Positions 1-64,000 of a stretch of DNA of 64,000 bases are shown piece by piece. The position numbers were made by a program, and so were the translations under genes. The notes below the pieces were generated by a model, which was not told the origin of the DNA, searched no databases, and saw only the letters and a program-made list of their open reading frames with translations. The DNA comes from Siphonodentalium dalli (Eukaryota; Mollusca; Scaphopoda; Gadilida; Siphonodentaliidae): assembly GCA_032622095.1 (NCBI GenBank), contig CP136062.1, forward strand, positions 225,694,578 to 225,758,577, written 5' to 3'. How positions within the stretch are numbered: the first letter of the stretch is position 1; each line of letters starts with the position of its first letter.

Positions 1-679
1 AACCTGCTGAAAACAGTGTTTTCTGTTAGAAGACAATCAAATGCTGAGAATTAGTCATTAGGATGCAAATAAGTCCGACTGCAGGGGAACACCATTTTGA
101 TTCGAGTTCATGCATTTGAACTTCATCGACTGAGATTACTCAAACTCAGTAATGTTAGAAGTATAGACCGAGTGTAGGTAAATAGGGTTGGTTCTCAGAG
201 TTTGCACTCTGCCAATTTCTCTTTGAAATGTGCCCAGACATCTGATTTACTCATTTCTTGGGTATCCATGATACTATCTACAAGTAGTCAGCCGGAGAGT
301 AGATGTCAAATGACCACACTGTATACTGCAGTGAAAACGATTGTATTGATCTTTGCCGATGACCCAGTGGCGTCAGTGCACATGTTTACCGGACATCGGA
401 ACATCAAAGATGACGTCATGCATCTTTGATGTGTAGCCGCCAATGCCAGACTATGTAATCTGCCATTCATAGAAGACTTGATCTGGCACCAGATTTTGAC
501 TTTTAATACGCGTAATTTCGAATGTATACCCCTCTGAGTGATAACGTTTATTGCAAAATTTATAAAGTACCGTGTTTAAAAGCTACTGTTATCAGTCTAT
601 GCCGATTAAGGACCTGAATACGTTAGTTTTTTTATCAGTGGCATTGCATGTGTGTATTACATAGCGGTTAACCAGTTGA

Positions 680-1160
680 TCGTAGTTCAACCGGTTGCCG
701 ACGGTAGCCGGTTGTCAACCTGATATCCGTTTCAGCACTAGAAATATGGTCCAGATCCCACATAGTCCATAGTCTGCTCCCTCCCAACTGAAGCAAACAC
801 ACTCCCAAGTTCGTAAATTTGGAACAAATATGAACCCCAATCACCCAAGGACCCTCCATACCAAATATATGCTAAATCGGCCCAATGGTTCTTGAGAAGT
901 CATTCTAAGAATTATTATGGAGGAATAGAGTTAAGACCCTGCTTTCGCAACTATTTGACCCAGTGACCTCATTTGAATAAATCTGAATATGAGTCACCTA
1001 GGGAACATTCACACCAAATATGAACCCATTTGGTCTTATGGTTCCGAAGATGTTTAAAGAATTGTTGACGGACGGACGGATGGACGGACGGATGGACGGA
1101 CGACGGAGTGATGACTATAGCTCCACCGGAGACTTCGTCTCAGGTGAGCTAAAAACTATG
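680..1160 (+). repeat. Dispersed repeat ending in an (ACGG)n tract and small hairpin
   Basis: Non-coding sequence containing phrases such as CACACCAAATATGAACCCAT, followed by a (GGACGGAC)-type run at about 1069-1107 and then a short hairpin (GGAGAC...GTCTC) ahead of GGTGAGCTAAAA. This arrangement is typical of a high-copy repeat of marine invertebrates. The class is not settled; a hairpin close to CTAA would fit a Helitron 3' end, but that is weak. Confidence 0.4.
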
Positions 1161-1267
1161 TATTATTTTTATTATATGCCCCTTAATTATATATATGCCC
1201 CTTAATGTTCAAAGTTGATAAATTAACTCTTATTTAATTAAATCATTAACTTAATTACAGCAGTGAT

Positions 1268-2322
1268 TAGGCTCCTGCGAATATTCGATATTCGATTCGA
1301 AAGTCAAATTCGAGTCGAAATTGCCAACTCGAAATTTCGAATATACTATGACGGAAAAGTAGGCTGTTTCAGGACAAATACACATGTCGATCTTAGCTGT
1401 TTGTGGCATTTAATTCCAGAAAATTATGTATATATGCACATTATAATTCTTATTGTACATAGCCAACAATTAGCCACGATAGGACGACTAAATACGTCTG
1501 AATTATATAACTTTAAAATGGTAGCAAAAGCTAGCAGATAGCCAATGGACCGACGACGCGGTAAATTATAATAGCTATGAGACTGGGCTACCGATAGCGT
1601 TATCCATCGTCTATTCGATTCCGCTTTATGTAATATGGGTGAGAATGTAAACAACACATGTTCCTGGTGTCGAAAAGTGCATTTTGGCACTGTTCTCTTT
1701 TGAAGATGACTTTCAGTTTCAGAGTTTTCTTTTACAATGGACAAAATGTCGTCCATCATTCATGTTTATTTTAAACATGATAAAGCTGCAGGCACGTGTG
1801 ATGAATGCAACATGCATGGTGTATAAATCGCAAGCATCTGGGACAATGACCCATCTATGGAATCATCTGTTCAAGAAGCATCAACCAATACATGAAGAGG
1901 CTACACTGCGACTGTTGTTGCGTCTTCAAGTTTATAACAACGGGTGTTTCCGAATGCCGATTTGCAATTTTGAATGTACATGCAAACTGTAGAAATTTCG
2001 TGTGATTTTAGTTTGATAATCTGTTTAGTGGTAATATATTAATCGTTGTGATGGCCGCATGGACGTTTTAATCTGCTTTGTTTTCTTGACAATTATAAAT
2101 AGAAGTTAATAGTATATCAAACGACGGTTTATCGCCACATAAGTTCTGATGGAACTTCATGCATGTAGTTCATAGAACGTTTCACAAATAATCTAATCGT
2201 TGACAAAACATACCTAATTGAGAATGCAACACACAGATATGATTCGATTCGATATTCGATTCGATTTCGTGAATTTGATTCGATATTCGATTCGATGAAA
2301 ATATCCAATTCGCAGGACCCTA
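1268..2322 (+). mobile_element. Degenerate hAT-type transposon with BED zinc-finger remnant
   Basis: A 1055-bp element with short imperfect inverted ends (TAGGCTCCTGCGAAT at the left, the complement of TAGGGTCCTGCGAAT at the right). It is flanked by the 8-bp duplication GCAGTGAT / GCAGCGAT (one mismatch), as expected for hAT. Both subterminal regions are rich in ATTCGA repeats. Near 1738-1900 the plus strand encodes pieces of a BED-type zinc finger: CDEC in one frame, then TMTHLWNHLFKKH in another, so a one-base shift has broken it. The transposase body is missing. It is a non-functional copy. Confidence 0.75.
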
Positions 2323-2660
2323 GCAGCGATGTATATATAATGTATCTAATTTACATCCATGTCAGTGTTTACAAACAGGAACAGTCACTAAAGTTGAAAT
2401 TGACATGTAGTATTATCGATTGATCAAGTGGCATCATAAATTTTTCGTTTTTGATTGACATGTGCTCATTATTCAGTCCACCTTGATGGCTAGTGTGTCC
2501 CTGGCAGTTGTTAGTTTCAGGTCAGCAAGCTACAGTGAAATACTGCATGGAACCTACAGTGAAATAACAAAATGCTATTTCACTGTAGCTCCGAAGAGAG
2601 AGATACGAGGATCTATGTTACGGTAAATTTCCGCTATTTTATAGGCAAGCATACAGTGGG

Positions 2661-2767
2661 GAGAGCTTTCCGATGAATGGCAACAAGCCATATTTCCGAC
2701 AAAATCCTGAAAAGTTACCCATAATTCTGCTGTGGTTAAGGGGTCGATTAATTAGAGCATTACTGTA
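2661..2767. repeat. Half copy of mariner-like palindromic MITE (family C)
   Basis: One arm only: from GAGAGCTTTCCGATGAATGG to GCATTACTGTA. The full palindrome is at 21556-21768. It lies directly next to the nested palindromic element that follows. Confidence 0.7.
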
Positions 2768-2769
2768 TA

Positions 2770-3257
2770 GTGCTGGACATTTGCAGAATGAGGTCCCCAG
2801 AGGGTCAACTTAGTGCCGCTACCCCACATAGCAGGCTAGCATCACCAAATTGATCCTCATTCTGCATGGTTTCATCAGCTGTGGGAGATCTAGATTCATC
2901 CTCTGGGGATCTCATTCTGTTTAGGCCTCATCTTCTCTGGAAAGTATCTTTATTATCAAATTAACATTTTTTTTAGTTTCTTTAGAAACTTCATTAGAAA
3001 GTAACTTTTTCTTTTTAGTTTAGTTTCTCTATATCCTAAAATTGGCAGACGATGCAATGCAAAATCAAGTTGCCCAATGGGTGCACATCACCATCTTCAC
3101 CATCTGGGACTTAAATCTGATCCTAAGTCTCCAATAGCAGAAGAAGCTATGCAGAATGAGGTCCCCAGAGGATGAATTTTGTAAAGCTAACCCACAATGC
3201 AGGGTAGCGTCACTAAATTCACCCTCTGGGGACCTCATTCTGCAAATGTCCAGCACC
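2770..3257. repeat. Nested palindromic MITE (family D), copy 1
   Basis: Inverted ends (CTGGACATTTGCAGAATG / CATTCTGCAAATGTCCAG) enclose two copies of a smaller palindrome built from GAGGTCCCCAGAGG...CCTCTGGGGACCTC. The same architecture recurs at 15371, 27898, 31391, 35832 and 40527. Short ORFs reading RMRSPEGEFSDA come from this repeat and are not genes. Confidence 0.75.
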
Positions 3258-3427
3258 ATATTTTGAGATCTGATCCTCAACTAAACTGTAGATCTTCATC
3301 ATCACCCAGTCAACCATTTCATCTTGCCGTCTCAAATGACGGGTGAATTATTTCACATTACAGGTTTAACACTATGATCTAAAAGTTCACAAACTCAAAT
3401 AAAAAATATAGTAATATCCTATCTTAC

Positions 3428-3584
3428 TCAGCATTCATCTGTGTCCATAACCATGTCTCCGGGAAATGTTTTCTCACATGGGTAACCGGGGCAACAACGC
3501 TAGCTTCCTCAAACACAGCGATAGCTGGGCCTTTACGCATTATCACACCGTCATCAGCAAATGCAAATACTGGTCTTATAAATC
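3428..3584 (-). CDS. Cassette exon V18 of the A2M/TEP array (last found)
   Basis: Exon of 157 nt with acceptor CTCTTTTAG|GA and donor GA|GTAAGA, the closest to a consensus donor in the array. Its 51 codons start FIRPVFAFADDGVIMRKG and end VTHVRKHFPETWLWTQMNA. It is the tandem duplicate of V17. No further cassette or constitutive A2M/TEP exon was recognised between here and the left window edge, so the downstream exon that completes the split codon lies outside. Confidence 0.88.
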
Positions 3585-3841
3585 CTAAAAGAGGCGAAAC
3601 ATTCAAGACAAGGTCAGTTTATTTGGGGAGGAAAGTCGTTACCACGGAGACAGTTAATCCTGCTGGAAAAACCACTTACCCTGATTAACCCTTTCTATAC
3701 TAAATGGATTCTCCCAGTCAGTTATAAAAGTATATGTTGGAATGGACTATTATGAGGGATGAGTATTTAGAAAAGATGGTGCTTCCGGCGTCGGGCTCAT
3801 TGATGAGTTGTTCCCAAGGAAATGTCCAGAACTTCAATTAA

Positions 3842-4266
3842 CCCTTTACCCAACAGAACGGCCCTGTGCCAATGCATTCTCTTATATATGCGAGTCGACC
3901 ATAGGTCGCCTCACATATATAAGAGAATGCATTGGCTTAAGACATATCAAAAATGATAAAATTGTCAAAGAATGTAGAAATATATTATAAAAATTGATAA
4001 AACATGTAAGAAAAAATTATAAAATTGTTAAATAATGTAAGAAAAAATGTTTTTTTAGGCCAATGCATTCTCTTATATATGCGAGGCGACCTATGGTCGA
4101 CTCGAATATATAAGAGAATGCATTGGCACAGGGTATAACTGTGACCATCACAATGTGGTCAATGAACCGGTTCCAATGATATCCATATTTGTATGGTGTT
4201 ATTGAGACAGATCGAAGATATTTTAGGCTGTTGAAGCTTTATTTGGGCGTTTTGTTGGGTAAAGGG
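3842..4266. mobile_element. TTAA-flanked palindromic MITE, family B
   Basis: Ends CCCTTTACCCAACA / TGTTGGGTAAAGGG sit between two TTAA tetranucleotides (3838-3841 and 4267-4270). Inside are two hairpins with the core CAATGCATTCTCTTATATAT. TTAA targets with CCCTTT ends point to piggyBac-like mobilisation, which is inference because no transposase is present. Confidence 0.78.
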
Positions 4267-4345
4267 TTAATTAGTTCAACAAACGACGATCACACATAAA
4301 ACTATAAATTGAAATAGTCTATTAATCATCTGGAGTGGAGCTTAA

Positions 4346-4535
4346 CCCTCTCATGATGGGAGCTGCGCTGGTGCAGCATTAAATATCATGTGCCGGTGCA
4401 TTCTCTTATATATGCGAGTCTCCCATAGGCTTATACGGTCCAGGTAAATATTGTTAGGCCAATGTATTCTCTTATATATTTGAGGCTCCCTATGGGAGAC
4501 TCGCATATACAAGAGAATGGATTGGCACAGGGTTT
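4346..4535. mobile_element. TTAA MITE family A, right end truncated
   Basis: Left end CCCTCTCATGATGGGAGC after TTAA, then the double hairpin core. The sequence leaves the family consensus after GGCACAGGGTTTTCG, so the right end is missing or replaced. Confidence 0.65.
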
Positions 4536-4547
4536 TCGTATGATCTA

Positions 4548-4680
4548 TGCTTAATTGTAAATATTTCCTTCTCAACTCGGGACCCAACTATCGGCGATAA
4601 ACTAATGAAAATTATTTCGCCATCCGGAGTCACTGCATTTAATTAATATATAAGAATGGCGGTGTGTGCTGTCAATTTTA
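4548..4680. repeat. Dispersed repeat family J, partial copy
   Basis: Matches 5950-6085 closely over the stretch containing CAACTATCGGCG, ATTTCGCCATC and GGAGTCACTG. The longer copy at 5801-6157 ends with a single monomer of the satellite found at 42.6-64 kb. Confidence 0.6.
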
Positions 4681-4695
4681 ATTCAGACTAATTGG

Positions 4696-4864
4696 TGCAC
4701 ATCACCATCTGGGAACTTAAATCTGAGTCTAAGACTCCACTAGAAGATGAGGCCATACAGAATGAGCTCCACAGAGGATGAATTTAGTGATGCTAGCCCA
4801 CTATGCAGGGTGGCGTCACTAAATTCACCCTCTGGGGACCTCATTCTGCAAATGTCCAGCACCA
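4696..4864. repeat. Half copy of nested palindromic MITE (family D)
   Basis: Corresponds to the right part of the copy at 2770-3257 and is duplicated together with cassettes V17/V18. Confidence 0.65.
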
Positions 4865-4996
4865 TAGCATCGTCACCCAGTCAACCATTTCATCTTGCTG
4901 TCAAATGACGGGTGAATTATTTCACATTACAGGTTTAACACTATGATCTAGAAGATCACAAAGTCCGTTAAAAAATATAGTAACATCCTAGCTTAC

Positions 4997-5153
4997 TCGG
5001 CATTCATCTGTGTCCATAACCATGTCTCCGGGAAATGTTTTCTCACATGGGTAACCGGGGCAACAACGCTAGCTTCCTTGAATACAGTGATAGCTGGGCC
5101 TCTACGCATTATCATATCTTCATCAGCAAATGCAAATACTGGTCTTATAAATC
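4997..5153 (-). CDS. Cassette exon V17 of the A2M/TEP array
   Basis: Exon of 157 nt with acceptor CCTATTTTAG|GA and donor GA|GTAAGC. Its 51 codons start FIRPVFAFADEDMIMRRG and end VTHVRKHFPETWLWTQMNA. It is nearly identical to V18 1569 bp away, and several hundred bases of flanking intron are duplicated with it. The differences cluster in the variable half (DEDMIMRRG against DDGVIMRKG). It has His in RKHF where other subgroups have Tyr or Phe. Confidence 0.88.
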
Positions 5154-5343
5154 CTAAAATAGGCGAATAATTCAATACAATGTCAGTTTATTTGGGGAGG
5201 AAAGTCGTTACCATGGAGACAGTTAATTCTGCTGGAAAAACCACTTACCCTGATTAACCCTTTTTTTTACTGAATGGATTCTCCCAGTCAGTTATAAAAG
5301 TATATATTGGAATAGTCTATTATTAATTGGGAGAGGTGCTTAA

Positions 5344-5796
5344 CCCTTTCATGATGGGAGCTGCGCTGGTGCAGCATTAAAGATCCTGTACCAGTGCATT
5401 CTCTTATATCTCTCCAATAGGGAGCCTCACATATACAAGAGATGCACTGGCTTACAAGGTAAATATTTTTAGGACAATGTATTCTCTTATATCTCTCCAA
5501 TAGGGAGCCTCACATATACAAGAGATGCACTGGCTTACAAGGTAAATATTTTTAGGACAATGTATTCTCTTATATCTCTCCAATAGGGAGCCTCACATAT
5601 ACAAGAGATGCACTGGCTTACAAGGTAAATATTTTTAGGACAATGTATTCTCTTATATCTCTCCAATAGGGAGCCTCACATATACAAGAGATGCACTGGC
5701 TTACAAGGTAAATATTTTTAGGCCAATGTATTCTCTTATATATGTATTCTCTTATATATGTATTCTCTTATATATGCGAGGCTCCATATGTGAGGG
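5344..5796. mobile_element. TTAA MITE family A with internal 83-bp tandem expansion
   Basis: Family A left end after TTAA (5340-5343) and TTAA at 5797-5800. Inside, an 83-bp unit (hairpin TATATCTCTCCAATAGGGAG through GACAATGT) is repeated about four times with almost no divergence, starting near 5398, 5481, 5564 and 5647. A short 16-bp stutter follows. The right end is reduced. Confidence 0.75.
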
Positions 5797-5800
5797 TTAA

Positions 5801-6157
5801 AGACATATTATGGACTTATTTGGGTGCGTGAAACTAATACGTTAGTATTCAGGTGCTATTAGAGGAATGTAGCCTTCGACTAACATCATTGAAAATCTCA
5901 AGCAAAATGACCATACCACTCCATAGAAAACATCGTCTGAACTACGTTCAATTGTAAATATTTACTTCTCGAATCGGGATGCAACTATCGGCGTTAAACT
6001 AACGAAAATGATTTCGCCATCGGGAGTCACTGTATTTAATTATTATATAAGAATGACAGTGTGTGTTATCAATTTGGAAAAACAACAACTTTGAGAATTA
6101 AGATTATTCTCCATTTTATATTTGATCACTCTACCGGAGTGTTTCACATCACTTTAA
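5801..6157. repeat. Dispersed repeat family J containing one satellite monomer
   Basis: Begins AAGACATATTATGGACTT, the same sequence that borders the satellite at 42519. It ends (6099-6157) with one copy of the 56-bp satellite monomer: TAAGATTATTCTCCAT... through ...GGAGTGTTTCACATCACTT. A TTAA MITE is inserted directly at its end. Confidence 0.7.
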
Positions 6158-6412
6158 CCCTTTCATGAATGGAGCTTCCTGAAATTTTGCAAAAACCCTG
6201 AGCCGATGCATTCTCTTACATATGTGAGTGTCCCATAGGGAGCCTTGCATATATAAGAGAATGCACTAGCCTAACAATATTTACCTTGACCTTGTAAGCC
6301 AGTGTATTTTCTTACATATGCGAGACTCCCCTATGGGAGACTCGCATATATAAGAGAATGCACTGGCACAAGATCATTAATGCCGCACCCGTGCAGCTCC
6401 ATCATGGAAGTG
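6158..6412. mobile_element. TTAA MITE family A, full copy
   Basis: CCCTTTCATGAATGGAGC to CCATCATGGAAGTG between TTAA (6154-6157) and TTAA (6413-6416). Two hairpin cores with CATATGTGAG / CTTGCATATATAAGAG. Inserted in the satellite-like monomer. Confidence 0.78.
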
Positions 6413-6419
6413 TTAAGAA

Positions 6420-7490
6420 ATGTAAGCAGACGACAGACAGATGAAATGGTAATACAAGTGTAGAAGGATTTCTATTAATTGGTGGGATATATATGCTCAG
6501 ATACCGGTAATAAGTTCAAAACAGCCTGTGGTCTTGTTGGACTTATTATACATCTAAATAATTTCCTAAATTAAGGGAACAACTTGTCTATGAAAATAGT
6601 ATTTAGTAAAGGAAGGGTTTGAGAAATGTTATGTACTTATTTCAGTGAATTAAATTGAAATGTGAGTACCCAGGTACCTTAATTGAAATGTGAGTACCCA
6701 GACATCTCTCCCCAGGCCTGCAGATTTCAGAATTATGTGTAACATATTTTCCGTTTGCCTGGGTTGGGCTTAAGTAACCCATGGGTTACCATAAGAGTTA
6801 CACAAACTGTTATAATCACCACAACTGGTATTCACTACTAATGGGTAACTCATTAAAGTAATAATTTTGAATATCTCATATTGGGACTTGATTGTGCAAT
6901 AATATAGCCTACAGGTGAAAATCAGTGATCGCGAGACCTACAGAAAACTTTTGCTCAACATGTTTTTTTTACATAGACCATTCCAATGTATACTTTTATG
7001 ACTGAATGCGGGAGTCCATTTAGTATAGAAAGTATTAAGCTTCTTACAAACATTGAGTTGATCAGAAATACATGATTAATGGGCATTAAACCATCTTCAT
7101 CAACGTTGGTTGGCTTACGTCGACGGTCTAATATGCTATCCACCTTACCGACTGAGCAAGTAGAGGCTGACAAATACAATGAACAATGGACCATTCCATT
7201 ATAATCTTTGAAGGTTTTAATCTTAAATATGGTCGTCCACTTCGATGAGCTTTTTGATGTCTAATATTTTTGCAGCACACCATCACCTTATATGGAAAGC
7301 GATCTCACTTTATATGGAAAGCAATAACACCTGAGGTTTTTATAATTTTTCTCAAATGTTATATTATTTGAAAGCTTATTATAGCATTAATATTTGTCCT
7401 AATTAATAATAATTAATAATAACTAATATTAACAAGAAGTAAAGGTAAATAGGTTATTATGAGACTATATATATGCAGTGTTGTGTTCAT
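6420..7490. other. Intronic AT-rich DNA without recognisable gene
   Basis: Contains only short open frames without family motifs and one short duplicated phrase (AATTGAAATGTGAGTACCCAG, twice near 6651-6705). Nothing supports a gene. Confidence 0.5.
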
Positions 7491-7492
7491 GA

Positions 7493-7735
7493 TACTATAT
7501 AGTTTCTACATTCATTTATAATGAGATAAGATATATTGCTGAAAATATTCCAAGCCTTCTCATAATTAATATATCAATATTTTTTTGGAAATTTGACATG
7601 ATCTGTTTGAAGAATTATAGAGAGAACTACCTCATTTGATAAACAAAAAAAAAGAAAGATGATAGAAAAAACAGCTGAAAATATCAGAAAAAACATTTCC
7701 TAGAAAAGTGATTTATTCAGTTGATAATTTAATAA
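7493..7735 (-). repeat. Dispersed repeat family H (minus orientation)
   Basis: Reverse complement of the sequences at 18772-18985 and 25339-25877 (phrases TATCAACTGAATAA, GAACTACCTCATTTGAT and ATATTGATATATTAATTA). Confidence 0.65.
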
Positions 7736-7739
7736 AGCC

Positions 7740-9000
7740 ACATGGCGGTTTGCGCTCCAAAATACACCCAATAATATTCAGTTGATAAATACCTGAATAA
7801 CTTTTCTAAGAGCGTTATATGTCCCCAGACAGATGTATTGAAGTGATAAAAACTTTGAACACAATGTACGGGCTCCGAACAAAAACTGTGGCACTCGTTC
7901 ATCTGAATTCTGGAATCGGAAACGGAATGTCCGGAAATTGTAAATTGTGATTTCTTAACATGAAACTATTCATATTTCACGCACAACTTTATCTGTTTTA
8001 ATCATCCAAATTACGTACTACCATAAATGTTTTAGAACAAAGACTGCTCTAGGTTTGCAGTTGCAATTTTTACGCGACCATTGACTAAAATTTTGAACTG
8101 GCACAATTTAAACGAAACAATCTCAAATTTATAAAAAATTATAAAAAACAAAACACATATTTTCAGTGCTGTATTGATCAATTTGTTCGGGAATCTTCCG
8201 CGGAGGTAAGTTTTGATATACCTCTTACCAAATTACTGCAAAATCTTGAATATATTGATATGCTATGGTGCAGTACAAGCAAGTGTGCTCAAGTGTGGTA
8301 ACCTACCAACATAATATTATTAAAATGATTGAATTGCGCTCCAAGCTATGTACAGGTGTAATCGGCAATTCAATGCAAGTGTTGAATATATAACTGGGTT
8401 AATTAATGCATATTCAAAATATATCTGTCAACCCATGCTCTGATATAGAGGATCTCTAACGAGTCACAATTCTATACAAAATTTATTAACTGAGAGCACT
8501 AAATTTTAATAAAGCTGAGCTTCAATGAGGCTGGAATAAAATCTATTAGAAAAGGTTAATTAATTTTGTATAGAATTGCGATGAATTTGAAATCAATTTG
8601 ATCACATAATCACATTTTAGCAAGGATAAACGATCTTGAAATGGCTGGGGTTAAAACAAATTAATATTTCCTTATCACAACCAAAAAGGAAGTAACAACA
8701 CCTTCAAGAAAAAATATAGTTCCATTTTAAATGTGTCCTTTCATGTTGACAAAAATGTTCAACAACCCTTATCACCAATGTTTATCTGAAAGTCAACACT
8801 AAATAACCCAGCACAAATCGAATATCATAATTATATTCTAATTAACATAATAATAAAGTTCCAGCATTGACATCAACATCATTGTGCTAAGCTCTTATAT
8901 CACTGTGCCTGCCGATTTTACACATGTGGGTGCCGATTTTACACATGTCTTACTAAAAATATATAAGGCTGGATAGGCTAATTATGTGATAAAATTTATT
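7740..9000. other. Intronic DNA, no gene; small inverted repeat
   Basis: No coding similarity seen. A short inverted repeat pairs ACAATTCTATACAAAATT near 8466 with its complement near 8564, leaving a loop of roughly 80 bp. Confidence 0.45.
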
Positions 9001-9061
9001 CCCCAACCAAGGCTTAGCTTCCAATGTCACTTAGCAGTGGATTTCTCTCCTATGAACATAC

Positions 9062-9248
9062 TCAGCAGAAATCGACTCGAATAGCCATGTTTCGGGGAAG
9101 TACTTCCGAGTATGAATAACGGCCGCAGGTTCGGTTATCATTGGTTGGATATCATTAGCCTTGGGTATCACCTGCATTAAATCATCAAACATTTCCTGAA
9201 AACCTCCTCGGCCTCGTTGTAAATTCTTCCTCTGGGCAACTATCCAAC
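9062..9248 (-). CDS. Cassette exon V16, longest cassette
   Basis: Exon of 187 nt with acceptor TTTATAG|GT and donor GA|GTATGT. Its 61 codons start WIVAQRKNLQRGRGGFQ and end IHTRKYFPETWLFESISA. The N-terminal half is strongly basic (RK, QRGRGG), opposite in charge to V1. The residue after FPETWL is Phe rather than Trp. It has no close relative in the array and lies alone in a stretch poor in MITEs, so it may be an old cassette. The donor phase and GA end match V1, V17 and V18. Confidence 0.86.
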
Positions 9249-9719
9249 CTATAAATAGCGTTTGTAATTGAGCACGCGTGAACGTCTGCAACAGATGGTA
9301 ATGGCAGAATCATTGAATTCTCGAAATGAAATTTTTCAGATTTTTTTTTTATTATTGATTATCAAAGTTTACAGACAAAATAAAATATTTCTCTTCAGAA
9401 GATTGAGTTTTCAAAATATTTCACTGGACAGCAGCAACAAATAACTGGGAATAATGAGCACTGAAATGTGTCGTCTCAACTTCTCTTTCCATTTCAAGTT
9501 TCTAGAGCAATACATATTATCACAACAGCTAGTGTGTTGATCCATGTCGTAGTATCACCTCGAGTTGATGCGAGCAGAGTGCCGAATCCAAACGATGCGA
9601 CGTCACTGATCAAGTCACTACTGTGATAACAGGGTTATTATATTAAGCCCAATTTACAATAATAACTATTTAATTACAGATTTGTTTTCACTTCAGCAGT
9701 TTAATTTTCTTACCAGATA

Positions 9720-9749
9720 TAACGGGGTGGGGGAGGGGGGGGGGGGGTG
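9720..9749. repeat. G-rich homopolymer tract
   Basis: A run of mostly G (GGTGGGGGAGGG followed by more than ten G). Potential quadruplex-forming sequence and assembly-error hotspot. Confidence 0.7.
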
Positions 9750-10289
9750 AAAACGAACACAGCCTCAGCATACCTAGTTACGTAGTCTATATTTAACGGA
9801 TAACTAGTCCCGTCATTGTTAATTCGGCAATTTCAGTAGGAGGAAATCTCACCTAGTTTGATCAGACGATTTGGATTATATCGTAAAACAATAGTGGTAT
9901 TTAGGGAAGAATATTCATATAATAAATATGTATATCACTAACAAGAAAGAATTCTCATTCTTCGAGTGCTCTGAAAGTTTTCGCACATATTTCTGTTCTA
10001 AAAATAGCCCCGCTGATTCCTCCTCCAGGCAATATATAAAACCACCCTATAAATAGCTTTACAAACAGACAGTTGACCCCATACTATATAAGCCCAGATT
10101 CTCACAGACTACAGGTACAGGAGTCTATACAAGCACTAACTAGGTCACTAGGCCACACCTTATCCAAATCAATATACACACACAGTACAAACAAGAAAAA
10201 TAAGTCACAAATCCCTGTCCACTTCCGGAAAGGGGGGGGGGTGCATGTGGCTTTGCTTTCTGCTGTGGTGGCACGCGTCTGAAACACAA

Positions 10290-10770
10290 TAGGCATCAAG
10301 AGAATCGACGATGGAGTCACGGAACCCAAAATCAAACTTGACATGTATTTTCATATGAGTAATTCATATTGAAAACAATCAGATAAAAGTAAAGTTATCA
10401 CCCGGAAACCAAAATAATCGCCAAATTCTAAGTCGACAAGGACCACAACTCTGGCAAAAATGGGTGGACCGAATCCAAATTCGAAAATGACCTGTATTTT
10501 CATCTGGCTAATCCACATACAAAATTTGAAAACAGTCAGACAACTAAAACTAAATTTATCAACCGGAAACCTTCTAAGTCAACAAGGACCATAACTCTGG
10601 AAAAAAATGGCAGGCAGAATCCAAACTCGAACTTGACCTGTATTTTGGGCTAGTCAACTCACATACAAATTAAATTCCATTCAGTTCAGACATACTAATT
10701 AATGCTATCATCCGGAAATGAAAAAGCGAACAGATGGACAGGACAGACAGACGGATGGATGGACCAAACA
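10290..10770. repeat. Dispersed repeat with internal ~150-bp tandem units
   Basis: Three diverged units each contain a phrase like CTTGACCTGTATTTT and a CCGGAAACC motif, ending in a GACAGACGGATGGATGG run similar to the repeat tail near 1.1 kb. Confidence 0.5.
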
Positions 10771-10908
10771 CATTCTGTTTTTGTTCAAAACAGGCGTATA
10801 AAAACTACTATCGGCATATAAGAATATACATACAAATGCTCTTTAACGGCATTATAACAATACCAAAGTTGGTTGTAGAAGAGGGATGCCAGCCCGAGCT
10901 TTCAAATC

Positions 10909-11584
10909 CTGCTGAATATCACCCCCTATACCTTGATGCTGAATATCACCCCCTATACCTTGATGCTGAATATCACCCCCTATACCTTGATGCTGAATAT
11001 CACCCCTATACCGATAATACCTTGATGCTGAATATCACCCCTATACCTTGATGCTGAATATCACCGCCTATACCGTGATGCTGAATATCACCCCTCTATA
11101 CCTTGATGCTGAATATCACCCCCCTATACCGTGATGCTGAATATCACCCCTCTGTACCTTGATGCTGAATATCACCGCCTATACCGTGATGCTGAATATC
11201 ACCCCTCTATACCTTGATGCTGAATATCACCCCCCTATACCGTGATGCTGAATATCACCCCTCTGTACCTTGATGCTGAATATCACCCCCTATACCGTGA
11301 TGCTGAATATCACCCCTCTATACCTTGATGCTGAATATCACCCCATATACCGTGATGCTGAATATCACCCCCTATACCTTGATGCTGAATATCACCCCCT
11401 ATACCGTGATGCTGAATATCACCCCCTATACCGTGATGCTGAATATCACCCATCTACACCTTGATGCTGAATATCACTCCCTATACCGTGATGCTGAATA
11501 TCACCCATCTACACCTTGATGCTGAATATCACCCACTATACCGATAATACCGTGATGCTGAATATCACCCCCTATACCTTGATC
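10909..11584. repeat. 27-bp minisatellite (GATGCTGAATATCACCCC...)
   Basis: About 25 tandem copies of a 27-28-bp unit with TATACCTT and TATACCGT variants. Short ORFs reading DAEYHPLY arise only from the repeat. Confidence 0.9.
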
Positions 11585-11599
11585 AGATTGAAGTTCCCC

Positions 11600-12131
11600 A
11601 GTTGAAGTTGGTGATGTTCACCCATTAGATAACGAATTTACATCATACCAATCCAGGCACACATTCAAACTGCGTTTACATGCCGATTGCATTAAAAAAT
11701 ATGCTGCAACAATTAAATGCAACAATCAAAGATGTCCCGACTGTGTGGTAGCTCGTCAATAAGTGACTTCCGCTATATCGCAATCCACAACCTCACTCAA
11801 CACATTCCTACTCGACTTTCAATGAACATCCCACTGACAAGAAAGAGACAAACCATCGAGTAACCAATAATCGATTTATCTAGACGTATACCCTCCATGC
11901 ATATAATCCAGTTAAATGCAACCATTGTGAGATACATAATTATTTAGCCGTGCATTGTAAAATGAACCCTGACCGCCTATCGTAACATCTTTTCATCTTT
12001 AAGGGGGCGGCAGTAAGACAGTCTAGCCTGACTATGCCACCCCCTCGAATATACAATGTAATATTTGTCAAATGTATCATGTATTAATATGTGTATATTG
12101 AAATAAAATATCCTATCCTATCCTATCCTTA
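11600..12131 (+). mobile_element. Possible 3' end of a non-LTR retrotransposon
   Basis: A short frame near 11612-11763 ends in CNNQRCPDCVVARQ and a stop. About 350 bp of non-coding sequence follows, then AATAAAATATCC and a (TATCC)n tail at 12107-12131. A simple-repeat tail after an AATAAA-like signal is typical of LINE 3' ends. No reverse transcriptase is present. Confidence 0.35.
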
Positions 12132-12169
12132 GTCACTTCGATTATACAATTTATCTTCTGCAAATTAGG

Positions 12170-12335
12170 GCATATTGAACCTGAACAGAAGGGAAAAAAC
12201 AACTAAAAACAATGTTAATTTGAGACTAAAGATACTTCCCAGAGGATGAGGCTGGTGATACTTAAGCCCGCTGGGATATAGCGTAACTAAATTCACCCTC
12301 TGGGGACCTCATTCTGCAAATGATAGGCACCTTAT
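12170..12335. repeat. Half copy of nested palindromic MITE (family D)
   Basis: Contains GAGGATGAG...TTCACCCTCTGGGGACCTCA and ends ATTCTGCAAATGATAGGC. The left half is missing. Confidence 0.6.
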
Positions 12336-12481
12336 TCTCATGCCATCACCGCCGGTGCTGGCATAGCCCCACAGTAAATTGCTAATGTCAGACACACTAT
12401 ATCCAGGTTTGTACCATATATATATTTAATTTGACTGATGCATCTAGTGAGATCCATTATAATGCATAATATTCAACATAC

Positions 12482-12560
12482 TTGGCTGACAAAGTCACCC
12501 CCAAAAAAAAATCCTTATATGGCCCCCTAGTTCAACAGCAGTATATATAAGAACCATGTT
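12482..12560 (-). pseudogene. Cassette V15: eroded exon remnant
   Basis: Only the 3' half of a cassette is recognisable: the donor-side bases GTCAGCCAA|GTATGT are identical to V14, and a GCCATATAAGG block matches the HIRK codons. The FPETW codons are deleted and partly replaced by a T-run and G-run. The variable half and acceptor cannot be found. The right boundary is approximate. The intron block upstream (12600-12700) matches the block upstream of V2, so it was part of a cassette duplication. Confidence 0.6.
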
Positions 12561-12599
12561 TTTTTTTAAAGGCCCATTTAATTTTCACCAATTATTTGT

Positions 12600-12720
12600 T
12601 TTTATAGTGCCTTGTAGTGCCTTGATATAATAACAATCTATGACATAAAATATGATTAAAATACTATAATTCATCACCATTTGGAACGTCTGTGTCACAG
12701 AAGATTCCCATAAAGTAATA
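12600..12720. repeat. Duplicated intron block (also at 32262-32370)
   Basis: Phrase ATGACATAAAATATGATTAA followed by ACGTCTGTGTC is shared with the intron upstream of V2. Both lie just upstream (minus strand) of a cassette, so the block moved with cassette duplication. Confidence 0.65.
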
Positions 12721-12871
12721 GAAACATTTCACCAATTTCACTCTCAGAATGCAAAATAATTCAAACTAAGATATAGAGTTATTCCCCTTCCATTGAAAAT
12801 AATAAACTTTGAAGTACAGTCCAGAAGAAACTTAAGCATAGAAAAACATGTCAGTACCTCAACAAAAACAA

Positions 12872-13041
12872 CATGTTCACAGTTTATTACACACAGCATG
12901 TTCACAGTTTATTACACACAGCATGTTCACAGTTTATTACACACAGCATGTTCACAGTTTATTACACACAGCATGTTCACAGTTTATTACACACAGCATG
13001 TTCACAGTTTATTACACACAGCATGTTCACAGTTTATTACA
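12872..13041. repeat. 25-bp minisatellite (CATGTTCACAGTTTATTACA...)
   Basis: Seven nearly perfect copies of a 25-bp unit. The homologous intron at about 32527 carries the unit only once, so the expansion is specific to this copy. Confidence 0.9.
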
Positions 13042-13470
13042 CTGGATAAGTTGATAAAACAATGTTCTGGAGCTTCCTCTTTCAAAATGGTATCTAATAT
13101 GGCATATATTTTATATAATGTGATATGGAGGTTCATGGTATATAATATGGCATATATTTGATATAATGTGATCTGGGGGTAGACCTTTAAAACCATCGTT
13201 GACACCATTCATGTCTATTTCCTCTTCCACACCTGGTAGTGGTTTGCCTAACCTATATGATAAAGAACACAATTTGGCTCAGAAATTTTGCTAAAAATAT
13301 TTCTTTTGGCAAATGACATATATATACTAAATTTTCAAAAATTTGCATGACACTATGAAGACTTGGAATATGTACTATATTTAGTTTAATTGATTAATAT
13401 AGTAATTAAGATCGATATAAAGTGATTAGAAATTAGTTATCTGAAATTAGTTCAACGATATTCAACATAC

Positions 13471-13618
13471 TTGGCTGACAAAGCCGCCCAGATCCAAGTT
13501 TCTGGGAAAAATTTCCTTATATGGCTTACTGGTCCAGTGGAGGAGACCACATTTTTGTTCATATCATCATTGCCGCCACCCATGTCCATGTTCATTTCCA
13601 ACTCTGGTCGCGGTCTAC
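13471..13618 (-). CDS. Cassette exon V14 of the A2M/TEP array
   Basis: Exon of 148 nt with acceptor TTTAATAG|GT and donor AA|GTATGT. Its 48 codons start RPRPELEMNMDMGGGND and end VSHIRKFFPETWIWAALSA. The variable half is Met/Gly/Asn-rich with an Arg-Pro-Arg cluster at the very start, a plausible target for trypsin-like proteases (inference). It is the intact member of the V12-V15 subgroup. No other ORF context exists, because the exon is bounded by intron on both sides. Confidence 0.87.
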
Positions 13619-13734
13619 CTATTAAACATAGTCGATAAAATAATTTTTATTTGGCAAAACTGATATTCAGCTTGGACGTTTTATATTTAAATTTACATGA
13701 TACTGAGAAGACTTGGAATAATTAGCATTTTAAA

Positions 13735-13952
13735 CCCTTTCATGATGGGAGCTGCGCTGGTGCAGCATTAAAGATCCTGTGCCAGTGCATTAATATTTTC
13801 ATATATATGGGAGCATTAGAGAAAGCACAGGCTTACAAGGTCAAAATAAATATTGTTAGGCCAATATATTCTCTTTTAAATGCGAGACTCCCTTTGGGAG
13901 ACACATATATAATAGAATGCACTGGGACAGGATCTTTAATGCTACAGCAGGG
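13735..13952. mobile_element. TTAA MITE family A, internally deleted
   Basis: CCCTTTCATGATGGGAGCTG start and GCTACAGCAGGG end, with TTAA on both sides. The middle hairpins are degraded. Confidence 0.65.
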
Positions 13953-14033
13953 TTAAGTTCAAGTAAGATATATATAGCAAATAGCCATGAGTTAAATTAT
14001 CTGAAGTTATAGTCTGCATGACGTTCAACCTAC

Positions 14034-14178
14034 TTGGCTGACAATTCCGCCCAGATCCAAATTTCTGCGAAAAATTTCTTATATGACTTACTGATGCAAC
14101 AGGAGAAAAGACCATAGTTTTGATTACAAAATAATCAGAAACATTTTTTCTCCATTTGGCCTCCAAAGTCCAGTATGG
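14034..14178 (-). pseudogene. Cassette V13: decayed exon with frameshift and lost acceptor
   Basis: Clearly homologous to V14: VSHIR is followed by nucleotides matching the KFFPETWIWA segment. However, one base is missing just after the HIR codons, so the FPETW part is out of frame. At the expected acceptor V14 reads TTTAATAG but this copy reads TTTAATAA, so the AG is gone. In the expected phase a stop also appears after about a dozen codons. The donor AA|GTAGGT is kept. It is an old, inactive duplicate between two intact cassettes. Confidence 0.8.
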
Positions 14179-14440
14179 TTATTAAACCTAGTTGATAAAG
14201 AACACGTTTGGCTCAGAAACATGCAGGGCTCATGTCGCCATTTGCCAAATGCAGAAAAATTATTTTCATTTAAAAAAAAAAAAAACATACATATTTTTAA
14301 TTTCATAAATTCTTATTACACTGTGAGAAGACTTGGAATATGTATTAAATTATTTTAATTAATGAATATAGTAATTAACATCAATATACAGTGATTAGCA
14401 ATGAGTTATCTGAAATTAATTCGCATGACATTTAACCTAC

Positions 14441-14609
14441 TTGGCTAACAATGCCGCCCAGATCCAAGTTTCTGGGAAATATTTCCTAATATGGCTAACT
14501 GGTGCAACAGCAGAAGATTCCACAATGATATCTTTGAATAGACCATTCAATAAAACATCGTCGACAACGTGTATCTTGGGAACTTGAGGTCTCTCCAAAA
14601 TAATGTTGC
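14441..14609 (-). CDS. Cassette exon V12 of the A2M/TEP array
   Basis: Exon of 169 nt with acceptor TTCTGTAG|GC and donor AA|GTAGGT. Its 55 codons start NIILERPQVPKIHVVDD and end VSHIRKYFPETWIWAALLA. The variable half is unlike the other cassettes (hydrophobic, with PQVPK), while the C-terminal end WAAL groups it with V14. It is the working neighbour of the degenerate V13. Intact frame and canonical sites. Confidence 0.86.
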
Positions 14610-15105
14610 CTACAGAACACAGAGTTGATTGGAGCGATAAGGAATGCCGAAAATTGATATATTTAAGTAATACCAGAGGTCAACCCGATTAGCCATTTGA
14701 AGATTGGGATCAATTTGATCAAAATGTTGGCTGTAGGGCATGCTGAAGTATTTAGTCATGCAAAGAGAAAAATCCAAGATGGCTGCCGACAGCAATATTT
14801 TTGATCGAAAATCATTCAAATTCGATAGCTCACATCTAGAGGTGATTCTAAACATGCCTGTAAATTTTCAAAACATTTCTCTGATGAATTCAGGCTGCAG
14901 GGTGTGCCGATAGATTCAAAATTTGAATTCCAAGATCGCTGCTGGTGGCCATCTAAACCGAAGATCCATAAGATTGAATACAACATCATCATCAAATGTT
15001 ATCGCGAATTCTCTCCAAAATATGTATACCTTATAAAGAGCATAGGGATGCTTTCGTTTCAGAGGCAAGATCTAATATTTACATTGCCAGTTATTGCGTA
15101 TATAT

Positions 15106-15362
15106 ACAGTACATCTAAACATACAGTACATCTAAACATACAGTACATCTAAACATACAGTACATCTAAACATAAAGTACATCTAAACATACAGTACATC
15201 TAAACATAAAGTACATCTAAACATACAGTATATACATCTAAACATACAGTACATCTAAACATACAGTACATCTAAACATACAGTACATCTAAACATAAAG
15301 TACATCTAAACATAAAGTACATCTAAACATACAGTACATCTAAACATACAGTACATCTAAAC
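15106..15362. repeat. 17-bp minisatellite (ACAGTACATCTAAACAT)
   Basis: About 15 copies, some with AAAGTAC instead of CAGTAC, and one unit with a 4-bp insertion near 15228. Confidence 0.9.
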
Positions 15363-15370
15363 AGTGTAGT

Positions 15371-15811
15371 CCAGGCCGGAGAATAAGGTCATTTGCAGAA
15401 TGAGGTCCCCAGAGGATGAATTTAGTGATGCTATCCTGCATAGTGGGTCAGCATCATCAAATTCACCCTCTGGGGACCTCATTCTGCTTAGGCCTCATAT
15501 TCTGTGATGTATCTATAGTCTCAAATTAACATTGTTTTTAGTTACTTTTTCAATTCTGTTCAATTTCTATATCCCCTGATTTGCAGAAGATAAAATGCAT
15601 AAATGAGGTGATTAATGGGTGAACATAACCAACTTCAACAAAGGAACTTCAATCTGATCCTAGGTGTCCCATAGCAGTTGAGGCCTAAGCAGAATGAGGT
15701 CCTCAGAGGGTAAATTTAGTCATGCTAGCCCGCTGTGCAGGATAGCATCCCTAAATTCACCCTCTGGGGACCTCATTCTGCAAATGACAGGCACCTTATT
15801 CTCAGGCCTGT
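15371..15811. repeat. Nested palindromic MITE (family D), complete copy
   Basis: Outer ends CAGGCCGGAGAATAAGGT / ACCTTATTCTCAGGCCTG enclose two copies of the GAGGTCCCCAGAGG palindrome. Confidence 0.75.
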
Positions 15812-15972
15812 TGCTAACCTAGCTGCTGCAACTAATATACATTATAAGATAGGCATCCCATGCTAACCGAGCTACACAAACTAATATACACCATTAGATA
15901 GGCATCCCATGCTAAGCGAGCTGTAAGCCATTTAGAGTTAGTGACCTTTCACCAGTGCGACACTTGACCTAC

Positions 15973-16114
15973 TTAGCTGACATCGACTCCCAGATCCAAG
16001 TCTCCGGAAAAAATTTCCTTACATGGCTTACTGGAGTTACAGCAGCAGGCAGGTCAATGCCGCCAGCTTTAAACCGGATAATTCCAAACTCATTGTCTGC
16101 TACTGGCCTAAATC
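15973..16114 (-). CDS. Cassette exon V11 of the A2M/TEP array
   Basis: Exon of 142 nt with acceptor TATAATAG|GA and donor AA|GTAGGT. Its 46 codons start FRPVADNEFGIIRFKAGG and end VSHVRKFFPETWIWESMSA. It has Phe in RKFF, as in V14, and its FRPV start recalls the FIRPVF start of V17/V18, so it looks like a bridge between the two subgroups. A TTAA MITE begins about 33 bp upstream of the acceptor, where the branch point would normally lie. Intact. Confidence 0.87.
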
Positions 16115-16147
16115 CTATTATATATAGAAAGATCATATAATAGTTAA

Positions 16148-16376
16148 CACTTTCATGATGTGATCTGCACTGGTGCAGCATTCAATATCCTGTGCCAGTA
16201 CATTCTCTTATATATGCAAGTTTCCTTTAGGAAATATAAAAGAATGCACTGGCTTACAAGGTCAAGGAAAATATTGTTAGGCCAATGTATTTCTTATAGA
16301 TGCAATGCATATATGTAAGAGATTGCCTTGGAATTGGGTTTTCACAAAATGTCAGGAAACTCCAGTCATGGACGGG
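16148..16376. mobile_element. TTAA MITE family A near the V11 acceptor
   Basis: ACTTTCATGATGTGATCTGC to CCAGTCATGGACGGG between TTAA at 16144-16147 and 16377-16380. A 32-bp piece of its right end is repeated once more up to about 16412. Confidence 0.7.
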
Positions 16377-16790
16377 TTAATAAGGGAGGTAACTCCAGCC
16401 ATGGACGGGTTAACTATGAAACCAAAGAATAGCATTTAACCCTTCCACTAACACTCATTTATGAGTACCTTATTCGTATTTAAATTCGCGCAGTACTATT
16501 TTTCAAGCACTGATGGATGCGCGAATTTTTTAAACTGAGAGAGAAAAATGCGACTCAAAGAGCTTAGTCGAACAAAGTCAACAAACAGGAAAAATAAAGG
16601 TGTTTGTGTATCAATCGATCCTCAGCCTGACAAAGTGTTTTCTTATCGCGTATAACTAAGAAGAATGCATCCAATCGAAATGAACATGGTGTGACGTAAT
16701 TCAGGGAAAGCCCACGCACCTTTACGAGAAATGGCATTCCGCACATTTTGATATCATGCAAGACAGCTTCTTTATCAATTTCTAACCATC

Positions 16791-17079
16791 TAACACCATA
16801 TACTCATCGAACAGCATACACTCATGGAACACTATACACTCATGGAACACTATGCACTCATGGAGCACCATACACTCATGGAGCACCATACACTCATGGA
16901 ACACTATACACTCATGGAGCACTATACACTCATGGAACACTATATACACTCATGGAGCACCATACACTCATGGAATACTATACACTCATGAAGCACCATA
17001 CACTCATGGAACACTATATACACTCATGGAGCACCATAAACTCATGGAGCACCATACACTCATGGAACACCATACACTG
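16791..17079. repeat. 18-bp minisatellite (CATACACTCATGGAGCAC)
   Basis: About 15 imperfect copies alternating GGAGCACCATA and GGAACACTATA, with occasional TATA insertions that change the unit to 20 bp. Frames reading THGTLYTHG or HSWSTIHSW are repeat translations. Confidence 0.9.
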
Positions 17080-17169
17080 TTTAAAACGTGAAACGCTATT
17101 TTTCAAGGCAGTAATGTTCAAGTTCCCGCAAAGAATGATGGCTGTATGTACGCTCAACTGGTTCTAAAG

Positions 17170-17920
17170 TCAGGACGTATATTAGCCAAGCTCAACGTCG
17201 CATCAGAACTATAAGGTCGTAACTCACATTTTCAACTTTCCGAGAAAATGAAGGTTGAAGATTTCAGATAACATTTCTCATAATGTTGACAAAGCATGAC
17301 GTATTGTTGTATTTATCCCAATGAAAACTGGCATTAGCTGTCCATTGAACCACATATTTTTTCTGTTTACTCCCTCGTTTTCTTTTAAAAAGCAATAACT
17401 TGTTTGGAGATACGACCTTTTGCGTACGCCAACGACGATTGGTTTCCGTGCTAAAATGAAGTTGGGCTAATAAATACAGATTCAGCTAAATATGGTGGCA
17501 ATCGCATGTGTCTATGAACTAAAAACTAAAAAGTGCCTATTCTACATTATGAATATTCACTCATGTGCATCATCATATAGAAATTTGTGGAACAATCACA
17601 AAATTTAAATCACCAAATGATCACGTGACTAACATGGAGATACGACCATATAGCACAAATTTGAGAACTTACAAACACAAAACAGAAGTCATGTGGACAA
17701 CCTGAAGCATCCGATTGGCTGCTGTTGGACATACGACCTAATAGCACAAATAATTGTGAAGATCGCTGGGGATACGACATTTGTGTCACTGGTTTGTGAG
17801 AATATTTGCCATCCAATGCAAAAACAGTTTGGCCCACGATTCGAATGATATCAAATACTCATTTCCCGCCAAAATGGAGTTACGATCTTATAGTTCTGAT
17901 GCGATGTGGTCTAAACTCAG
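17170..17920. repeat. Foldback-like sequence with short inverted arms
   Basis: CATCAGAACTATAAGGTCGT near 17207-17226 pairs with ACGATCTTATAGTTCTGATG near 17882. The interior has several dispersed GATACGACC motifs. No coding sequence seen. Confidence 0.5.
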
Positions 17921-18398
17921 GACGTTTAACAGTCAAGAGTTTCATTATCGCTCAACTGGTCTGAACTCAGGACGTATGTTAAACAGCCAAGTTTCATTAT
18001 CGCTCAACTGGTCTGAACTCAGGACGTATATCAGCCAAGAGTATCATTATCGCTCAACTGGTCTGAACTCAGGACGTATATCAGCCAAGAGTTTCATTAT
18101 CGCTCAACTGGTCTGAACTCAGGACGTATATTAACAGCCAAGTTTCATTATCGCTGAACTGGTCTGAACTCAGAACGTATGTTAAACAGCCAAGTTTCAT
18201 TATCGCTCAACTGGTCTGAACTCAGGACGTATATCAGCCAAGAGTTTCGTTATCGCTCAACTGGTCTGAACTCAGGACGTATATTAACAGCCAAGTTTCA
18301 TTATCGCTCAACTGGTCTGAACTCAGGACGAATATTAAACAGCCAAGTTTCATTATCGCTCAACTGGTCTGAACTCAGGACGTTTAACAGTCAAGAGT
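17909..18398. repeat. 51-57-bp minisatellite (TCATTATCGCTCAACTGGTC...)
   Basis: About nine copies around ATCGCTCAACTGGTCTGAAC, with linkers alternating between ATATCAGCCAAGAG and ATTAACAGCCAAG forms. A diverged unit precedes it near 17152. Confidence 0.88.
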
Positions 18399-18512
18399 TC
18401 ATTATGCATGAACCTGATAAAGTGTTCCCCTGTCAGTCATTGGGGAGGGGAGTGGAGGGGAGTGGTCAAAGTCCTAGCTACTACGAACAGTGACAACATT
18501 TTAATATTTTAA

Positions 18513-18767
18513 CCCTTCCATGAGTGGAGCTTCCTGAATTTTGCAAAAACCCTGTGCCAATGCATTCTCTTATATATGCAAGTGTCCCATAGGGAGCCTC
18601 GCATATATGAGAATACATTGGCCTAACAGTAATTACCTCAATCTTGTAAGCCAGTATATTCTCTTATATAAATGCGAGACTCCCTATGGGATACACCAAA
18701 TATATAAGAGAATGCACTGGTATAGGATATATAATGCTGCACCGATACAGCTCCCATCATGAAAGGG
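18513..18767. mobile_element. TTAA MITE family A, full copy
   Basis: CCCTTCCATGAGTGGAGC to CCCATCATGAAAGGG between TTAA at 18509-18512 and 18768-18771. Two hairpin cores. Confidence 0.78.
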
Positions 18768-18771
18768 TTAA

Positions 18772-18985
18772 ACTATCAACTGAATAAGTAACTTTTCCAG
18801 GAAATATTTTTCTGATATTTTCAGCCGTTTAAAAAAAAAAAAATATCATATTTTATCAAATGAGGTAGTTCTCTCTATAATTCACCAAAACAGATCATAT
18901 CAATTTGCCTACAAAATATTGATATATTAATTAGAAGGCTTGGAATATTTTCAGCAACATATCTTATTGCATTAAATGACTGTAA
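18772..18985 (+). repeat. Dispersed repeat family H
   Basis: Starts ACTATCAACTGAATAA immediately after a MITE TTAA. The same junction occurs at 25335-25354. Confidence 0.65.
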
Positions 18986-18998
18986 CAACTATATAGTA

Positions 18999-19085
18999 CA
19001 ATGGGAGCTAGACTCACATATATAAGAGTATGCACTGGCACAGGATCTGTAATGCTGCACCAGATCACCTCCAGTCAAGAAAGAG
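18999..19085. mobile_element. TTAA MITE family A, right half
   Basis: GGGAGCTAGACTCACATATA to the AAGAG end before TTAA at 19086-19089. It lies about 50 bp from the V10 donor. Confidence 0.65.
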
Positions 19086-19138
19086 TTAAAGATAAATTAT
19101 TTAAAAGCTCTACGGGTTTTAAATGACCTTTGACCTAC

Positions 19139-19295
19139 TTAGATGTCAAACCATCCCATATCCATGTTTCAGGAAAGTATTTCCGAACATGAGTTACAGG
19201 TGCAGTCGCACCGTTATCACCAGATACGCTGTTCGATTCCGCAGGGGGAGGTCCCTCGGCACCATCTTCCATCACCATATCCCGCCAATTAAAAT
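19139..19295 (-). CDS. Cassette exon V10 of the A2M/TEP array
   Basis: Exon of 157 nt with acceptor TCTCCCAG|AT and donor AA|GTAGGT. Its 51 codons start FNWRDMVMEDGAEGPPP and end VTHVRKYFPETWIWDGLTS. It has an acidic, Pro-rich variable half and the common FPETW end of the V5-V10 subgroup. The downstream intron begins with the AGGTCA-A-AGGTCA repeat, and half a TTAA MITE ends about 50 bp from the donor. Intact. Confidence 0.87.
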
Positions 19296-19407
19296 CTGGG
19301 AGAAATGAACATTATATATGATGTTGCTTGTGTAAAACACTGATATTACATATATTTGACAATTTTTTCTTTTCTCCAGAAAGCAAGCACACCTTCCGTG
19401 AAATACA

Positions 19408-19885
19408 AGTCGATGAGTCAATGATCGACTCGGGATGTCACTATGACGCTGTCACACTGAGTGTATGTTTATACAGACTGTTAGTATACCTGTATATTCA
19501 CGAGATTATGATTGACTCAGTATGTCACTGGGACGCCGAGTGTATGTTTATACAGACTGTTAGTATACCTGTATATCAACGAGATTATGATTGACTCAGT
19601 ATGTCACTATGACGCTGAGTGTATGTTTATACACAGACTGTTAGTATACCTGTATATCAACGAGATTATGACTGACTCAGTATGTCACTATGACATTGAG
19701 TGTACGTATACACAGACTGTAAAGTATACCTGTATATTGACAAGATTATGATTGACTCGATCAGTATGTAACTATGACACTGAGTGTATGTATACACAGA
19801 CTGTAAAGTATACCTGTATATATGAGAGATTATGATTGACTCAGTATATCCGTATGATATTGAGTGTATATCTACCTGTATAATT
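19408..19885. repeat. ~80-bp minisatellite (GAGATTATGATTGACTCAGT...)
   Basis: Five to six copies beginning near 19415, 19502, 19582, 19663, 19742 and 19825, progressively diverging toward the right end. Confidence 0.88.
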
Positions 19886-19969
19886 ATGCACCATTTATAT
19901 TGTTACCAGTTTCACGAGGTCAACTCGATCTTTATCTTCCTACTGAATACAATACTACAAACTCTTTAT

Positions 19970-20130
19970 ACTTAATGTAACTCATAGTGTGTGTAGAAGG
20001 TCCTTATTGTAACTCATAGTGTGTGCAGAAGGTCCTTAATGTAACTCATAGTGTGTGCAGAAGGTCCTTTACCCGAGAAGGCTTAATGTAACTCATAGTG
20101 TGTGTAGAATGTCTTTTACCCGAGAAGGCT
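19970..20130. repeat. ~36-bp minisatellite (TTAATGTAACTCATAGTGTG...)
   Basis: Four copies of TGTAACTCATAGTGTGTGYAGAAGGTCCT. The last two have an extra TTTACCCGAGAAGGC. Confidence 0.88.
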
Positions 20131-20447
20131 TTCTACAATGAAGGCTATGTTTCCAATGACTGAATGTGTAACATAAAGAGATTGAGACAAACTGACTAAC
20201 TTTCAGTTGTGATCAAGTTAACATAAAAAGAATTAAGACATTCAGCCATGTCAAAGTACTGTGACTTATTTAAAGGTGAACAATAAAAACTGTGACTAAT
20301 TAATAGGTGAACATTAAAATGGTTGTGTAGCTATGTGGCCTACAGGAAAAAATAAAGTGTGGTTAAAGATGAAATTAGGTAAACGATATATAGGTTACAA
20401 GGATATGATATTTACAAATAAATGCTAAATGACCTATATTGACCTAC

Positions 20448-20598
20448 TTAGCAGTCAAACCATCCCATATCCATGTTTCAGGAAAATATTTCCGAATATG
20501 AGTTATAGGTGGAGTCGGATCATTACCCCCAGATACAGTGTTTGAAGCCAGGGGGCCGTGTGCACCATCTTGGACTGCTTTCTCCAGCCAAACTTGAT
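20448..20598 (-). CDS. Cassette exon V9 of the A2M/TEP array
   Basis: Exon of 151 nt with acceptor TTATCACAG|AT and donor AA|GTAGGT. Its 49 codons start QVWLEKAVQDGAHGPLASN and end ITHIRKYFPETWIWDGLTA. It is close to V6 but has AVQDGAHG where V6 has AEVLRDGG, so the variable half has changed faster than the FPETW half. A 21-bp minisatellite and a short palindrome lie in its upstream intron, separating it from the conserved intron block, which resumes near 20958. Confidence 0.87.
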
Positions 20599-20660
20599 CT
20601 GTGATAAATTAACATTATATTACACGCTAGTTCCTAGAATTACAGCGTTTACAAAACAAG

Positions 20661-20745
20661 CCTTGTATGTACCTGAACAAGCCTTGTATGTGCCTGAACA
20701 AGCCTTGTATGTGCCTGAACAAGCCTTGTATGTGCCCGAATATAC
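20661..20745. repeat. 21-bp minisatellite (AAGCCTTGTATGTGCCTGAAC)
   Basis: Four tandem copies. The 21-bp length gives an open frame (EQALYVP) that has no other support. Confidence 0.88.
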
Positions 20746-20811
20746 CTTCTATGTCTGTTTTCTTTTAATTTATGGATTCTAAGATGGGTGGCGTGTAATA
20801 AACACACAACG

Positions 20812-20949
20812 ACACACATGTTAATGGGTTTGTCGATACAGCACTAATTGTGCCATTACAGAAGGCTAGAACACTAGGCTATATGCCACTCGTTCTATTC
20901 TTCCACGCTAGCACTTGTGCCATATCGACAAACCCATTAACACCTGTGT
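20812..20949. repeat. Short palindromic element in the V9 upstream intron
   Basis: Arms of about 33 bp (TTAATGGGTTTGTCGATA and its complement) around about 70 bp. No clear target duplication. Confidence 0.7.
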
Positions 20950-21330
20950 CTGTGCAAAAATGGCTTCACTTGTGTATAACACCGATATAATGTGATAGAT
21001 GTTTTTTTTCTCTAGAAGGTACATGTAGAAGTGTATATGTAGTCGGCATCGAGATTAAAGGACTCACAGTACAGTGCAGATCAAAATAAAGCACAGAACA
21101 CGTCGGTATATCGACAAAAACAACGCCCACAGCTTATGAGACCGGATACGTTGAAAATACAATGTTTTGGAGCTTCCTCTTTCAAATGGTATAATATATG
21201 TTGTATATAATGTGATCTGGGGATTCGAGCATTAAGAGGGCATTTAAAGCCAAAATTAGTTAAAAGCGATTAGGGGTTACAAGGTTGATTATAAATAAAT
21301 GTTATTATAATATGACCTAAATTGACCTAC

Positions 21331-21466
21331 TTAGTTGTCAAACCATTCCATATCCATGTTTCAGGAAAATATTTGCGAATGTGGGTTACAGGTGCATTAG
21401 TGCCACTTCCACTATTCGAGTCAACAGGGGCTCCAACTTGGACTCGATCTTTCTCCAAAACTATAC
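21331..21466 (-). CDS. Cassette exon V8 of the A2M/TEP array
   Basis: Exon of 136 nt with acceptor TTTATCACAG|GT and donor AA|GTAGGT. Its 44 codons start IVLEKDRVQVGAPVDSN and end VTHIRKYFPETWIWNGLTT. It is a shortened relative of the V5-V10 subgroup that lost part of the Gly/Asn-rich middle in multiples of three. The split codon at its start is xGT rather than xAT. Intact. A mariner-like palindromic MITE (21556-21768) is inserted in the conserved upstream intron block. Confidence 0.86.
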
Positions 21467-21555
21467 CTGTGATAAATTAACATTATATGGTTTCACTTGT
21501 GTATAACACCCATATAATGTGACAGATGGTTTTGTGTCCAGAACTTGGACATGTA

Positions 21556-21768
21556 CAGTAATGCTCTAATTAATTGACCTCTTAACCACAGCAGAATTAT
21601 GGGTAATTTTTCAGGACTTAGTCGGAAATATGGCTTGTTGCCATTCATCGGAAAGCTCTCGCCGACAGCTTTCCGATGAATGGCAACAAGCCATATTTCC
21701 GACTAAATCCTGAAAAGTTACCCATAATTCTGCTGTGGTTAAGAAGTCGATTACTTAGAGCATTACTG
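21556..21768. mobile_element. Mariner-like palindromic MITE (family C), full copy
   Basis: An almost perfect palindrome of 213 bp. The ends CAGTAATGCTCTAA / TTAGAGCATTACTG lie between TA dinucleotides, with arms of about 105 bp. Shorter or half copies are at 2661, 29056, 31209 and 40069. TA target and terminal CAGT fit Tc1/mariner. Confidence 0.8.
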
Positions 21769-21960
21769 TAAGTAGTCGGTATAGAAGCAGTTGGAAACTC
21801 AGAAAAATAATGATAACTTGCTCAGAATGACAAAATCCCAATTGTGTGATCACAGTTAATATTATATCAGGAAACAGTGGAATCTGGTTGAAGACTAAGA
21901 AAATAAAAAGCTCCACATGACATCAACAGTGACATGAATTTTAAATGACCTTTGACCTAC

Positions 21961-22111
21961 TTAGCTCTCAAACCATCCCACAACCATGTTTCAGGAAAAT
22001 ATTTCCGAACATGATTAAAAGGTAGAGTCAGATCATTACCCCCGGCAGTGTTTGAAGCCAGACCGGGGCCACCATCTCTGAGTACTCCTACTTCCTCCAG
22101 CCAAACATGAT
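21961..22111 (-). pseudogene. Cassette V7: open frame but destroyed splice acceptor
   Basis: This 151-nt copy has an intact reading frame in the shared phase (start HVWLEEVGVLRDGGPG, end NHVRKYFPETWLWDGLRA) and a normal donor AA|GTAGGT. At the acceptor the sister cassettes read CACAG|AT, but this one reads CACAC|AT, so the essential AG is lost. No AG lies in the next 30 bases upstream. It also has PFNHV where sisters have PPITHV. It is most likely a freshly silenced cassette. A sequencing error or an allele-specific change cannot be excluded from one sequence. Confidence 0.75.
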
Positions 22112-22461
22112 GTGTGATCAATGTATTACATTATATAGCTTCAGTTATAATACTTATATATCACACTGATATAATGAGACAGATGTTTTTTTTCTCTAGA
22201 TAGAAACTGGAAGCGTTTACGTAATTGGCACCGAAGCAGTTGGGAATTCAGAGTTGCCCAATAAATACGCACCCTGCAGAAACATCTTTGGTAATTAAAA
22301 GTTTAATATAGGCATAAATATAAACATAACATTATATTAAGGTGAGTGTAAGGCTAAAATGGTGCCTACAGGAAACAAGTGGAGTCCAGTTGAAGAATAA
22401 GAGAATAAAAAAATCTACAGGACATCAACCGCTACACAAATTTTAATGACCTTTGACCTAC

Positions 22462-22615
22462 TTAGCTGTAAAACCAGCCCACATCCATGTTTCAGGAAAA
22501 TATTTCCGAACATGAGTTATAGGTGGAGTCGGATCATTACCCCCAGATACAGTGTTTGAAGCCAGACCGGGGCCACCATCTCTGAGTACTTCAGCTTTCT
22601 CCAGCCAAACATTAT
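22462..22615 (-). CDS. Cassette exon V6 of the A2M/TEP array
   Basis: Exon of 154 nt with acceptor TTTATCACAG|AT and donor AA|GTAGGT. Its 50 codons start NVWLEKAEVLRDGGPG and end ITHVRKYFPETWMWAGFTA. It is very close to V9 and to the damaged V7, so these are recent duplicates. A 2-kb foldback element is inserted only 18 bp upstream of the acceptor (22634-24640) and has displaced the original upstream intron, including any branch point, unless the element supplies one. Coding sequence is intact; whether it is still spliced is uncertain. Confidence 0.85.
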
Positions 22616-22633
22616 CTGTGATAAATGTATTAC

Positions 22634-24640
22634 GGGTGTGTCTTTTTACCGGATTCCGGATCCCGGATTTCGACCCGGATTTAGGTGTCTTTTTACCGGA
22701 TTTCGACCCGGATTCGGGTATGAATTTCATGCTTGTTTTATCACACGTTTAACCCATTAAAAGCCGTTTCTGACACGATTAAACCAATATAGGGCTGTCA
22801 TGCTCATTCAACCCGATTAAGCGTATTTAAATGTACATATCGTGCCCGGATCAGCATACTTCTTATTTTTTCATATAGACACGACGGTTGGATTGATTTT
22901 ACGTGATCATGATGGCATTTAAGGGAACACACCATGTCCGGATCCGAATTAATTATCTCGTAATTATTGATCATATTTAAAGGTAGATATCATGTCCGGA
23001 TCCGGTTTTTCTCTCTCTCTCTTTGTTCCATATAAATTATCGTCTTTTTGATATATTAAATGTCACGTGGAACAAAGTTATAAGTTGATTTTGAGACGTT
23101 ATACTAGGCTGTTGGATTGATTTCACGGAATGATTATCGCATTTAAAGGTACACACCATGTGCGGAACCGAATTAATTTCCACGTATTTACTGATAATAT
23201 TTAAAGGTACAGATTATGCCCGGATCCGGATTTTACTTCTTATAAAGTAATGCTTATTTAATACAATAAATGTAAACTGAGTCGCGTGGAACTAGGTTAT
23301 AGATGTTGATGTTTAGGTCAGATCATTCCCGGATTCGGATACGAATAGTTCTTTTCTATTTCATATAAATAGTCAAGTATTTAATACATTAAATGGCAGC
23401 TGAGCCACGCGGAACTCAGTTTATTTGGAAACGGTGAACATGGCGCTTGGATTGATTTCACGCGAGAATGAGCCCATTTACAGACAAACGTTATGCCCGG
23501 ATCTGGATCCGGATTTTATGTGTCTTTTTCTAATTTCGACCCGAACCCTGATCTCAATTTTATGTTTATTATAACCCATGTTTAACACATTAAAAGACAT
23601 TTCAGACCCGCGAAAACATGGTACAGGTTGCGTTTAACAGTAATATCATTCGGATTGAAATAAATTGACTTGCTTTTGTGAAGATTTTTTGTATCTCCAT
23701 ATAAATTAACGCCTATTTAATATATTAAATGTCAGCTGAGTTAAGAGGAAGTTAGAAGTTGATTTTGAGATGTTAGACCCGGCTGTTGGATTTATTTCAC
23801 GGATCATGATCACGATGATCGCATTTAAAGGTGCAGGCCATGCACGGATCCGAATTAATTATCGCGTATTTATTAATCATTTTTAAAGGTACAGATTATG
23901 CCCGGATCCCGATTGTTCTCCTTTCACTTATAAATTAACTCCTATTTTATATATTAAATGCCAGCGGAGTCACGTGGAACCAGGTTCCACGCGACTCAGT
24001 TTACATTTATTGTATTAAATAAGCATTACTTTATAAGAAGTAAAATCCGGATCCTGGCATAATCTGTACCTTTAAATATTATCAGTAAATACGTGGAAAT
24101 TAATTCGGTTCCGCACATGGTGTGTACCTTTAAATGCGATAATCATTCCTTGAAATCAATCCAACAGCCTAGTATAACGTCTCAAAATAAACTTATAACT
24201 TTGTTCCACGTGACATTTAATATATCAAAAAGACGATAATTTATATGGCAAAAAGAGAGAGAAAAAAACCGGATCCGGACATGATATCTACCTTTAAATA
24301 TGATCAATACTTACGAGATAATTAATTCGGATCCGGACATGGTGTGTTCCCTTAAATGCCATCATGATCACGTAAACTCAATCCAACCGCCGTGTCTATA
24401 TGAACAAATAAGAAGTATGCTGATCCGGGCACGATATGTACCTTTAACTACGATTAATCGGGTTGAATGAGCACGACAGCCCTATATTGGTTTAATCGTG
24501 TCAGAAACGGCTTTTAATGGGTTAAATGTGTGATAAAACAAGCATGAAATTCATACCCGAATCCGGGTCGAAATCCGGTAAAAAGACACCTAAATCCGGG
24601 TCGAAATCCGGGATCCGGAATCCGGTAAAAAGACACACCC
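22634..24640. mobile_element. 2-kb foldback transposon with 9-bp target duplication
   Basis: The ends GGGTGTGTCTTTTTACCGGA / TCCGGTAAAAAGACACACCC are perfect complements and the arms pair over roughly 650 bp (22634-about 23290 with about 23985-24640). The interior (about 23300-23985) holds more diverged versions of the same motifs (TTTAAAGGTACA, ATGCCCGGATCC). It is flanked by ATGTATTAC at 22625-22633 and 24641-24649. Long inverted arms and a 9-bp duplication fit a non-autonomous Mutator-like or Merlin-like element. No transposase frame is seen. Confidence 0.88.
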
Positions 24641-24649
24641 ATGTATTAC

Positions 24650-24790
24650 ATTATATGGCTTCAGTTATATATAACACCGATATAATGAGACAGATGTGTT
24701 TTCTCTCTGGAAACTGGAAGTGTATACGTAGTCGACACAGAAGCAGTTGGAAATAAATTCAGAGTTGCCCATTAAATACCCACCCTACAG
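24650..24790. repeat. Conserved upstream intron block of cassette V6
   Basis: ACATTATATGGCTTCAGTTA, then ACACCGATATAATGAGACAG, a T/C tract and GAGTTGCCCATTAAATAC. The same ordered block lies upstream of V5 (26204-26350) and V7 (22128-22275). Partial forms are upstream of V8 (21479-21555) and V9 (20958-21060). Confidence 0.7.
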
Positions 24791-24840
24791 AAACATCTTT
24801 GGTAACAGTTTTAATATAGGCATAAACATAACTAACATTT

Positions 24841-24938
24841 AATAGAGACTCCCTATGGGAGACTAGTCGCATATATAAGAGAATGCACTGGGACAGGACC
24901 TTTAATGCTGCACCAGCATAGCTCCCATCATGAAAAGG
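24841..24938. mobile_element. TTAA MITE family A, right half
   Basis: From AGAGACTCCCTATGGGAGAC to CCCATCATGAAAAGG. It shares its terminal TTAA (24939-24942) with the next MITE. Confidence 0.68.
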
Positions 24939-24942
24939 TTAA

Positions 24943-25334
24943 CCCTTTACCCAACAGAACGGCCCTGTGCCAATGCATTCTCTTATATATGCGAGTCGAC
25001 CATAGGTCGCCTCGCATATATAAGAGAATGCATTGGCTTAACACATTAAAAATTATAAAATTGTTAAAGAATGTAAGAAAAAATGGTAAAAAGTGTTAAA
25101 AAAAGATTTTTTTTAGGCCAATGCATTCTCTTATATATGCGAGGCGACCTATGGTCGACTCGCATATATAAGAGAATGCATTGGCACAGGGCATAACTGT
25201 AACTATCACAATGTGGTCAAGGAGCCGGTTCCAATGATATCCATATTTGTATGGTTCTATTGAGACAGACCGAAGATATTTTAGGCTGTTGAAGCTTTAT
25301 TTGGCCGGTTTTGGCCGGTTTATTGGGTAAAGGG
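24943..25334. mobile_element. TTAA MITE family B, full copy
   Basis: CCCTTTACCCAACAGAACGG to TTATTGGGTAAAGGG between TTAA at 24939 and 25335. Two hairpin cores. Confidence 0.8.
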
Positions 25335-25338
25335 TTAA

Positions 25339-25877
25339 ACTATCAACTGAATAATTAAATTTTCTAGGGAATATTTTTCGGATATCTTCATCTATTATTT
25401 TTTCTTTATCAAATTTGATCAAATGAGTTAGTTCCAGGGACCAGCCTAGGGGGCGACGTGGGCGAAATGGTCGCCCTGTGTGGCTGCAAGTCGCCCTGAA
25501 ATGACGTCAGGGAGAAGTGGATGTCTCCCTAAAAAAAAAAAAATCTCCCTGAAAATTTGGTGACTGGATGATCTACTGCTCAGCATAACACTTCCAGTTT
25601 ATCCTCACCCATGTAGAAAATCTATTGTGGACATAATAACAGCTAAAACAATCAGTTCTAATCAATAGTTACTTAGCGACAAATAGTCGCACTAACGCTC
25701 CACTTCTCCCTGGTAAGCGCCCACTTCTCCTTATTTTTCCAAGAGGGAGAAGTCACTTCTCCCTATATTTTGACCCTAGGCTGGTCCCTGGTTAGTTTTC
25801 ATCAAACAGATCATGTCAATTATCCTATAAAATATTGATATATTAATTACGAGAATGCTTGGAATATTTTCAGCAAA
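25339..25877 (+). repeat. Dispersed repeat family H, split by a hAT MITE
   Basis: Left part 25339-25434 and right part from 25791, continuous when compared with 18772-18985, which serves as the empty site for the insertion. Confidence 0.7.
25435..25790. mobile_element. hAT-type MITE with 8-bp target duplication
   Basis: A 356-bp element with inverted ends CAGGGACCAGCCTAGGG / CCCTAGGCTGGTCCCTG. The flanks GTTAGTTC (25427-25434) and GTTAGTTT (25791-25798) are an 8-bp duplication with one mismatch. The interior repeats CTTCTCCCT motifs on both strands. Non-coding. Confidence 0.85.
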
Positions 25878-26037
25878 AATCTCAATTGTGTGATCACAGC
25901 TAACATTATATCGAGGTGAGTATCATGGCTAAAATGCCTCCTATAGGAAACAGTGGAATCTGGTTGAAGACTAAGTTAATAGCTCTACATGACATCAACC
26001 TGAACAGCTACATGAATTTTAATGACCTTTGACCTAC

Positions 26038-26191
26038 TTAGATGTCAAACCATCCCACATCCATGTTTCAGGAAAATATTTCCGAACATGAGTTACAGGT
26101 GGAGTCGGATCATTGCCACCAGTTGCAGTGTTTGAATCCACGGGGCCGTGTGCACCATCTCTGAATACTGCGTCCTCCCGCCAAATATTAT
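26038..26191 (-). CDS. Cassette exon V5 of the A2M/TEP array
   Basis: Exon of 154 nt with acceptor TTTATCACAG|AT and donor AA|GTAGGT. Its 50 codons start NIWREDAVFRDGAHGP and end VTHVRKYFPETWMWDGLTS. It belongs to the V5-V10 subgroup, which shares a N(I/V)W-type start, a Gly/Asn-rich middle and the end DGLT. The upstream intron carries the block shared with V6-V9 (26204-26350) containing the ...TTTTTTTTCTCT... tract. Intact frame and sites. Confidence 0.88.
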
Positions 26192-26406
26192 CTGTGATAA
26201 ATGTACATTATATGGCTTCAGTTGTGTATGACTGATATAATGAGACAGATGTTTTTTTTCTCTCTAGAAACTGGAAGCGTATATATATATATATATACGT
26301 AGCAGGTACAGAAGCAGTTGGAAATTTAGAGTTGCCCATTAAATACCCACCATAGAGAAACATCTTTGGTAACAGTTTAAAGGAACGGATGGCCGTCACG
26401 GTGGAA

Positions 26407-26734
26407 ATGCTGTTAAAATAGTCACATATGTTAAAACAGCCATAAACAGAAAGAATATTAAAATATAGACATATCTTGTTCTTATACCAGTCATCAATAT
26501 CGCGTAAATAATATGTTATTAACTAGATTGTATGCTTTGTTATGTAAACAAAAGCCAAAAATGTTCCAAAACCTGCCTTATGTTTACATAACACAGCATA
26601 CAAACTTGACGACACCATTGTATTTACGCAATATCAATGATTGGTATAAGAAAAAGATATGTCTATATTTTAATATTATCTCTGTTCATGGCAGTTTTAA
26701 TAGATGTGACTATTTTAACAGCATGCACACTGCA
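26407..26734. repeat. Foldback element upstream of V5
   Basis: Arms pair over about 160 bp (ATGCTGTTAAAATAGTCACA at the left, the complement TGTGACTATTTTAACAGCAT at the right). It interrupts the conserved intron block after AACAGTTTAA. No obvious target duplication. The 74-aa frame inside is incidental. Confidence 0.7.
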
Positions 26735-26869
26735 TAAATAAATATAAACATTTTATCGTTATGAGCACTGCCGCTAAAATGGAGTTCGGTTGAAGACTAT
26801 AACTAAATAGAAAGCTAAATATACAGAAAATCAACCATTACTACAGCAATTTTAATGACCTTGACCTAC

Positions 26870-27026
26870 TTAGCTGTCAAACCAGTCCACATCCATGTTT
26901 CAGGAAAATATTTCCTAACATGAGTGATCACGGGTGTCGGCTCTTGGTTATTAGCGTTATTGCCGGTTGCATCGTTCGAGGCCCCAGGGAGAGCGTCCAT
27001 TCTCATCACGTCATCAAACATAATAT
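26870..27026 (-). CDS. Cassette exon V4 of the A2M/TEP array
   Basis: Exon of 157 nt with acceptor TCTATCACAG|AT and donor AA|GTAGGT. Its 51 codons begin MFDDVMRMDALPGASND, continue through an Asn-rich linker and end THVRKYFPETWMWTGLTA. It is the sister of V3, with the same end residues and linker but changed charges in the variable half (RMDALPG against RMASLPG). Its downstream intron has the AGGTCA repeat with one base less between the halves than V3. No frame damage is visible. Confidence 0.88.
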
Positions 27027-27704
27027 CTGTGATAGATCAATTTTATACGAGTTTTAAAGACATATCATGGACTTATTTCTTGTAGCAAGCCAGGGTTCAC
27101 TCTCTTTTTTTTAACGGCATCTCTTCATGATTTATGTATTTTTTATATAAACACGTCATTAGAAAAGGCATTTTGGTGAAATTTTCGAAGTTAAAACGGA
27201 AAATGAAGTGATAAATAACGTTCACTGGTATTACAAAATTAGGACTAACCACCTGCTAACTAAACGGAAAAACTATTAAATACATTTGTTAGCTATGATT
27301 GGATATTTGTTAAATTATTAAAAATCACCAATATAAGTTTAATGATTCACCGATATTGCAACAAGTATCATACAAGGTATAGTTTCAGATTGGCCAGCAT
27401 ATCTTCAGACGGAAATCCGATTGCGCGAAAAATGAGTCTGGCGAGAAGGAGTCCTATATATACTGTGGTAAAATCGTAAAATAGTACAGCAGTGTGCAGC
27501 CAATCAGAACACGAGAAAGTCACGTGAGATATAATATAGTATAATAATGTGGTTGTGTTAGCTGCCTGATATAGTTTAAGTTGATATATTGGACATTAAT
27601 TAGATTAGTTAAAATAATATGATAGTTTAACAGCTTGGTCACAGAAAGTTAAATCTACAGACCATCAACCATTTCTACTGGAATTTTAATGACCTTTGAC
27701 CTAC

Positions 27705-27864
27705 TTAGCTGTCAAACCAGTCCACATCCATGTTTCAGGAAAATATTTCCTTATGTGAGTGATGGCGGGTGACGGCTCCTGGTTATTAGCGTTATTGCCC
27801 GTTGCAGTGTTCGAGGCCCCAGGGAGAGAGGCCATTCTCACCACCATGTCATCGAACATAATAT
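27705..27864 (-). CDS. Cassette exon V3 of the A2M/TEP array
   Basis: Exon of 160 nt with acceptor TCTATCATAG|AT and donor AA|GTAGGT. It encodes 52 codons: a start MFDDMVVRMASLPGASN, an Asn-rich stretch (GNNANNQEP), then THIRKYFPETWMWTGLTA. It is a close relative of V4, from which it differs by a few substitutions and one extra codon near the start, so the two are a recent tandem duplication. The first intron bases downstream carry a perfect AGGTCA-A-AGGTCA direct repeat. The Arg in the variable half could be a protease cleavage point, which is inference. Confidence 0.88.
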
Positions 27865-27897
27865 CTATGATAGATGAATTTTATATGTGTTTTAAAC

Positions 27898-28357
27898 AAG
27901 CCTGAGTTTAGTTTGCCTGTCATTTGTAGAATGAGGTCCCGAGAGGGTGAATTTAGTGACTCTATCCCGCATAGCAGGCTAGCATCACTAAATTCACACT
28001 CTGGGGACCTCATTATGCATGGCCTCATCTGCTATGGGAAACATAGACTCAGATTGAAGTTCCCAAATGGTGAATTTTGTGATGTACCGGTACACCCATT
28101 TGGAACCTCGATTATGAAATGTGTAGTCTGCCAATTTTGGGATATAGAGAAACTAACCTAAAAAAGAAATAGAATCCATGTGAAGAAGTTTCTAAATTTT
28201 ATAATGAAGAAACTTTCAAGAAAAGATGAGGCTTAAGCAGAATGAGGTCCTCAGAGGGTGATTTTAGTGATGCTAGCCCACTATGCAGGATAGCATCACT
28301 AAATTCACCCCCTGGGGACCTCATTCTGCAAACGACAGACACACTAAACTCAGACGT
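27898..28357. repeat. Nested palindromic MITE (family D), complete copy
   Basis: Outer ends AAGCCTGAGTTTAGT / ACTAAACTCAG around two GAGGTCC...GGACCTC palindromes. Confidence 0.75.
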
Positions 28358-28369
28358 GGTGGTTATTAA

Positions 28370-28800
28370 GCCTGGGAATCAAATTTAAAGATACATAATC
28401 CGAACTAACGGTCCTAAATTACTATTTCTTTGGCTTCAGGGCAAACAATATTTGATTCGAGTCGAGGAACCCACCCATTAGACCTAAGAGATCAGATATA
28501 AATTTTTGAAATCTGTTAATTTTCACCACCTCGAATATTTGGCAGCTTTGTAAATATTAGACAAGCCCGACCAATATACTCTTGACACCAAATTGCGTTG
28601 AACAAAATGTTGATATATAACACATTTTGACAGTGGTTATCATTATTTTTTTGGTAATTAATCAATTTTGATAACTAAAGCATCTCTTGAAGAAATGTTG
28701 TTGTTTCCTGAATGTGATGATATGGGGACCATCAAATCAGATTGTGTATTTTAAAGCCCTTTTAAGCACTTTTTGTATGATTGGGTGAAGAGTTTTTAAG
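28370..28800. repeat. Duplicated intron block (also near 34240-34490 and 36775-37490)
   Basis: Shared phrases include GAAGAAATGTTGTTGTT, ATGTTGATATATAACAC and a GGGGACCATC-like stretch. Two of the three copies lie upstream of a cassette. Confidence 0.65.
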
Positions 28801-29055
28801 GACTATTTTACTAAAGTACGTTACCTACAATAAACACATCACTCTATGTCAGTTTAGTGTTAAAAATGGTGAAATTAACTCCAAAATTCACGTATGTCTA
28901 TCATTATTCAAACATTCACATTTTTGTAATTGACACATAATAATGAATAATGAATAATGTCAAAATTTATCAGAGAAATAAAGGAACTAATATAGAATAA
29001 GCAAGATAAATAAAACAGTTATAAATGAACAAAATTCATGCAAACACAAATATAT

Positions 29056-29280
29056 ACAGTAGGGCCTAATGCCCTAAATAATCGACTCCTTAACCACAGC
29101 AGAATTACGGGTAACTTTTAAGGATTTAGTCAGAAATATGGCTTGTTGCCATTCATTGGAAAACTCTCAGTGAGAGCTTTCCGATGAATGACAACAAGCC
29201 ATATTTCCAACTAAATCCTGAAAAAAACCCCCCATAATTCAGCTGTGGTTAAGGAGTCGATTATTTAGGGCATTACTGTA
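29056..29280. repeat. Palindromic MITE family C, full copy
   Basis: CAGTAGGGCCTAATGCCC to GGGCATTACTGTA, with the long arms containing AAATATGGCTTGTTGCCATT. Confidence 0.75.
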
Positions 29281-29283
29281 CAA

Positions 29284-29505
29284 GGGAAGAATTGTTCGTA
29301 CGAGATGGATGTCGAGGGAAGACTTTCGGTTCACAATGATCGAGATGGACATCGAGGGAAGACTTTCGGTTACGACGATATATGAATGAGATGGACATCG
29401 AGGGAAGACTTTCGGTTACGCCAATCGAGGGAAGACTTTCGGTCACGACGATATATGAATGAGATGGACATCGAGGCAAAACTTTTGGTCACGACGATAT
29501 GACAG
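29284..29505. repeat. Minisatellite (GAGGGAAGACTTTCGGTTAC...)
   Basis: About five units of variable length built from CGAGATGGACATCGAGGGAA and ACGACGATATATGAATGA. Confidence 0.85.
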
Positions 29506-29679
29506 TAATCAGGACCAGACATACCCACCCAGGAAGAGAGTCGATGGAACGCACTCATATCTCATCAATTTATATGCTAATCTTTTGTTTTTTCTACAGT
29601 TTCTACACTCAAAATTAGTTTTTATCTCCGAACCCACAATTATATTGATAAACGAGCAGGGTTTTTAGCTAGGTCAGTG

Positions 29680-29698
29680 TGTGGGGGGGGGGGGGGGG
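29680..29698. repeat. G homopolymer tract
   Basis: GTGTGTGGG followed by a run of G. Prone to length error. Confidence 0.7.
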
Positions 29699-29916
29699 AC
29701 GTAAAAGGGACCCGATTTTCAGAGGTCGAGTTACAATGGCAAATACAAGCTTAACTTTTCATATCAAAAGTATGATTTTGGTGAGAAAGACTATATGTGA
29801 TGTGACCGACAGGTAACGAAAAAAATGTGACATGTGTGCAGACAGGATTTAATTTGAAATTGAGATATTTTAGCTATTGTCTGGTACTGTACGATAAATC
29901 AATCATCATCAGTTAA

Positions 29917-30175
29917 CCCTTTCATGATGGGACCTGCGCTGGTACAGCATTAAATAACCTGTGCCAGTGCATTCTCTTATATATGAGAGTCTCACATAGG
30001 GAGCATCCCAAATATATGAGAAAGCACTATTGGCTTACAAGGTCAGGGGTAAATATTGTTAGGCCAATGTATTCTCTTATATAAGCGAGACTCCCTATGG
30101 GAGACTCGCATATATCAGAGAATGCATTGGCACAGGCTTTTCGCAAAATTTCAGGAAGCTCAAGTCACGGAAGAG
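29917..30175. mobile_element. TTAA MITE family A, full copy
   Basis: CCCTTTCATGATGGGACC to CAAGTCACGGAAGAG between TTAA at 29913 and 30176. Confidence 0.78.
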
Positions 30176-30982
30176 TTAATCCATCCATATATTTCTGTCA
30201 GAAAATTATGAATTTAAATGGGAATGAATAATTGTATGCCATGAAAATTAACTTTGATAAATAGCCCCGTTGACAACGTCATAAATATTAATTCAGTTCA
30301 GAATTAGATTGATCTGATATTACCATATAACATCTAAATTTTTGTGACCAGGGTTGTCTTTTGTTCAAAAATAAATATTGTGGTAATAACCTGGTCGTAA
30401 ACGGAGTGATTTTAAAATTATGGCAATAATGTTATAGCACAATACAACTGGCCAGCATTATCCTCGGATTTCAAAATTTTCATATGAGGGCAAAAAACAA
30501 TCATCATCCCATCCTATGCTAGGTTCTACGGACCTTACATTTTAACCCTGACCGAAACCCTCAAAGAGGTATCCAAAATAAGCCTTGAAATAGTTACATA
30601 TTATTATCCATCCCTTAACTAACACTATTTCTGGTTGGGCAAAAGCTGCCACGTGATAATCCGGGAAAAAGTCATATTGAACTCCCGAATGTCATATTGG
30701 ACTCCCAAGTGTGCAATATGACTTTTTTATCGGGACTCTATTAACTCTATTGCGAAATGAATCGGTGAAATTGTGATGCGCGCGTAACACTGGTGGATTT
30801 AGCAGACGTTTCACTTCCGCATTGAGTTTTTTTTTCTCATTTCCATGTTTACTGTTCCTAATCATGCTTTCTGATTATCAAATACAGGCTTTTATTGAGA
30901 ATTAAGTGCCAACAAGTACCAAAAAATAACCACAAAAGTTTTATTCCCAACATTTGGATAACATACAGATGGATAATAAAAA

Positions 30983-31122
30983 TGTCATTATACAATGTTT
31001 TGAACAGTATGAGTTTTTCTTGTACTCGTCCAGTTATGCGTGTCTCATCCAATAAGACTTTTCACCACAACCTGGACTCGTACAAGAAAAACACATACTG
31101 TACACAACATTGTATAATAACT
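30983..31122. repeat. Inverted repeat with ~50-bp arms
   Basis: TTATACAATGTTTTGAACAG and CTGTACACAACATTGTATAA pair, continuing through TTTTTCTTGTAC. The loop is about 35 bp. Overlapping frames on both strands are incidental. Confidence 0.65.
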
Positions 31123-31206
31123 TTATATTATAAATAAGTGCGATCCAATCAACCCTCTCTCAGACTGTTCATGAATGGGCAGGGACCCGCATGATCCAAG
31201 ATTACA

Positions 31207-31375
31207 TACAGTAATGCTCTAAATAATCGACTCCTTAACCACAGCAGAATTATGGGTAACATTTCAGGATTTAGTCAGAAATATGGCTTGTTGCCATATT
31301 TCCATCTAAATCCTGAAAAGTTACTCATAAAATTCTGTTGTGGTTAAGGAGTCGATTATTTAGAGCATTACTGTA
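31207..31375. repeat. Palindromic MITE family C with central deletion
   Basis: TACAGTAATGCTCTAAATAA to TTTAGAGCATTACTGTA. The centre is shortened. Confidence 0.75.
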
Positions 31376-31390
31376 ACGATTTTATAATCA

Positions 31391-31812
31391 AGCCTTGAAA
31401 TAGTGTGTCTGTCAATTGCAGAATGAGGTCCCCAGAGGGTGAATTTAGTGTAACATCACTAGATTCACCCTTTGGATACCTCAGTCTGCTTAGGCCTCAT
31501 CTTCTGGTAAGTATCTATAGTCTCAAATTAACATTGTTTTTAGTTACTTTTTCCTTTCTGTTCAGTTTATATATCCCCTAACTTGCAGAAGATAAAATGC
31601 ATAAACGGGGTGACTATAATGTGTGAGCATCACCAACTTCAACTGGGGAACTTTAATCTGATTCTAGGTTTCCAAAAGCAGTTGAGGCCTCAGCAGAATG
31701 AGGTTCCCAGATGGTGAATTTGGTGATGCTAGCCCACCATGAGGGATAGTGTCACTAATTTCACCCTCACAGGACCTCATTCTGAAAATGACACACTATA
31801 TCCAGACTTGAT
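31391..31812. repeat. Nested palindromic MITE (family D), diverged copy
   Basis: CAAGCCTTGAAATAGTGTG to CACACTATATCCAGACTTG. The left inner palindrome has a deletion. Confidence 0.7.
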
Positions 31813-31840
31813 TTTAATCATAAGCTGCGGTTTGACCTAC

Positions 31841-31964
31841 TTAGCAGCAATAGAATGATACATCCATGTTTCAGGAAAATATTGTCGAACAAGAGAAACA
31901 GGTTTCATTTTGTTACCATCTTCACTTTCACTATTCGCTGGCTTGAAGCGATCGAATCCCAAAT
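31841..31964 (-). CDS. Cassette exon V2, shortest and most divergent intact cassette
   Basis: Exon of 124 nt with acceptor TTGATGCAG|AT and donor AA|GTAGGT, in the same phase as the other cassettes. It has 40 full codons: a short polar N-terminal half (LGFDRFKPANSESEDG) and the end VSLVRQYFPETWMYHSIAA. It differs from the consensus at LVRQ instead of HVRK and has Tyr in place of the Trp after FPETW. The variable part is about a third shorter than in V1 or V16. It sits between a nested palindromic MITE on its downstream side and a TTAA MITE starting 30 bp upstream of its acceptor. Confidence 0.82.
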
Positions 31965-31993
31965 CTGCATCAAGAAAATGAGAATAATCTTAA

Positions 31994-32226
31994 CCCTTTA
32001 GTGCTAGGTCGATTTTTGTATCAACCATATACCCTGTGCCAATGCATTCTCTTATATATGCGAGTCGACCATAGGTCGCCTCGCATATATAAGAGAATGC
32101 ATTGGCCTAACAATTTTTTTTTTTTTACAGTTTTTTTTACAATTTTAATAATTTATTCTTATATTCTTTAACAGACTTATTTTGTAGGTTTAGGGCTGAT
32201 GAGATCGGCCCCTGGCACTCAAAGGG
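31994..32226. mobile_element. TTAA MITE family E, copy 1
   Basis: CCCTTTAGTGCTAGGTCGAT to CCCCTGGCACTCAAAGGG between TTAA at 31990 and 32227. Only one hairpin core, identical to that of family B. Confidence 0.78.
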
Positions 32227-32717
32227 TTAATTAAAGGACCCTTTAATTTTCGAGTCACTGATTATTTTTATTATAGTGCTTTGATACGGTTTTAATAACA
32301 ATCTATGACATAAAATATGATTAAAATACTATAATGAATCACCATTTGGAACGTCTGTGTCTCAGGTGGCCATAGAGTAATAGAAAATAGATGAAATCAT
32401 AGAAACAATTCCTCCATTTCGCTCCCAGAATGCAACATAATTCAAACTAAGAAAAAGATTTATTCCCCTTCATTGAAAATAAGTCCAAATGAAACTTAAG
32501 CACAGAAAACACGTCGATACCTCAACAAAAACATGTTCACAGTTTATTACACCAGATAAGTTGATGATACAATGTTTTGGAGCTCCTCTTTTAAATGCTA
32601 TATAATATGGAATATATTTTATATAATGTGATCTGGGGGTTCGAAAATTAAGTTGGCCTTTCAAGGGAGACTGTACTCTAATTCCTGTAGTTGAGGGATT
32701 TGTTTAGCCTGAATTAA

Positions 32718-32944
32718 CCCTTTGAGTGCCAGGTCGATTTTTGTATCAACCCATATACCCTGTGCCAATGCATTCTCTTATATATGCGAGTCGACCATAG
32801 GTCGCCTCACATATATAAGAGAATGCATTGGCCTAACAATCTTTTATTTTATTTATACAATTTTAATAATTTATTATTATATTCTTTAACAGACTTATTT
32901 TGTAGGTTTAGGGCCGATGAGATCGGCCCCTGGCACTCAAAGGG
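32718..32944. mobile_element. TTAA MITE family E, copy 2
   Basis: CCCTTTGAGTGCCAGGTCGA to GGCACTCAAAGGG between TTAA at 32714 and 32945. Its ends match copy 1, but it is less mutated. Confidence 0.8.
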
Positions 32945-32949
32945 TTAAT

Positions 32950-33126
32950 AACAGCTAGGACCTTAACAAATAAGCCAAAGGTTGATACCAATGGAAATAG
33001 ATATCGCCCTGGAATAATAGGAATCAGGGAGCTAAATGTGTTCCAGAGTCGGGGAGCGAGTACTCCGTGGAATGCTAAAGGTGAAGGTAACTGAAGAATG
33101 ACCTTCACCTGATACATGTGACACAT
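32950..33126 (-). pseudogene. Possible non-LTR retrotransposon C-terminal remnant
   Basis: The minus-strand frame contains LAFHGVLAPRLWNTFSSLI. An APRLWN motif followed by a hydrophobic segment is common at the C-terminus of LINE reverse-transcriptase ORFs. The stretch is too short and diverged for certainty. Confidence 0.35.
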
Positions 33127-33405
33127 TATTAAAGGATGACATCATGTGTATTTGATTTGTACATCATATCTAAATAATTTAAACTGGTGAATTAATGGGG
33201 GAATGGATTTTTGTTAGTGGGAAATTGATTTAACTAGCTGCTGTAGTTCTGGGTTTTTCCAAACCAAATTTGGCTGTGGGATAATAGTCCTGTCGTACAC
33301 TTGGGGATTTATTTAAAAAGTAAACACATATGACCTATGATTTTTCTTGCATTTTCGTGATCAACTGGTGTCAATCTAGCTGGGTAAACACCACAAGAAT
33401 AGCCT

Positions 33406-33496
33406 GTTCAATTCAGTGAATTCTGTCAAAACGTTAACACTGTCGCCTATGATAGGCGACAGTGTTAACGTTTTGACCGAATTCACTGAATTGAAC
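33406..33496. repeat. Near-perfect 91-bp hairpin
   Basis: GTTCAATTCAGTGAATTC...GTCGCCTA, loop TGA, then the complement. There is about one mismatch in 44 pairs. It lies just before a 31-bp minisatellite. Confidence 0.88.
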
Positions 33497-33555
33497 CTAT
33501 GGGAAACCATTTAGTTCAGTGATTTCTTACATGTTAGTGGACCAAAATCTGTCAA

Positions 33556-34126
33556 CTGTTGTGATTGGCTGACACTGATGTAATGCTTGCTGTGATTGGC
33601 TGACACTGATGTAATGATTGCTGTGATTGGCCGACACTGATGTAATGCTTGTTGTGATTGGCTGACACTGATGTAATGCTTGTTGTGATTGGCTGACACT
33701 GATGTAATGCTTGCTGTGATTGGCTGACACTGATGTAATGCTTGCTGTGATTGGCCGACACTGATGTAATGCTTGTTGTGATTGGCTGACACTGATGTAA
33801 TGCTTGCTGTGATTGGCTGACAATGATGTAATGCTTGCTGTGATTGGCCGACACTGATGTAATGCTTGCTGTGATTGGCCGACACTGATGTAATGCTTGT
33901 TGTGATTGGCTGACACTGATGTAATGCTTGCTGTGATTGGCCGACACTGATGTAATGCTTGTTGTGATTGGCTGACACTGATGTAATGCTTGCTGTGTTT
34001 GGCTGACACTGATGTAATGATTGCTGTGATTGGCCGACACTGATGTAATGCTTGCTGTGATTGGCTGACACTGATGTAATGCTTGCTGTGATTGGCTGAC
34101 ACTGATGTAATGCTTGCTGGTGGTAT
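33556..34126. repeat. 31-bp minisatellite (GTGATTGGCTGACACTGATG...)
   Basis: About 18 copies of a 31-bp unit with GGCTGAC/GGCCGAC and TGCTTGC/TGCTTGT variants. All three minus-strand frames stay open, giving artefact ORFs of up to 235 codons. Confidence 0.93.
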
Positions 34127-34586
34127 TAATGGAAAACCTACATATTTCTTCAGACTTTGTACCAGGCCTAAGTTTAATGTGCCTGTCATTTGCAGACTAT
34201 GGAAAATATTTGTCAAGGAAATGGTCTCGGACAAAATTGCGGATGAAGATGGCTAACTCTAAAATCAATTGGTAATACGGCCAAATTTCCTGATAAACAA
34301 GTGATAATACAGCCATATTTCGTTGAATGTTGATAACACGATTTGGGAAATTTTATACCATAGTTGACAGTGGTTAGCATTATTTTGTTGTAAATAATCG
34401 ATTCTAATAACTAAAGCATATTCTGAAGAAATGTTGTTGTTGTTGTTGTAACTTGATATGGGGACCTCTGATCGGATTGAGTACCATTAAACATACGTGT
34501 CAGTAAATTACAAGTTTATATGTGAGCAAGACAAAAAAAAGCTCCCCAAACTCATGCAAGTATGATGCAACCTTCATTTGTTTTAA

Positions 34587-35569
34587 CCTTTCAATGACTG
34601 GAGCTTCCTGAAATTTTGTGAAAACCCTGTGCCAGTGCATTCTCTTATATATCCGAGTCTCCCATAGGGAGCCTAACATATATAAGAGAATACATTGGCC
34701 TAACAATACATATACCTTGACCCTGTAAGCCAGTGTAACATTCTCTTATATATGCAAGGATCTCTATGGGATACTCGCATATATGAGAATGCACTGGCAC
34801 AGGATCTTTAAAGGGGAAGGAAACCCTCAACAAATCAGGCCGTTAATATATTTAGTATATCAACCATGATGCGATAAAACACCTCTCATTTCTCAGTTAC
34901 ATGGCATAATAGAAAACTCCTGCTAATTATTTATAAGATCATGACGTCACAGCCTCACTTCGCGTTACTCATTTTTAGTACGTACATTTATAAAGGCTAG
35001 AACACTGAAATCATTTCGGCGTGTTTTGTTTGTTATTCTGCGCAAAATCCAAGCAATCACAACCTATTGAAGATGTACATAGTATTATAAGTCAAGATTA
35101 TTTATGTTATAATTTTGAACAATTAATTTACTGCCAGTTAATGGCTGCATAACATTTGAATGTGGAAATCTCGGCCAAACTCACATGACTTCTGTATGTG
35201 CAAATATGGCAACCAAACAATCTTTCGCGAATTAAACTATAATTTAATTTATTTATTGTGCACAAAAAACATTCAATCTGCTGTTTTGTTTATTGTCAAG
35301 CAACCAAGTGAGGCTGTGACGTCACAAACAATAAAGGGAGATAATATTTCATCCAAAATGGTGGCGTCAAGTTACCGGGGTAATTGCATGCGCAGGTTAG
35401 TTTGAGACGCCATTTAGGGCATTACTGTATCTCTGATCTTTGGGGCGATTTGAGCTGAAACTTTACATATGAACAGTGAACAGCTTGCTTCATGCACATG
35501 CCTGTTAGTTATGCGATAGTTTCCTTCCTCTTTAATGCTGCACCAGCAGAAACTCCCGTCATCAAAGGG
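34587..35569. mobile_element. TTAA MITE family A split by another TTAA element
   Basis: Left part 34587-34811 and right part from 35532, ending before TTAA at 35570. The two parts join into one normal family A copy when the inner element is removed. Its right TTAA overlaps the donor intron of V1. Confidence 0.75.
34812..35531. mobile_element. 720-bp TTAA-flanked element inside a MITE
   Basis: Ends AGGGGAAGGAAAC / GTTTCCTTCCTCT, an inverted pair with one mismatch, between TTAA at 34808-34811 and 35532-35535. It is non-coding. A family C end fragment (GGGCATTACTGTA, near 35418-35430) is nested inside. The ends suggest a piggyBac- or Kolobok-type non-autonomous element. Confidence 0.75.
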
Positions 35570-35578
35570 TTAACATAC

Positions 35579-35753
35579 TCAGCTAAGATTGAATTCCATA
35601 TCCACGTTTCAGGGAAATATTTCCGGACATGAGATTTAGGAGTGGAGGGTATGTTCATAATTGTGTCTTTCGCAGAAGACATAATATCAGCATCATAATT
35701 CATTCCAGCATCATCATAGAACATCTCATTCTCATAAAGCATATACTGATATT
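35579..35753 (-). CDS. Cassette exon V1 of an A2M/TEP-family gene (first of the array)
   Basis: Internal exon of 175 nt, the 5'-most cassette found. The acceptor is ATTTTTCAG|AA behind a T-rich tract and the donor is GA|GTATGT. After two bases of a split codon it encodes 57 codons. The N-terminal half is acidic and Met/Tyr-rich (YQYMLYENEMFYDD), and the C-terminal end is HVRKYFPETWIWNSILA. The FPETW block is the family hallmark just after the bait/hypervariable region of secreted thioester proteins. A closer AG lies 8 nt inside the exon but would break the shared phase, so the outer AG was chosen. A TTAA MITE ends at 35569, so its TTAA overlaps positions +6 to +9 of the donor intron. The variable half resembles no other cassette here. 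Family assignment is firm; use as an alternative exon is inferred from the array. Confidence 0.85.
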
Positions 35754-35831
35754 CTGAAAAATTTATACCAAAAAAATAACTGATGATGTCTCGAAAACAG
35801 AAATAAAATCCAGCAGGAGACAATAAGAGCA

Positions 35832-36290
35832 AGCCTTGAAATAGTGTGTCTGTCATTTGCAGGTGAGGTCCCCAGAGGGTGAATTTAGTGATGCTATCCC
35901 GCATAGAGGGCTAGCATTACTGAATTCATCCTCTGGGGACCTCATACTGCATGGCCTAATCTGCTATGGGGACGGAGACTCGGATTGAAGTTCCCAAATG
36001 TTGAATATTTTGATGTACACCCACTGGAAACCTCGATTATGCAATGTGTCGTCTGCCAATTTTGGGATATAGGGAAACTAAACTAAAAAAAGAAATAGAA
36101 TCTATGTGAAGAAGTTTCTATAGAAATTTGATAATAAAGAAACTTTCCAGAGAAGATGAGGCCTAAAGCAGAATGAGGTCCCCAGAGGGTGAATTTAGTG
36201 ATGCTAGCCTCAGGATAGTGTCACTAAATTTACCCTCTGGGGACCTCATTCTGCAAATGTCAGGCACACTAAACTCAGGCTTGTCTGCTA
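35832..36290. repeat. Nested palindromic MITE (family D), complete copy
   Basis: CAAGCCTTGAAATAGTGTG to CACACTAAACTCAGGCTTG, with two inner palindromes. Confidence 0.75.
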
Positions 36291-36347
36291 CTTATAGATA
36301 TTTGCAGTTGGTTGATGGACTCAAGATTTTCCCCCAGTGGCTGTAGG

Positions 36348-36719
36348 CAGGGGCGCCGGAAGCATCCAAGGGCAGGGGGGGGGGGGGCAGAGCCTACAAA
36401 AAGGGCACTTTTCCGCAAAAAAGGGCATTTTCTCGGGAAAATAACCATAAATTAATTGTGGCAAAAATCCCTATTTGAATGGTATTTGTCGGTTTTTATG
36501 GCCGTTTTGTGATAAAATTGACAAAAAATTAATATTCCTTGTGAAATTGGTGGTATTTGGGACCAAAAAAGTCACATTTTGCTATAAAAACACGAGATTA
36601 AACACACAAAAAGCATTTTCTGTCTCCAGAAAAAGGGCAAGTCCTGCCCCGCTCGCCCCCCTTGGTCAAGGGCAGGGGGGTCAGCTGCCCCCTCTGCCCC
36701 CCCTCTTCCGGCGCCCCTG
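36348..36719. mobile_element. hAT-type MITE with perfect 8-bp target duplication
   Basis: Ends CAGGGGCGCCGGAAG / CTTCCGGCGCCCCTG with GCTGTAGG on both sides (36340-36347 and 36720-36727). It is GC-rich in the subterminal parts, with a G-run near 36375. Frames inside are incidental. Confidence 0.88.
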
Positions 36720-36984
36720 GCTGTAGGTGATAGAAACTCTGGCACATAAGATAGTAATCCTTCAATGTGACAGTGCTAATTAAAGATACACAATCTAACG
36801 CTCCTAAATTACAATTTATCACATGATTAGCACTATTTTCCTATGTAATATTCGAGCGTAATAGACACGTGTAATATCGTCGCGTGCAATGACGTCACGC
36901 TGCTCTTTGGGACAAAGTTCTCTGTCGGTTAATTATTGTTGTTTTCGATAAAATTTAAGCGATTATATGACCATGTGATAAAAA

Positions 36985-37133
36985 GTATCTCAAACTCGTT
37001 CTATTTTATACGTAATTTATCAACCTCGTCAACTAAATTCTATTTGAGCCTCGGTAAACCTCGTCTCAAATCGAATTTAGTGAACTCGGTTGATAAATTC
37101 CGTATAAAATAGAAACTCATGTGAGATCCTCTA
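36985..37133. repeat. Inverted repeat (foldback), ~65-bp arms
   Basis: TTCTATTTTATACG...AATTTATCAAC pairs with GTTGATAAATT...CGTATAAAATAGAA. The loop is a few bases around 37054. Confidence 0.75.
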
Positions 37134-37499
37134 TTTCTTTGACTTTGTGGTAAAAATTATTTTATTCGAGTCGAGGAACCAGCCCATCAAAGCACAGAGT
37201 TATCAGATATCAATATTTGAAATTTAATATTTTTCACCACCTGGAATATTTGGCGGCCTGGCAAATATCTGATGAATGCCGACTGACTTAATCTTGATTC
37301 AAAATGGCATTGAACAAAATGTTGATATATAACACTTTTTGGGCAATTATACACTATATAGTTGACACTGGTTAGCAATAATTTTGGTCAATTACTCGAT
37401 TCTGATAACTAAAGCGTCTTTTGAAGAAATGTTGTTGTTGGAATCTGATTATATGAGGACCATCGAATCAGATTGTGTACCTTTAAATATATCATGAAC

Positions 37500-37950
37500 A
37501 AATGATGCTATTAAGCAATATATGAGAAAAATGAAGAGAATTTGGGTAAAATGAACCAATTGAAATGAAATAAGACGTAAGAAAACTAATTCTGAGCAAA
37601 CTAAATATAAGCAACCGCAATAAACGACAGAATTATTCATTATTTTCATCATTATTATGTAATATTTATGTGTATAGAAAAAAAAACCATATCCTATCCT
37701 ACGATGCATTCTCAAAAGAGCAAAAATTAGAACATGTGGCATGTTAGATGTTGAAAATTTCTTTGCTTTTCTTAATATAAAAAATAATGTGCTTCAGCTG
37801 AAAACACCATCGGAGAGAAAATACTTTTTTTTTATATATATATATGTCTATTTTTCATATTTTTTAGACTTTAGATGCTAAAGTATTATAGATCTACAAT
37901 AGTACTGAAATTAACAGGCCAAGGTCAATAGTCCAGCTTGCTGTTCACAA
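37500..37950. other. AT-rich intronic DNA, no gene seen
   Basis: Contains homopolymer A and T runs and short frames without motifs. Confidence 0.45.
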
Positions 37951-37984
37951 AAACAACCCAAGGCACGATTCTCACCTTGTGCCA

Positions 37985-38210
37985 ACCATCATGTCAGCAG
38001 GTGGGTAATAGTTTGAAGACTATAGCCGGGCAATAGTTTGCTTGCTACAATTCTCGTCAAGAATGATGTCAGCAGACGGGTAATAGTTTGAAGACTATAG
38101 CCGGGCGTTATTTCACTTGCCACAATTCTCACCTCGCGACAACTGGAATGTCAGCAGGGAATTAATAGTTTGAAGACGAAAGACGGGCGATAATTCGCTT
38201 GCCAGGCAAC
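37985..38210. repeat. ~75-83-bp tandem repeat, three units
   Basis: Units begin at GTCAGCAG near 37993, 38068 and 38151 and share TAATAGTTTGAAGAC. Confidence 0.8.
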
Positions 38211-38327
38211 GGTCAAAACTGTCCGATGACATGTGATCATGCTTCATCGGCTGAGAAGCTAGGTCAGCTCTATGAAATCTATCTATACCAGACTATCGAA
38301 ATATCTTCAAATTCTCTTCTATCTTAA

Positions 38328-38709
38328 CCCTTTACCCAACAAACCGGCCAAATAAAGCTTCAACAGCCTAAAATATCTTCGGTCTGTCTCAATAGAACCA
38401 TACAAATATGGATATCATTGGAACCGGCTCCTTGACCGCATTGTGATAGTTACAGTTAGCCCTGTGCCAATGCATTCTCTTATATATGCGAGTCGACCAT
38501 AGGTCGCCTCGCATATATAAGAGAATGCATTGGCCTAAAAAAATATCTTTTTTTAACACTTTTTACCATTTTTTCTTACATTCTTTAACAATTTTATAAT
38601 TTTTAATGTGTTAAGCCAATGCATTCTCTTATATATGCGAGGCGACCTATGGTCGACTCGCATATATAAGAGAATGCATTGGCACAGGGCCGTTCTGTTG
38701 GGTAAAGGG
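38328..38709. mobile_element. TTAA MITE family B, reverse orientation
   Basis: CCCTTTACCCAACAAACCGG to CTGTTGGGTAAAGGG between TTAA at 38324 and 38710. Nearly identical to 24943-25334 in reverse complement. Confidence 0.82.
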
Positions 38710-38713
38710 TTAA

Positions 38714-39230
38714 ATTACTCTCTAATTTTCTCTCTTTTTCTCTCTCTCGCTGATCTCATATTATAAATATGTCTAATACCAACTTTATTTCTCTGTCTTT
38801 TATTCTCACTTAAACCGTTTATTCCATAGAGCGCAATATTTACACACCTATCAGATGAGTCCACTACATGAGTTGGTGCGAGACAAAAAATATGAGCTAT
38901 TTGTCATGAGCTATTGGATTAAATACTGTTTACATTAAAAAGTCGACTTCTTATTGTGATGTTTGTCTCAAATTACGTCCCGCATACATAGACGCAATCA
39001 TCATGCACCGGTGATACTGTCCAATAAGTAAGTAGGCCTAAATATGCTAAGGAGGACTAAATATGCTAAGTAGGCCTAAATATGCTGATTGGAAAGACAT
39101 TGTATTATAAGCAGTGTCCTTGCGGGATCGTTTTGTAGGGGATAATCTGACGTGAAACTGTATCCTATATGACCAACGTTGACGTGTCCATATAATAGCG
39201 TATCACAATACATATAATTATTGGCATTAA
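38714..39230. other. Intronic DNA, no gene seen
   Basis: Only simple T/C-rich sequence and a small tandem of AATATGCTAAGTAGGCCTA near 39040-39085. Confidence 0.45.
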
Positions 39231-39240
39231 CCCTTTCATG

Positions 39241-39539
39241 ACTGGAGCTGCGCTCATGCAGCAATAGAAATCCTGTGCCAGTGCATTTTCTTATATATTT
39301 TCTAGTGTTCGGTATTCAACGGATTTCGGTATTCGAATATTTAGATAAATTATAAAATTATATAGATAACATATTTTGGAACCAATTTATTATTTAATGA
39401 AATAGCATATTTATCCATGCACATGCTATACGCAAAAAAAAAGAGAGAAAAAAAAGTCTTTTGGCTCCCATAGGGAGCCTCACATATATAAGAGAATGCA
39501 TTAGCTTACAAGGTCAAGGTAAATATTGTCATGAAATGG
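39241..39539. mobile_element. TTAA MITE family A with internal foreign insertion
   Basis: CCCTTTCATGACTGGAGC start. After TTTTCTTATATAT it is interrupted by about 165 bp (ATTCGAATATTTAG type) and resumes at CTCCCATAGGGAGC. The right end is truncated at CATGAAATGG. Confidence 0.65.
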
Positions 39540-39543
39540 TTAA

Positions 39544-39849
39544 CTCTTTTAGTGCCAGGCTTATTTTGTAGGTTTAGTGCCAGGGAATCTTACGTTTTTC
39601 ATGAACATCAAAATTATTACTATGAATACTTGGTGATAGTTTTGAGTTATAACATGCCCCTACGAATTTATCCAGTTTGTTTTTAAATTCGCTATAGCAT
39701 GCTTAAGCATACAAAACAAAATTTCCCCAAAAAAAACAAAAAAAAAACTAACTTTTTCAAAATATTTTTTTAGGGGCGATTTTATTGGCCCTGGCAATCT
39801 ACAGACCGTAAATTAGGGCCGATAAGATTGGCCCCTGGCACTGAAAGAG
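39544..39849. mobile_element. TTAA MITE family E-like, without the hairpin core
   Basis: CTCTTTTAGTGCCAGGCTTA to GGCCCCTGGCACTGAAAGAG with TTAA on both sides. The ends match family E but the hairpin core is absent. Confidence 0.7.
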
Positions 39850-40066
39850 TTAAATGCCTGAAGTCAGTGAGCTATCCTCATCACATCTAACACTCTATTT
39901 TGGCTTTCCTTGGAAGCAAATGTTTCCAAAAGGCCATGAATTCAGACTATCAATATATACCCTTATCGCGATCATAAGATGGATATCGAATCAATAATAA
40001 TTTAGATCATATCATGAAGTGAATGACGTTAACGCTGCCATAATGCCAGCAAAAAGTTATGCATAT

Positions 40067-40146
40067 ACAGTAATGCCCTAAATAATCGACTCCTTAACAA
40101 TAATTTTGCTGTGGTTAAGGAGTTGATTATTTAGGGCATTACTGTA
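40067..40146. repeat. Palindromic MITE family C, minimal copy
   Basis: TACAGTAATGCCCTAAATAA directly followed, after a short centre, by TTATTTAGGGCATTACTGTA. Only 80 bp. Confidence 0.75.
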
Positions 40147-40526
40147 TACTGGGAATGTTGGTAAAGGGTCTATCCTTCCCAGGAGATGGGCGTAATTGCT
40201 CTCGCACCCGTACACACTTGCAATTTTCAAATTCGCAAATTTGCGCTCGTCCCTCTTGCATATGGTGGTTGTAGACAACAATTTAATGTTGAAACTATTT
40301 GAAAGTTTGCTTAGATCCTATCATGTCTCCATTTAGTTATGGGCATGTGAAAGTGTAACTGGACGTATGACTATCACGCAATGACATTTTGTTTGAGACA
40401 ACCCCAACTTATCATTAAATTAAGGATTAAATTGTACCAGTCTTCTGAATTGCAGGAGCAAATATGGTCTCTCGATTTATTTTTCTCATGGTAAAGACTG
40501 GTGACGGGTAATAGTTATTAATTGAA

Positions 40527-41243
40527 GCAGACCAAGCCTGCAAATATTGTGTCCGTCATTTGTAAAATAAGGTCCCCAGAGGGTGAATTTAGTGACGTTA
40601 TTCCGAAAGGTAGGTTAGCATCACCAAATTCACCCTCTGGGAACATAATTCTGCTGAAACCTCATCTGCTATGGGAGATCTAGAATCAGATTAACCCTTT
40701 ACCCAACAGAACAGACCATATTAAAAATGATAAAATTGTCAAAGAATGTAGAAAAATATTATAAAAATTGTTAAAAAATGTAAGAAAAAATTATAAAATT
40801 GTTAAAGAATGTAAGAAAAAATGGTAAAAAGTGTTAAAAAAGATTTTTTTAGGCCAATGCATTCTCTTATATATGCGAGGCGACCTATGGTCGACTCGCA
40901 TATATAAGAGAATGCATTGGCACAGGGCATAACTGTAACCATCACAATGTGGTCAATGAACCGGTTCTAATGATATCCATATTTGTATGGTGTTAGTGAG
41001 ACAGACCGAAGATATTTTAGGCTGTTGAAGATTTATTTGGGCGTTTTTGGCCGGTTTGTTGGGTAAAGGGTTAAAGTTCCTCAATTGACTATAGATACTT
41101 CCCACAAGATGAGGCTTAAGCAGAATGAGGTTCCCGGAGGGTGAATTTGGTGATGTTAGCCTGCTGTGCGGGATAGCATCACTAAATTCACCCTCTGGGA
41201 ACCTCATTCTGCAAATGACAGACACACTATTTGCAGACTTGAA
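40527..41243. repeat. Nested palindromic MITE (family D), split by a family B MITE
   Basis: Left part 40527-40694, right part 41071-41243. It is continuous without the insertion. Confidence 0.75.
40695..41070. mobile_element. TTAA MITE family B, one inner hairpin deleted
   Basis: CCCTTTACCCAACAGAACAG to GGTTTGTTGGGTAAAGGG between TTAA at 40691 and 41071. It lacks the left hairpin core. Confidence 0.8.
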
Positions 41244-41275
41244 GCAGACTATGGGTTGATGCAGTCTAGTAATAA

Positions 41276-41635
41276 CTAAACCAAGGTTTCCTTACAGTCA
41301 ACTCTCAGTCTAGAGACACCGGTATTAACAAATATTTCCGCGATGAACGGGAAATTCCCTTCTGGCGACAGCTCATTAATATTCATGTTTCCAAATATAG
41401 CACTGTTTACCTTTTTGATTGGTGTTATTTGATGCGGCAGACCTTTGCTGTAACCGGTAGGAAGAATAGCTACACATGTTTTTCTGGTTATTAATAAACT
41501 ACTCAGAATAAACTCCTGTTTTTGCTTTAGTGAATCAATACCAATTTTCTTCAAAACGTTCTTAATTACAATTTCGACAATTTGTATTTCGTAAGCCTGC
41601 CATTGTTTTAGCGTAGCCTCGCTTTCATCTAGCAT
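41276..41635 (-). pseudogene. RecQ-like DNA helicase N-terminal fragment
   Basis: A 119-codon ORF that starts at ATG after an upstream in-frame stop. Residues about 35-75 resemble the start of a RecQ-type helicase: a KQKQEFI block like the Q-motif helix, then AILPTGYSKGLPHQ in place of the Walker A consensus LPTGYGKSLxxQ. The Lys is kept but Gly and Ser are swapped around it. A good donor (AAAAAG|GTAAAC) follows residue 75 at 41410, and the remainder of the ORF does not resemble a helicase. So it may be a first exon (41411-41635) or a dead fragment. No other helicase exon was found to its left. Such helicases are often carried by mobile elements. It is unlikely to be part of the TEP gene. Confidence 0.5.
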
Positions 41636-42242
41636 TTCCGCCTTCGGTAATACTTATTTTTAGAACTATTGGGCGGTGCTTGTATGAATAATTACTATGA
41701 GGGCAGAATATGAATAGGTAATGGGATTTGCAGGCAGTTATTGATTGGTCGAGCAACGCATTGCCTGGTGCGAATTGGTTGGATTTCTCCCGTTTGAAAT
41801 ATATTTTTCCATGAATGTCTCAAGACCGTAAGTTGAAAGTAATGAAAATTAGGTCTAATTTTAATAAGACTGGGGTTGATGAAGCTGCTGACAGGATAAC
41901 ATATATTCACCTGAGTTCTGTTGGTTGAGTAGATGCAGATCTGACATAAAATTCAATCCTGCTTTCTGAAAAAAAAATCAATTCATTCAACATATTAGAT
42001 TATTTAGATTTTAAATTTTTAGATTTTATTTGTATAAGATATAACTATTAGGACGTTATCAACGCACATAACACTAAAACATAGTGATATGGAACAATAA
42101 CGACAATAATACATTAACTACGTAACAATTGTGGTATTAAATACTGATATGACTAGTGAATTGGTATGTTTAATAAAAGCCAACCGAAGGCAGGTTATTT
42201 GAAATTAATAATTAATTGTTCTTAAAGTTGTTGTCCACCTTT

Positions 42243-42406
42243 GACTGTATGTACTTCGGCGGCCTCCTGGATATATTTGCATCTGTTTTGTATGTACTTC
42301 GGCAGCCTCCTTGATATATTTGCATCTGTTTTGTATGTCGAGACTGTATGTACTTCGGCGGCCTGCTGGATATATTTGCATCTGTTTTGTATGTCGATAA
42401 TTTGTG
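42243..42406. repeat. ~60-bp tandem repeat, three units
   Basis: TGTATGTACTTCGGCGGCCT ... GATATATTTGCATCTGTTTT three times, just ahead of the satellite. Confidence 0.85.
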
Positions 42407-42518
42407 GGATTTAATAATGAGTTGGGATTCTTCGCGATTAAAGTTTGGAAAATTTCAAGCTTAATTCTAATTTCTTCATACAGAGAACAATCGATTAAAA
42501 AATGAATTTCATATTAAA

Positions 42519-42593
42519 GACATATTATGGACTTCTTCAGTGCGTTACACTGATATACTAGTACTCATGCTACTGGGAGGAATGTAACATTCT
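42519..42593. repeat. Head of dispersed repeat J at the satellite border
   Basis: AGACATATTATGGACTTCTT through GAGGAATGTAAC, homologous to 5801-5880. Confidence 0.65.
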
Positions 42594-45500
42594 ACTAACA
42601 ACATCACTTTAAGATTATTCGCCATTTCGAATCTGATCACCCTATCATAGTCTGTCACATCACTTTAAGATTATTTGCCATTTCTATTTGATCACCCTAT
42701 CGAGTGTTCCACATCACTTTAAGATTATTCGCCATTCTATTTGATATCACCCTATCGGAGTGTTTCACATCACTTTAAGATTATTCTCCATTCTATATGA
42801 TATCACCCTATCGGAGTGTTTCACATCACTTTAAGATTATTCGCCATTATATTTGATATCACTCTATCGGAGTGCTTCACATCACTTTAAGATTATTCTC
42901 CATTCTATTTGATATCACTCTATCGGAGTGTTTCACATCACTTTAAGATTATTCGCCATTCTATTTGATATCACCCTATCGGAGTGTTTCACATCACTTT
43001 AAGATTATTCGCCATTCTATTTGATATCACCCTATCGGAGTGTTTCACATCACTTTAAGATTATTCTCCATTCTATTTGATCACCCTATCGGAGTGTTTC
43101 ACATCACTTTAAGATTATTCCCCATTCTATTTGATATCACCCTATCGGAGTGTTTCACATCACTTTAAGATTATTCTCCATTCTATCTGATCACCCTATC
43201 GGAGTGTTTCACATCACTTTAAGATTATTCGCCATTCTATTTGATATCATCCTATCGGAGTGTTTCACATCACTTTAAGATTATTCCCCATTCTATTTGA
43301 TATCACCCTATCGGATTGTTTCACATCACTTTAAGATTATTCCCCATTCTATCTGATCACCCTATCGGAGTGTTTCACATCACTTTAAGATTATTCCCCA
43401 TTCTATTTGATATCACCCTATCGGAGTGTTTCACATCACTTTAAGATTATTCGCCATTCTATTTGATATCATCCTATCGGAGTGTTTCACATCACTTTAA
43501 GATTATTCCCCATTCTATTTGATATCACCCTATCGGAGTGTTTCACATCACTTTAAGATTATTCTCCATTCTATTTGATATCACCCTATCGGAGTGTTTC
43601 ACATCACTTTAAGATTATTCTCCATTCTATTTGATATCACCCTATCGGAGTGTTTCACATCACTTTAAGATTATTCTCCATTCTATTTGATCACCCTATC
43701 GGAGTGTTTCACATCACTTTAAGATTATTTACCATTTCTATTTGATCACCCTATCGGAGTGTTTCACATCACTTTAAGATTATTCCCCATTCTATTTGAT
43801 ATCACCCTATCGGAGTGTTTCACATCACTTTAAGATTATTCTCCATTCTATTTGATATCACCCTATCGGAGTGTTTCACATCACTTTAAGATTATTCGCC
43901 ATTCTATTTGATATCACCCTATCGGAGTGTTTCACATCACTTTAAGATTATTCCCCATTCTATTTGATATCACCCTATCGGAGTGTTTCACATCACTTTA
44001 AGATTATTCGCCATTCTATTTGATATCACCCTATCGGAGTGTTTCACATCACTTTAAGATTATTCCCCATTCTATTTGATATCACCCTATCGGAATGTTT
44101 CACATCACTTTAAGATTATTCCCCATTCTATTTGATATCACCCTATCAGAGTGTTTCACATCACTTTAAGATTATTCCCCATTCTATTTGATATCACCCT
44201 ATCGGAGTGTTCCACATCACTTTAAGATTATTCCCCATTTTATTTGATATCACCCTATCGGAGTGTTTCACATCACTTTAAGATTATTCGCCATTCTATT
44301 TGATATCACCCTATCGGAGTGTTTCACATCACTTTAAGATTATTCTCCATTCTATTTGATATCACCCTGTCGGAGTGTTTCACATCACTTTAAGATTATT
44401 CTCCATTCTATTTGATATCACCCTATCGGAGTGTTTCACATCACTTTAAGATTATTCCCCATTCTATTTGATATCACCCTATCGGAGTGTTTCACATCAC
44501 TTTAAGATTATTCGCCATTCTATCGGAGTGTTTCACATCATTTTAAGATTATTCTCCATTCTATTTCATATCACCCTATCGGAGTGTTTCACATCACTTT
44601 AAGATTATTCGCCATTCTATTTGATATCACCCTATCGGAGTGTTTCACATCACTTTAAGATTATTCGCCATTCTATTTTATATCACCCTATCGGAGTGTT
44701 TCACATCACTTTAAGATTATTCTCCATTCTATTTGATATCACCCTATCGGAGTGTTTCACATCACTTTAAGATTATTCTCCATTCTATTTGATATCACCC
44801 TGTCGGAGTGTTTCACATCACTTTAAGATTATTCTCCATTCTATTTGATATCACCCTATCGGAGTGTTTCACATCACTTTAAGATTATTCCCCATTCTAT
44901 TTGATATCACCCTATCTGAGTGTTTCACATCACTTTAAGATTATTCTCCATTCTATTTGATATCACCCTGTCGGAGTGTTTCACATCACTTTAAGATTAT
45001 TCTCCATTCTATTTGATATCACCCTATCGGAGTGTTTCACATCACTTTAAGATTATTCTCCATTCTATTTGATATCACCCTATCGGAGTGTTTCACATCA
45101 CTTTAAGATTATTCCCCATTCTATTTGATATCACCCTATCGGAGTGTTTCACATCACTTTAAGATTATTCTCCATTCTATTTTATATCACCCTATCGGAG
45201 TGTTTCACATCACTTTAAGATTATTCTCCATTCTATTTGATATCACCATATCGGAGTGTTTCACATCACTTTAAGATTATTCTCCATTCTATTTGATATC
45301 ACCCTGTCGGAGTGTTTCACATCACTTTAAGATTATTCTCCATTCTATTTGATCACCCTATCGGAGTGTTTCACATCACTTTAAGATTATTCGCCATTCT
45401 ATTTGATATCACCCTATCGGAGTGTTTCACATCACTTTAAGATTATTCTCCATTCTATTTGATATCACCCTATCGGAGTGTTTCACATCACTTTAAGATT

Positions 45501-48500
45501 ATTCCCCATTCTATTTCATATCACCCTATCGGAGTGTTTCACATCACTTTAAGATTATTCGCCATTCTATTTGATATCACCCTATCGGAGTGTTTCACAT
45601 CACTTTAAGATTATTCACCATTTCTATTTGATCACCCTATCGGAGTGTTTCACATCACTTTAAGATTATTCGCCATTCTATTTGATATCACCCTATCGGA
45701 GTGTTTCACATCACTTTAAGATTATTCTCCATTCTATTTGATATCACCCTATCGGAGTGTTTCACATCACTTTAAGATTATTCTCCATTCTATTTGATAT
45801 CAACCTATCGGAGTGTTTCACATCACTTTAAGATTATTCGCCATTCTATTTTATATCACCCTATCGGAGTGTTTCACATCACTTTAAGATTATTCTCCAT
45901 TCTATTTGATATCAACCTATCGGAGTGTTTCACATCACTTTAAGATTATTCTCCATTCTATTTGATATCACCCTATCGGAGTGTTTCACATCACTTTAAG
46001 ATTATTCTCCATTATATTTGATCACCCTATCGGAGTGTTTCACATCACTTTAAGATTATTCGCCATTCTATTTGATATCACCCTATCGGAGTGTTTCACA
46101 TCACTTTAAGATTATTCGCCATTCTATTTGATATCACCCTATCGGAGTGTTTTACATCACTTTAAGATTATTCTCCATTCTATTTGATATCACTCTATCG
46201 GAGTGTTTCACATCACTTTAAGATTATTCTCCATTCTATTTGATATCACCCTATCGGAGTGTTTCACATCACTTTAAGATTATTCGCCATTCTATTTGAT
46301 ATCACCCTATCGGAGTGTTTCACATCACTTTAAGATTATTCTCCATTCTATTTGATATCACCCTATCGGAGTGTTTCACATCACTTTAAGATTATTCCCC
46401 ATTCTATTTGATATCACCCTATCGGAGTGTTTCACATCACTTTAAGATTATTCGCCATTCTATTTGATATCATCCTATCGGAGTGTTTCACATCACTTTA
46501 AGATTATTCTCCATTCTATTTGATCACCCTATCGGGAGTGTTTCACATCACTTTAAGATTATTCTCCATTCTATTTGATATCATCCTATCGGAGTGTTTC
46601 ACATCACTTTAAGATTATTCCCCATTCTATTTGATATCACCCTATCGGAGTGTTTCACATCACTTTAAGATTATTCGCCATTCTATTTGATATCACCCTA
46701 TCGGAGTGTTTCACATCACTTTAAGATTATTCGCCATTCTATCTGATCACCCTATCGAGTGTTCCACATCACTTTAAGATAATTCTCCATTCTATTTGAT
46801 ATCATCCTATCGGAGTGTTTCACATCACTTTAAGATTATTCCCCATTCTATTTGATATCATCCTATCGGAGTGTTTCACATCACTTTAAGATTATTCTCC
46901 ATTCTATTTGATATCACCCTATCGGAGTGTTTCACATCACTTTAAGATTATTCCCCATTCTATTTGATATCACCCTATCGGAGTGTTTCACATCACTTTA
47001 AGATTATTCGCCATTCTATTTGATATCACCCTATCGGAGTGTTTCACATCACTTTAAGATTATTCCCCATTCTATTTGATATCACCCTGTCGGAGTGTTT
47101 CACATCACTTTAAGATTATTCTCCATTCTATTTGATATCACCCTATCAGAGTGTTTCACATCACTTTAAGATTATTCTCCATTCTATTTGATCACCCTAT
47201 CGGGAGTGTTTCACATCACTTTAAGATTATTCTCCATTCTATTTGATATCATCCTATCGGAGTGTTTCACATCACTTTAAGATTATTCCCCATTCTATTT
47301 GATATCACCCTATCGGAGTGTTTCACATCACTTTAAGATTATTCGCCATTCTATTTGATATCACCCTATCGGAGTGTTTCACATCACTTTAAGATTATTC
47401 GCCATTCTATCTGATCACCCTATCGAGTGTTCCACATCACTTTAAGATAATTCTCCATTCTATTTGATATCATCCTATCGGAGTGTTTCACATCACTTTA
47501 AGATTATTCCCCATTCTATTTGATATCATCCTATCGGAGTGTTTCACATCACTTTAAGATTATTCTCCATTCTATTTGATATCACCCTATCGGAGTGTTT
47601 CACATCACTTTAAGATTATTCCCCATTCTATTTGATATCACCCTATCGGAGTGTTTCACATCACTTTAAGATTATTCGCCATTCTATTTGATATCACCCT
47701 ATCGGAGTGTTTCACATCACTTTAAGATTATTCGCCATTCTATTTGATATCACCCTGTCGGAGTGTTTCACATCACTTTAAGATTATTCCCCATTCTATT
47801 TGATATCATCCTATCGGAGTGTTTCACATCACTTTAAGATTATTCTCCATTCTATTTGATATCACCCTATCAGAGTGTTTCACATCACTTTAAGATTATT
47901 CTCCATTCTATTTGATATCACCCTATCGGAGTGTTTCACATCACTTTAAGATTATTCGCCATTCTATTTGATATCACCCTATCGGAGTGTTTCACATCAC
48001 TTTAAGATTATTCGCCATTCTATTTGATATCACCCTATCGGAGTGTTTCACATCACTTTAAGATTATTCGCCATTCTATTTGATATCACCCTATCGGAGT
48101 GTTTCACATCACTTTAAGATTATTCTCCATTCTATTTGATATCACCCTATCGGAGTGTTTCACATCACTTAAGATTATTCCCCATTCTATCTGATCACCC
48201 TATCGGAGTGTTTCACATCACTTTAAGATTATTCCCCATTCTATTTGATATCACACTATCGGAGTGTTTCACATCACTTTAAGATTATTCCCCATTCTAT
48301 CTGATCACCCTATCGGAGTGTTTCACATCACTTTAAGATTATTCTCCATTATATTTGATATCACCCTATCGGAGTGTTTCACATCACTTTAAGATTATTC
48401 TCCATTATATTTGATATCACCCTATCGGAGTGTTTCACATCACTTTAAGATTATTCTCCATTCTATTTGATATCACCCTATCGGAGTGTTTCACATCACT

Positions 48501-51500
48501 TTAAGATTATTCGCCATTCTATTTGATATCACCCTATCGGAGTGTTTCACATCACTTTAAGATTATTCTCCATTCTATTTGATATCACCCTATCGGAGTG
48601 TTTCACATCACTTTAAGATTATTCTCCATTCTATTTGATATCACCCTATCGGAGTGTTTCACATCACTTTAAGATTATTCGCCATTCTATTTGATATCAC
48701 CCTATCGGAGTGTTTCACATCACTTTAAGATTATTCTCCATTCTATTTGATATCACCCTATCGGAGTGTTTCACATCACTTTAAGATTATTCGCCATTCT
48801 ATTTGATATCACCCTATCGGAGTGTTTCACATCACTTTAAGATTATTCGCCATTCTATCTGATCACCCTATCGGAGTGTTTCACATCACTTTAAGATTAT
48901 TCGCCATTCTATTTGATATCACCCTATCGGAGTGTTTCACATCACTTTAAGATTATTCCCCATTTCTATTTGATATCACCCTATCGGAGTGTTTCACATC
49001 ACTTTAAGATTATTCTCCATTCTATTTGATCACCCTATCGGAGTGTTTCACATCACTTTAAGATTATTCGCCATTCTATTTGATATCACCCTATCGGAGT
49101 GTTTCACATCACTTTAAGATTATTCGCCATTCTATTTGATATCACCCTATCGGAGTGTTTCACATCACTTTAAGATTATTCTCCATTCTATTTGATATCA
49201 CCCTATCGGAGTGTTTCACATCACTTTAAGATTATTCGCCAATTCTATTTGATATCACCCTATCGGAGTGTTTCACATCACTTTAAGATTATTCGCCATT
49301 CTATTTGATATCACCCTATCGGAGTGTTTCACATCACTTTAAGATTATTCTCCATTCTATTTGATATCACTCTATCGGAGTGTTTCACATCACTTTAAGA
49401 TTATTCGCCATTCTATTTGATATCACCATATCGGAGTGTTTCACATCACTTTAAAATTATTCGCCATTCTATTTGATATCACCATATCGGAGTGTTTCAC
49501 ATCACTTTAAAATTATTCACCATTCTATTTGATATCACCCTATCGGAGTGTTTCACATCACTTTAAGATTATTCGCCATTCTATTTGATATCACCCTGTC
49601 GGAGTGTTTCACATCACTTTAAGATTATTCCCCAATTCTATTTGATATCACCCTATCGGAGTGTTTCACATCACTTTAAGATTATTCCCCATTCTATTTG
49701 ATATCACCCTATCGGAGTGTTTCACATCACTTTAAGATTATTCGCCATTCTATTTGATATCACCCTATCGGAGTGTTTCACATCACTTTAAGATTATTCC
49801 CCATTCTATTTGATATCACCCTATCGGAGTGTTTCACATCACTTTAAGATTATTCACCATTCTATTTGATATCACCCTATCGGAGTGTTTCACATCACTT
49901 TAAGATTATTCTCCATTCTATTTGATATCACCCTATCGGAGTGTTTCACATCACTTTAAGATTATTCCCCATTCTATTTGATATCATCCTATCTGAGTGT
50001 TTCACATCACTTTAAGATTATTCTCCATTATATTTGATATCACCCTATCGGAGTGTTCCACATCACTTTAAGATTATTCTCCATTCTATTTGATCACCCT
50101 ATCGGAGTGTTTCACATCACTTTAAGATTATTCCCCATTCTATTTGATATCACCCTATCGGAGTGTTTCACATCACTTTAAGATTATTCGCCATTCTATT
50201 TGATATCACCCTATCGGAGTGTTTCACATCACTTTAAGATTATTCTCCATTCTATTTGATATCACCCTATCGGAGTGTTTCACATCACTTTAAGATTATT
50301 CGCCATTCTATTTGATATCATCCTATCGGAGTGTTTCACATCACTTTAAGATTATTCTCCATTCTATTTGATATCACCCTATCGGAGTGTTTCACATCAC
50401 TTTAAGATTATTCGCCATTCTATTTGATATCATCCTATCGGAGTGTTTCACATCACTTTAAGATTATTCCCCATTCTATTTGATATCACCCTATCGGAGT
50501 GTTTCACATCACTTTAAGATTATTCGCCATTCTATTTGATATCATCCTATCGGAGTGTTTCACATCACTTTAAGATTATTCCCCATTCTATTTGATATCA
50601 CCCTATCGGAGTGTTTCATATCACTTTAAGATTATTCGCCATTCTATTTGATATCACCCTATCGGAGTGTTTCACATCACTTTAAGATTATTCTCCATTC
50701 TATTTGATATCACCCTATTGGAGTGTTTCACATCACTTTAAGATTATTCGCCATTCTATATGATATCACCCTATCGGAGTGTTTCACATCACTTTAAGAT
50801 TATTCGCCATTCTATTTGATATCACCCTATCGGAGTGTTTCACATCACTTTAAGATTATTCCCCATTCTATTTGATATCACCCTATCGGAGTGTTTCACA
50901 TCACTTTAAGATTATTCGCCATTCTATTTGATATCACCCTATCGGAGTGTTTCACATCACTTTAAGATTATTCCCCATTCTATTTGATATCACCCTATCG
51001 GAGTGTTTCACATCACTTTAAGATTATTCCCCATTCTATTTGATATCACCCTATCGGAGTGTTTCACATCACTTTAAGATTATTCCCCATTCTATTTGAT
51101 ATCACCCTATCGGAGTGTTTCACATCACTTTAAGATTATTCGCCATTCTATTTGATATCACCATATCGGAGTGTTTCACATCACTTTAAGATTATTCGCC
51201 ATTCTATTTGATATCACCCTGTCGGAGTGTTTCACATCACTTTAAGATTATTCCCCATTCTATTTCATATCACCCTATCGGAGTGTTTCACATCACTTTA
51301 AGATTATTCGCCATTCTATTTGATATCATCCTATCGGAGTGTTTCACATCACTTTAAGATTATTTACCATTTCTATCTGATCACCCTATCGTAGTGTTTC
51401 ACATCACTTTAAGATTATTCTCCATTCTATTTGATATCACCCTATCGGAGTGTTTCACATCACTTTAAGATTATTCGCCATTCTATTTGATATCACCCTA

Positions 51501-54500
51501 TCGGAGTGTTGCACATCACTTTAAGATTATTCGCCATTCTATTTGATATCACCCTATCGGAGTGTTGCACATCACTTTAAGATTATTCGCCATTCTATTT
51601 CATATCACCCTATCGGAGTGTTTCACATCACTTTAAGATTATTCGCCATTCTATTTGATATCATCCTATCGGAGTGTTTCACATCACTTTAAGATTATTT
51701 ACCATTTCTATCTGATCACCCTATCGTAGTGTTTCACATCACTTTAAGATTATTCCCCATTCTATTTGATATCACCCTATCGGAGTGTTTCACATCACTT
51801 TAAGATTATTCTCCATTCTATTTTATATCACCCTATCGGAGTGTTTCACATCACTTTAAGATTATTCTCCATTCTATTTGATATCACCCTATCGGAGTGT
51901 TTCACATCACTTTAAGATTATTCCCCATTCTATTTGATATCACCCTATCGGAGTGTTTCACATCACTTTAAGATTATTCGCCATTCTATTTGATATCACC
52001 CTATCGGAGTGTTGCACATCACTTTAAGATTATTCGCCATTCTATTTGATATCATCCTATCGGAGTGTTTCACATCACTTTAAGATTATTCGCCATTCTA
52101 TTTGATATCACCCTATCGGAGTGTTTCACATCACTTTAAGATTATTCCCCATTCTATTTGATATCACCCTATCGGAGTGTTTCACATCACTTTAAGATTA
52201 TTCGCCATTCTATTTGATATCACCCTATCGGAGTGTTTCACATCACTTTAAGATTATTCGCCATTCTATTTGATATCACCATATCGGAGTGTTTCACATC
52301 ACTTTAAGATTATTCCCCATTCTATTTGATATCACCCTATCGGAGTGTTTCACATCACTTTAAGATTATTTACCATTCTATTTGATATCACCATATCGGA
52401 GTGTTTCACATCACTTTAAGATTATTCGCCATTCTATTTGATATCACCCTATCGGAGTGTTTCACATCACTTTAAGATTATTCCCCATTCTATTTGATAT
52501 CACCCTATCGGAGTGTTTCACATCACTTTAAGATTATTCTCCATTCTATTTGATATCACCCTATCGGAGTGTTTCACATCACTTTAAGATTATTCGCCAT
52601 TCTATTTGATATCACCCTATCGGAGTGTTTCACATCACTTTAAGATTATTCGCCATTCTATTTGATATCACCCTATAGGAGTGTTTCACATCACTTTAAG
52701 ATTATTCCCCATTCTATTTGATATCACCCTATCGGATTGTTTCACATCACTTTAAGATTATTCTCCATTCAATTTGATATCACCCTATCGGAGTGTTTCA
52801 CATCACTTTAAGATTATTCGCCATTCTGTTTGATATCACCCTATCGGAGTGTTTCACATCACTTTAAGATTATTCTCCATTCTATTTGATAACACCCTGT
52901 CGGAGTGTTTCACATCACTTTAAGATTATTCGCCATTCTATTTGATATCACCCTATCGGAGTGTTTCACATCACTTTAAGATTATTCTCCATTCTATTTG
53001 ATATCACCCTATCGGAGTGTTTCACATCACTTTAACATTATTCGCCATTCTATTTGATATCACCCTACCGGAGTGTTTCACATCACTTTAAGATTATTCG
53101 CCATTCTATCTGATCACCCTATCGAGTGTTCCACATCACTTTAAGATTATTCTCCATTCTATTTGATCACCCTATCGAGTGTTCCACATCACTTTAAGAT
53201 TATTCGCCATTCTATTTGATATCACCCTATGGGAGTGTTTCACATCACTTTAAGATTATTCGCCATTCTATTTGATATCACCCTATGGGAGTGTTTCACA
53301 TCACTTTAAGATTATTCCCCATTCTATTTGATATCACCCTATCGGAGTGTTTCACATCACTTTAAGATTATTCGCCATTCTATTTGATATCACCCTATCG
53401 GAGTGTTTCACATCACTTTAAGATAATTCTCCATTCTATTTGATCACCATATCGGAGTGTTTCACATCACTTTAAGATTATTCGCCATTCTATTTGATAT
53501 CACCCTATCGGAGTGTTTCACATCACTTTAAGATTATTCTCCATTCTATTTGATCACCATATCGGAGTGTTTCACATCACTTTAAGATTATTCTCCATTC
53601 TATTTGATATCACCCTATCGGAGTGTTTCACATCACTTTAAGATTATTCCCCATTCTATTTGATATCACCCTATCGGAGTGTTTCACATCACTTTAAGAT
53701 TATTCGCCATTCTATTTGATATCACCCTATCGGAGTGTTGCACATCACTTTAAGATTATTCTCCATTCTATTTAATATCACCCTATCGGAGTGTTTCACA
53801 TCACTTTAAGATTATTCTCCATTCTATTTGATATCACCCTATCGGAGTGTTTCACATCATTTTAAGATTATTCCCCATTCTATTTGATATCACCCTATCA
53901 GAGTGTTTCACATCACTTTAAGATTATTCTCCATTCTATTTGATATCACCCTATCGGAGTGTTTCACATCACTTTAAGATTATTCCCCAATCTATTTGAT
54001 ATCACCCTATCGGAGTGTTCCACATCACTTTAAGATTATTCCCCATTCTATTTGATATCACCCTATCGGAGTGTTTCACATCACTTTAAGATTATTCCCC
54101 ATTCTATTTGATATCACCCTATCGGAGTGTTTCACATCACTTTAAGATTATTCGCCATTCTATTTGATATCACCCTATCGGAGTGTTGCACATCACTTTA
54201 AGATTATTCCCCAATCTATTTGATATCACCCTATCGGAGTGTTCCACATCACTTTAAGATTATTCCCCATTTCTATTTGATATCACCCTATCGGAGTGTT
54301 TCACATCACTTTAAGATTATTCCCCATTTCTATTTGATATCACCCTATCGGAGTGTTTCACATCACTTTAAGATTATTCGCCATTCTATTTGATATCACC
54401 CTATCGGAGTGTTTCACATCACTTTAAGATTATTCCCCATTCTATTTGATATCACCCTATCAGAGTGTTTCACATCACTTTAAGATTATTCCCCATTCTA

Positions 54501-57500
54501 TTTGATATCACCCTATCGGAGTGTTTCACATCACTTTAAGATTATTCGCCATTCTATCTGATCACCCTATCGTAGTGTTTCACATCACTTTAAGATTATT
54601 CGCCATTCTATTTGATATCACCATGTCGGAGTGTTTCACATCACTTTAAGATTATTTACCATTTCTATTTGATCACCCTATCGGAGTGTTTCACATCACT
54701 TTAAGATTATTCGCCATTCTATTTGATCACCCTATCGGAGTGTTTCACATCACTTTAAGATTATTCTCCATTCTATTTGATATCACCCTATCGGAGTGTT
54801 TCACATCACTTTAAGATTATTCCCCATTCTATTTGATCACTCTATCGGAGTGTTTCACATCACTTTAAGATTATTCTCCATTCTATTTGATATCACCCTA
54901 TCGGAGTGTTTCACATCACTTTAAGATTATTCGCCATTCTATTTGATATCACCCTGTCGGAGTGTTTCACATCACTTTAAGATTATTCCCCATTCTATTT
55001 GATATCACCATATCGGAGTGTTTCACATCACTTTAAGATTATTCCCCATTCTATTTCATATCACCCTATCGGAGTGTTTCACATCACTTTAAGATTATTC
55101 CCCATTCTATTTCAAATCACCCTATCGGAGTGTTTCACATCACTTTAAGATTATTCCCCATTCTATTTGATATCACCCTATCGGAGTGTTTCACATCACT
55201 TTAAGATTATTTACCATTTCTATCTGATCACCCTATCGGAGTGTTTCACATCACTTTAAGATTATTCCCCATTCTATTTGATATCACCCTATCAGAGTGT
55301 TTCACATCACTTTAAGATTATTCCCCATTCTATTTGATATCACCCTATCGGAGTGTTTCACATCACTTTAAGATTATTCCCCATTCTATTTTATATCACC
55401 CTATCGGAGTGTTTCACATCACTTTAAGATTATTCGCCATTCTATTTGATATCACCCTATCGGAGTGTTTCACATCACTTTAAGATTATTCGCCAATCTA
55501 TTTGATATCACCCTATCGGAGTGTTTCACATCACTTTAAGATTATTCGCCATTCTATTTGATATCACCCTATCGGAGTGTTTCACATCACTTTAAGATTA
55601 TTCGCCATTCTATTTGATATCACCCTATCGGAGTGTTTCACATCACTTTAAGATTATTCCCCATTCTATTTGATATCACCCTATCGGAGTGTTTCACATC
55701 ACTTTAAGATTATTCGCCATTCTATTTGATATCACCCTATCGGAGTGTTTCACATCACTTTAAGATTATTCCCCATTCTATTTGATATCACCCTATCGGA
55801 TTGTTTCACATCACTTTAAGATTATTCTCCATTCTATTTGATATCACCCTATCGGATTGTTTCACATCACTTTAAGATTATTCTCCATTCTATTTGATAT
55901 CACCCTATCGGATTGTTTCACATCACTTTAAGATTATTCTCCATTCTATTTGATATCACCCTATCGGAGTGTTTCACATCACTTTAAGATTATTCCCCAT
56001 TCTATTTGATATCACCCTATCGGAGTGTTTCACATCACTTTAAGATTATTCTCCATTCTATTTGATATCACCCTATCGGAGTGTTTCACATCACTTTAAG
56101 ATTATTCCCCATTCTATTTGATCACCCTATCGGAGTGTTTCACATCACTTTAAGATTATTCGCCATTCTATTTGATATCACCCTATCGGAGTGTTTCACA
56201 TCACTTTAAGATTATTCGCCATTCTATTTGATATCACGCTATCGGAGTGTTTCACATCACTTTAAGATTATTCCCCATTCTATTTGATATCACCCTATCG
56301 GAGTGTTTCACATCACTTTAAGATTATTCGCCATTCTATTTGATATCACCCTATCGGAGTGTTTCACATCACTTTAAGATTATTCTCCATTCTATTTGAT
56401 ATCACCCTATCGGAGTGTTTCACATCACTTTAAGATTATTCGCCATTCTATTTGATATCACCCTATCGGAGTGTTTCACATCACTTTAAGATTATTCACC
56501 ATTCTATTTGATATCACCCTATCGGAGTGTTTCACATCACTTTAAGATTATTTACCATTTCTATTTGATATCACCCTATCGGAGTGTTTCACATCACTTT
56601 AAAAATTATTCGCCATTCTATTTGATATCACCCTATCGGAGTGTTTCGCATCACTTTAAGATTATTCTCCATTTATTTGATCACCCTATCGGAGTGTTTC
56701 ACATCACTTTAATATTATTCTCCATTCTATTTGATATCACCCTATCGGAGTGTTTCACATCACTTTAAGATTATTCGCCATTCTATTTGATATCACCCTA
56801 TCGGAGTGTTTCACATCACTTTAAGATTATTTACCATTCTATTTGATATCACCCTATCGGAGTGTTTCACATCACTTTAAGATTATTCTCCATTCTATTT
56901 GATATCACCCTATCGGAGTGTTTCACATCACTTTAAGATTATTCGCCATTCTATTTGATATCACCCTATCGGAGTGTTTCACATCACTTTAAGATTATTC
57001 GCCATTCTATCTGATCACCCTATCGTAGTGTTTCACATCACTTTAAGATTATTCGCCATTCTATTTGATATCACCCTATCGGAGTGTTTCACATCACTTT
57101 AAGATTATTCTCCATTCTATTTGATATCACCCTATCGGAGTGTTTCACATCACTTTAAGATTATTCTCCATTTCTATTTGATCACCCTATCGGAGTGTTT
57201 CACATCATTTTAAGATTATTCCCCATTCTATTTGATATCACCCTATCGGAGTGTTTCACATCACTTTAAGATTATTCTCCATTCTATTTGATATCACCCT
57301 ATCGGAGTGTTTCACATCACTTTAAGATTATTCCCCATTCTATTTCATATCACCCTATCGGAGTGTTTCACATCACTTTAAGATTATTCCCCATTCTATT
57401 TGATATCATCCTATCAGAGTGTTTCACATCACTTTAAGATTATTCTCCATTCTATTTGATATCACCCTATCGGAGGGTTTCACATCACTTTAAGATTATT

Positions 57501-60500
57501 CGCCATTCTATTTGATATCACCCTATCGGAGTGTTTCACATCACTTTAAGATTATTCCCCATTCTATTTGATATCACCCTATCGGAGTGTTTCACATCAC
57601 TTTAAGATTATTCGCCATTCTATTTGATATCATCCTATCGGAGTGTTTCACATCACTTTAAGATTATTCTCCATTCTATTTGATATCACCCTATCGGAGT
57701 GTTTCACATCACTTTAAGATTATTCGCCATTCTATTTGATATCACCCTATCGGAGTGTTTCACATCACTTTAAGATTATTCACCATTCTATTTGATATCA
57801 CCCTATCGGAGTGTTTCACATCACTTTAAGATTATTCTCCATTCTATTTGATATCACCCTATCGGAGTGTTTCACATCACTTTAAGATTATTCGCCATTC
57901 TATTTGATATCACCCTATCGGAGGGTTTCACATCACTTTAAGATTATTCTCCATTCTATTTGATATCACCCTATCGGAGTGTTTCACATCACTTTAAGAT
58001 TATTCCCCATTCTATTTGATATCACCCTATCGGAGTGTTTCACATCACTTTAAGATTATTCGCCATTCTATTTGATATCACCCTATCGGAGTGTTTCACA
58101 TCACTTTAAGATTATTCCCCATTCTATTTGATATCACCCTATCAGAGTGTTTCACATCACTTTAAGATTATTCGCCATTCTATTTGATATCACCCTGTCG
58201 GAGTGTTTCACATCACTTTAAGATTATTCCCCATTCTATTTGATATCACCCTATCGAGTGTTCCACATCACTTTAAGATTATTCTCCATTCTATTTGATA
58301 TCACCCTGTCGGAGTGTTTCACATCACTTTAAGATTATTCTCCATTCTATTTGATATCACCCTACCAGAGTGTTTCACATCACTTTAAGATTATTCACCA
58401 TTCTATTTGATATCACCCTGTCGGAGTGTTTCACATCACTTTAAGATTATTCTCCATTCTATTTGATATCACCCTATCGGAGTGTTTCACATCACTTTAA
58501 GATTATTCACCATTTATTTGATCACCCTGTCGGAGTGTTTCACATCACTTTAAGATTATTCGCCATTCTATTTCATATCACCCTATCGGAGTGTTTCACA
58601 TCACTTTAAGATTATTCTCCATTCTATTTGATCACCCTATCGGAGTGTTTCACATCACTTTAAGATTATTCGCCATTCTATTTGATATCACCCTATCGGA
58701 GTGTTTCACATCACTTTAAGATTATTCGCCATTCTATTTGATATCACCCTGTCGGAGTGTTTCACATCACTTTAAGATTATTCTCCATTCTATTTGATAT
58801 CACCCTATAGGAGTGTTTCACATCACTTTAAGATTATTCTCCATTCTATTTCATATCACCCTGTCGGAGTGTTTCACATCACTTTAAGATTATTCGCCAT
58901 TCTATTTGATATCACCCTATCGGAGTGTTTCACATCACTTTAAGATTATTCCCCATTCTATTTGATATCACCCTATCGGAGTGTTTCACATCACTTTAAG
59001 ATTATTCGCCATTCTATTTGATATCACCCTATCGGAGTGTTTCACATCACTTTAAGATTATTCGCCATTCTATTTGATATCACCATATCGGAGTGTTTCA
59101 CATCACTTTAAGATTATTCCCCATTCTATTTGATATCACCCTATCGGAGTGTTTCACATCACTTTAAGATTATTTACCATTCTATTTGATATCACCATAT
59201 CGGAGTGTTTCACATCACTTTAAGATTATTCGCCATTCTATTTGATATCACCCTATCGGAGTGTTTCACATCACTTTAAGATTATTCCCCATTCTATTTG
59301 ATATCACCCTATCGGAGTGTTTCACATCACTTTAAGATTATTCTCCATTCTATTTGATATCACCCTATCGGAGTGTTTCACATCACTTTAAGATTATTCG
59401 CCATTCTATTTGATATCACCCTATCGGAGTGTTTCACATCACTTTAAGATTATTCGCCATTCTATTTGATATCACCCTATAGGAGTGTTTCACATCACTT
59501 TAAGATTATTCCCCATTCTATTTGATATCACCCTATCGGATTGTTTCACATCACTTTAAGATTATTCTCCATTCAATTTGATATCACCCTATCGGAGTGT
59601 TTCACATCACTTTAAGATTATTCGCCATTCTGTTTGATATCACCCTATCGGAGTGTTTCACATCACTTTAAGATTATTCTCCATTCTATTTGATAACACC
59701 CTGTCGGAGTGTTTCACATCACTTTAAGATTATTCGCCATTCTATTTGATATCACCCTATCGGAGTGTTTCACATCACTTTAAGATTATTCTCCATTCTA
59801 TTTGATATCACCCTATCGGAGTGTTTCACATCACTTTAACATTATTCGCCATTCTATTTGATATCACCCTACCGGAGTGTTTCACATCACTTTAAGATTA
59901 TTCGCCATTCTATCTGATCACCCTATCGAGTGTTCCACATCACTTTAAGATTATTCTCCATTCTATTTGATCACCCTATCGAGTGTTCCACATCACTTTA
60001 AGATTATTCGCCATTCTATTTGATATCACCCTATGGGAGTGTTTCACATCACTTTAAGATTATTCGCCATTCTATTTGATATCACCCTATGGGAGTGTTT
60101 CACATCACTTTAAGATTATTCCCCATTCTATTTGATATCACCCTATCGGAGTGTTTCACATCACTTTAAGATTATTCGCCATTCTATTTGATATCACCCT
60201 ATCGGAGTGTTTCACATCACTTTAAGATAATTCTCCATTCTATTTGATCACCATATCGGAGTGTTTCACATCACTTTAAGATTATTCGCCATTCTATTTG
60301 ATATCACCCTATCGGAGTGTTTCACATCACTTTAAGATTATTCTCCATTCTATTTGATCACCATATCGGAGTGTTTCACATCACTTTAAGATTATTCTCC
60401 ATTCTATTTGATATCACCCTATCGGAGTGTTTCACATCACTTTAAGATTATTCCCCATTCTATTTGATATCACCCTATCGGAGTGTTTCACATCACTTTA

Positions 60501-63500
60501 AGATTATTCGCCATTCTATTTGATATCACCCTATCGGAGTGTTGCACATCACTTTAAGATTATTCTCCATTCTATTTAATATCACCCTATCGGAGTGTTT
60601 CACATCACTTTAAGATTATTCTCCATTCTATTTGATATCACCCTATCGGAGTGTTTCACATCATTTTAAGATTATTCCCCATTCTATTTGATATCACCCT
60701 ATCAGAGTGTTTCACATCACTTTAAGATTATTCTCCATTCTATTTGATATCACCCTATCGGAGTGTTTCACATCACTTTAAGATTATTCCCCAATCTATT
60801 TGATATCACCCTATCGGAGTGTTCCACATCACTTTAAGATTATTCCCCATTCTATTTGATATCACCCTATCGGAGTGTTTCACATCACTTTAAGATTATT
60901 CCCCATTCTATTTGATATCACCCTATCGGAGTGTTTCACATCACTTTAAGATTATTCGCCATTCTATTTGATATCACCCTATCGGAGTGTTGCACATCAC
61001 TTTAAGATTATTCCCCAATCTATTTGATATCACCCTATCGGAGTGTTCCACATCACTTTAAGATTATTCCCCATTTCTATTTGATATCACCCTATCGGAG
61101 TGTTTCACATCACTTTAAGATTATTCCCCATTTCTATTTGATATCACCCTATCGGAGTGTTTCACATCACTTTAAGATTATTCGCCATTCTATTTGATAT
61201 CACCCTATCGGAGTGTTTCACATCACTTTAAGATTATTCCCCATTCTATTTGATATCACCCTATCAGAGTGTTTCACATCACTTTAAGATTATTCCCCAT
61301 TCTATTTGATATCACCCTATCGGAGTGTTTCACATCACTTTAAGATTATTCGCCATTCTATCTGATCACCCTATCGTAGTGTTTCACATCACTTTAAGAT
61401 TATTCGCCATTCTATTTGATATCACCATGTCGGAGTGTTTCACATCACTTTAAGATTATTTACCATTTCTATTTGATCACCCTATCGGAGTGTTTCACAT
61501 CACTTTAAGATTATTCGCCATTCTATTTGATCACCCTATCGGAGTGTTTCACATCACTTTAAGATTATTCTCCATTCTATTTGATATCACCCTATCGGAG
61601 TGTTTCACATCACTTTAAGATTATTCCCCATTCTATTTGATCACTCTATCGGAGTGTTTCACATCACTTTAAGATTATTCTCCATTCTATTTGATATCAC
61701 CCTATCGGAGTGTTTCACATCACTTTAAGATTATTCGCCATTCTATTTGATATCACCCTGTCGGAGTGTTTCACATCACTTTAAGATTATTCCCCATTCT
61801 ATTTGATATCACCATATCGGAGTGTTTCACATCACTTTAAGATTATTCCCCATTCTATTTCATATCACCCTATCGGAGTGTTTCACATCACTTTAAGATT
61901 ATTCCCCATTCTATTTCAAATCACCCTATCGGAGTGTTTCACATCACTTTAAGATTATTCCCCATTCTATTTGATATCACCCTATCGGAGTGTTTCACAT
62001 CACTTTAAGATTATTTACCATTTCTATCTGATCACCCTATCGGAGTGTTTCACATCACTTTAAGATTATTCCCCATTCTATTTGATATCACCCTATCAGA
62101 GTGTTTCACATCACTTTAAGATTATTCCCCATTCTATTTGATATCACCCTATCGGAGTGTTTCACATCACTTTAAGATTATTCCCCATTCTATTTGATCA
62201 CCCTATCGGAGTGTTTCACATCACTTTAAGATTATTCGCCATTCTATTTGATATCACCCTAACGGAGTGTTTCACATCACTTTAAGATTATTCCCCATTC
62301 TATTTGATATCACCCTATCGGAGTGTTTCACATCACTTTAAGATTATTCCCCATTCTATTTGATATCACCATATCGGAGTGTTTCACATCACTTTAAGAT
62401 TATTCCCCATTCTATTTGATATCACCATATCGGAGTGTTTCACATCACTTTAAGATTATTCCCCATTTCTATTTGATATCACCCTATCGGAGTGTTTCAC
62501 ATCACTTTAAGATTATTCCCCATTTCTATTTGATATCACCCTATCGGAGTGTTTCACATCACTTTAAGATTATTCGCCATTCTATTTGATATCACCCTAT
62601 CGGAGTGTTTCACATCACTTTAAGATTATTCCCCATTCTATTTGATATCACCCTATCAGAGTGTTTCACATCACTTTAAGATTATTCCCCATTCTATTTG
62701 ATATCACCCTATCGGAGTGTTTCACATCACTTTAAGATTATTCGCCATTCTATCTGATCACCCTATCGTAGTGTTTCACATCACTTTAAGATTATTCGCC
62801 ATTCTATTTGATATCACCATGTCGGAGTGTTTCACATCACTTTAAGATTATTTACCATTTCTATTTGATCACCCTATCGGAGTGTTTCACATCACTTTAA
62901 GATTATTCTCCATTCTATTTGATATCACCCTATCGGAGTGTTTCACATCACTTTAAGATTATTCTCCATTCTATTTGATATCACCCTATCGGAGTGTTTC
63001 ACATCACTTTAAGATTATTCCCCATTCTATTTTATATCACCCTATCGGAGTGTTTCACATCACTTTAAGATTATTCCCCATTCTATTTGATATCACCCTA
63101 TCGGAGTGTTTCACATCACTTTAAGATTATTCTCCATTCTATTTTATATCACCCTATCGGAGTGTTTCACATCACTTTAAGATTATTCCCCATTCTATTT
63201 GATCACCCTATCGGAGTGTTTCACATCACTTTAAGATTATTCGCCATTCTATTTGATATCACCCTATCGGAGTGTTTCACATCACTTTAAGATTATTCTC
63301 CATTCTATTTGATATCACCCTATCGGAGTGTTTCACATCACTTTAAGATTATTCACCATTCTATTTGATATCACCCTATCGGAGTGTTTCACATCACTTT
63401 AAGATTATTCCACATTCTATTTGATATCACCCTATCGGAGTGTTCCACATCACTTTAAGATTATTCTCCATTCTATTTGATATCACCCTATCGGAGTGTT

Positions 63501-64000
63501 TCACATCACTTTAAGATTATTCGCCATTCTATTTGATATCACCCTATCGGAGTGTTTCACATCACTTTAAGATTATTCCACATTCTATTTGATATCACCC
63601 TATCGGAGTGTTTCACATCACTTTAAGATTATTCTCCATTCTATTTGATCATCCTATCGGAGTGTTTCACATCACTTTAAGATTATTCCCCATTCTATTT
63701 GATATCACCCTATCGGAGAGTTTCACATCACTTTAAGATTATTCGCCATTCTATTTGATCACCCTGTCGGAGTGTTTCACATCACTTTAAGATTATTTGA
63801 CCATTCTATTTGATATCACCCTATCGGAGTGTTTCACATCACTTTAAGATTATTCCCCATTCTATTTGATCACCCTATCAGAGTGTTTCACATCACTTTA
63901 AGATTATTCCACATTCTATTTGATATCACCCTATCGGAGTGTTTCACATCACTTTAAGATTATTCTCCATTCTATTTGATATCACCCTATCGGAGTGTTT
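42594..64000. repeat. 56-bp satellite array, about 380 monomers, open at the right edge
   Basis: The monomer runs TAAGATTATTCTCCATTCTA, TTTGATATCACCCTATCGGA, GTGTTTCACATCACTT. Most units are 56 bp; a minority are 54 bp, with GATC instead of GATATC. The main variable site is CTCC/CGCC/CCCC after GATTATT. Other variants (CCATATCGG, CCTGTCGG, ATCATCC, GTTGCAC) are shared among distant units. The first units near 42600-42720 are the most diverged, as expected at an array edge. No other sequence interrupts the array. Open frames inside come from the repeat, since 56 is not a multiple of three. Confidence 0.97.

Follow-up and report, generated by a model that had tools for sequence, protein, structure and literature searches.

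The window analysed here, a stretch of 64,000 nucleotides, carries on its minus strand, between positions 3428 and 35753, 15 intact short exons that differ in their N-terminal segments and share a conserved RK(Y/F/H)FPETW-type end. Both outermost positions were confirmed as exact. We term these exons bait cassettes and list them below together with two damaged cassettes, a satellite and the two common exons discussed further on.

35579..35753, minus strand: bait cassette c01, 175 nt
31841..31964, minus strand: bait cassette c02, 124 nt
27705..27864, minus strand: bait cassette c03, 160 nt
26870..27026, minus strand: bait cassette c04, 157 nt
26038..26191, minus strand: bait cassette c05, 154 nt
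22462..22615, minus strand: bait cassette c06, 154 nt
21961..22111, minus strand: damaged cassette c07, whose acceptor reads AC, not AG; an additional 4-nt gap in copy B
21331..21466, minus strand: bait cassette c08, 136 nt
20448..20598, minus strand: bait cassette c09, 151 nt
19139..19295, minus strand: bait cassette c10, 157 nt
15973..16114, minus strand: bait cassette c11, 142 nt
14441..14609, minus strand: bait cassette c12, 169 nt
~14034..14122, minus strand: recognisable part of damaged cassette c13, in-frame stop, FPETW changed to FAEIW, donor sequence retained
13471..13618, minus strand: bait cassette c14, 148 nt
9062..9248, minus strand: bait cassette c15, 187 nt, with an ambiguous acceptor
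4997..5153, minus strand: bait cassette c16, 157 nt, closely related to c17
3428..3584, minus strand: bait cassette c17, 157 nt
41911..41965, minus strand: common upstream exon, 55 nt, entered in phase 0 and left in phase 1, encoding KAGLNFMSDLHLLNQQNS+G
42601..64000, no strand: 56-bp satellite, lying 5′ of the common upstream exon
C2:225688866-225688983, outside the window: common downstream exon, entered in phase 2

The intact cassettes of the window span 40–61 complete codons, a range that a preliminary description of this DNA had given correctly along with the conserved end. Their length is 1 mod 3 in 15/15 cases, and all 15 have AG as acceptor and GTANGN as donor. A 16th intact cassette lies at C2:225693383-225693560, ~1 kb past the low end of the window. 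In total, the array holds 16 intact and 2 damaged cassettes, i.e. 18 spread over ~37 kb, with spacing of up to ~4.4 kb. The earlier count of 15 intact exons in the window stands, but instead of three damaged ones we found two (c07 and c13). We refer to this array as copy A; a near copy, B, is located ~315 kb from it (C2:225.94-226.07 Mb).

Cassettes were counted by running a profile of the tail, derived from 12 of the window's own tails, over the window in six frames. The profile found 17 copies scoring 49.7–91.0; the next-best place in the window reached 23.6, and five single-base shuffled versions of the window reached at most 37.0. A genome-wide search for the DNA pattern K...FPETW returned 35 matches (16 in this array, 16 in the near copy and 3 elsewhere), and the reversed pattern, which served as a control, gave 1. 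Inside the window lie 15 of the array's 16 matches, including the damaged c07, while c02 and the damaged c13 deviate from it. A blastn search of the window with the 15 intact cassettes as queries (E ≤ 0.01) yielded no additional copy.

With only donors ahead of the first in-frame stop considered, the top-ranked one fell exactly 23 nt past the FPETW motif, in phase 2, for 17/17 motif matches in copy A and 17/17 in copy B, with the damaged c07 included. Without this rule, the top-scoring donor is in phase 2 in just 9/17 copy A matches; in the remaining ones, a downstream AAG|GTCATT or similar site scores highest. The top-scoring acceptor is a phase-1 site for 15/17 cases in copy A and 15/16 in copy B, compared with one third of 3000 random positions. 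In c15 a competing AG 37 nt upstream, in another phase, scores higher, and the phase-1 acceptor of copy B c07 occurs only by chance. Every intact cassette is entered in phase 1 and left in phase 2, and the shared splice phase claimed earlier was confirmed. A scan of two 1-kb stretches for Dscam-type docking/selector pairing, which could enforce the choice of one cassette, let at most 8/16 cassette flanks pass the 10% control threshold, whichever scan segment was taken; many of the passing flanks resemble each other through recent duplication.

Direct splicing to the cassettes from the copy B exon at 226061041-226061169 was rejected, since that exon ends in phase 0. We therefore searched for an exon entered in phase 0 and left in phase 1, and with the help of the paralogs located the 55-nt common upstream exon, which is preceded by ttttttttcag and followed by GTGAAT. 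The window's version differs from that of copy B at 2/55 positions, both synonymous. The phases agree along the whole path: the upstream exon leaves phase 1, the cassettes lead from phase 1 to 2, and the downstream exon is entered in phase 2.

In silico splicing with one cassette gave an open, in-frame product in 16/16 cases. Serial cassettes never did so, whether two (0/120), three (0/560) or four (0/1820) were joined (0/2500 altogether). Copy B cassettes spliced to the copy B upstream exon produced the same outcome, with the downstream exon of copy A serving for both copies. Junction codons are restricted to G/D/E and N/D. Since each cassette is 1 mod 3 in length, a transcript lacking them all is out of frame, and one with two to four meets stops, so a full protein would come from single-cassette transcripts only. 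The array is, as far as its DNA can tell, a mutually exclusive bait-exon cluster whose exclusivity is set by reading frame. This agrees with the earlier proposal of alternative bait or hypervariable-region exons in one A2M/CD109/TEP-type gene: there is one upstream and one downstream exon, with matching phases.

Homology searches with the partial protein pointed to the same family. Pfam returned A2M (2.5e-26), A2M_BRD (6.9e-19) and TED (4e-14), and the PDB search placed CD109 first (2.2e-69) with A2M close behind (7.4e-61). When the upstream exon, a single cassette and the two exons that follow it were joined, PF00207 (6.5e-26), an A2M domain of the MG7 type, matched immediately behind the bait segment. 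The thioester motif GCGEQ stands in an open frame at C2:225674762-225674956, where PF07678 scores 53 bits. The C-terminal receptor-binding domain PF07677 (29.4 bits, cut-off 21.7, E 0.002) was detected at C2:225636693 in copy A and 225940954 in copy B. The predicted protein, with its GCGEQ, belongs to the A2M/CD109/TEP family. Some downstream domain matches of both copies contain stops: a second receptor-domain stretch in each copy holds one TGA, and one TED stretch holds three TAA. We take these to be intron read-through. The bait-region domain PF07703 matched at copy B only, and the Pfam models of MG2 and MG3 had no match at either copy. Neither Pfam nor an inspection by eye of 20 kb of frames revealed the N-terminal half of copy B that would precede the bait-region domain. 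The mollusc haemocyanin model PF14830 had no match, nor did its controls.

We consider it highly probable that the locus is one minus-strand gene of the CD109/A2M/TEP family with 16 intact (18 in total) alternative bait exons, of which one would enter each transcript. The spliceosome would join the common upstream exon (41911-41965) to a single cassette, and that cassette to C2:225688866-225688983, where MG7 would continue, ahead of the thioester domain with GCGEQ. Each cassette would supply a different bait of 24–45 residues (cut four residues before FPE), followed by a fixed RKYFPETW strand. Bait cleavage by a matching protease could then trigger a thioester trap or tagging step. We infer one cassette per transcript, production of the protein and a differing protease range of the baits; the gene probably yields sixteen forms of one protease-bait protein. 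"Combinatorial", a word used in the preliminary description, does not apply in the strict sense. With a single choice from a single cluster, rather than several clusters multiplied, ~16 isoforms are expected.

Which of the two copies works is a separate matter. It is only slightly short of an even bet that copy A is dead or made by the assembly, being the other haplotype or a 5′-truncated duplicate broken at the satellite, and that B alone is working and expressed. The array itself would still be real, so this is compatible with the explanation preferred above. In the assembly, no exons of copy A are known beyond 41965 on its 5′ side, and two copy B upstream exons searched genome-wide each matched once, in B only. 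The 56-bp satellite continues past the window and stops between C2:225780400 and 225790000; the matching place in copy B is intron. Lacking 5′ exons, the window's copy could be a truncated one or represent a second haplotype. The 500-bp flanks of 16 cassettes differ between A and B by 1.69% (237/14009 columns, poorly aligned 50-column blocks dropped), which falls within the allelic range of outbred invertebrates. Homology extends beyond the sampled gene, as 400-base samples at 225940000 (99.75%) and 225948000 (96.7%) match A's side, and a C5 paralog is likewise present twice, inverted. However, copy A has open frames in each of its 16 intact cassettes, in both common exons and in the 3′ exons recognised by eye, and no N occurs in twenty 400-base samples taken between A and B; both observations are still compatible with a dead or assembly-made copy.

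Comparison of the copies also bears on whether the cassettes are in use. They differ at 40/1652 positions in the variable parts, 8/848 in the conserved ends and 237/14009 in the flanks; the variable parts differ more than the conserved ends (p 0.013) and the flanks (p 0.038), and the conserved ends do not separate from the flanks (p 0.12). Nonsynonymous changes in the variable parts (26/1156 sites) are not below the flank rate and show no excess over it (p 0.16), and dN/dS amounts to 0.65 there and, on eight changes, to 0.74 in the conserved ends. Diversifying selection between A and B is unsupported, given that p value and the dN/dS of 0.65. It is improbable, in our estimate, that the cassettes are non-functional relics, chance-kept exon duplications of which one or two are in use. 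Such relics would fit the decay of 2/18 cassettes, a rate of change in the variable parts at least as fast as in the flanks and the two dN/dS values, but 16/18 cassettes retain frame, acceptor and donor in both copies, the conserved ends carry fewer differences than the variable parts, and paralogous arrays at two loci follow the same plan.

That each cassette sits in its own full-length or partial TEP gene of a tandem array, an alternative named in the preliminary description and in keeping with the wide spacing and with the frequent tandem expansion of families, is very improbable, since exons fitting as neighbours were found at the array's two ends only and the window has no match for PF07678, PF00207, PF07703, PF01835, PF17791 or PF07677, although short exons can escape such searches.

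Snails, insects, ticks and a scallop already offer examples of swapped bait exons. The closest likeness, compared by description, is BgTEP2 of the snail Biomphalaria glabrata, of the insect-TEP/CD109 clade, whose tandem, mutually exclusive, bait-like exons vary in length and composition and have a conserved C-terminal part (PMC7016707). It has 12 such exons over 30 kb, seen in transcripts, against the 16 intact (18 in total) over ~37 kb described here from sequence alone. In the same snail, BgCD109 and BgA2M have alternative bait-equivalent exons, with eight predicted variants (four in transcripts) and three variants, respectively (PMC7016707). The figure of about five to seven known variants quoted earlier is therefore outdated. 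Alternatively spliced bait regions are also cited for scallop Chlamys farreri CfTEP (six mutually exclusive exons giving seven isoforms), shrimp A2M-2 (six variants) and Drosophila TEP2 (five isoforms); challenge-dependent isoforms are reported for the scallop and shrimp genes (PMC7016707, PMC5489563). Tick A2M, in Ornithodoros moubata and Ixodes ricinus (IrA2M-1; PMC7962413), is described as having "several" bait-region splice variants, and twelve A2M isoforms are reported for the fish Tenualosa ilisha (PMC6650032), a likeness in isoform diversity. In arthropod Dscam, too, an exposed segment is encoded by mutually exclusive exons in tandem, but several clusters multiply there, compared with one cluster per gene here (PMC2685406). 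The 16-exon set exceeds the sets we found described in these sources. One innate immune gene could offer 16 protease baits on one chassis, readable from DNA alone; this extends a known principle and founds no new one.

Smaller arrays of the same plan are carried by two paralogous loci, on C4 and C5. The phase-2 donor at +23 was found for 7/8 matches on C4 and 5/5 on C5 (once as the second-best site), and the phase-1 acceptor scored highest in 6/8 and 4/5, respectively. With near copies left out, the three paralogous TEP loci hold 28 apparently intact cassettes (16 on C2, 7 on C4 and 5 on C5). The C4 baits are His-rich and nearly without Lys/Arg, so they should evade trypsin-like proteases; one C5 bait has RRRR, and the C2 baits are mixed. 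A divided repertoire of 28 baits, each locus being specialised for its own protease class and splicing together with locus choice tuning germline protease sensing, is a speculative and rather unlikely extension of these observations. A single bait exon was found in an additional paralog, and the same genome offers a natural series of 1, 5, 7 and 16 exons in which bait-exon number can be set against protease range and exon choice.

A profile built from 12 cassette tails was run in six frames across the window, with five single-base shuffles as the control. By cassette we mean an alternative bait exon with a variable part and a conserved RK(Y/F/H)FPETW-type end. The scan revealed 17 strong tail copies, all on the minus strand: 16 scored 65.4-91.0, and the weakest, in the damaged cassette c13, scored 49.7, the best of the five shuffles reaching 37.0. 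The preliminary description had listed fifteen intact and three damaged exons on this strand. All fifteen are present, each with an AG acceptor, a GT donor, a single open frame and a length of 1 mod 3. Of damaged copies, only two were located in the window, and the third was not found. Together with c18, which lies outside, the array (copy A) thus holds 16 intact cassettes among 18 members and spans about 37 kb. The features needed here, on the contig CP136062.1 (C2), are as follows.

Cassettes and common flanking exons of copy A
Window 41911-41965, minus strand: common upstream exon, 55 nt, preceded by ttttttttcag and followed by GTGAAT; phase 0 in, phase 1 out; last base G
Window, minus strand: damaged cassette c07, acceptor AG replaced by AC
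Window, minus strand: damaged cassette c13, decayed
C2:225693383-225693560: intact cassette c18, just outside the window
C2:225688866-225688983: common downstream exon, phase 2 in, encoding SDGKAVFNSKTPDTITSW, the next part of MG7

In silico splicing of a single cassette between the two common exons gave an open, in-frame product in 16/16 cases in copy A. The same was true of single cassettes of copy B, a near copy at C2:225.94-226.07 Mb, joined to B's own upstream exon, with the downstream exon taken from A. Cassettes placed in series were never open (0/120 pairs, 0/560 triples and 0/1820 quadruples), and skipping all of them left the downstream exon out of frame.

To reduce bias from choosing sites by eye, acceptors were scored with fixed weights of our own, based on the U2 consensus. 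At 15 of the 17 motif hits of copy A, and at 15 of 16 for copy B, the best-scoring acceptor was in phase 1, against an expectation of one third. A and B are near copies, and their splice-site counts are not independent. The exceptions were c15 in both copies and, in A, also c07; the agreement of c07 in B is a matter of chance only. Without a further rule, a phase-2 donor ranked top in only 9 of 17 motif hits of A, because an AAG|GTCATT-like site sits just downstream. When only donors ahead of the first in-frame stop were admitted, the site 23 nt after the FPETW motif (+23) was best in 17/17 cases in each copy. By all that can be read from the DNA, the cluster appears to be a set of mutually exclusive bait exons.

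With the terminal G of the upstream exon, the codon at the first junction reads Gly in 8 of the 16 cassettes, Asp in 7 and Glu in one; the last junction codon is Asn in 12 and Asp in 4. Ahead of the cassettes in paralogous loci on contigs C4 and C5 sits a short exon marked by (N/S)AG(V/L)xVxTD. When 94 kb of A and 70 kb of B were searched on the minus strand for a motif of this kind, a single site appeared in each copy, in A that of the upstream exon. The exon of copy B first considered for this role has a phase-0 end and cannot splice to the cassettes, which rules it out as their direct neighbour.

Lying where a bait region is expected, the variable segment is bordered by the AGLxxxSD strand on one side and RKYFPETW on the other. 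On the 3′ side of the downstream exon, further exons were recognised by eye, followed by a thioester stretch with GCGEQ (C2:225674762-225674956). A partial protein of 484 residues, its exons joined by eye, exceeded the cut-offs for Pfam A2M, A2M_BRD and TED and matched CD109 (2.2e-69), A2M (7.4e-61) and mosquito TEP1 (2.1e-41) in the PDB. Receptor-domain matches lie further on, at C2:225636693 (A) and 225940954 (B). Both copies carry stops within matches, three TAA in one TED stretch and one TGA in one receptor-domain stretch; the simplest explanation is that the match here runs into an intron.

Copy B is collinear with A about 315 kb up the contig and carries all 18 cassettes in unchanged order, 16 of them intact; in its c01, W replaces R of RKYFPETW. 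The copies diverge by 1.69% in the flanks (237/14009), 2.42% in the variable parts (40/1652) and 0.94% in the conserved ends (8/848). Codon counts over 15 cassettes gave 26 nonsynonymous differences per 1156 sites and 12 synonymous per 347 in the variable parts, and 6 per 614 and 2 per 151 in the conserved ends. On these counts the variable parts give no sign of strong constraint and no proof of diversifying selection. Two samples from the 3′ flank of B match the flank of A at 99.75% and 96.7%. Two upstream exons of B, one at 226061041-226061169 and the bait-region exon at 226068743-226068922, were each found only once in the genome, with no counterpart in A. Copy A is therefore a truncated copy, one that was rearranged where the satellite lies, or the second haplotype set in tandem.

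The genome comprises 2.23 Gb in nine contigs. Across it, K...FPETW was found in A, B and three other places, the reversed control yielding one.

Paralogous loci
C4:25870300-25897300: TEP locus, eight bait cassettes, seven with a donor
C5:7731100-7756300 and C5:12548900-12564700: TEP locus, five cassettes in each
C3:66862600-66885000: TEP-type locus, one bait exon, YFPETFLW, in 22.4 kb

The two C5 copies are inverted relative to each other and separated by about 4.8 Mb. The C4 and C5 arrays have the ends FPETWLW and FPESWLW and a phase-2 donor at +23; the C3 donor, counted by eye, lies 23 nt past the motif. In a small tree, the cassettes of C4 (support 0.999) and C5 (0.764) cluster by locus, separately from C2. 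Lys and Arg make up 2 of 331 variable-part residues in C4 vs 41 of 574 in C2 (Fisher p 9e-7, with residues not independent owing to the kinship of the cassettes). His occurs 33 times in C4, including HHHHG, vs 19 in C2, and one C5 cassette contains RRRR. The C2 array is one of three predicted bait-exon array loci in the genome. Bait-region and receptor-domain matches also lie about 40 kb apart at C2:109530485-109570306, perhaps another TEP gene.

Published sources describe 12 mutually exclusive exons in 30 kb for snail BgTEP2 and eight predicted variants for BgCD109 (PMC7016707). They further report six exons with seven isoforms in scallop CfTEP, six variants in shrimp A2M-2 and five isoforms in Drosophila TEP2 (PMC7016707, PMC5489563), 'several' bait variants in tick A2M (PMC7962413) and twelve isoforms in fish A2M (PMC6650032). 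Strain differences in snail TEPs are concentrated in the bait-exon region (PMC9363628). No bait-exon cluster above the 12 of BgTEP2 appeared in the literature searched, subscription papers being mostly outside it. As far as we found, the C2 array exceeds the published clusters, and represents a large new case of an already known principle, alternative bait exons. Snail TEP genes have 35-43 exons vs 11-15 in fly and mosquito (PMC7016707); the many short exons of the C2 locus look closer to the snail genes, which is only a hint as to the organism.

The sequence establishes the anatomy, phases, frame exclusivity and family. From what is known of the family, and as also described in PMC7016707, a cut in the exposed bait would change the fold and activate the thioester, which would then trap or tag the attacker. 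Swapping in another bait exon would allow another protease to trigger the response. As to how one exon is chosen, two 1-kb stretches were scanned for docking and selector pairing: for any window, no more than 8 of 16 cassette flanks exceeded a 10% control threshold, and many of those flanks resemble one another through recent duplication.

The window (C2:225694578-225758577) has a GC content of 36%. A 56-bp satellite fills its right third (42601-64000) with about 380 copies and extends past it, the next 10 kb being without N; samples of 400 bases every 10 kb place its end between C2:225780400 and 225790000. In copy B the same satellite covers only about 4.8 kb and is followed by a 66-bp satellite. 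A MITE-like short palindromic element (GCATTCTCTTATATATGCGAG..., window 24860-25210) recurs in introns, inside many ORFs. At window 33511-34252, 18 copies of a 31-bp tandem repeat leave all three minus frames open and produce spurious long ORFs.
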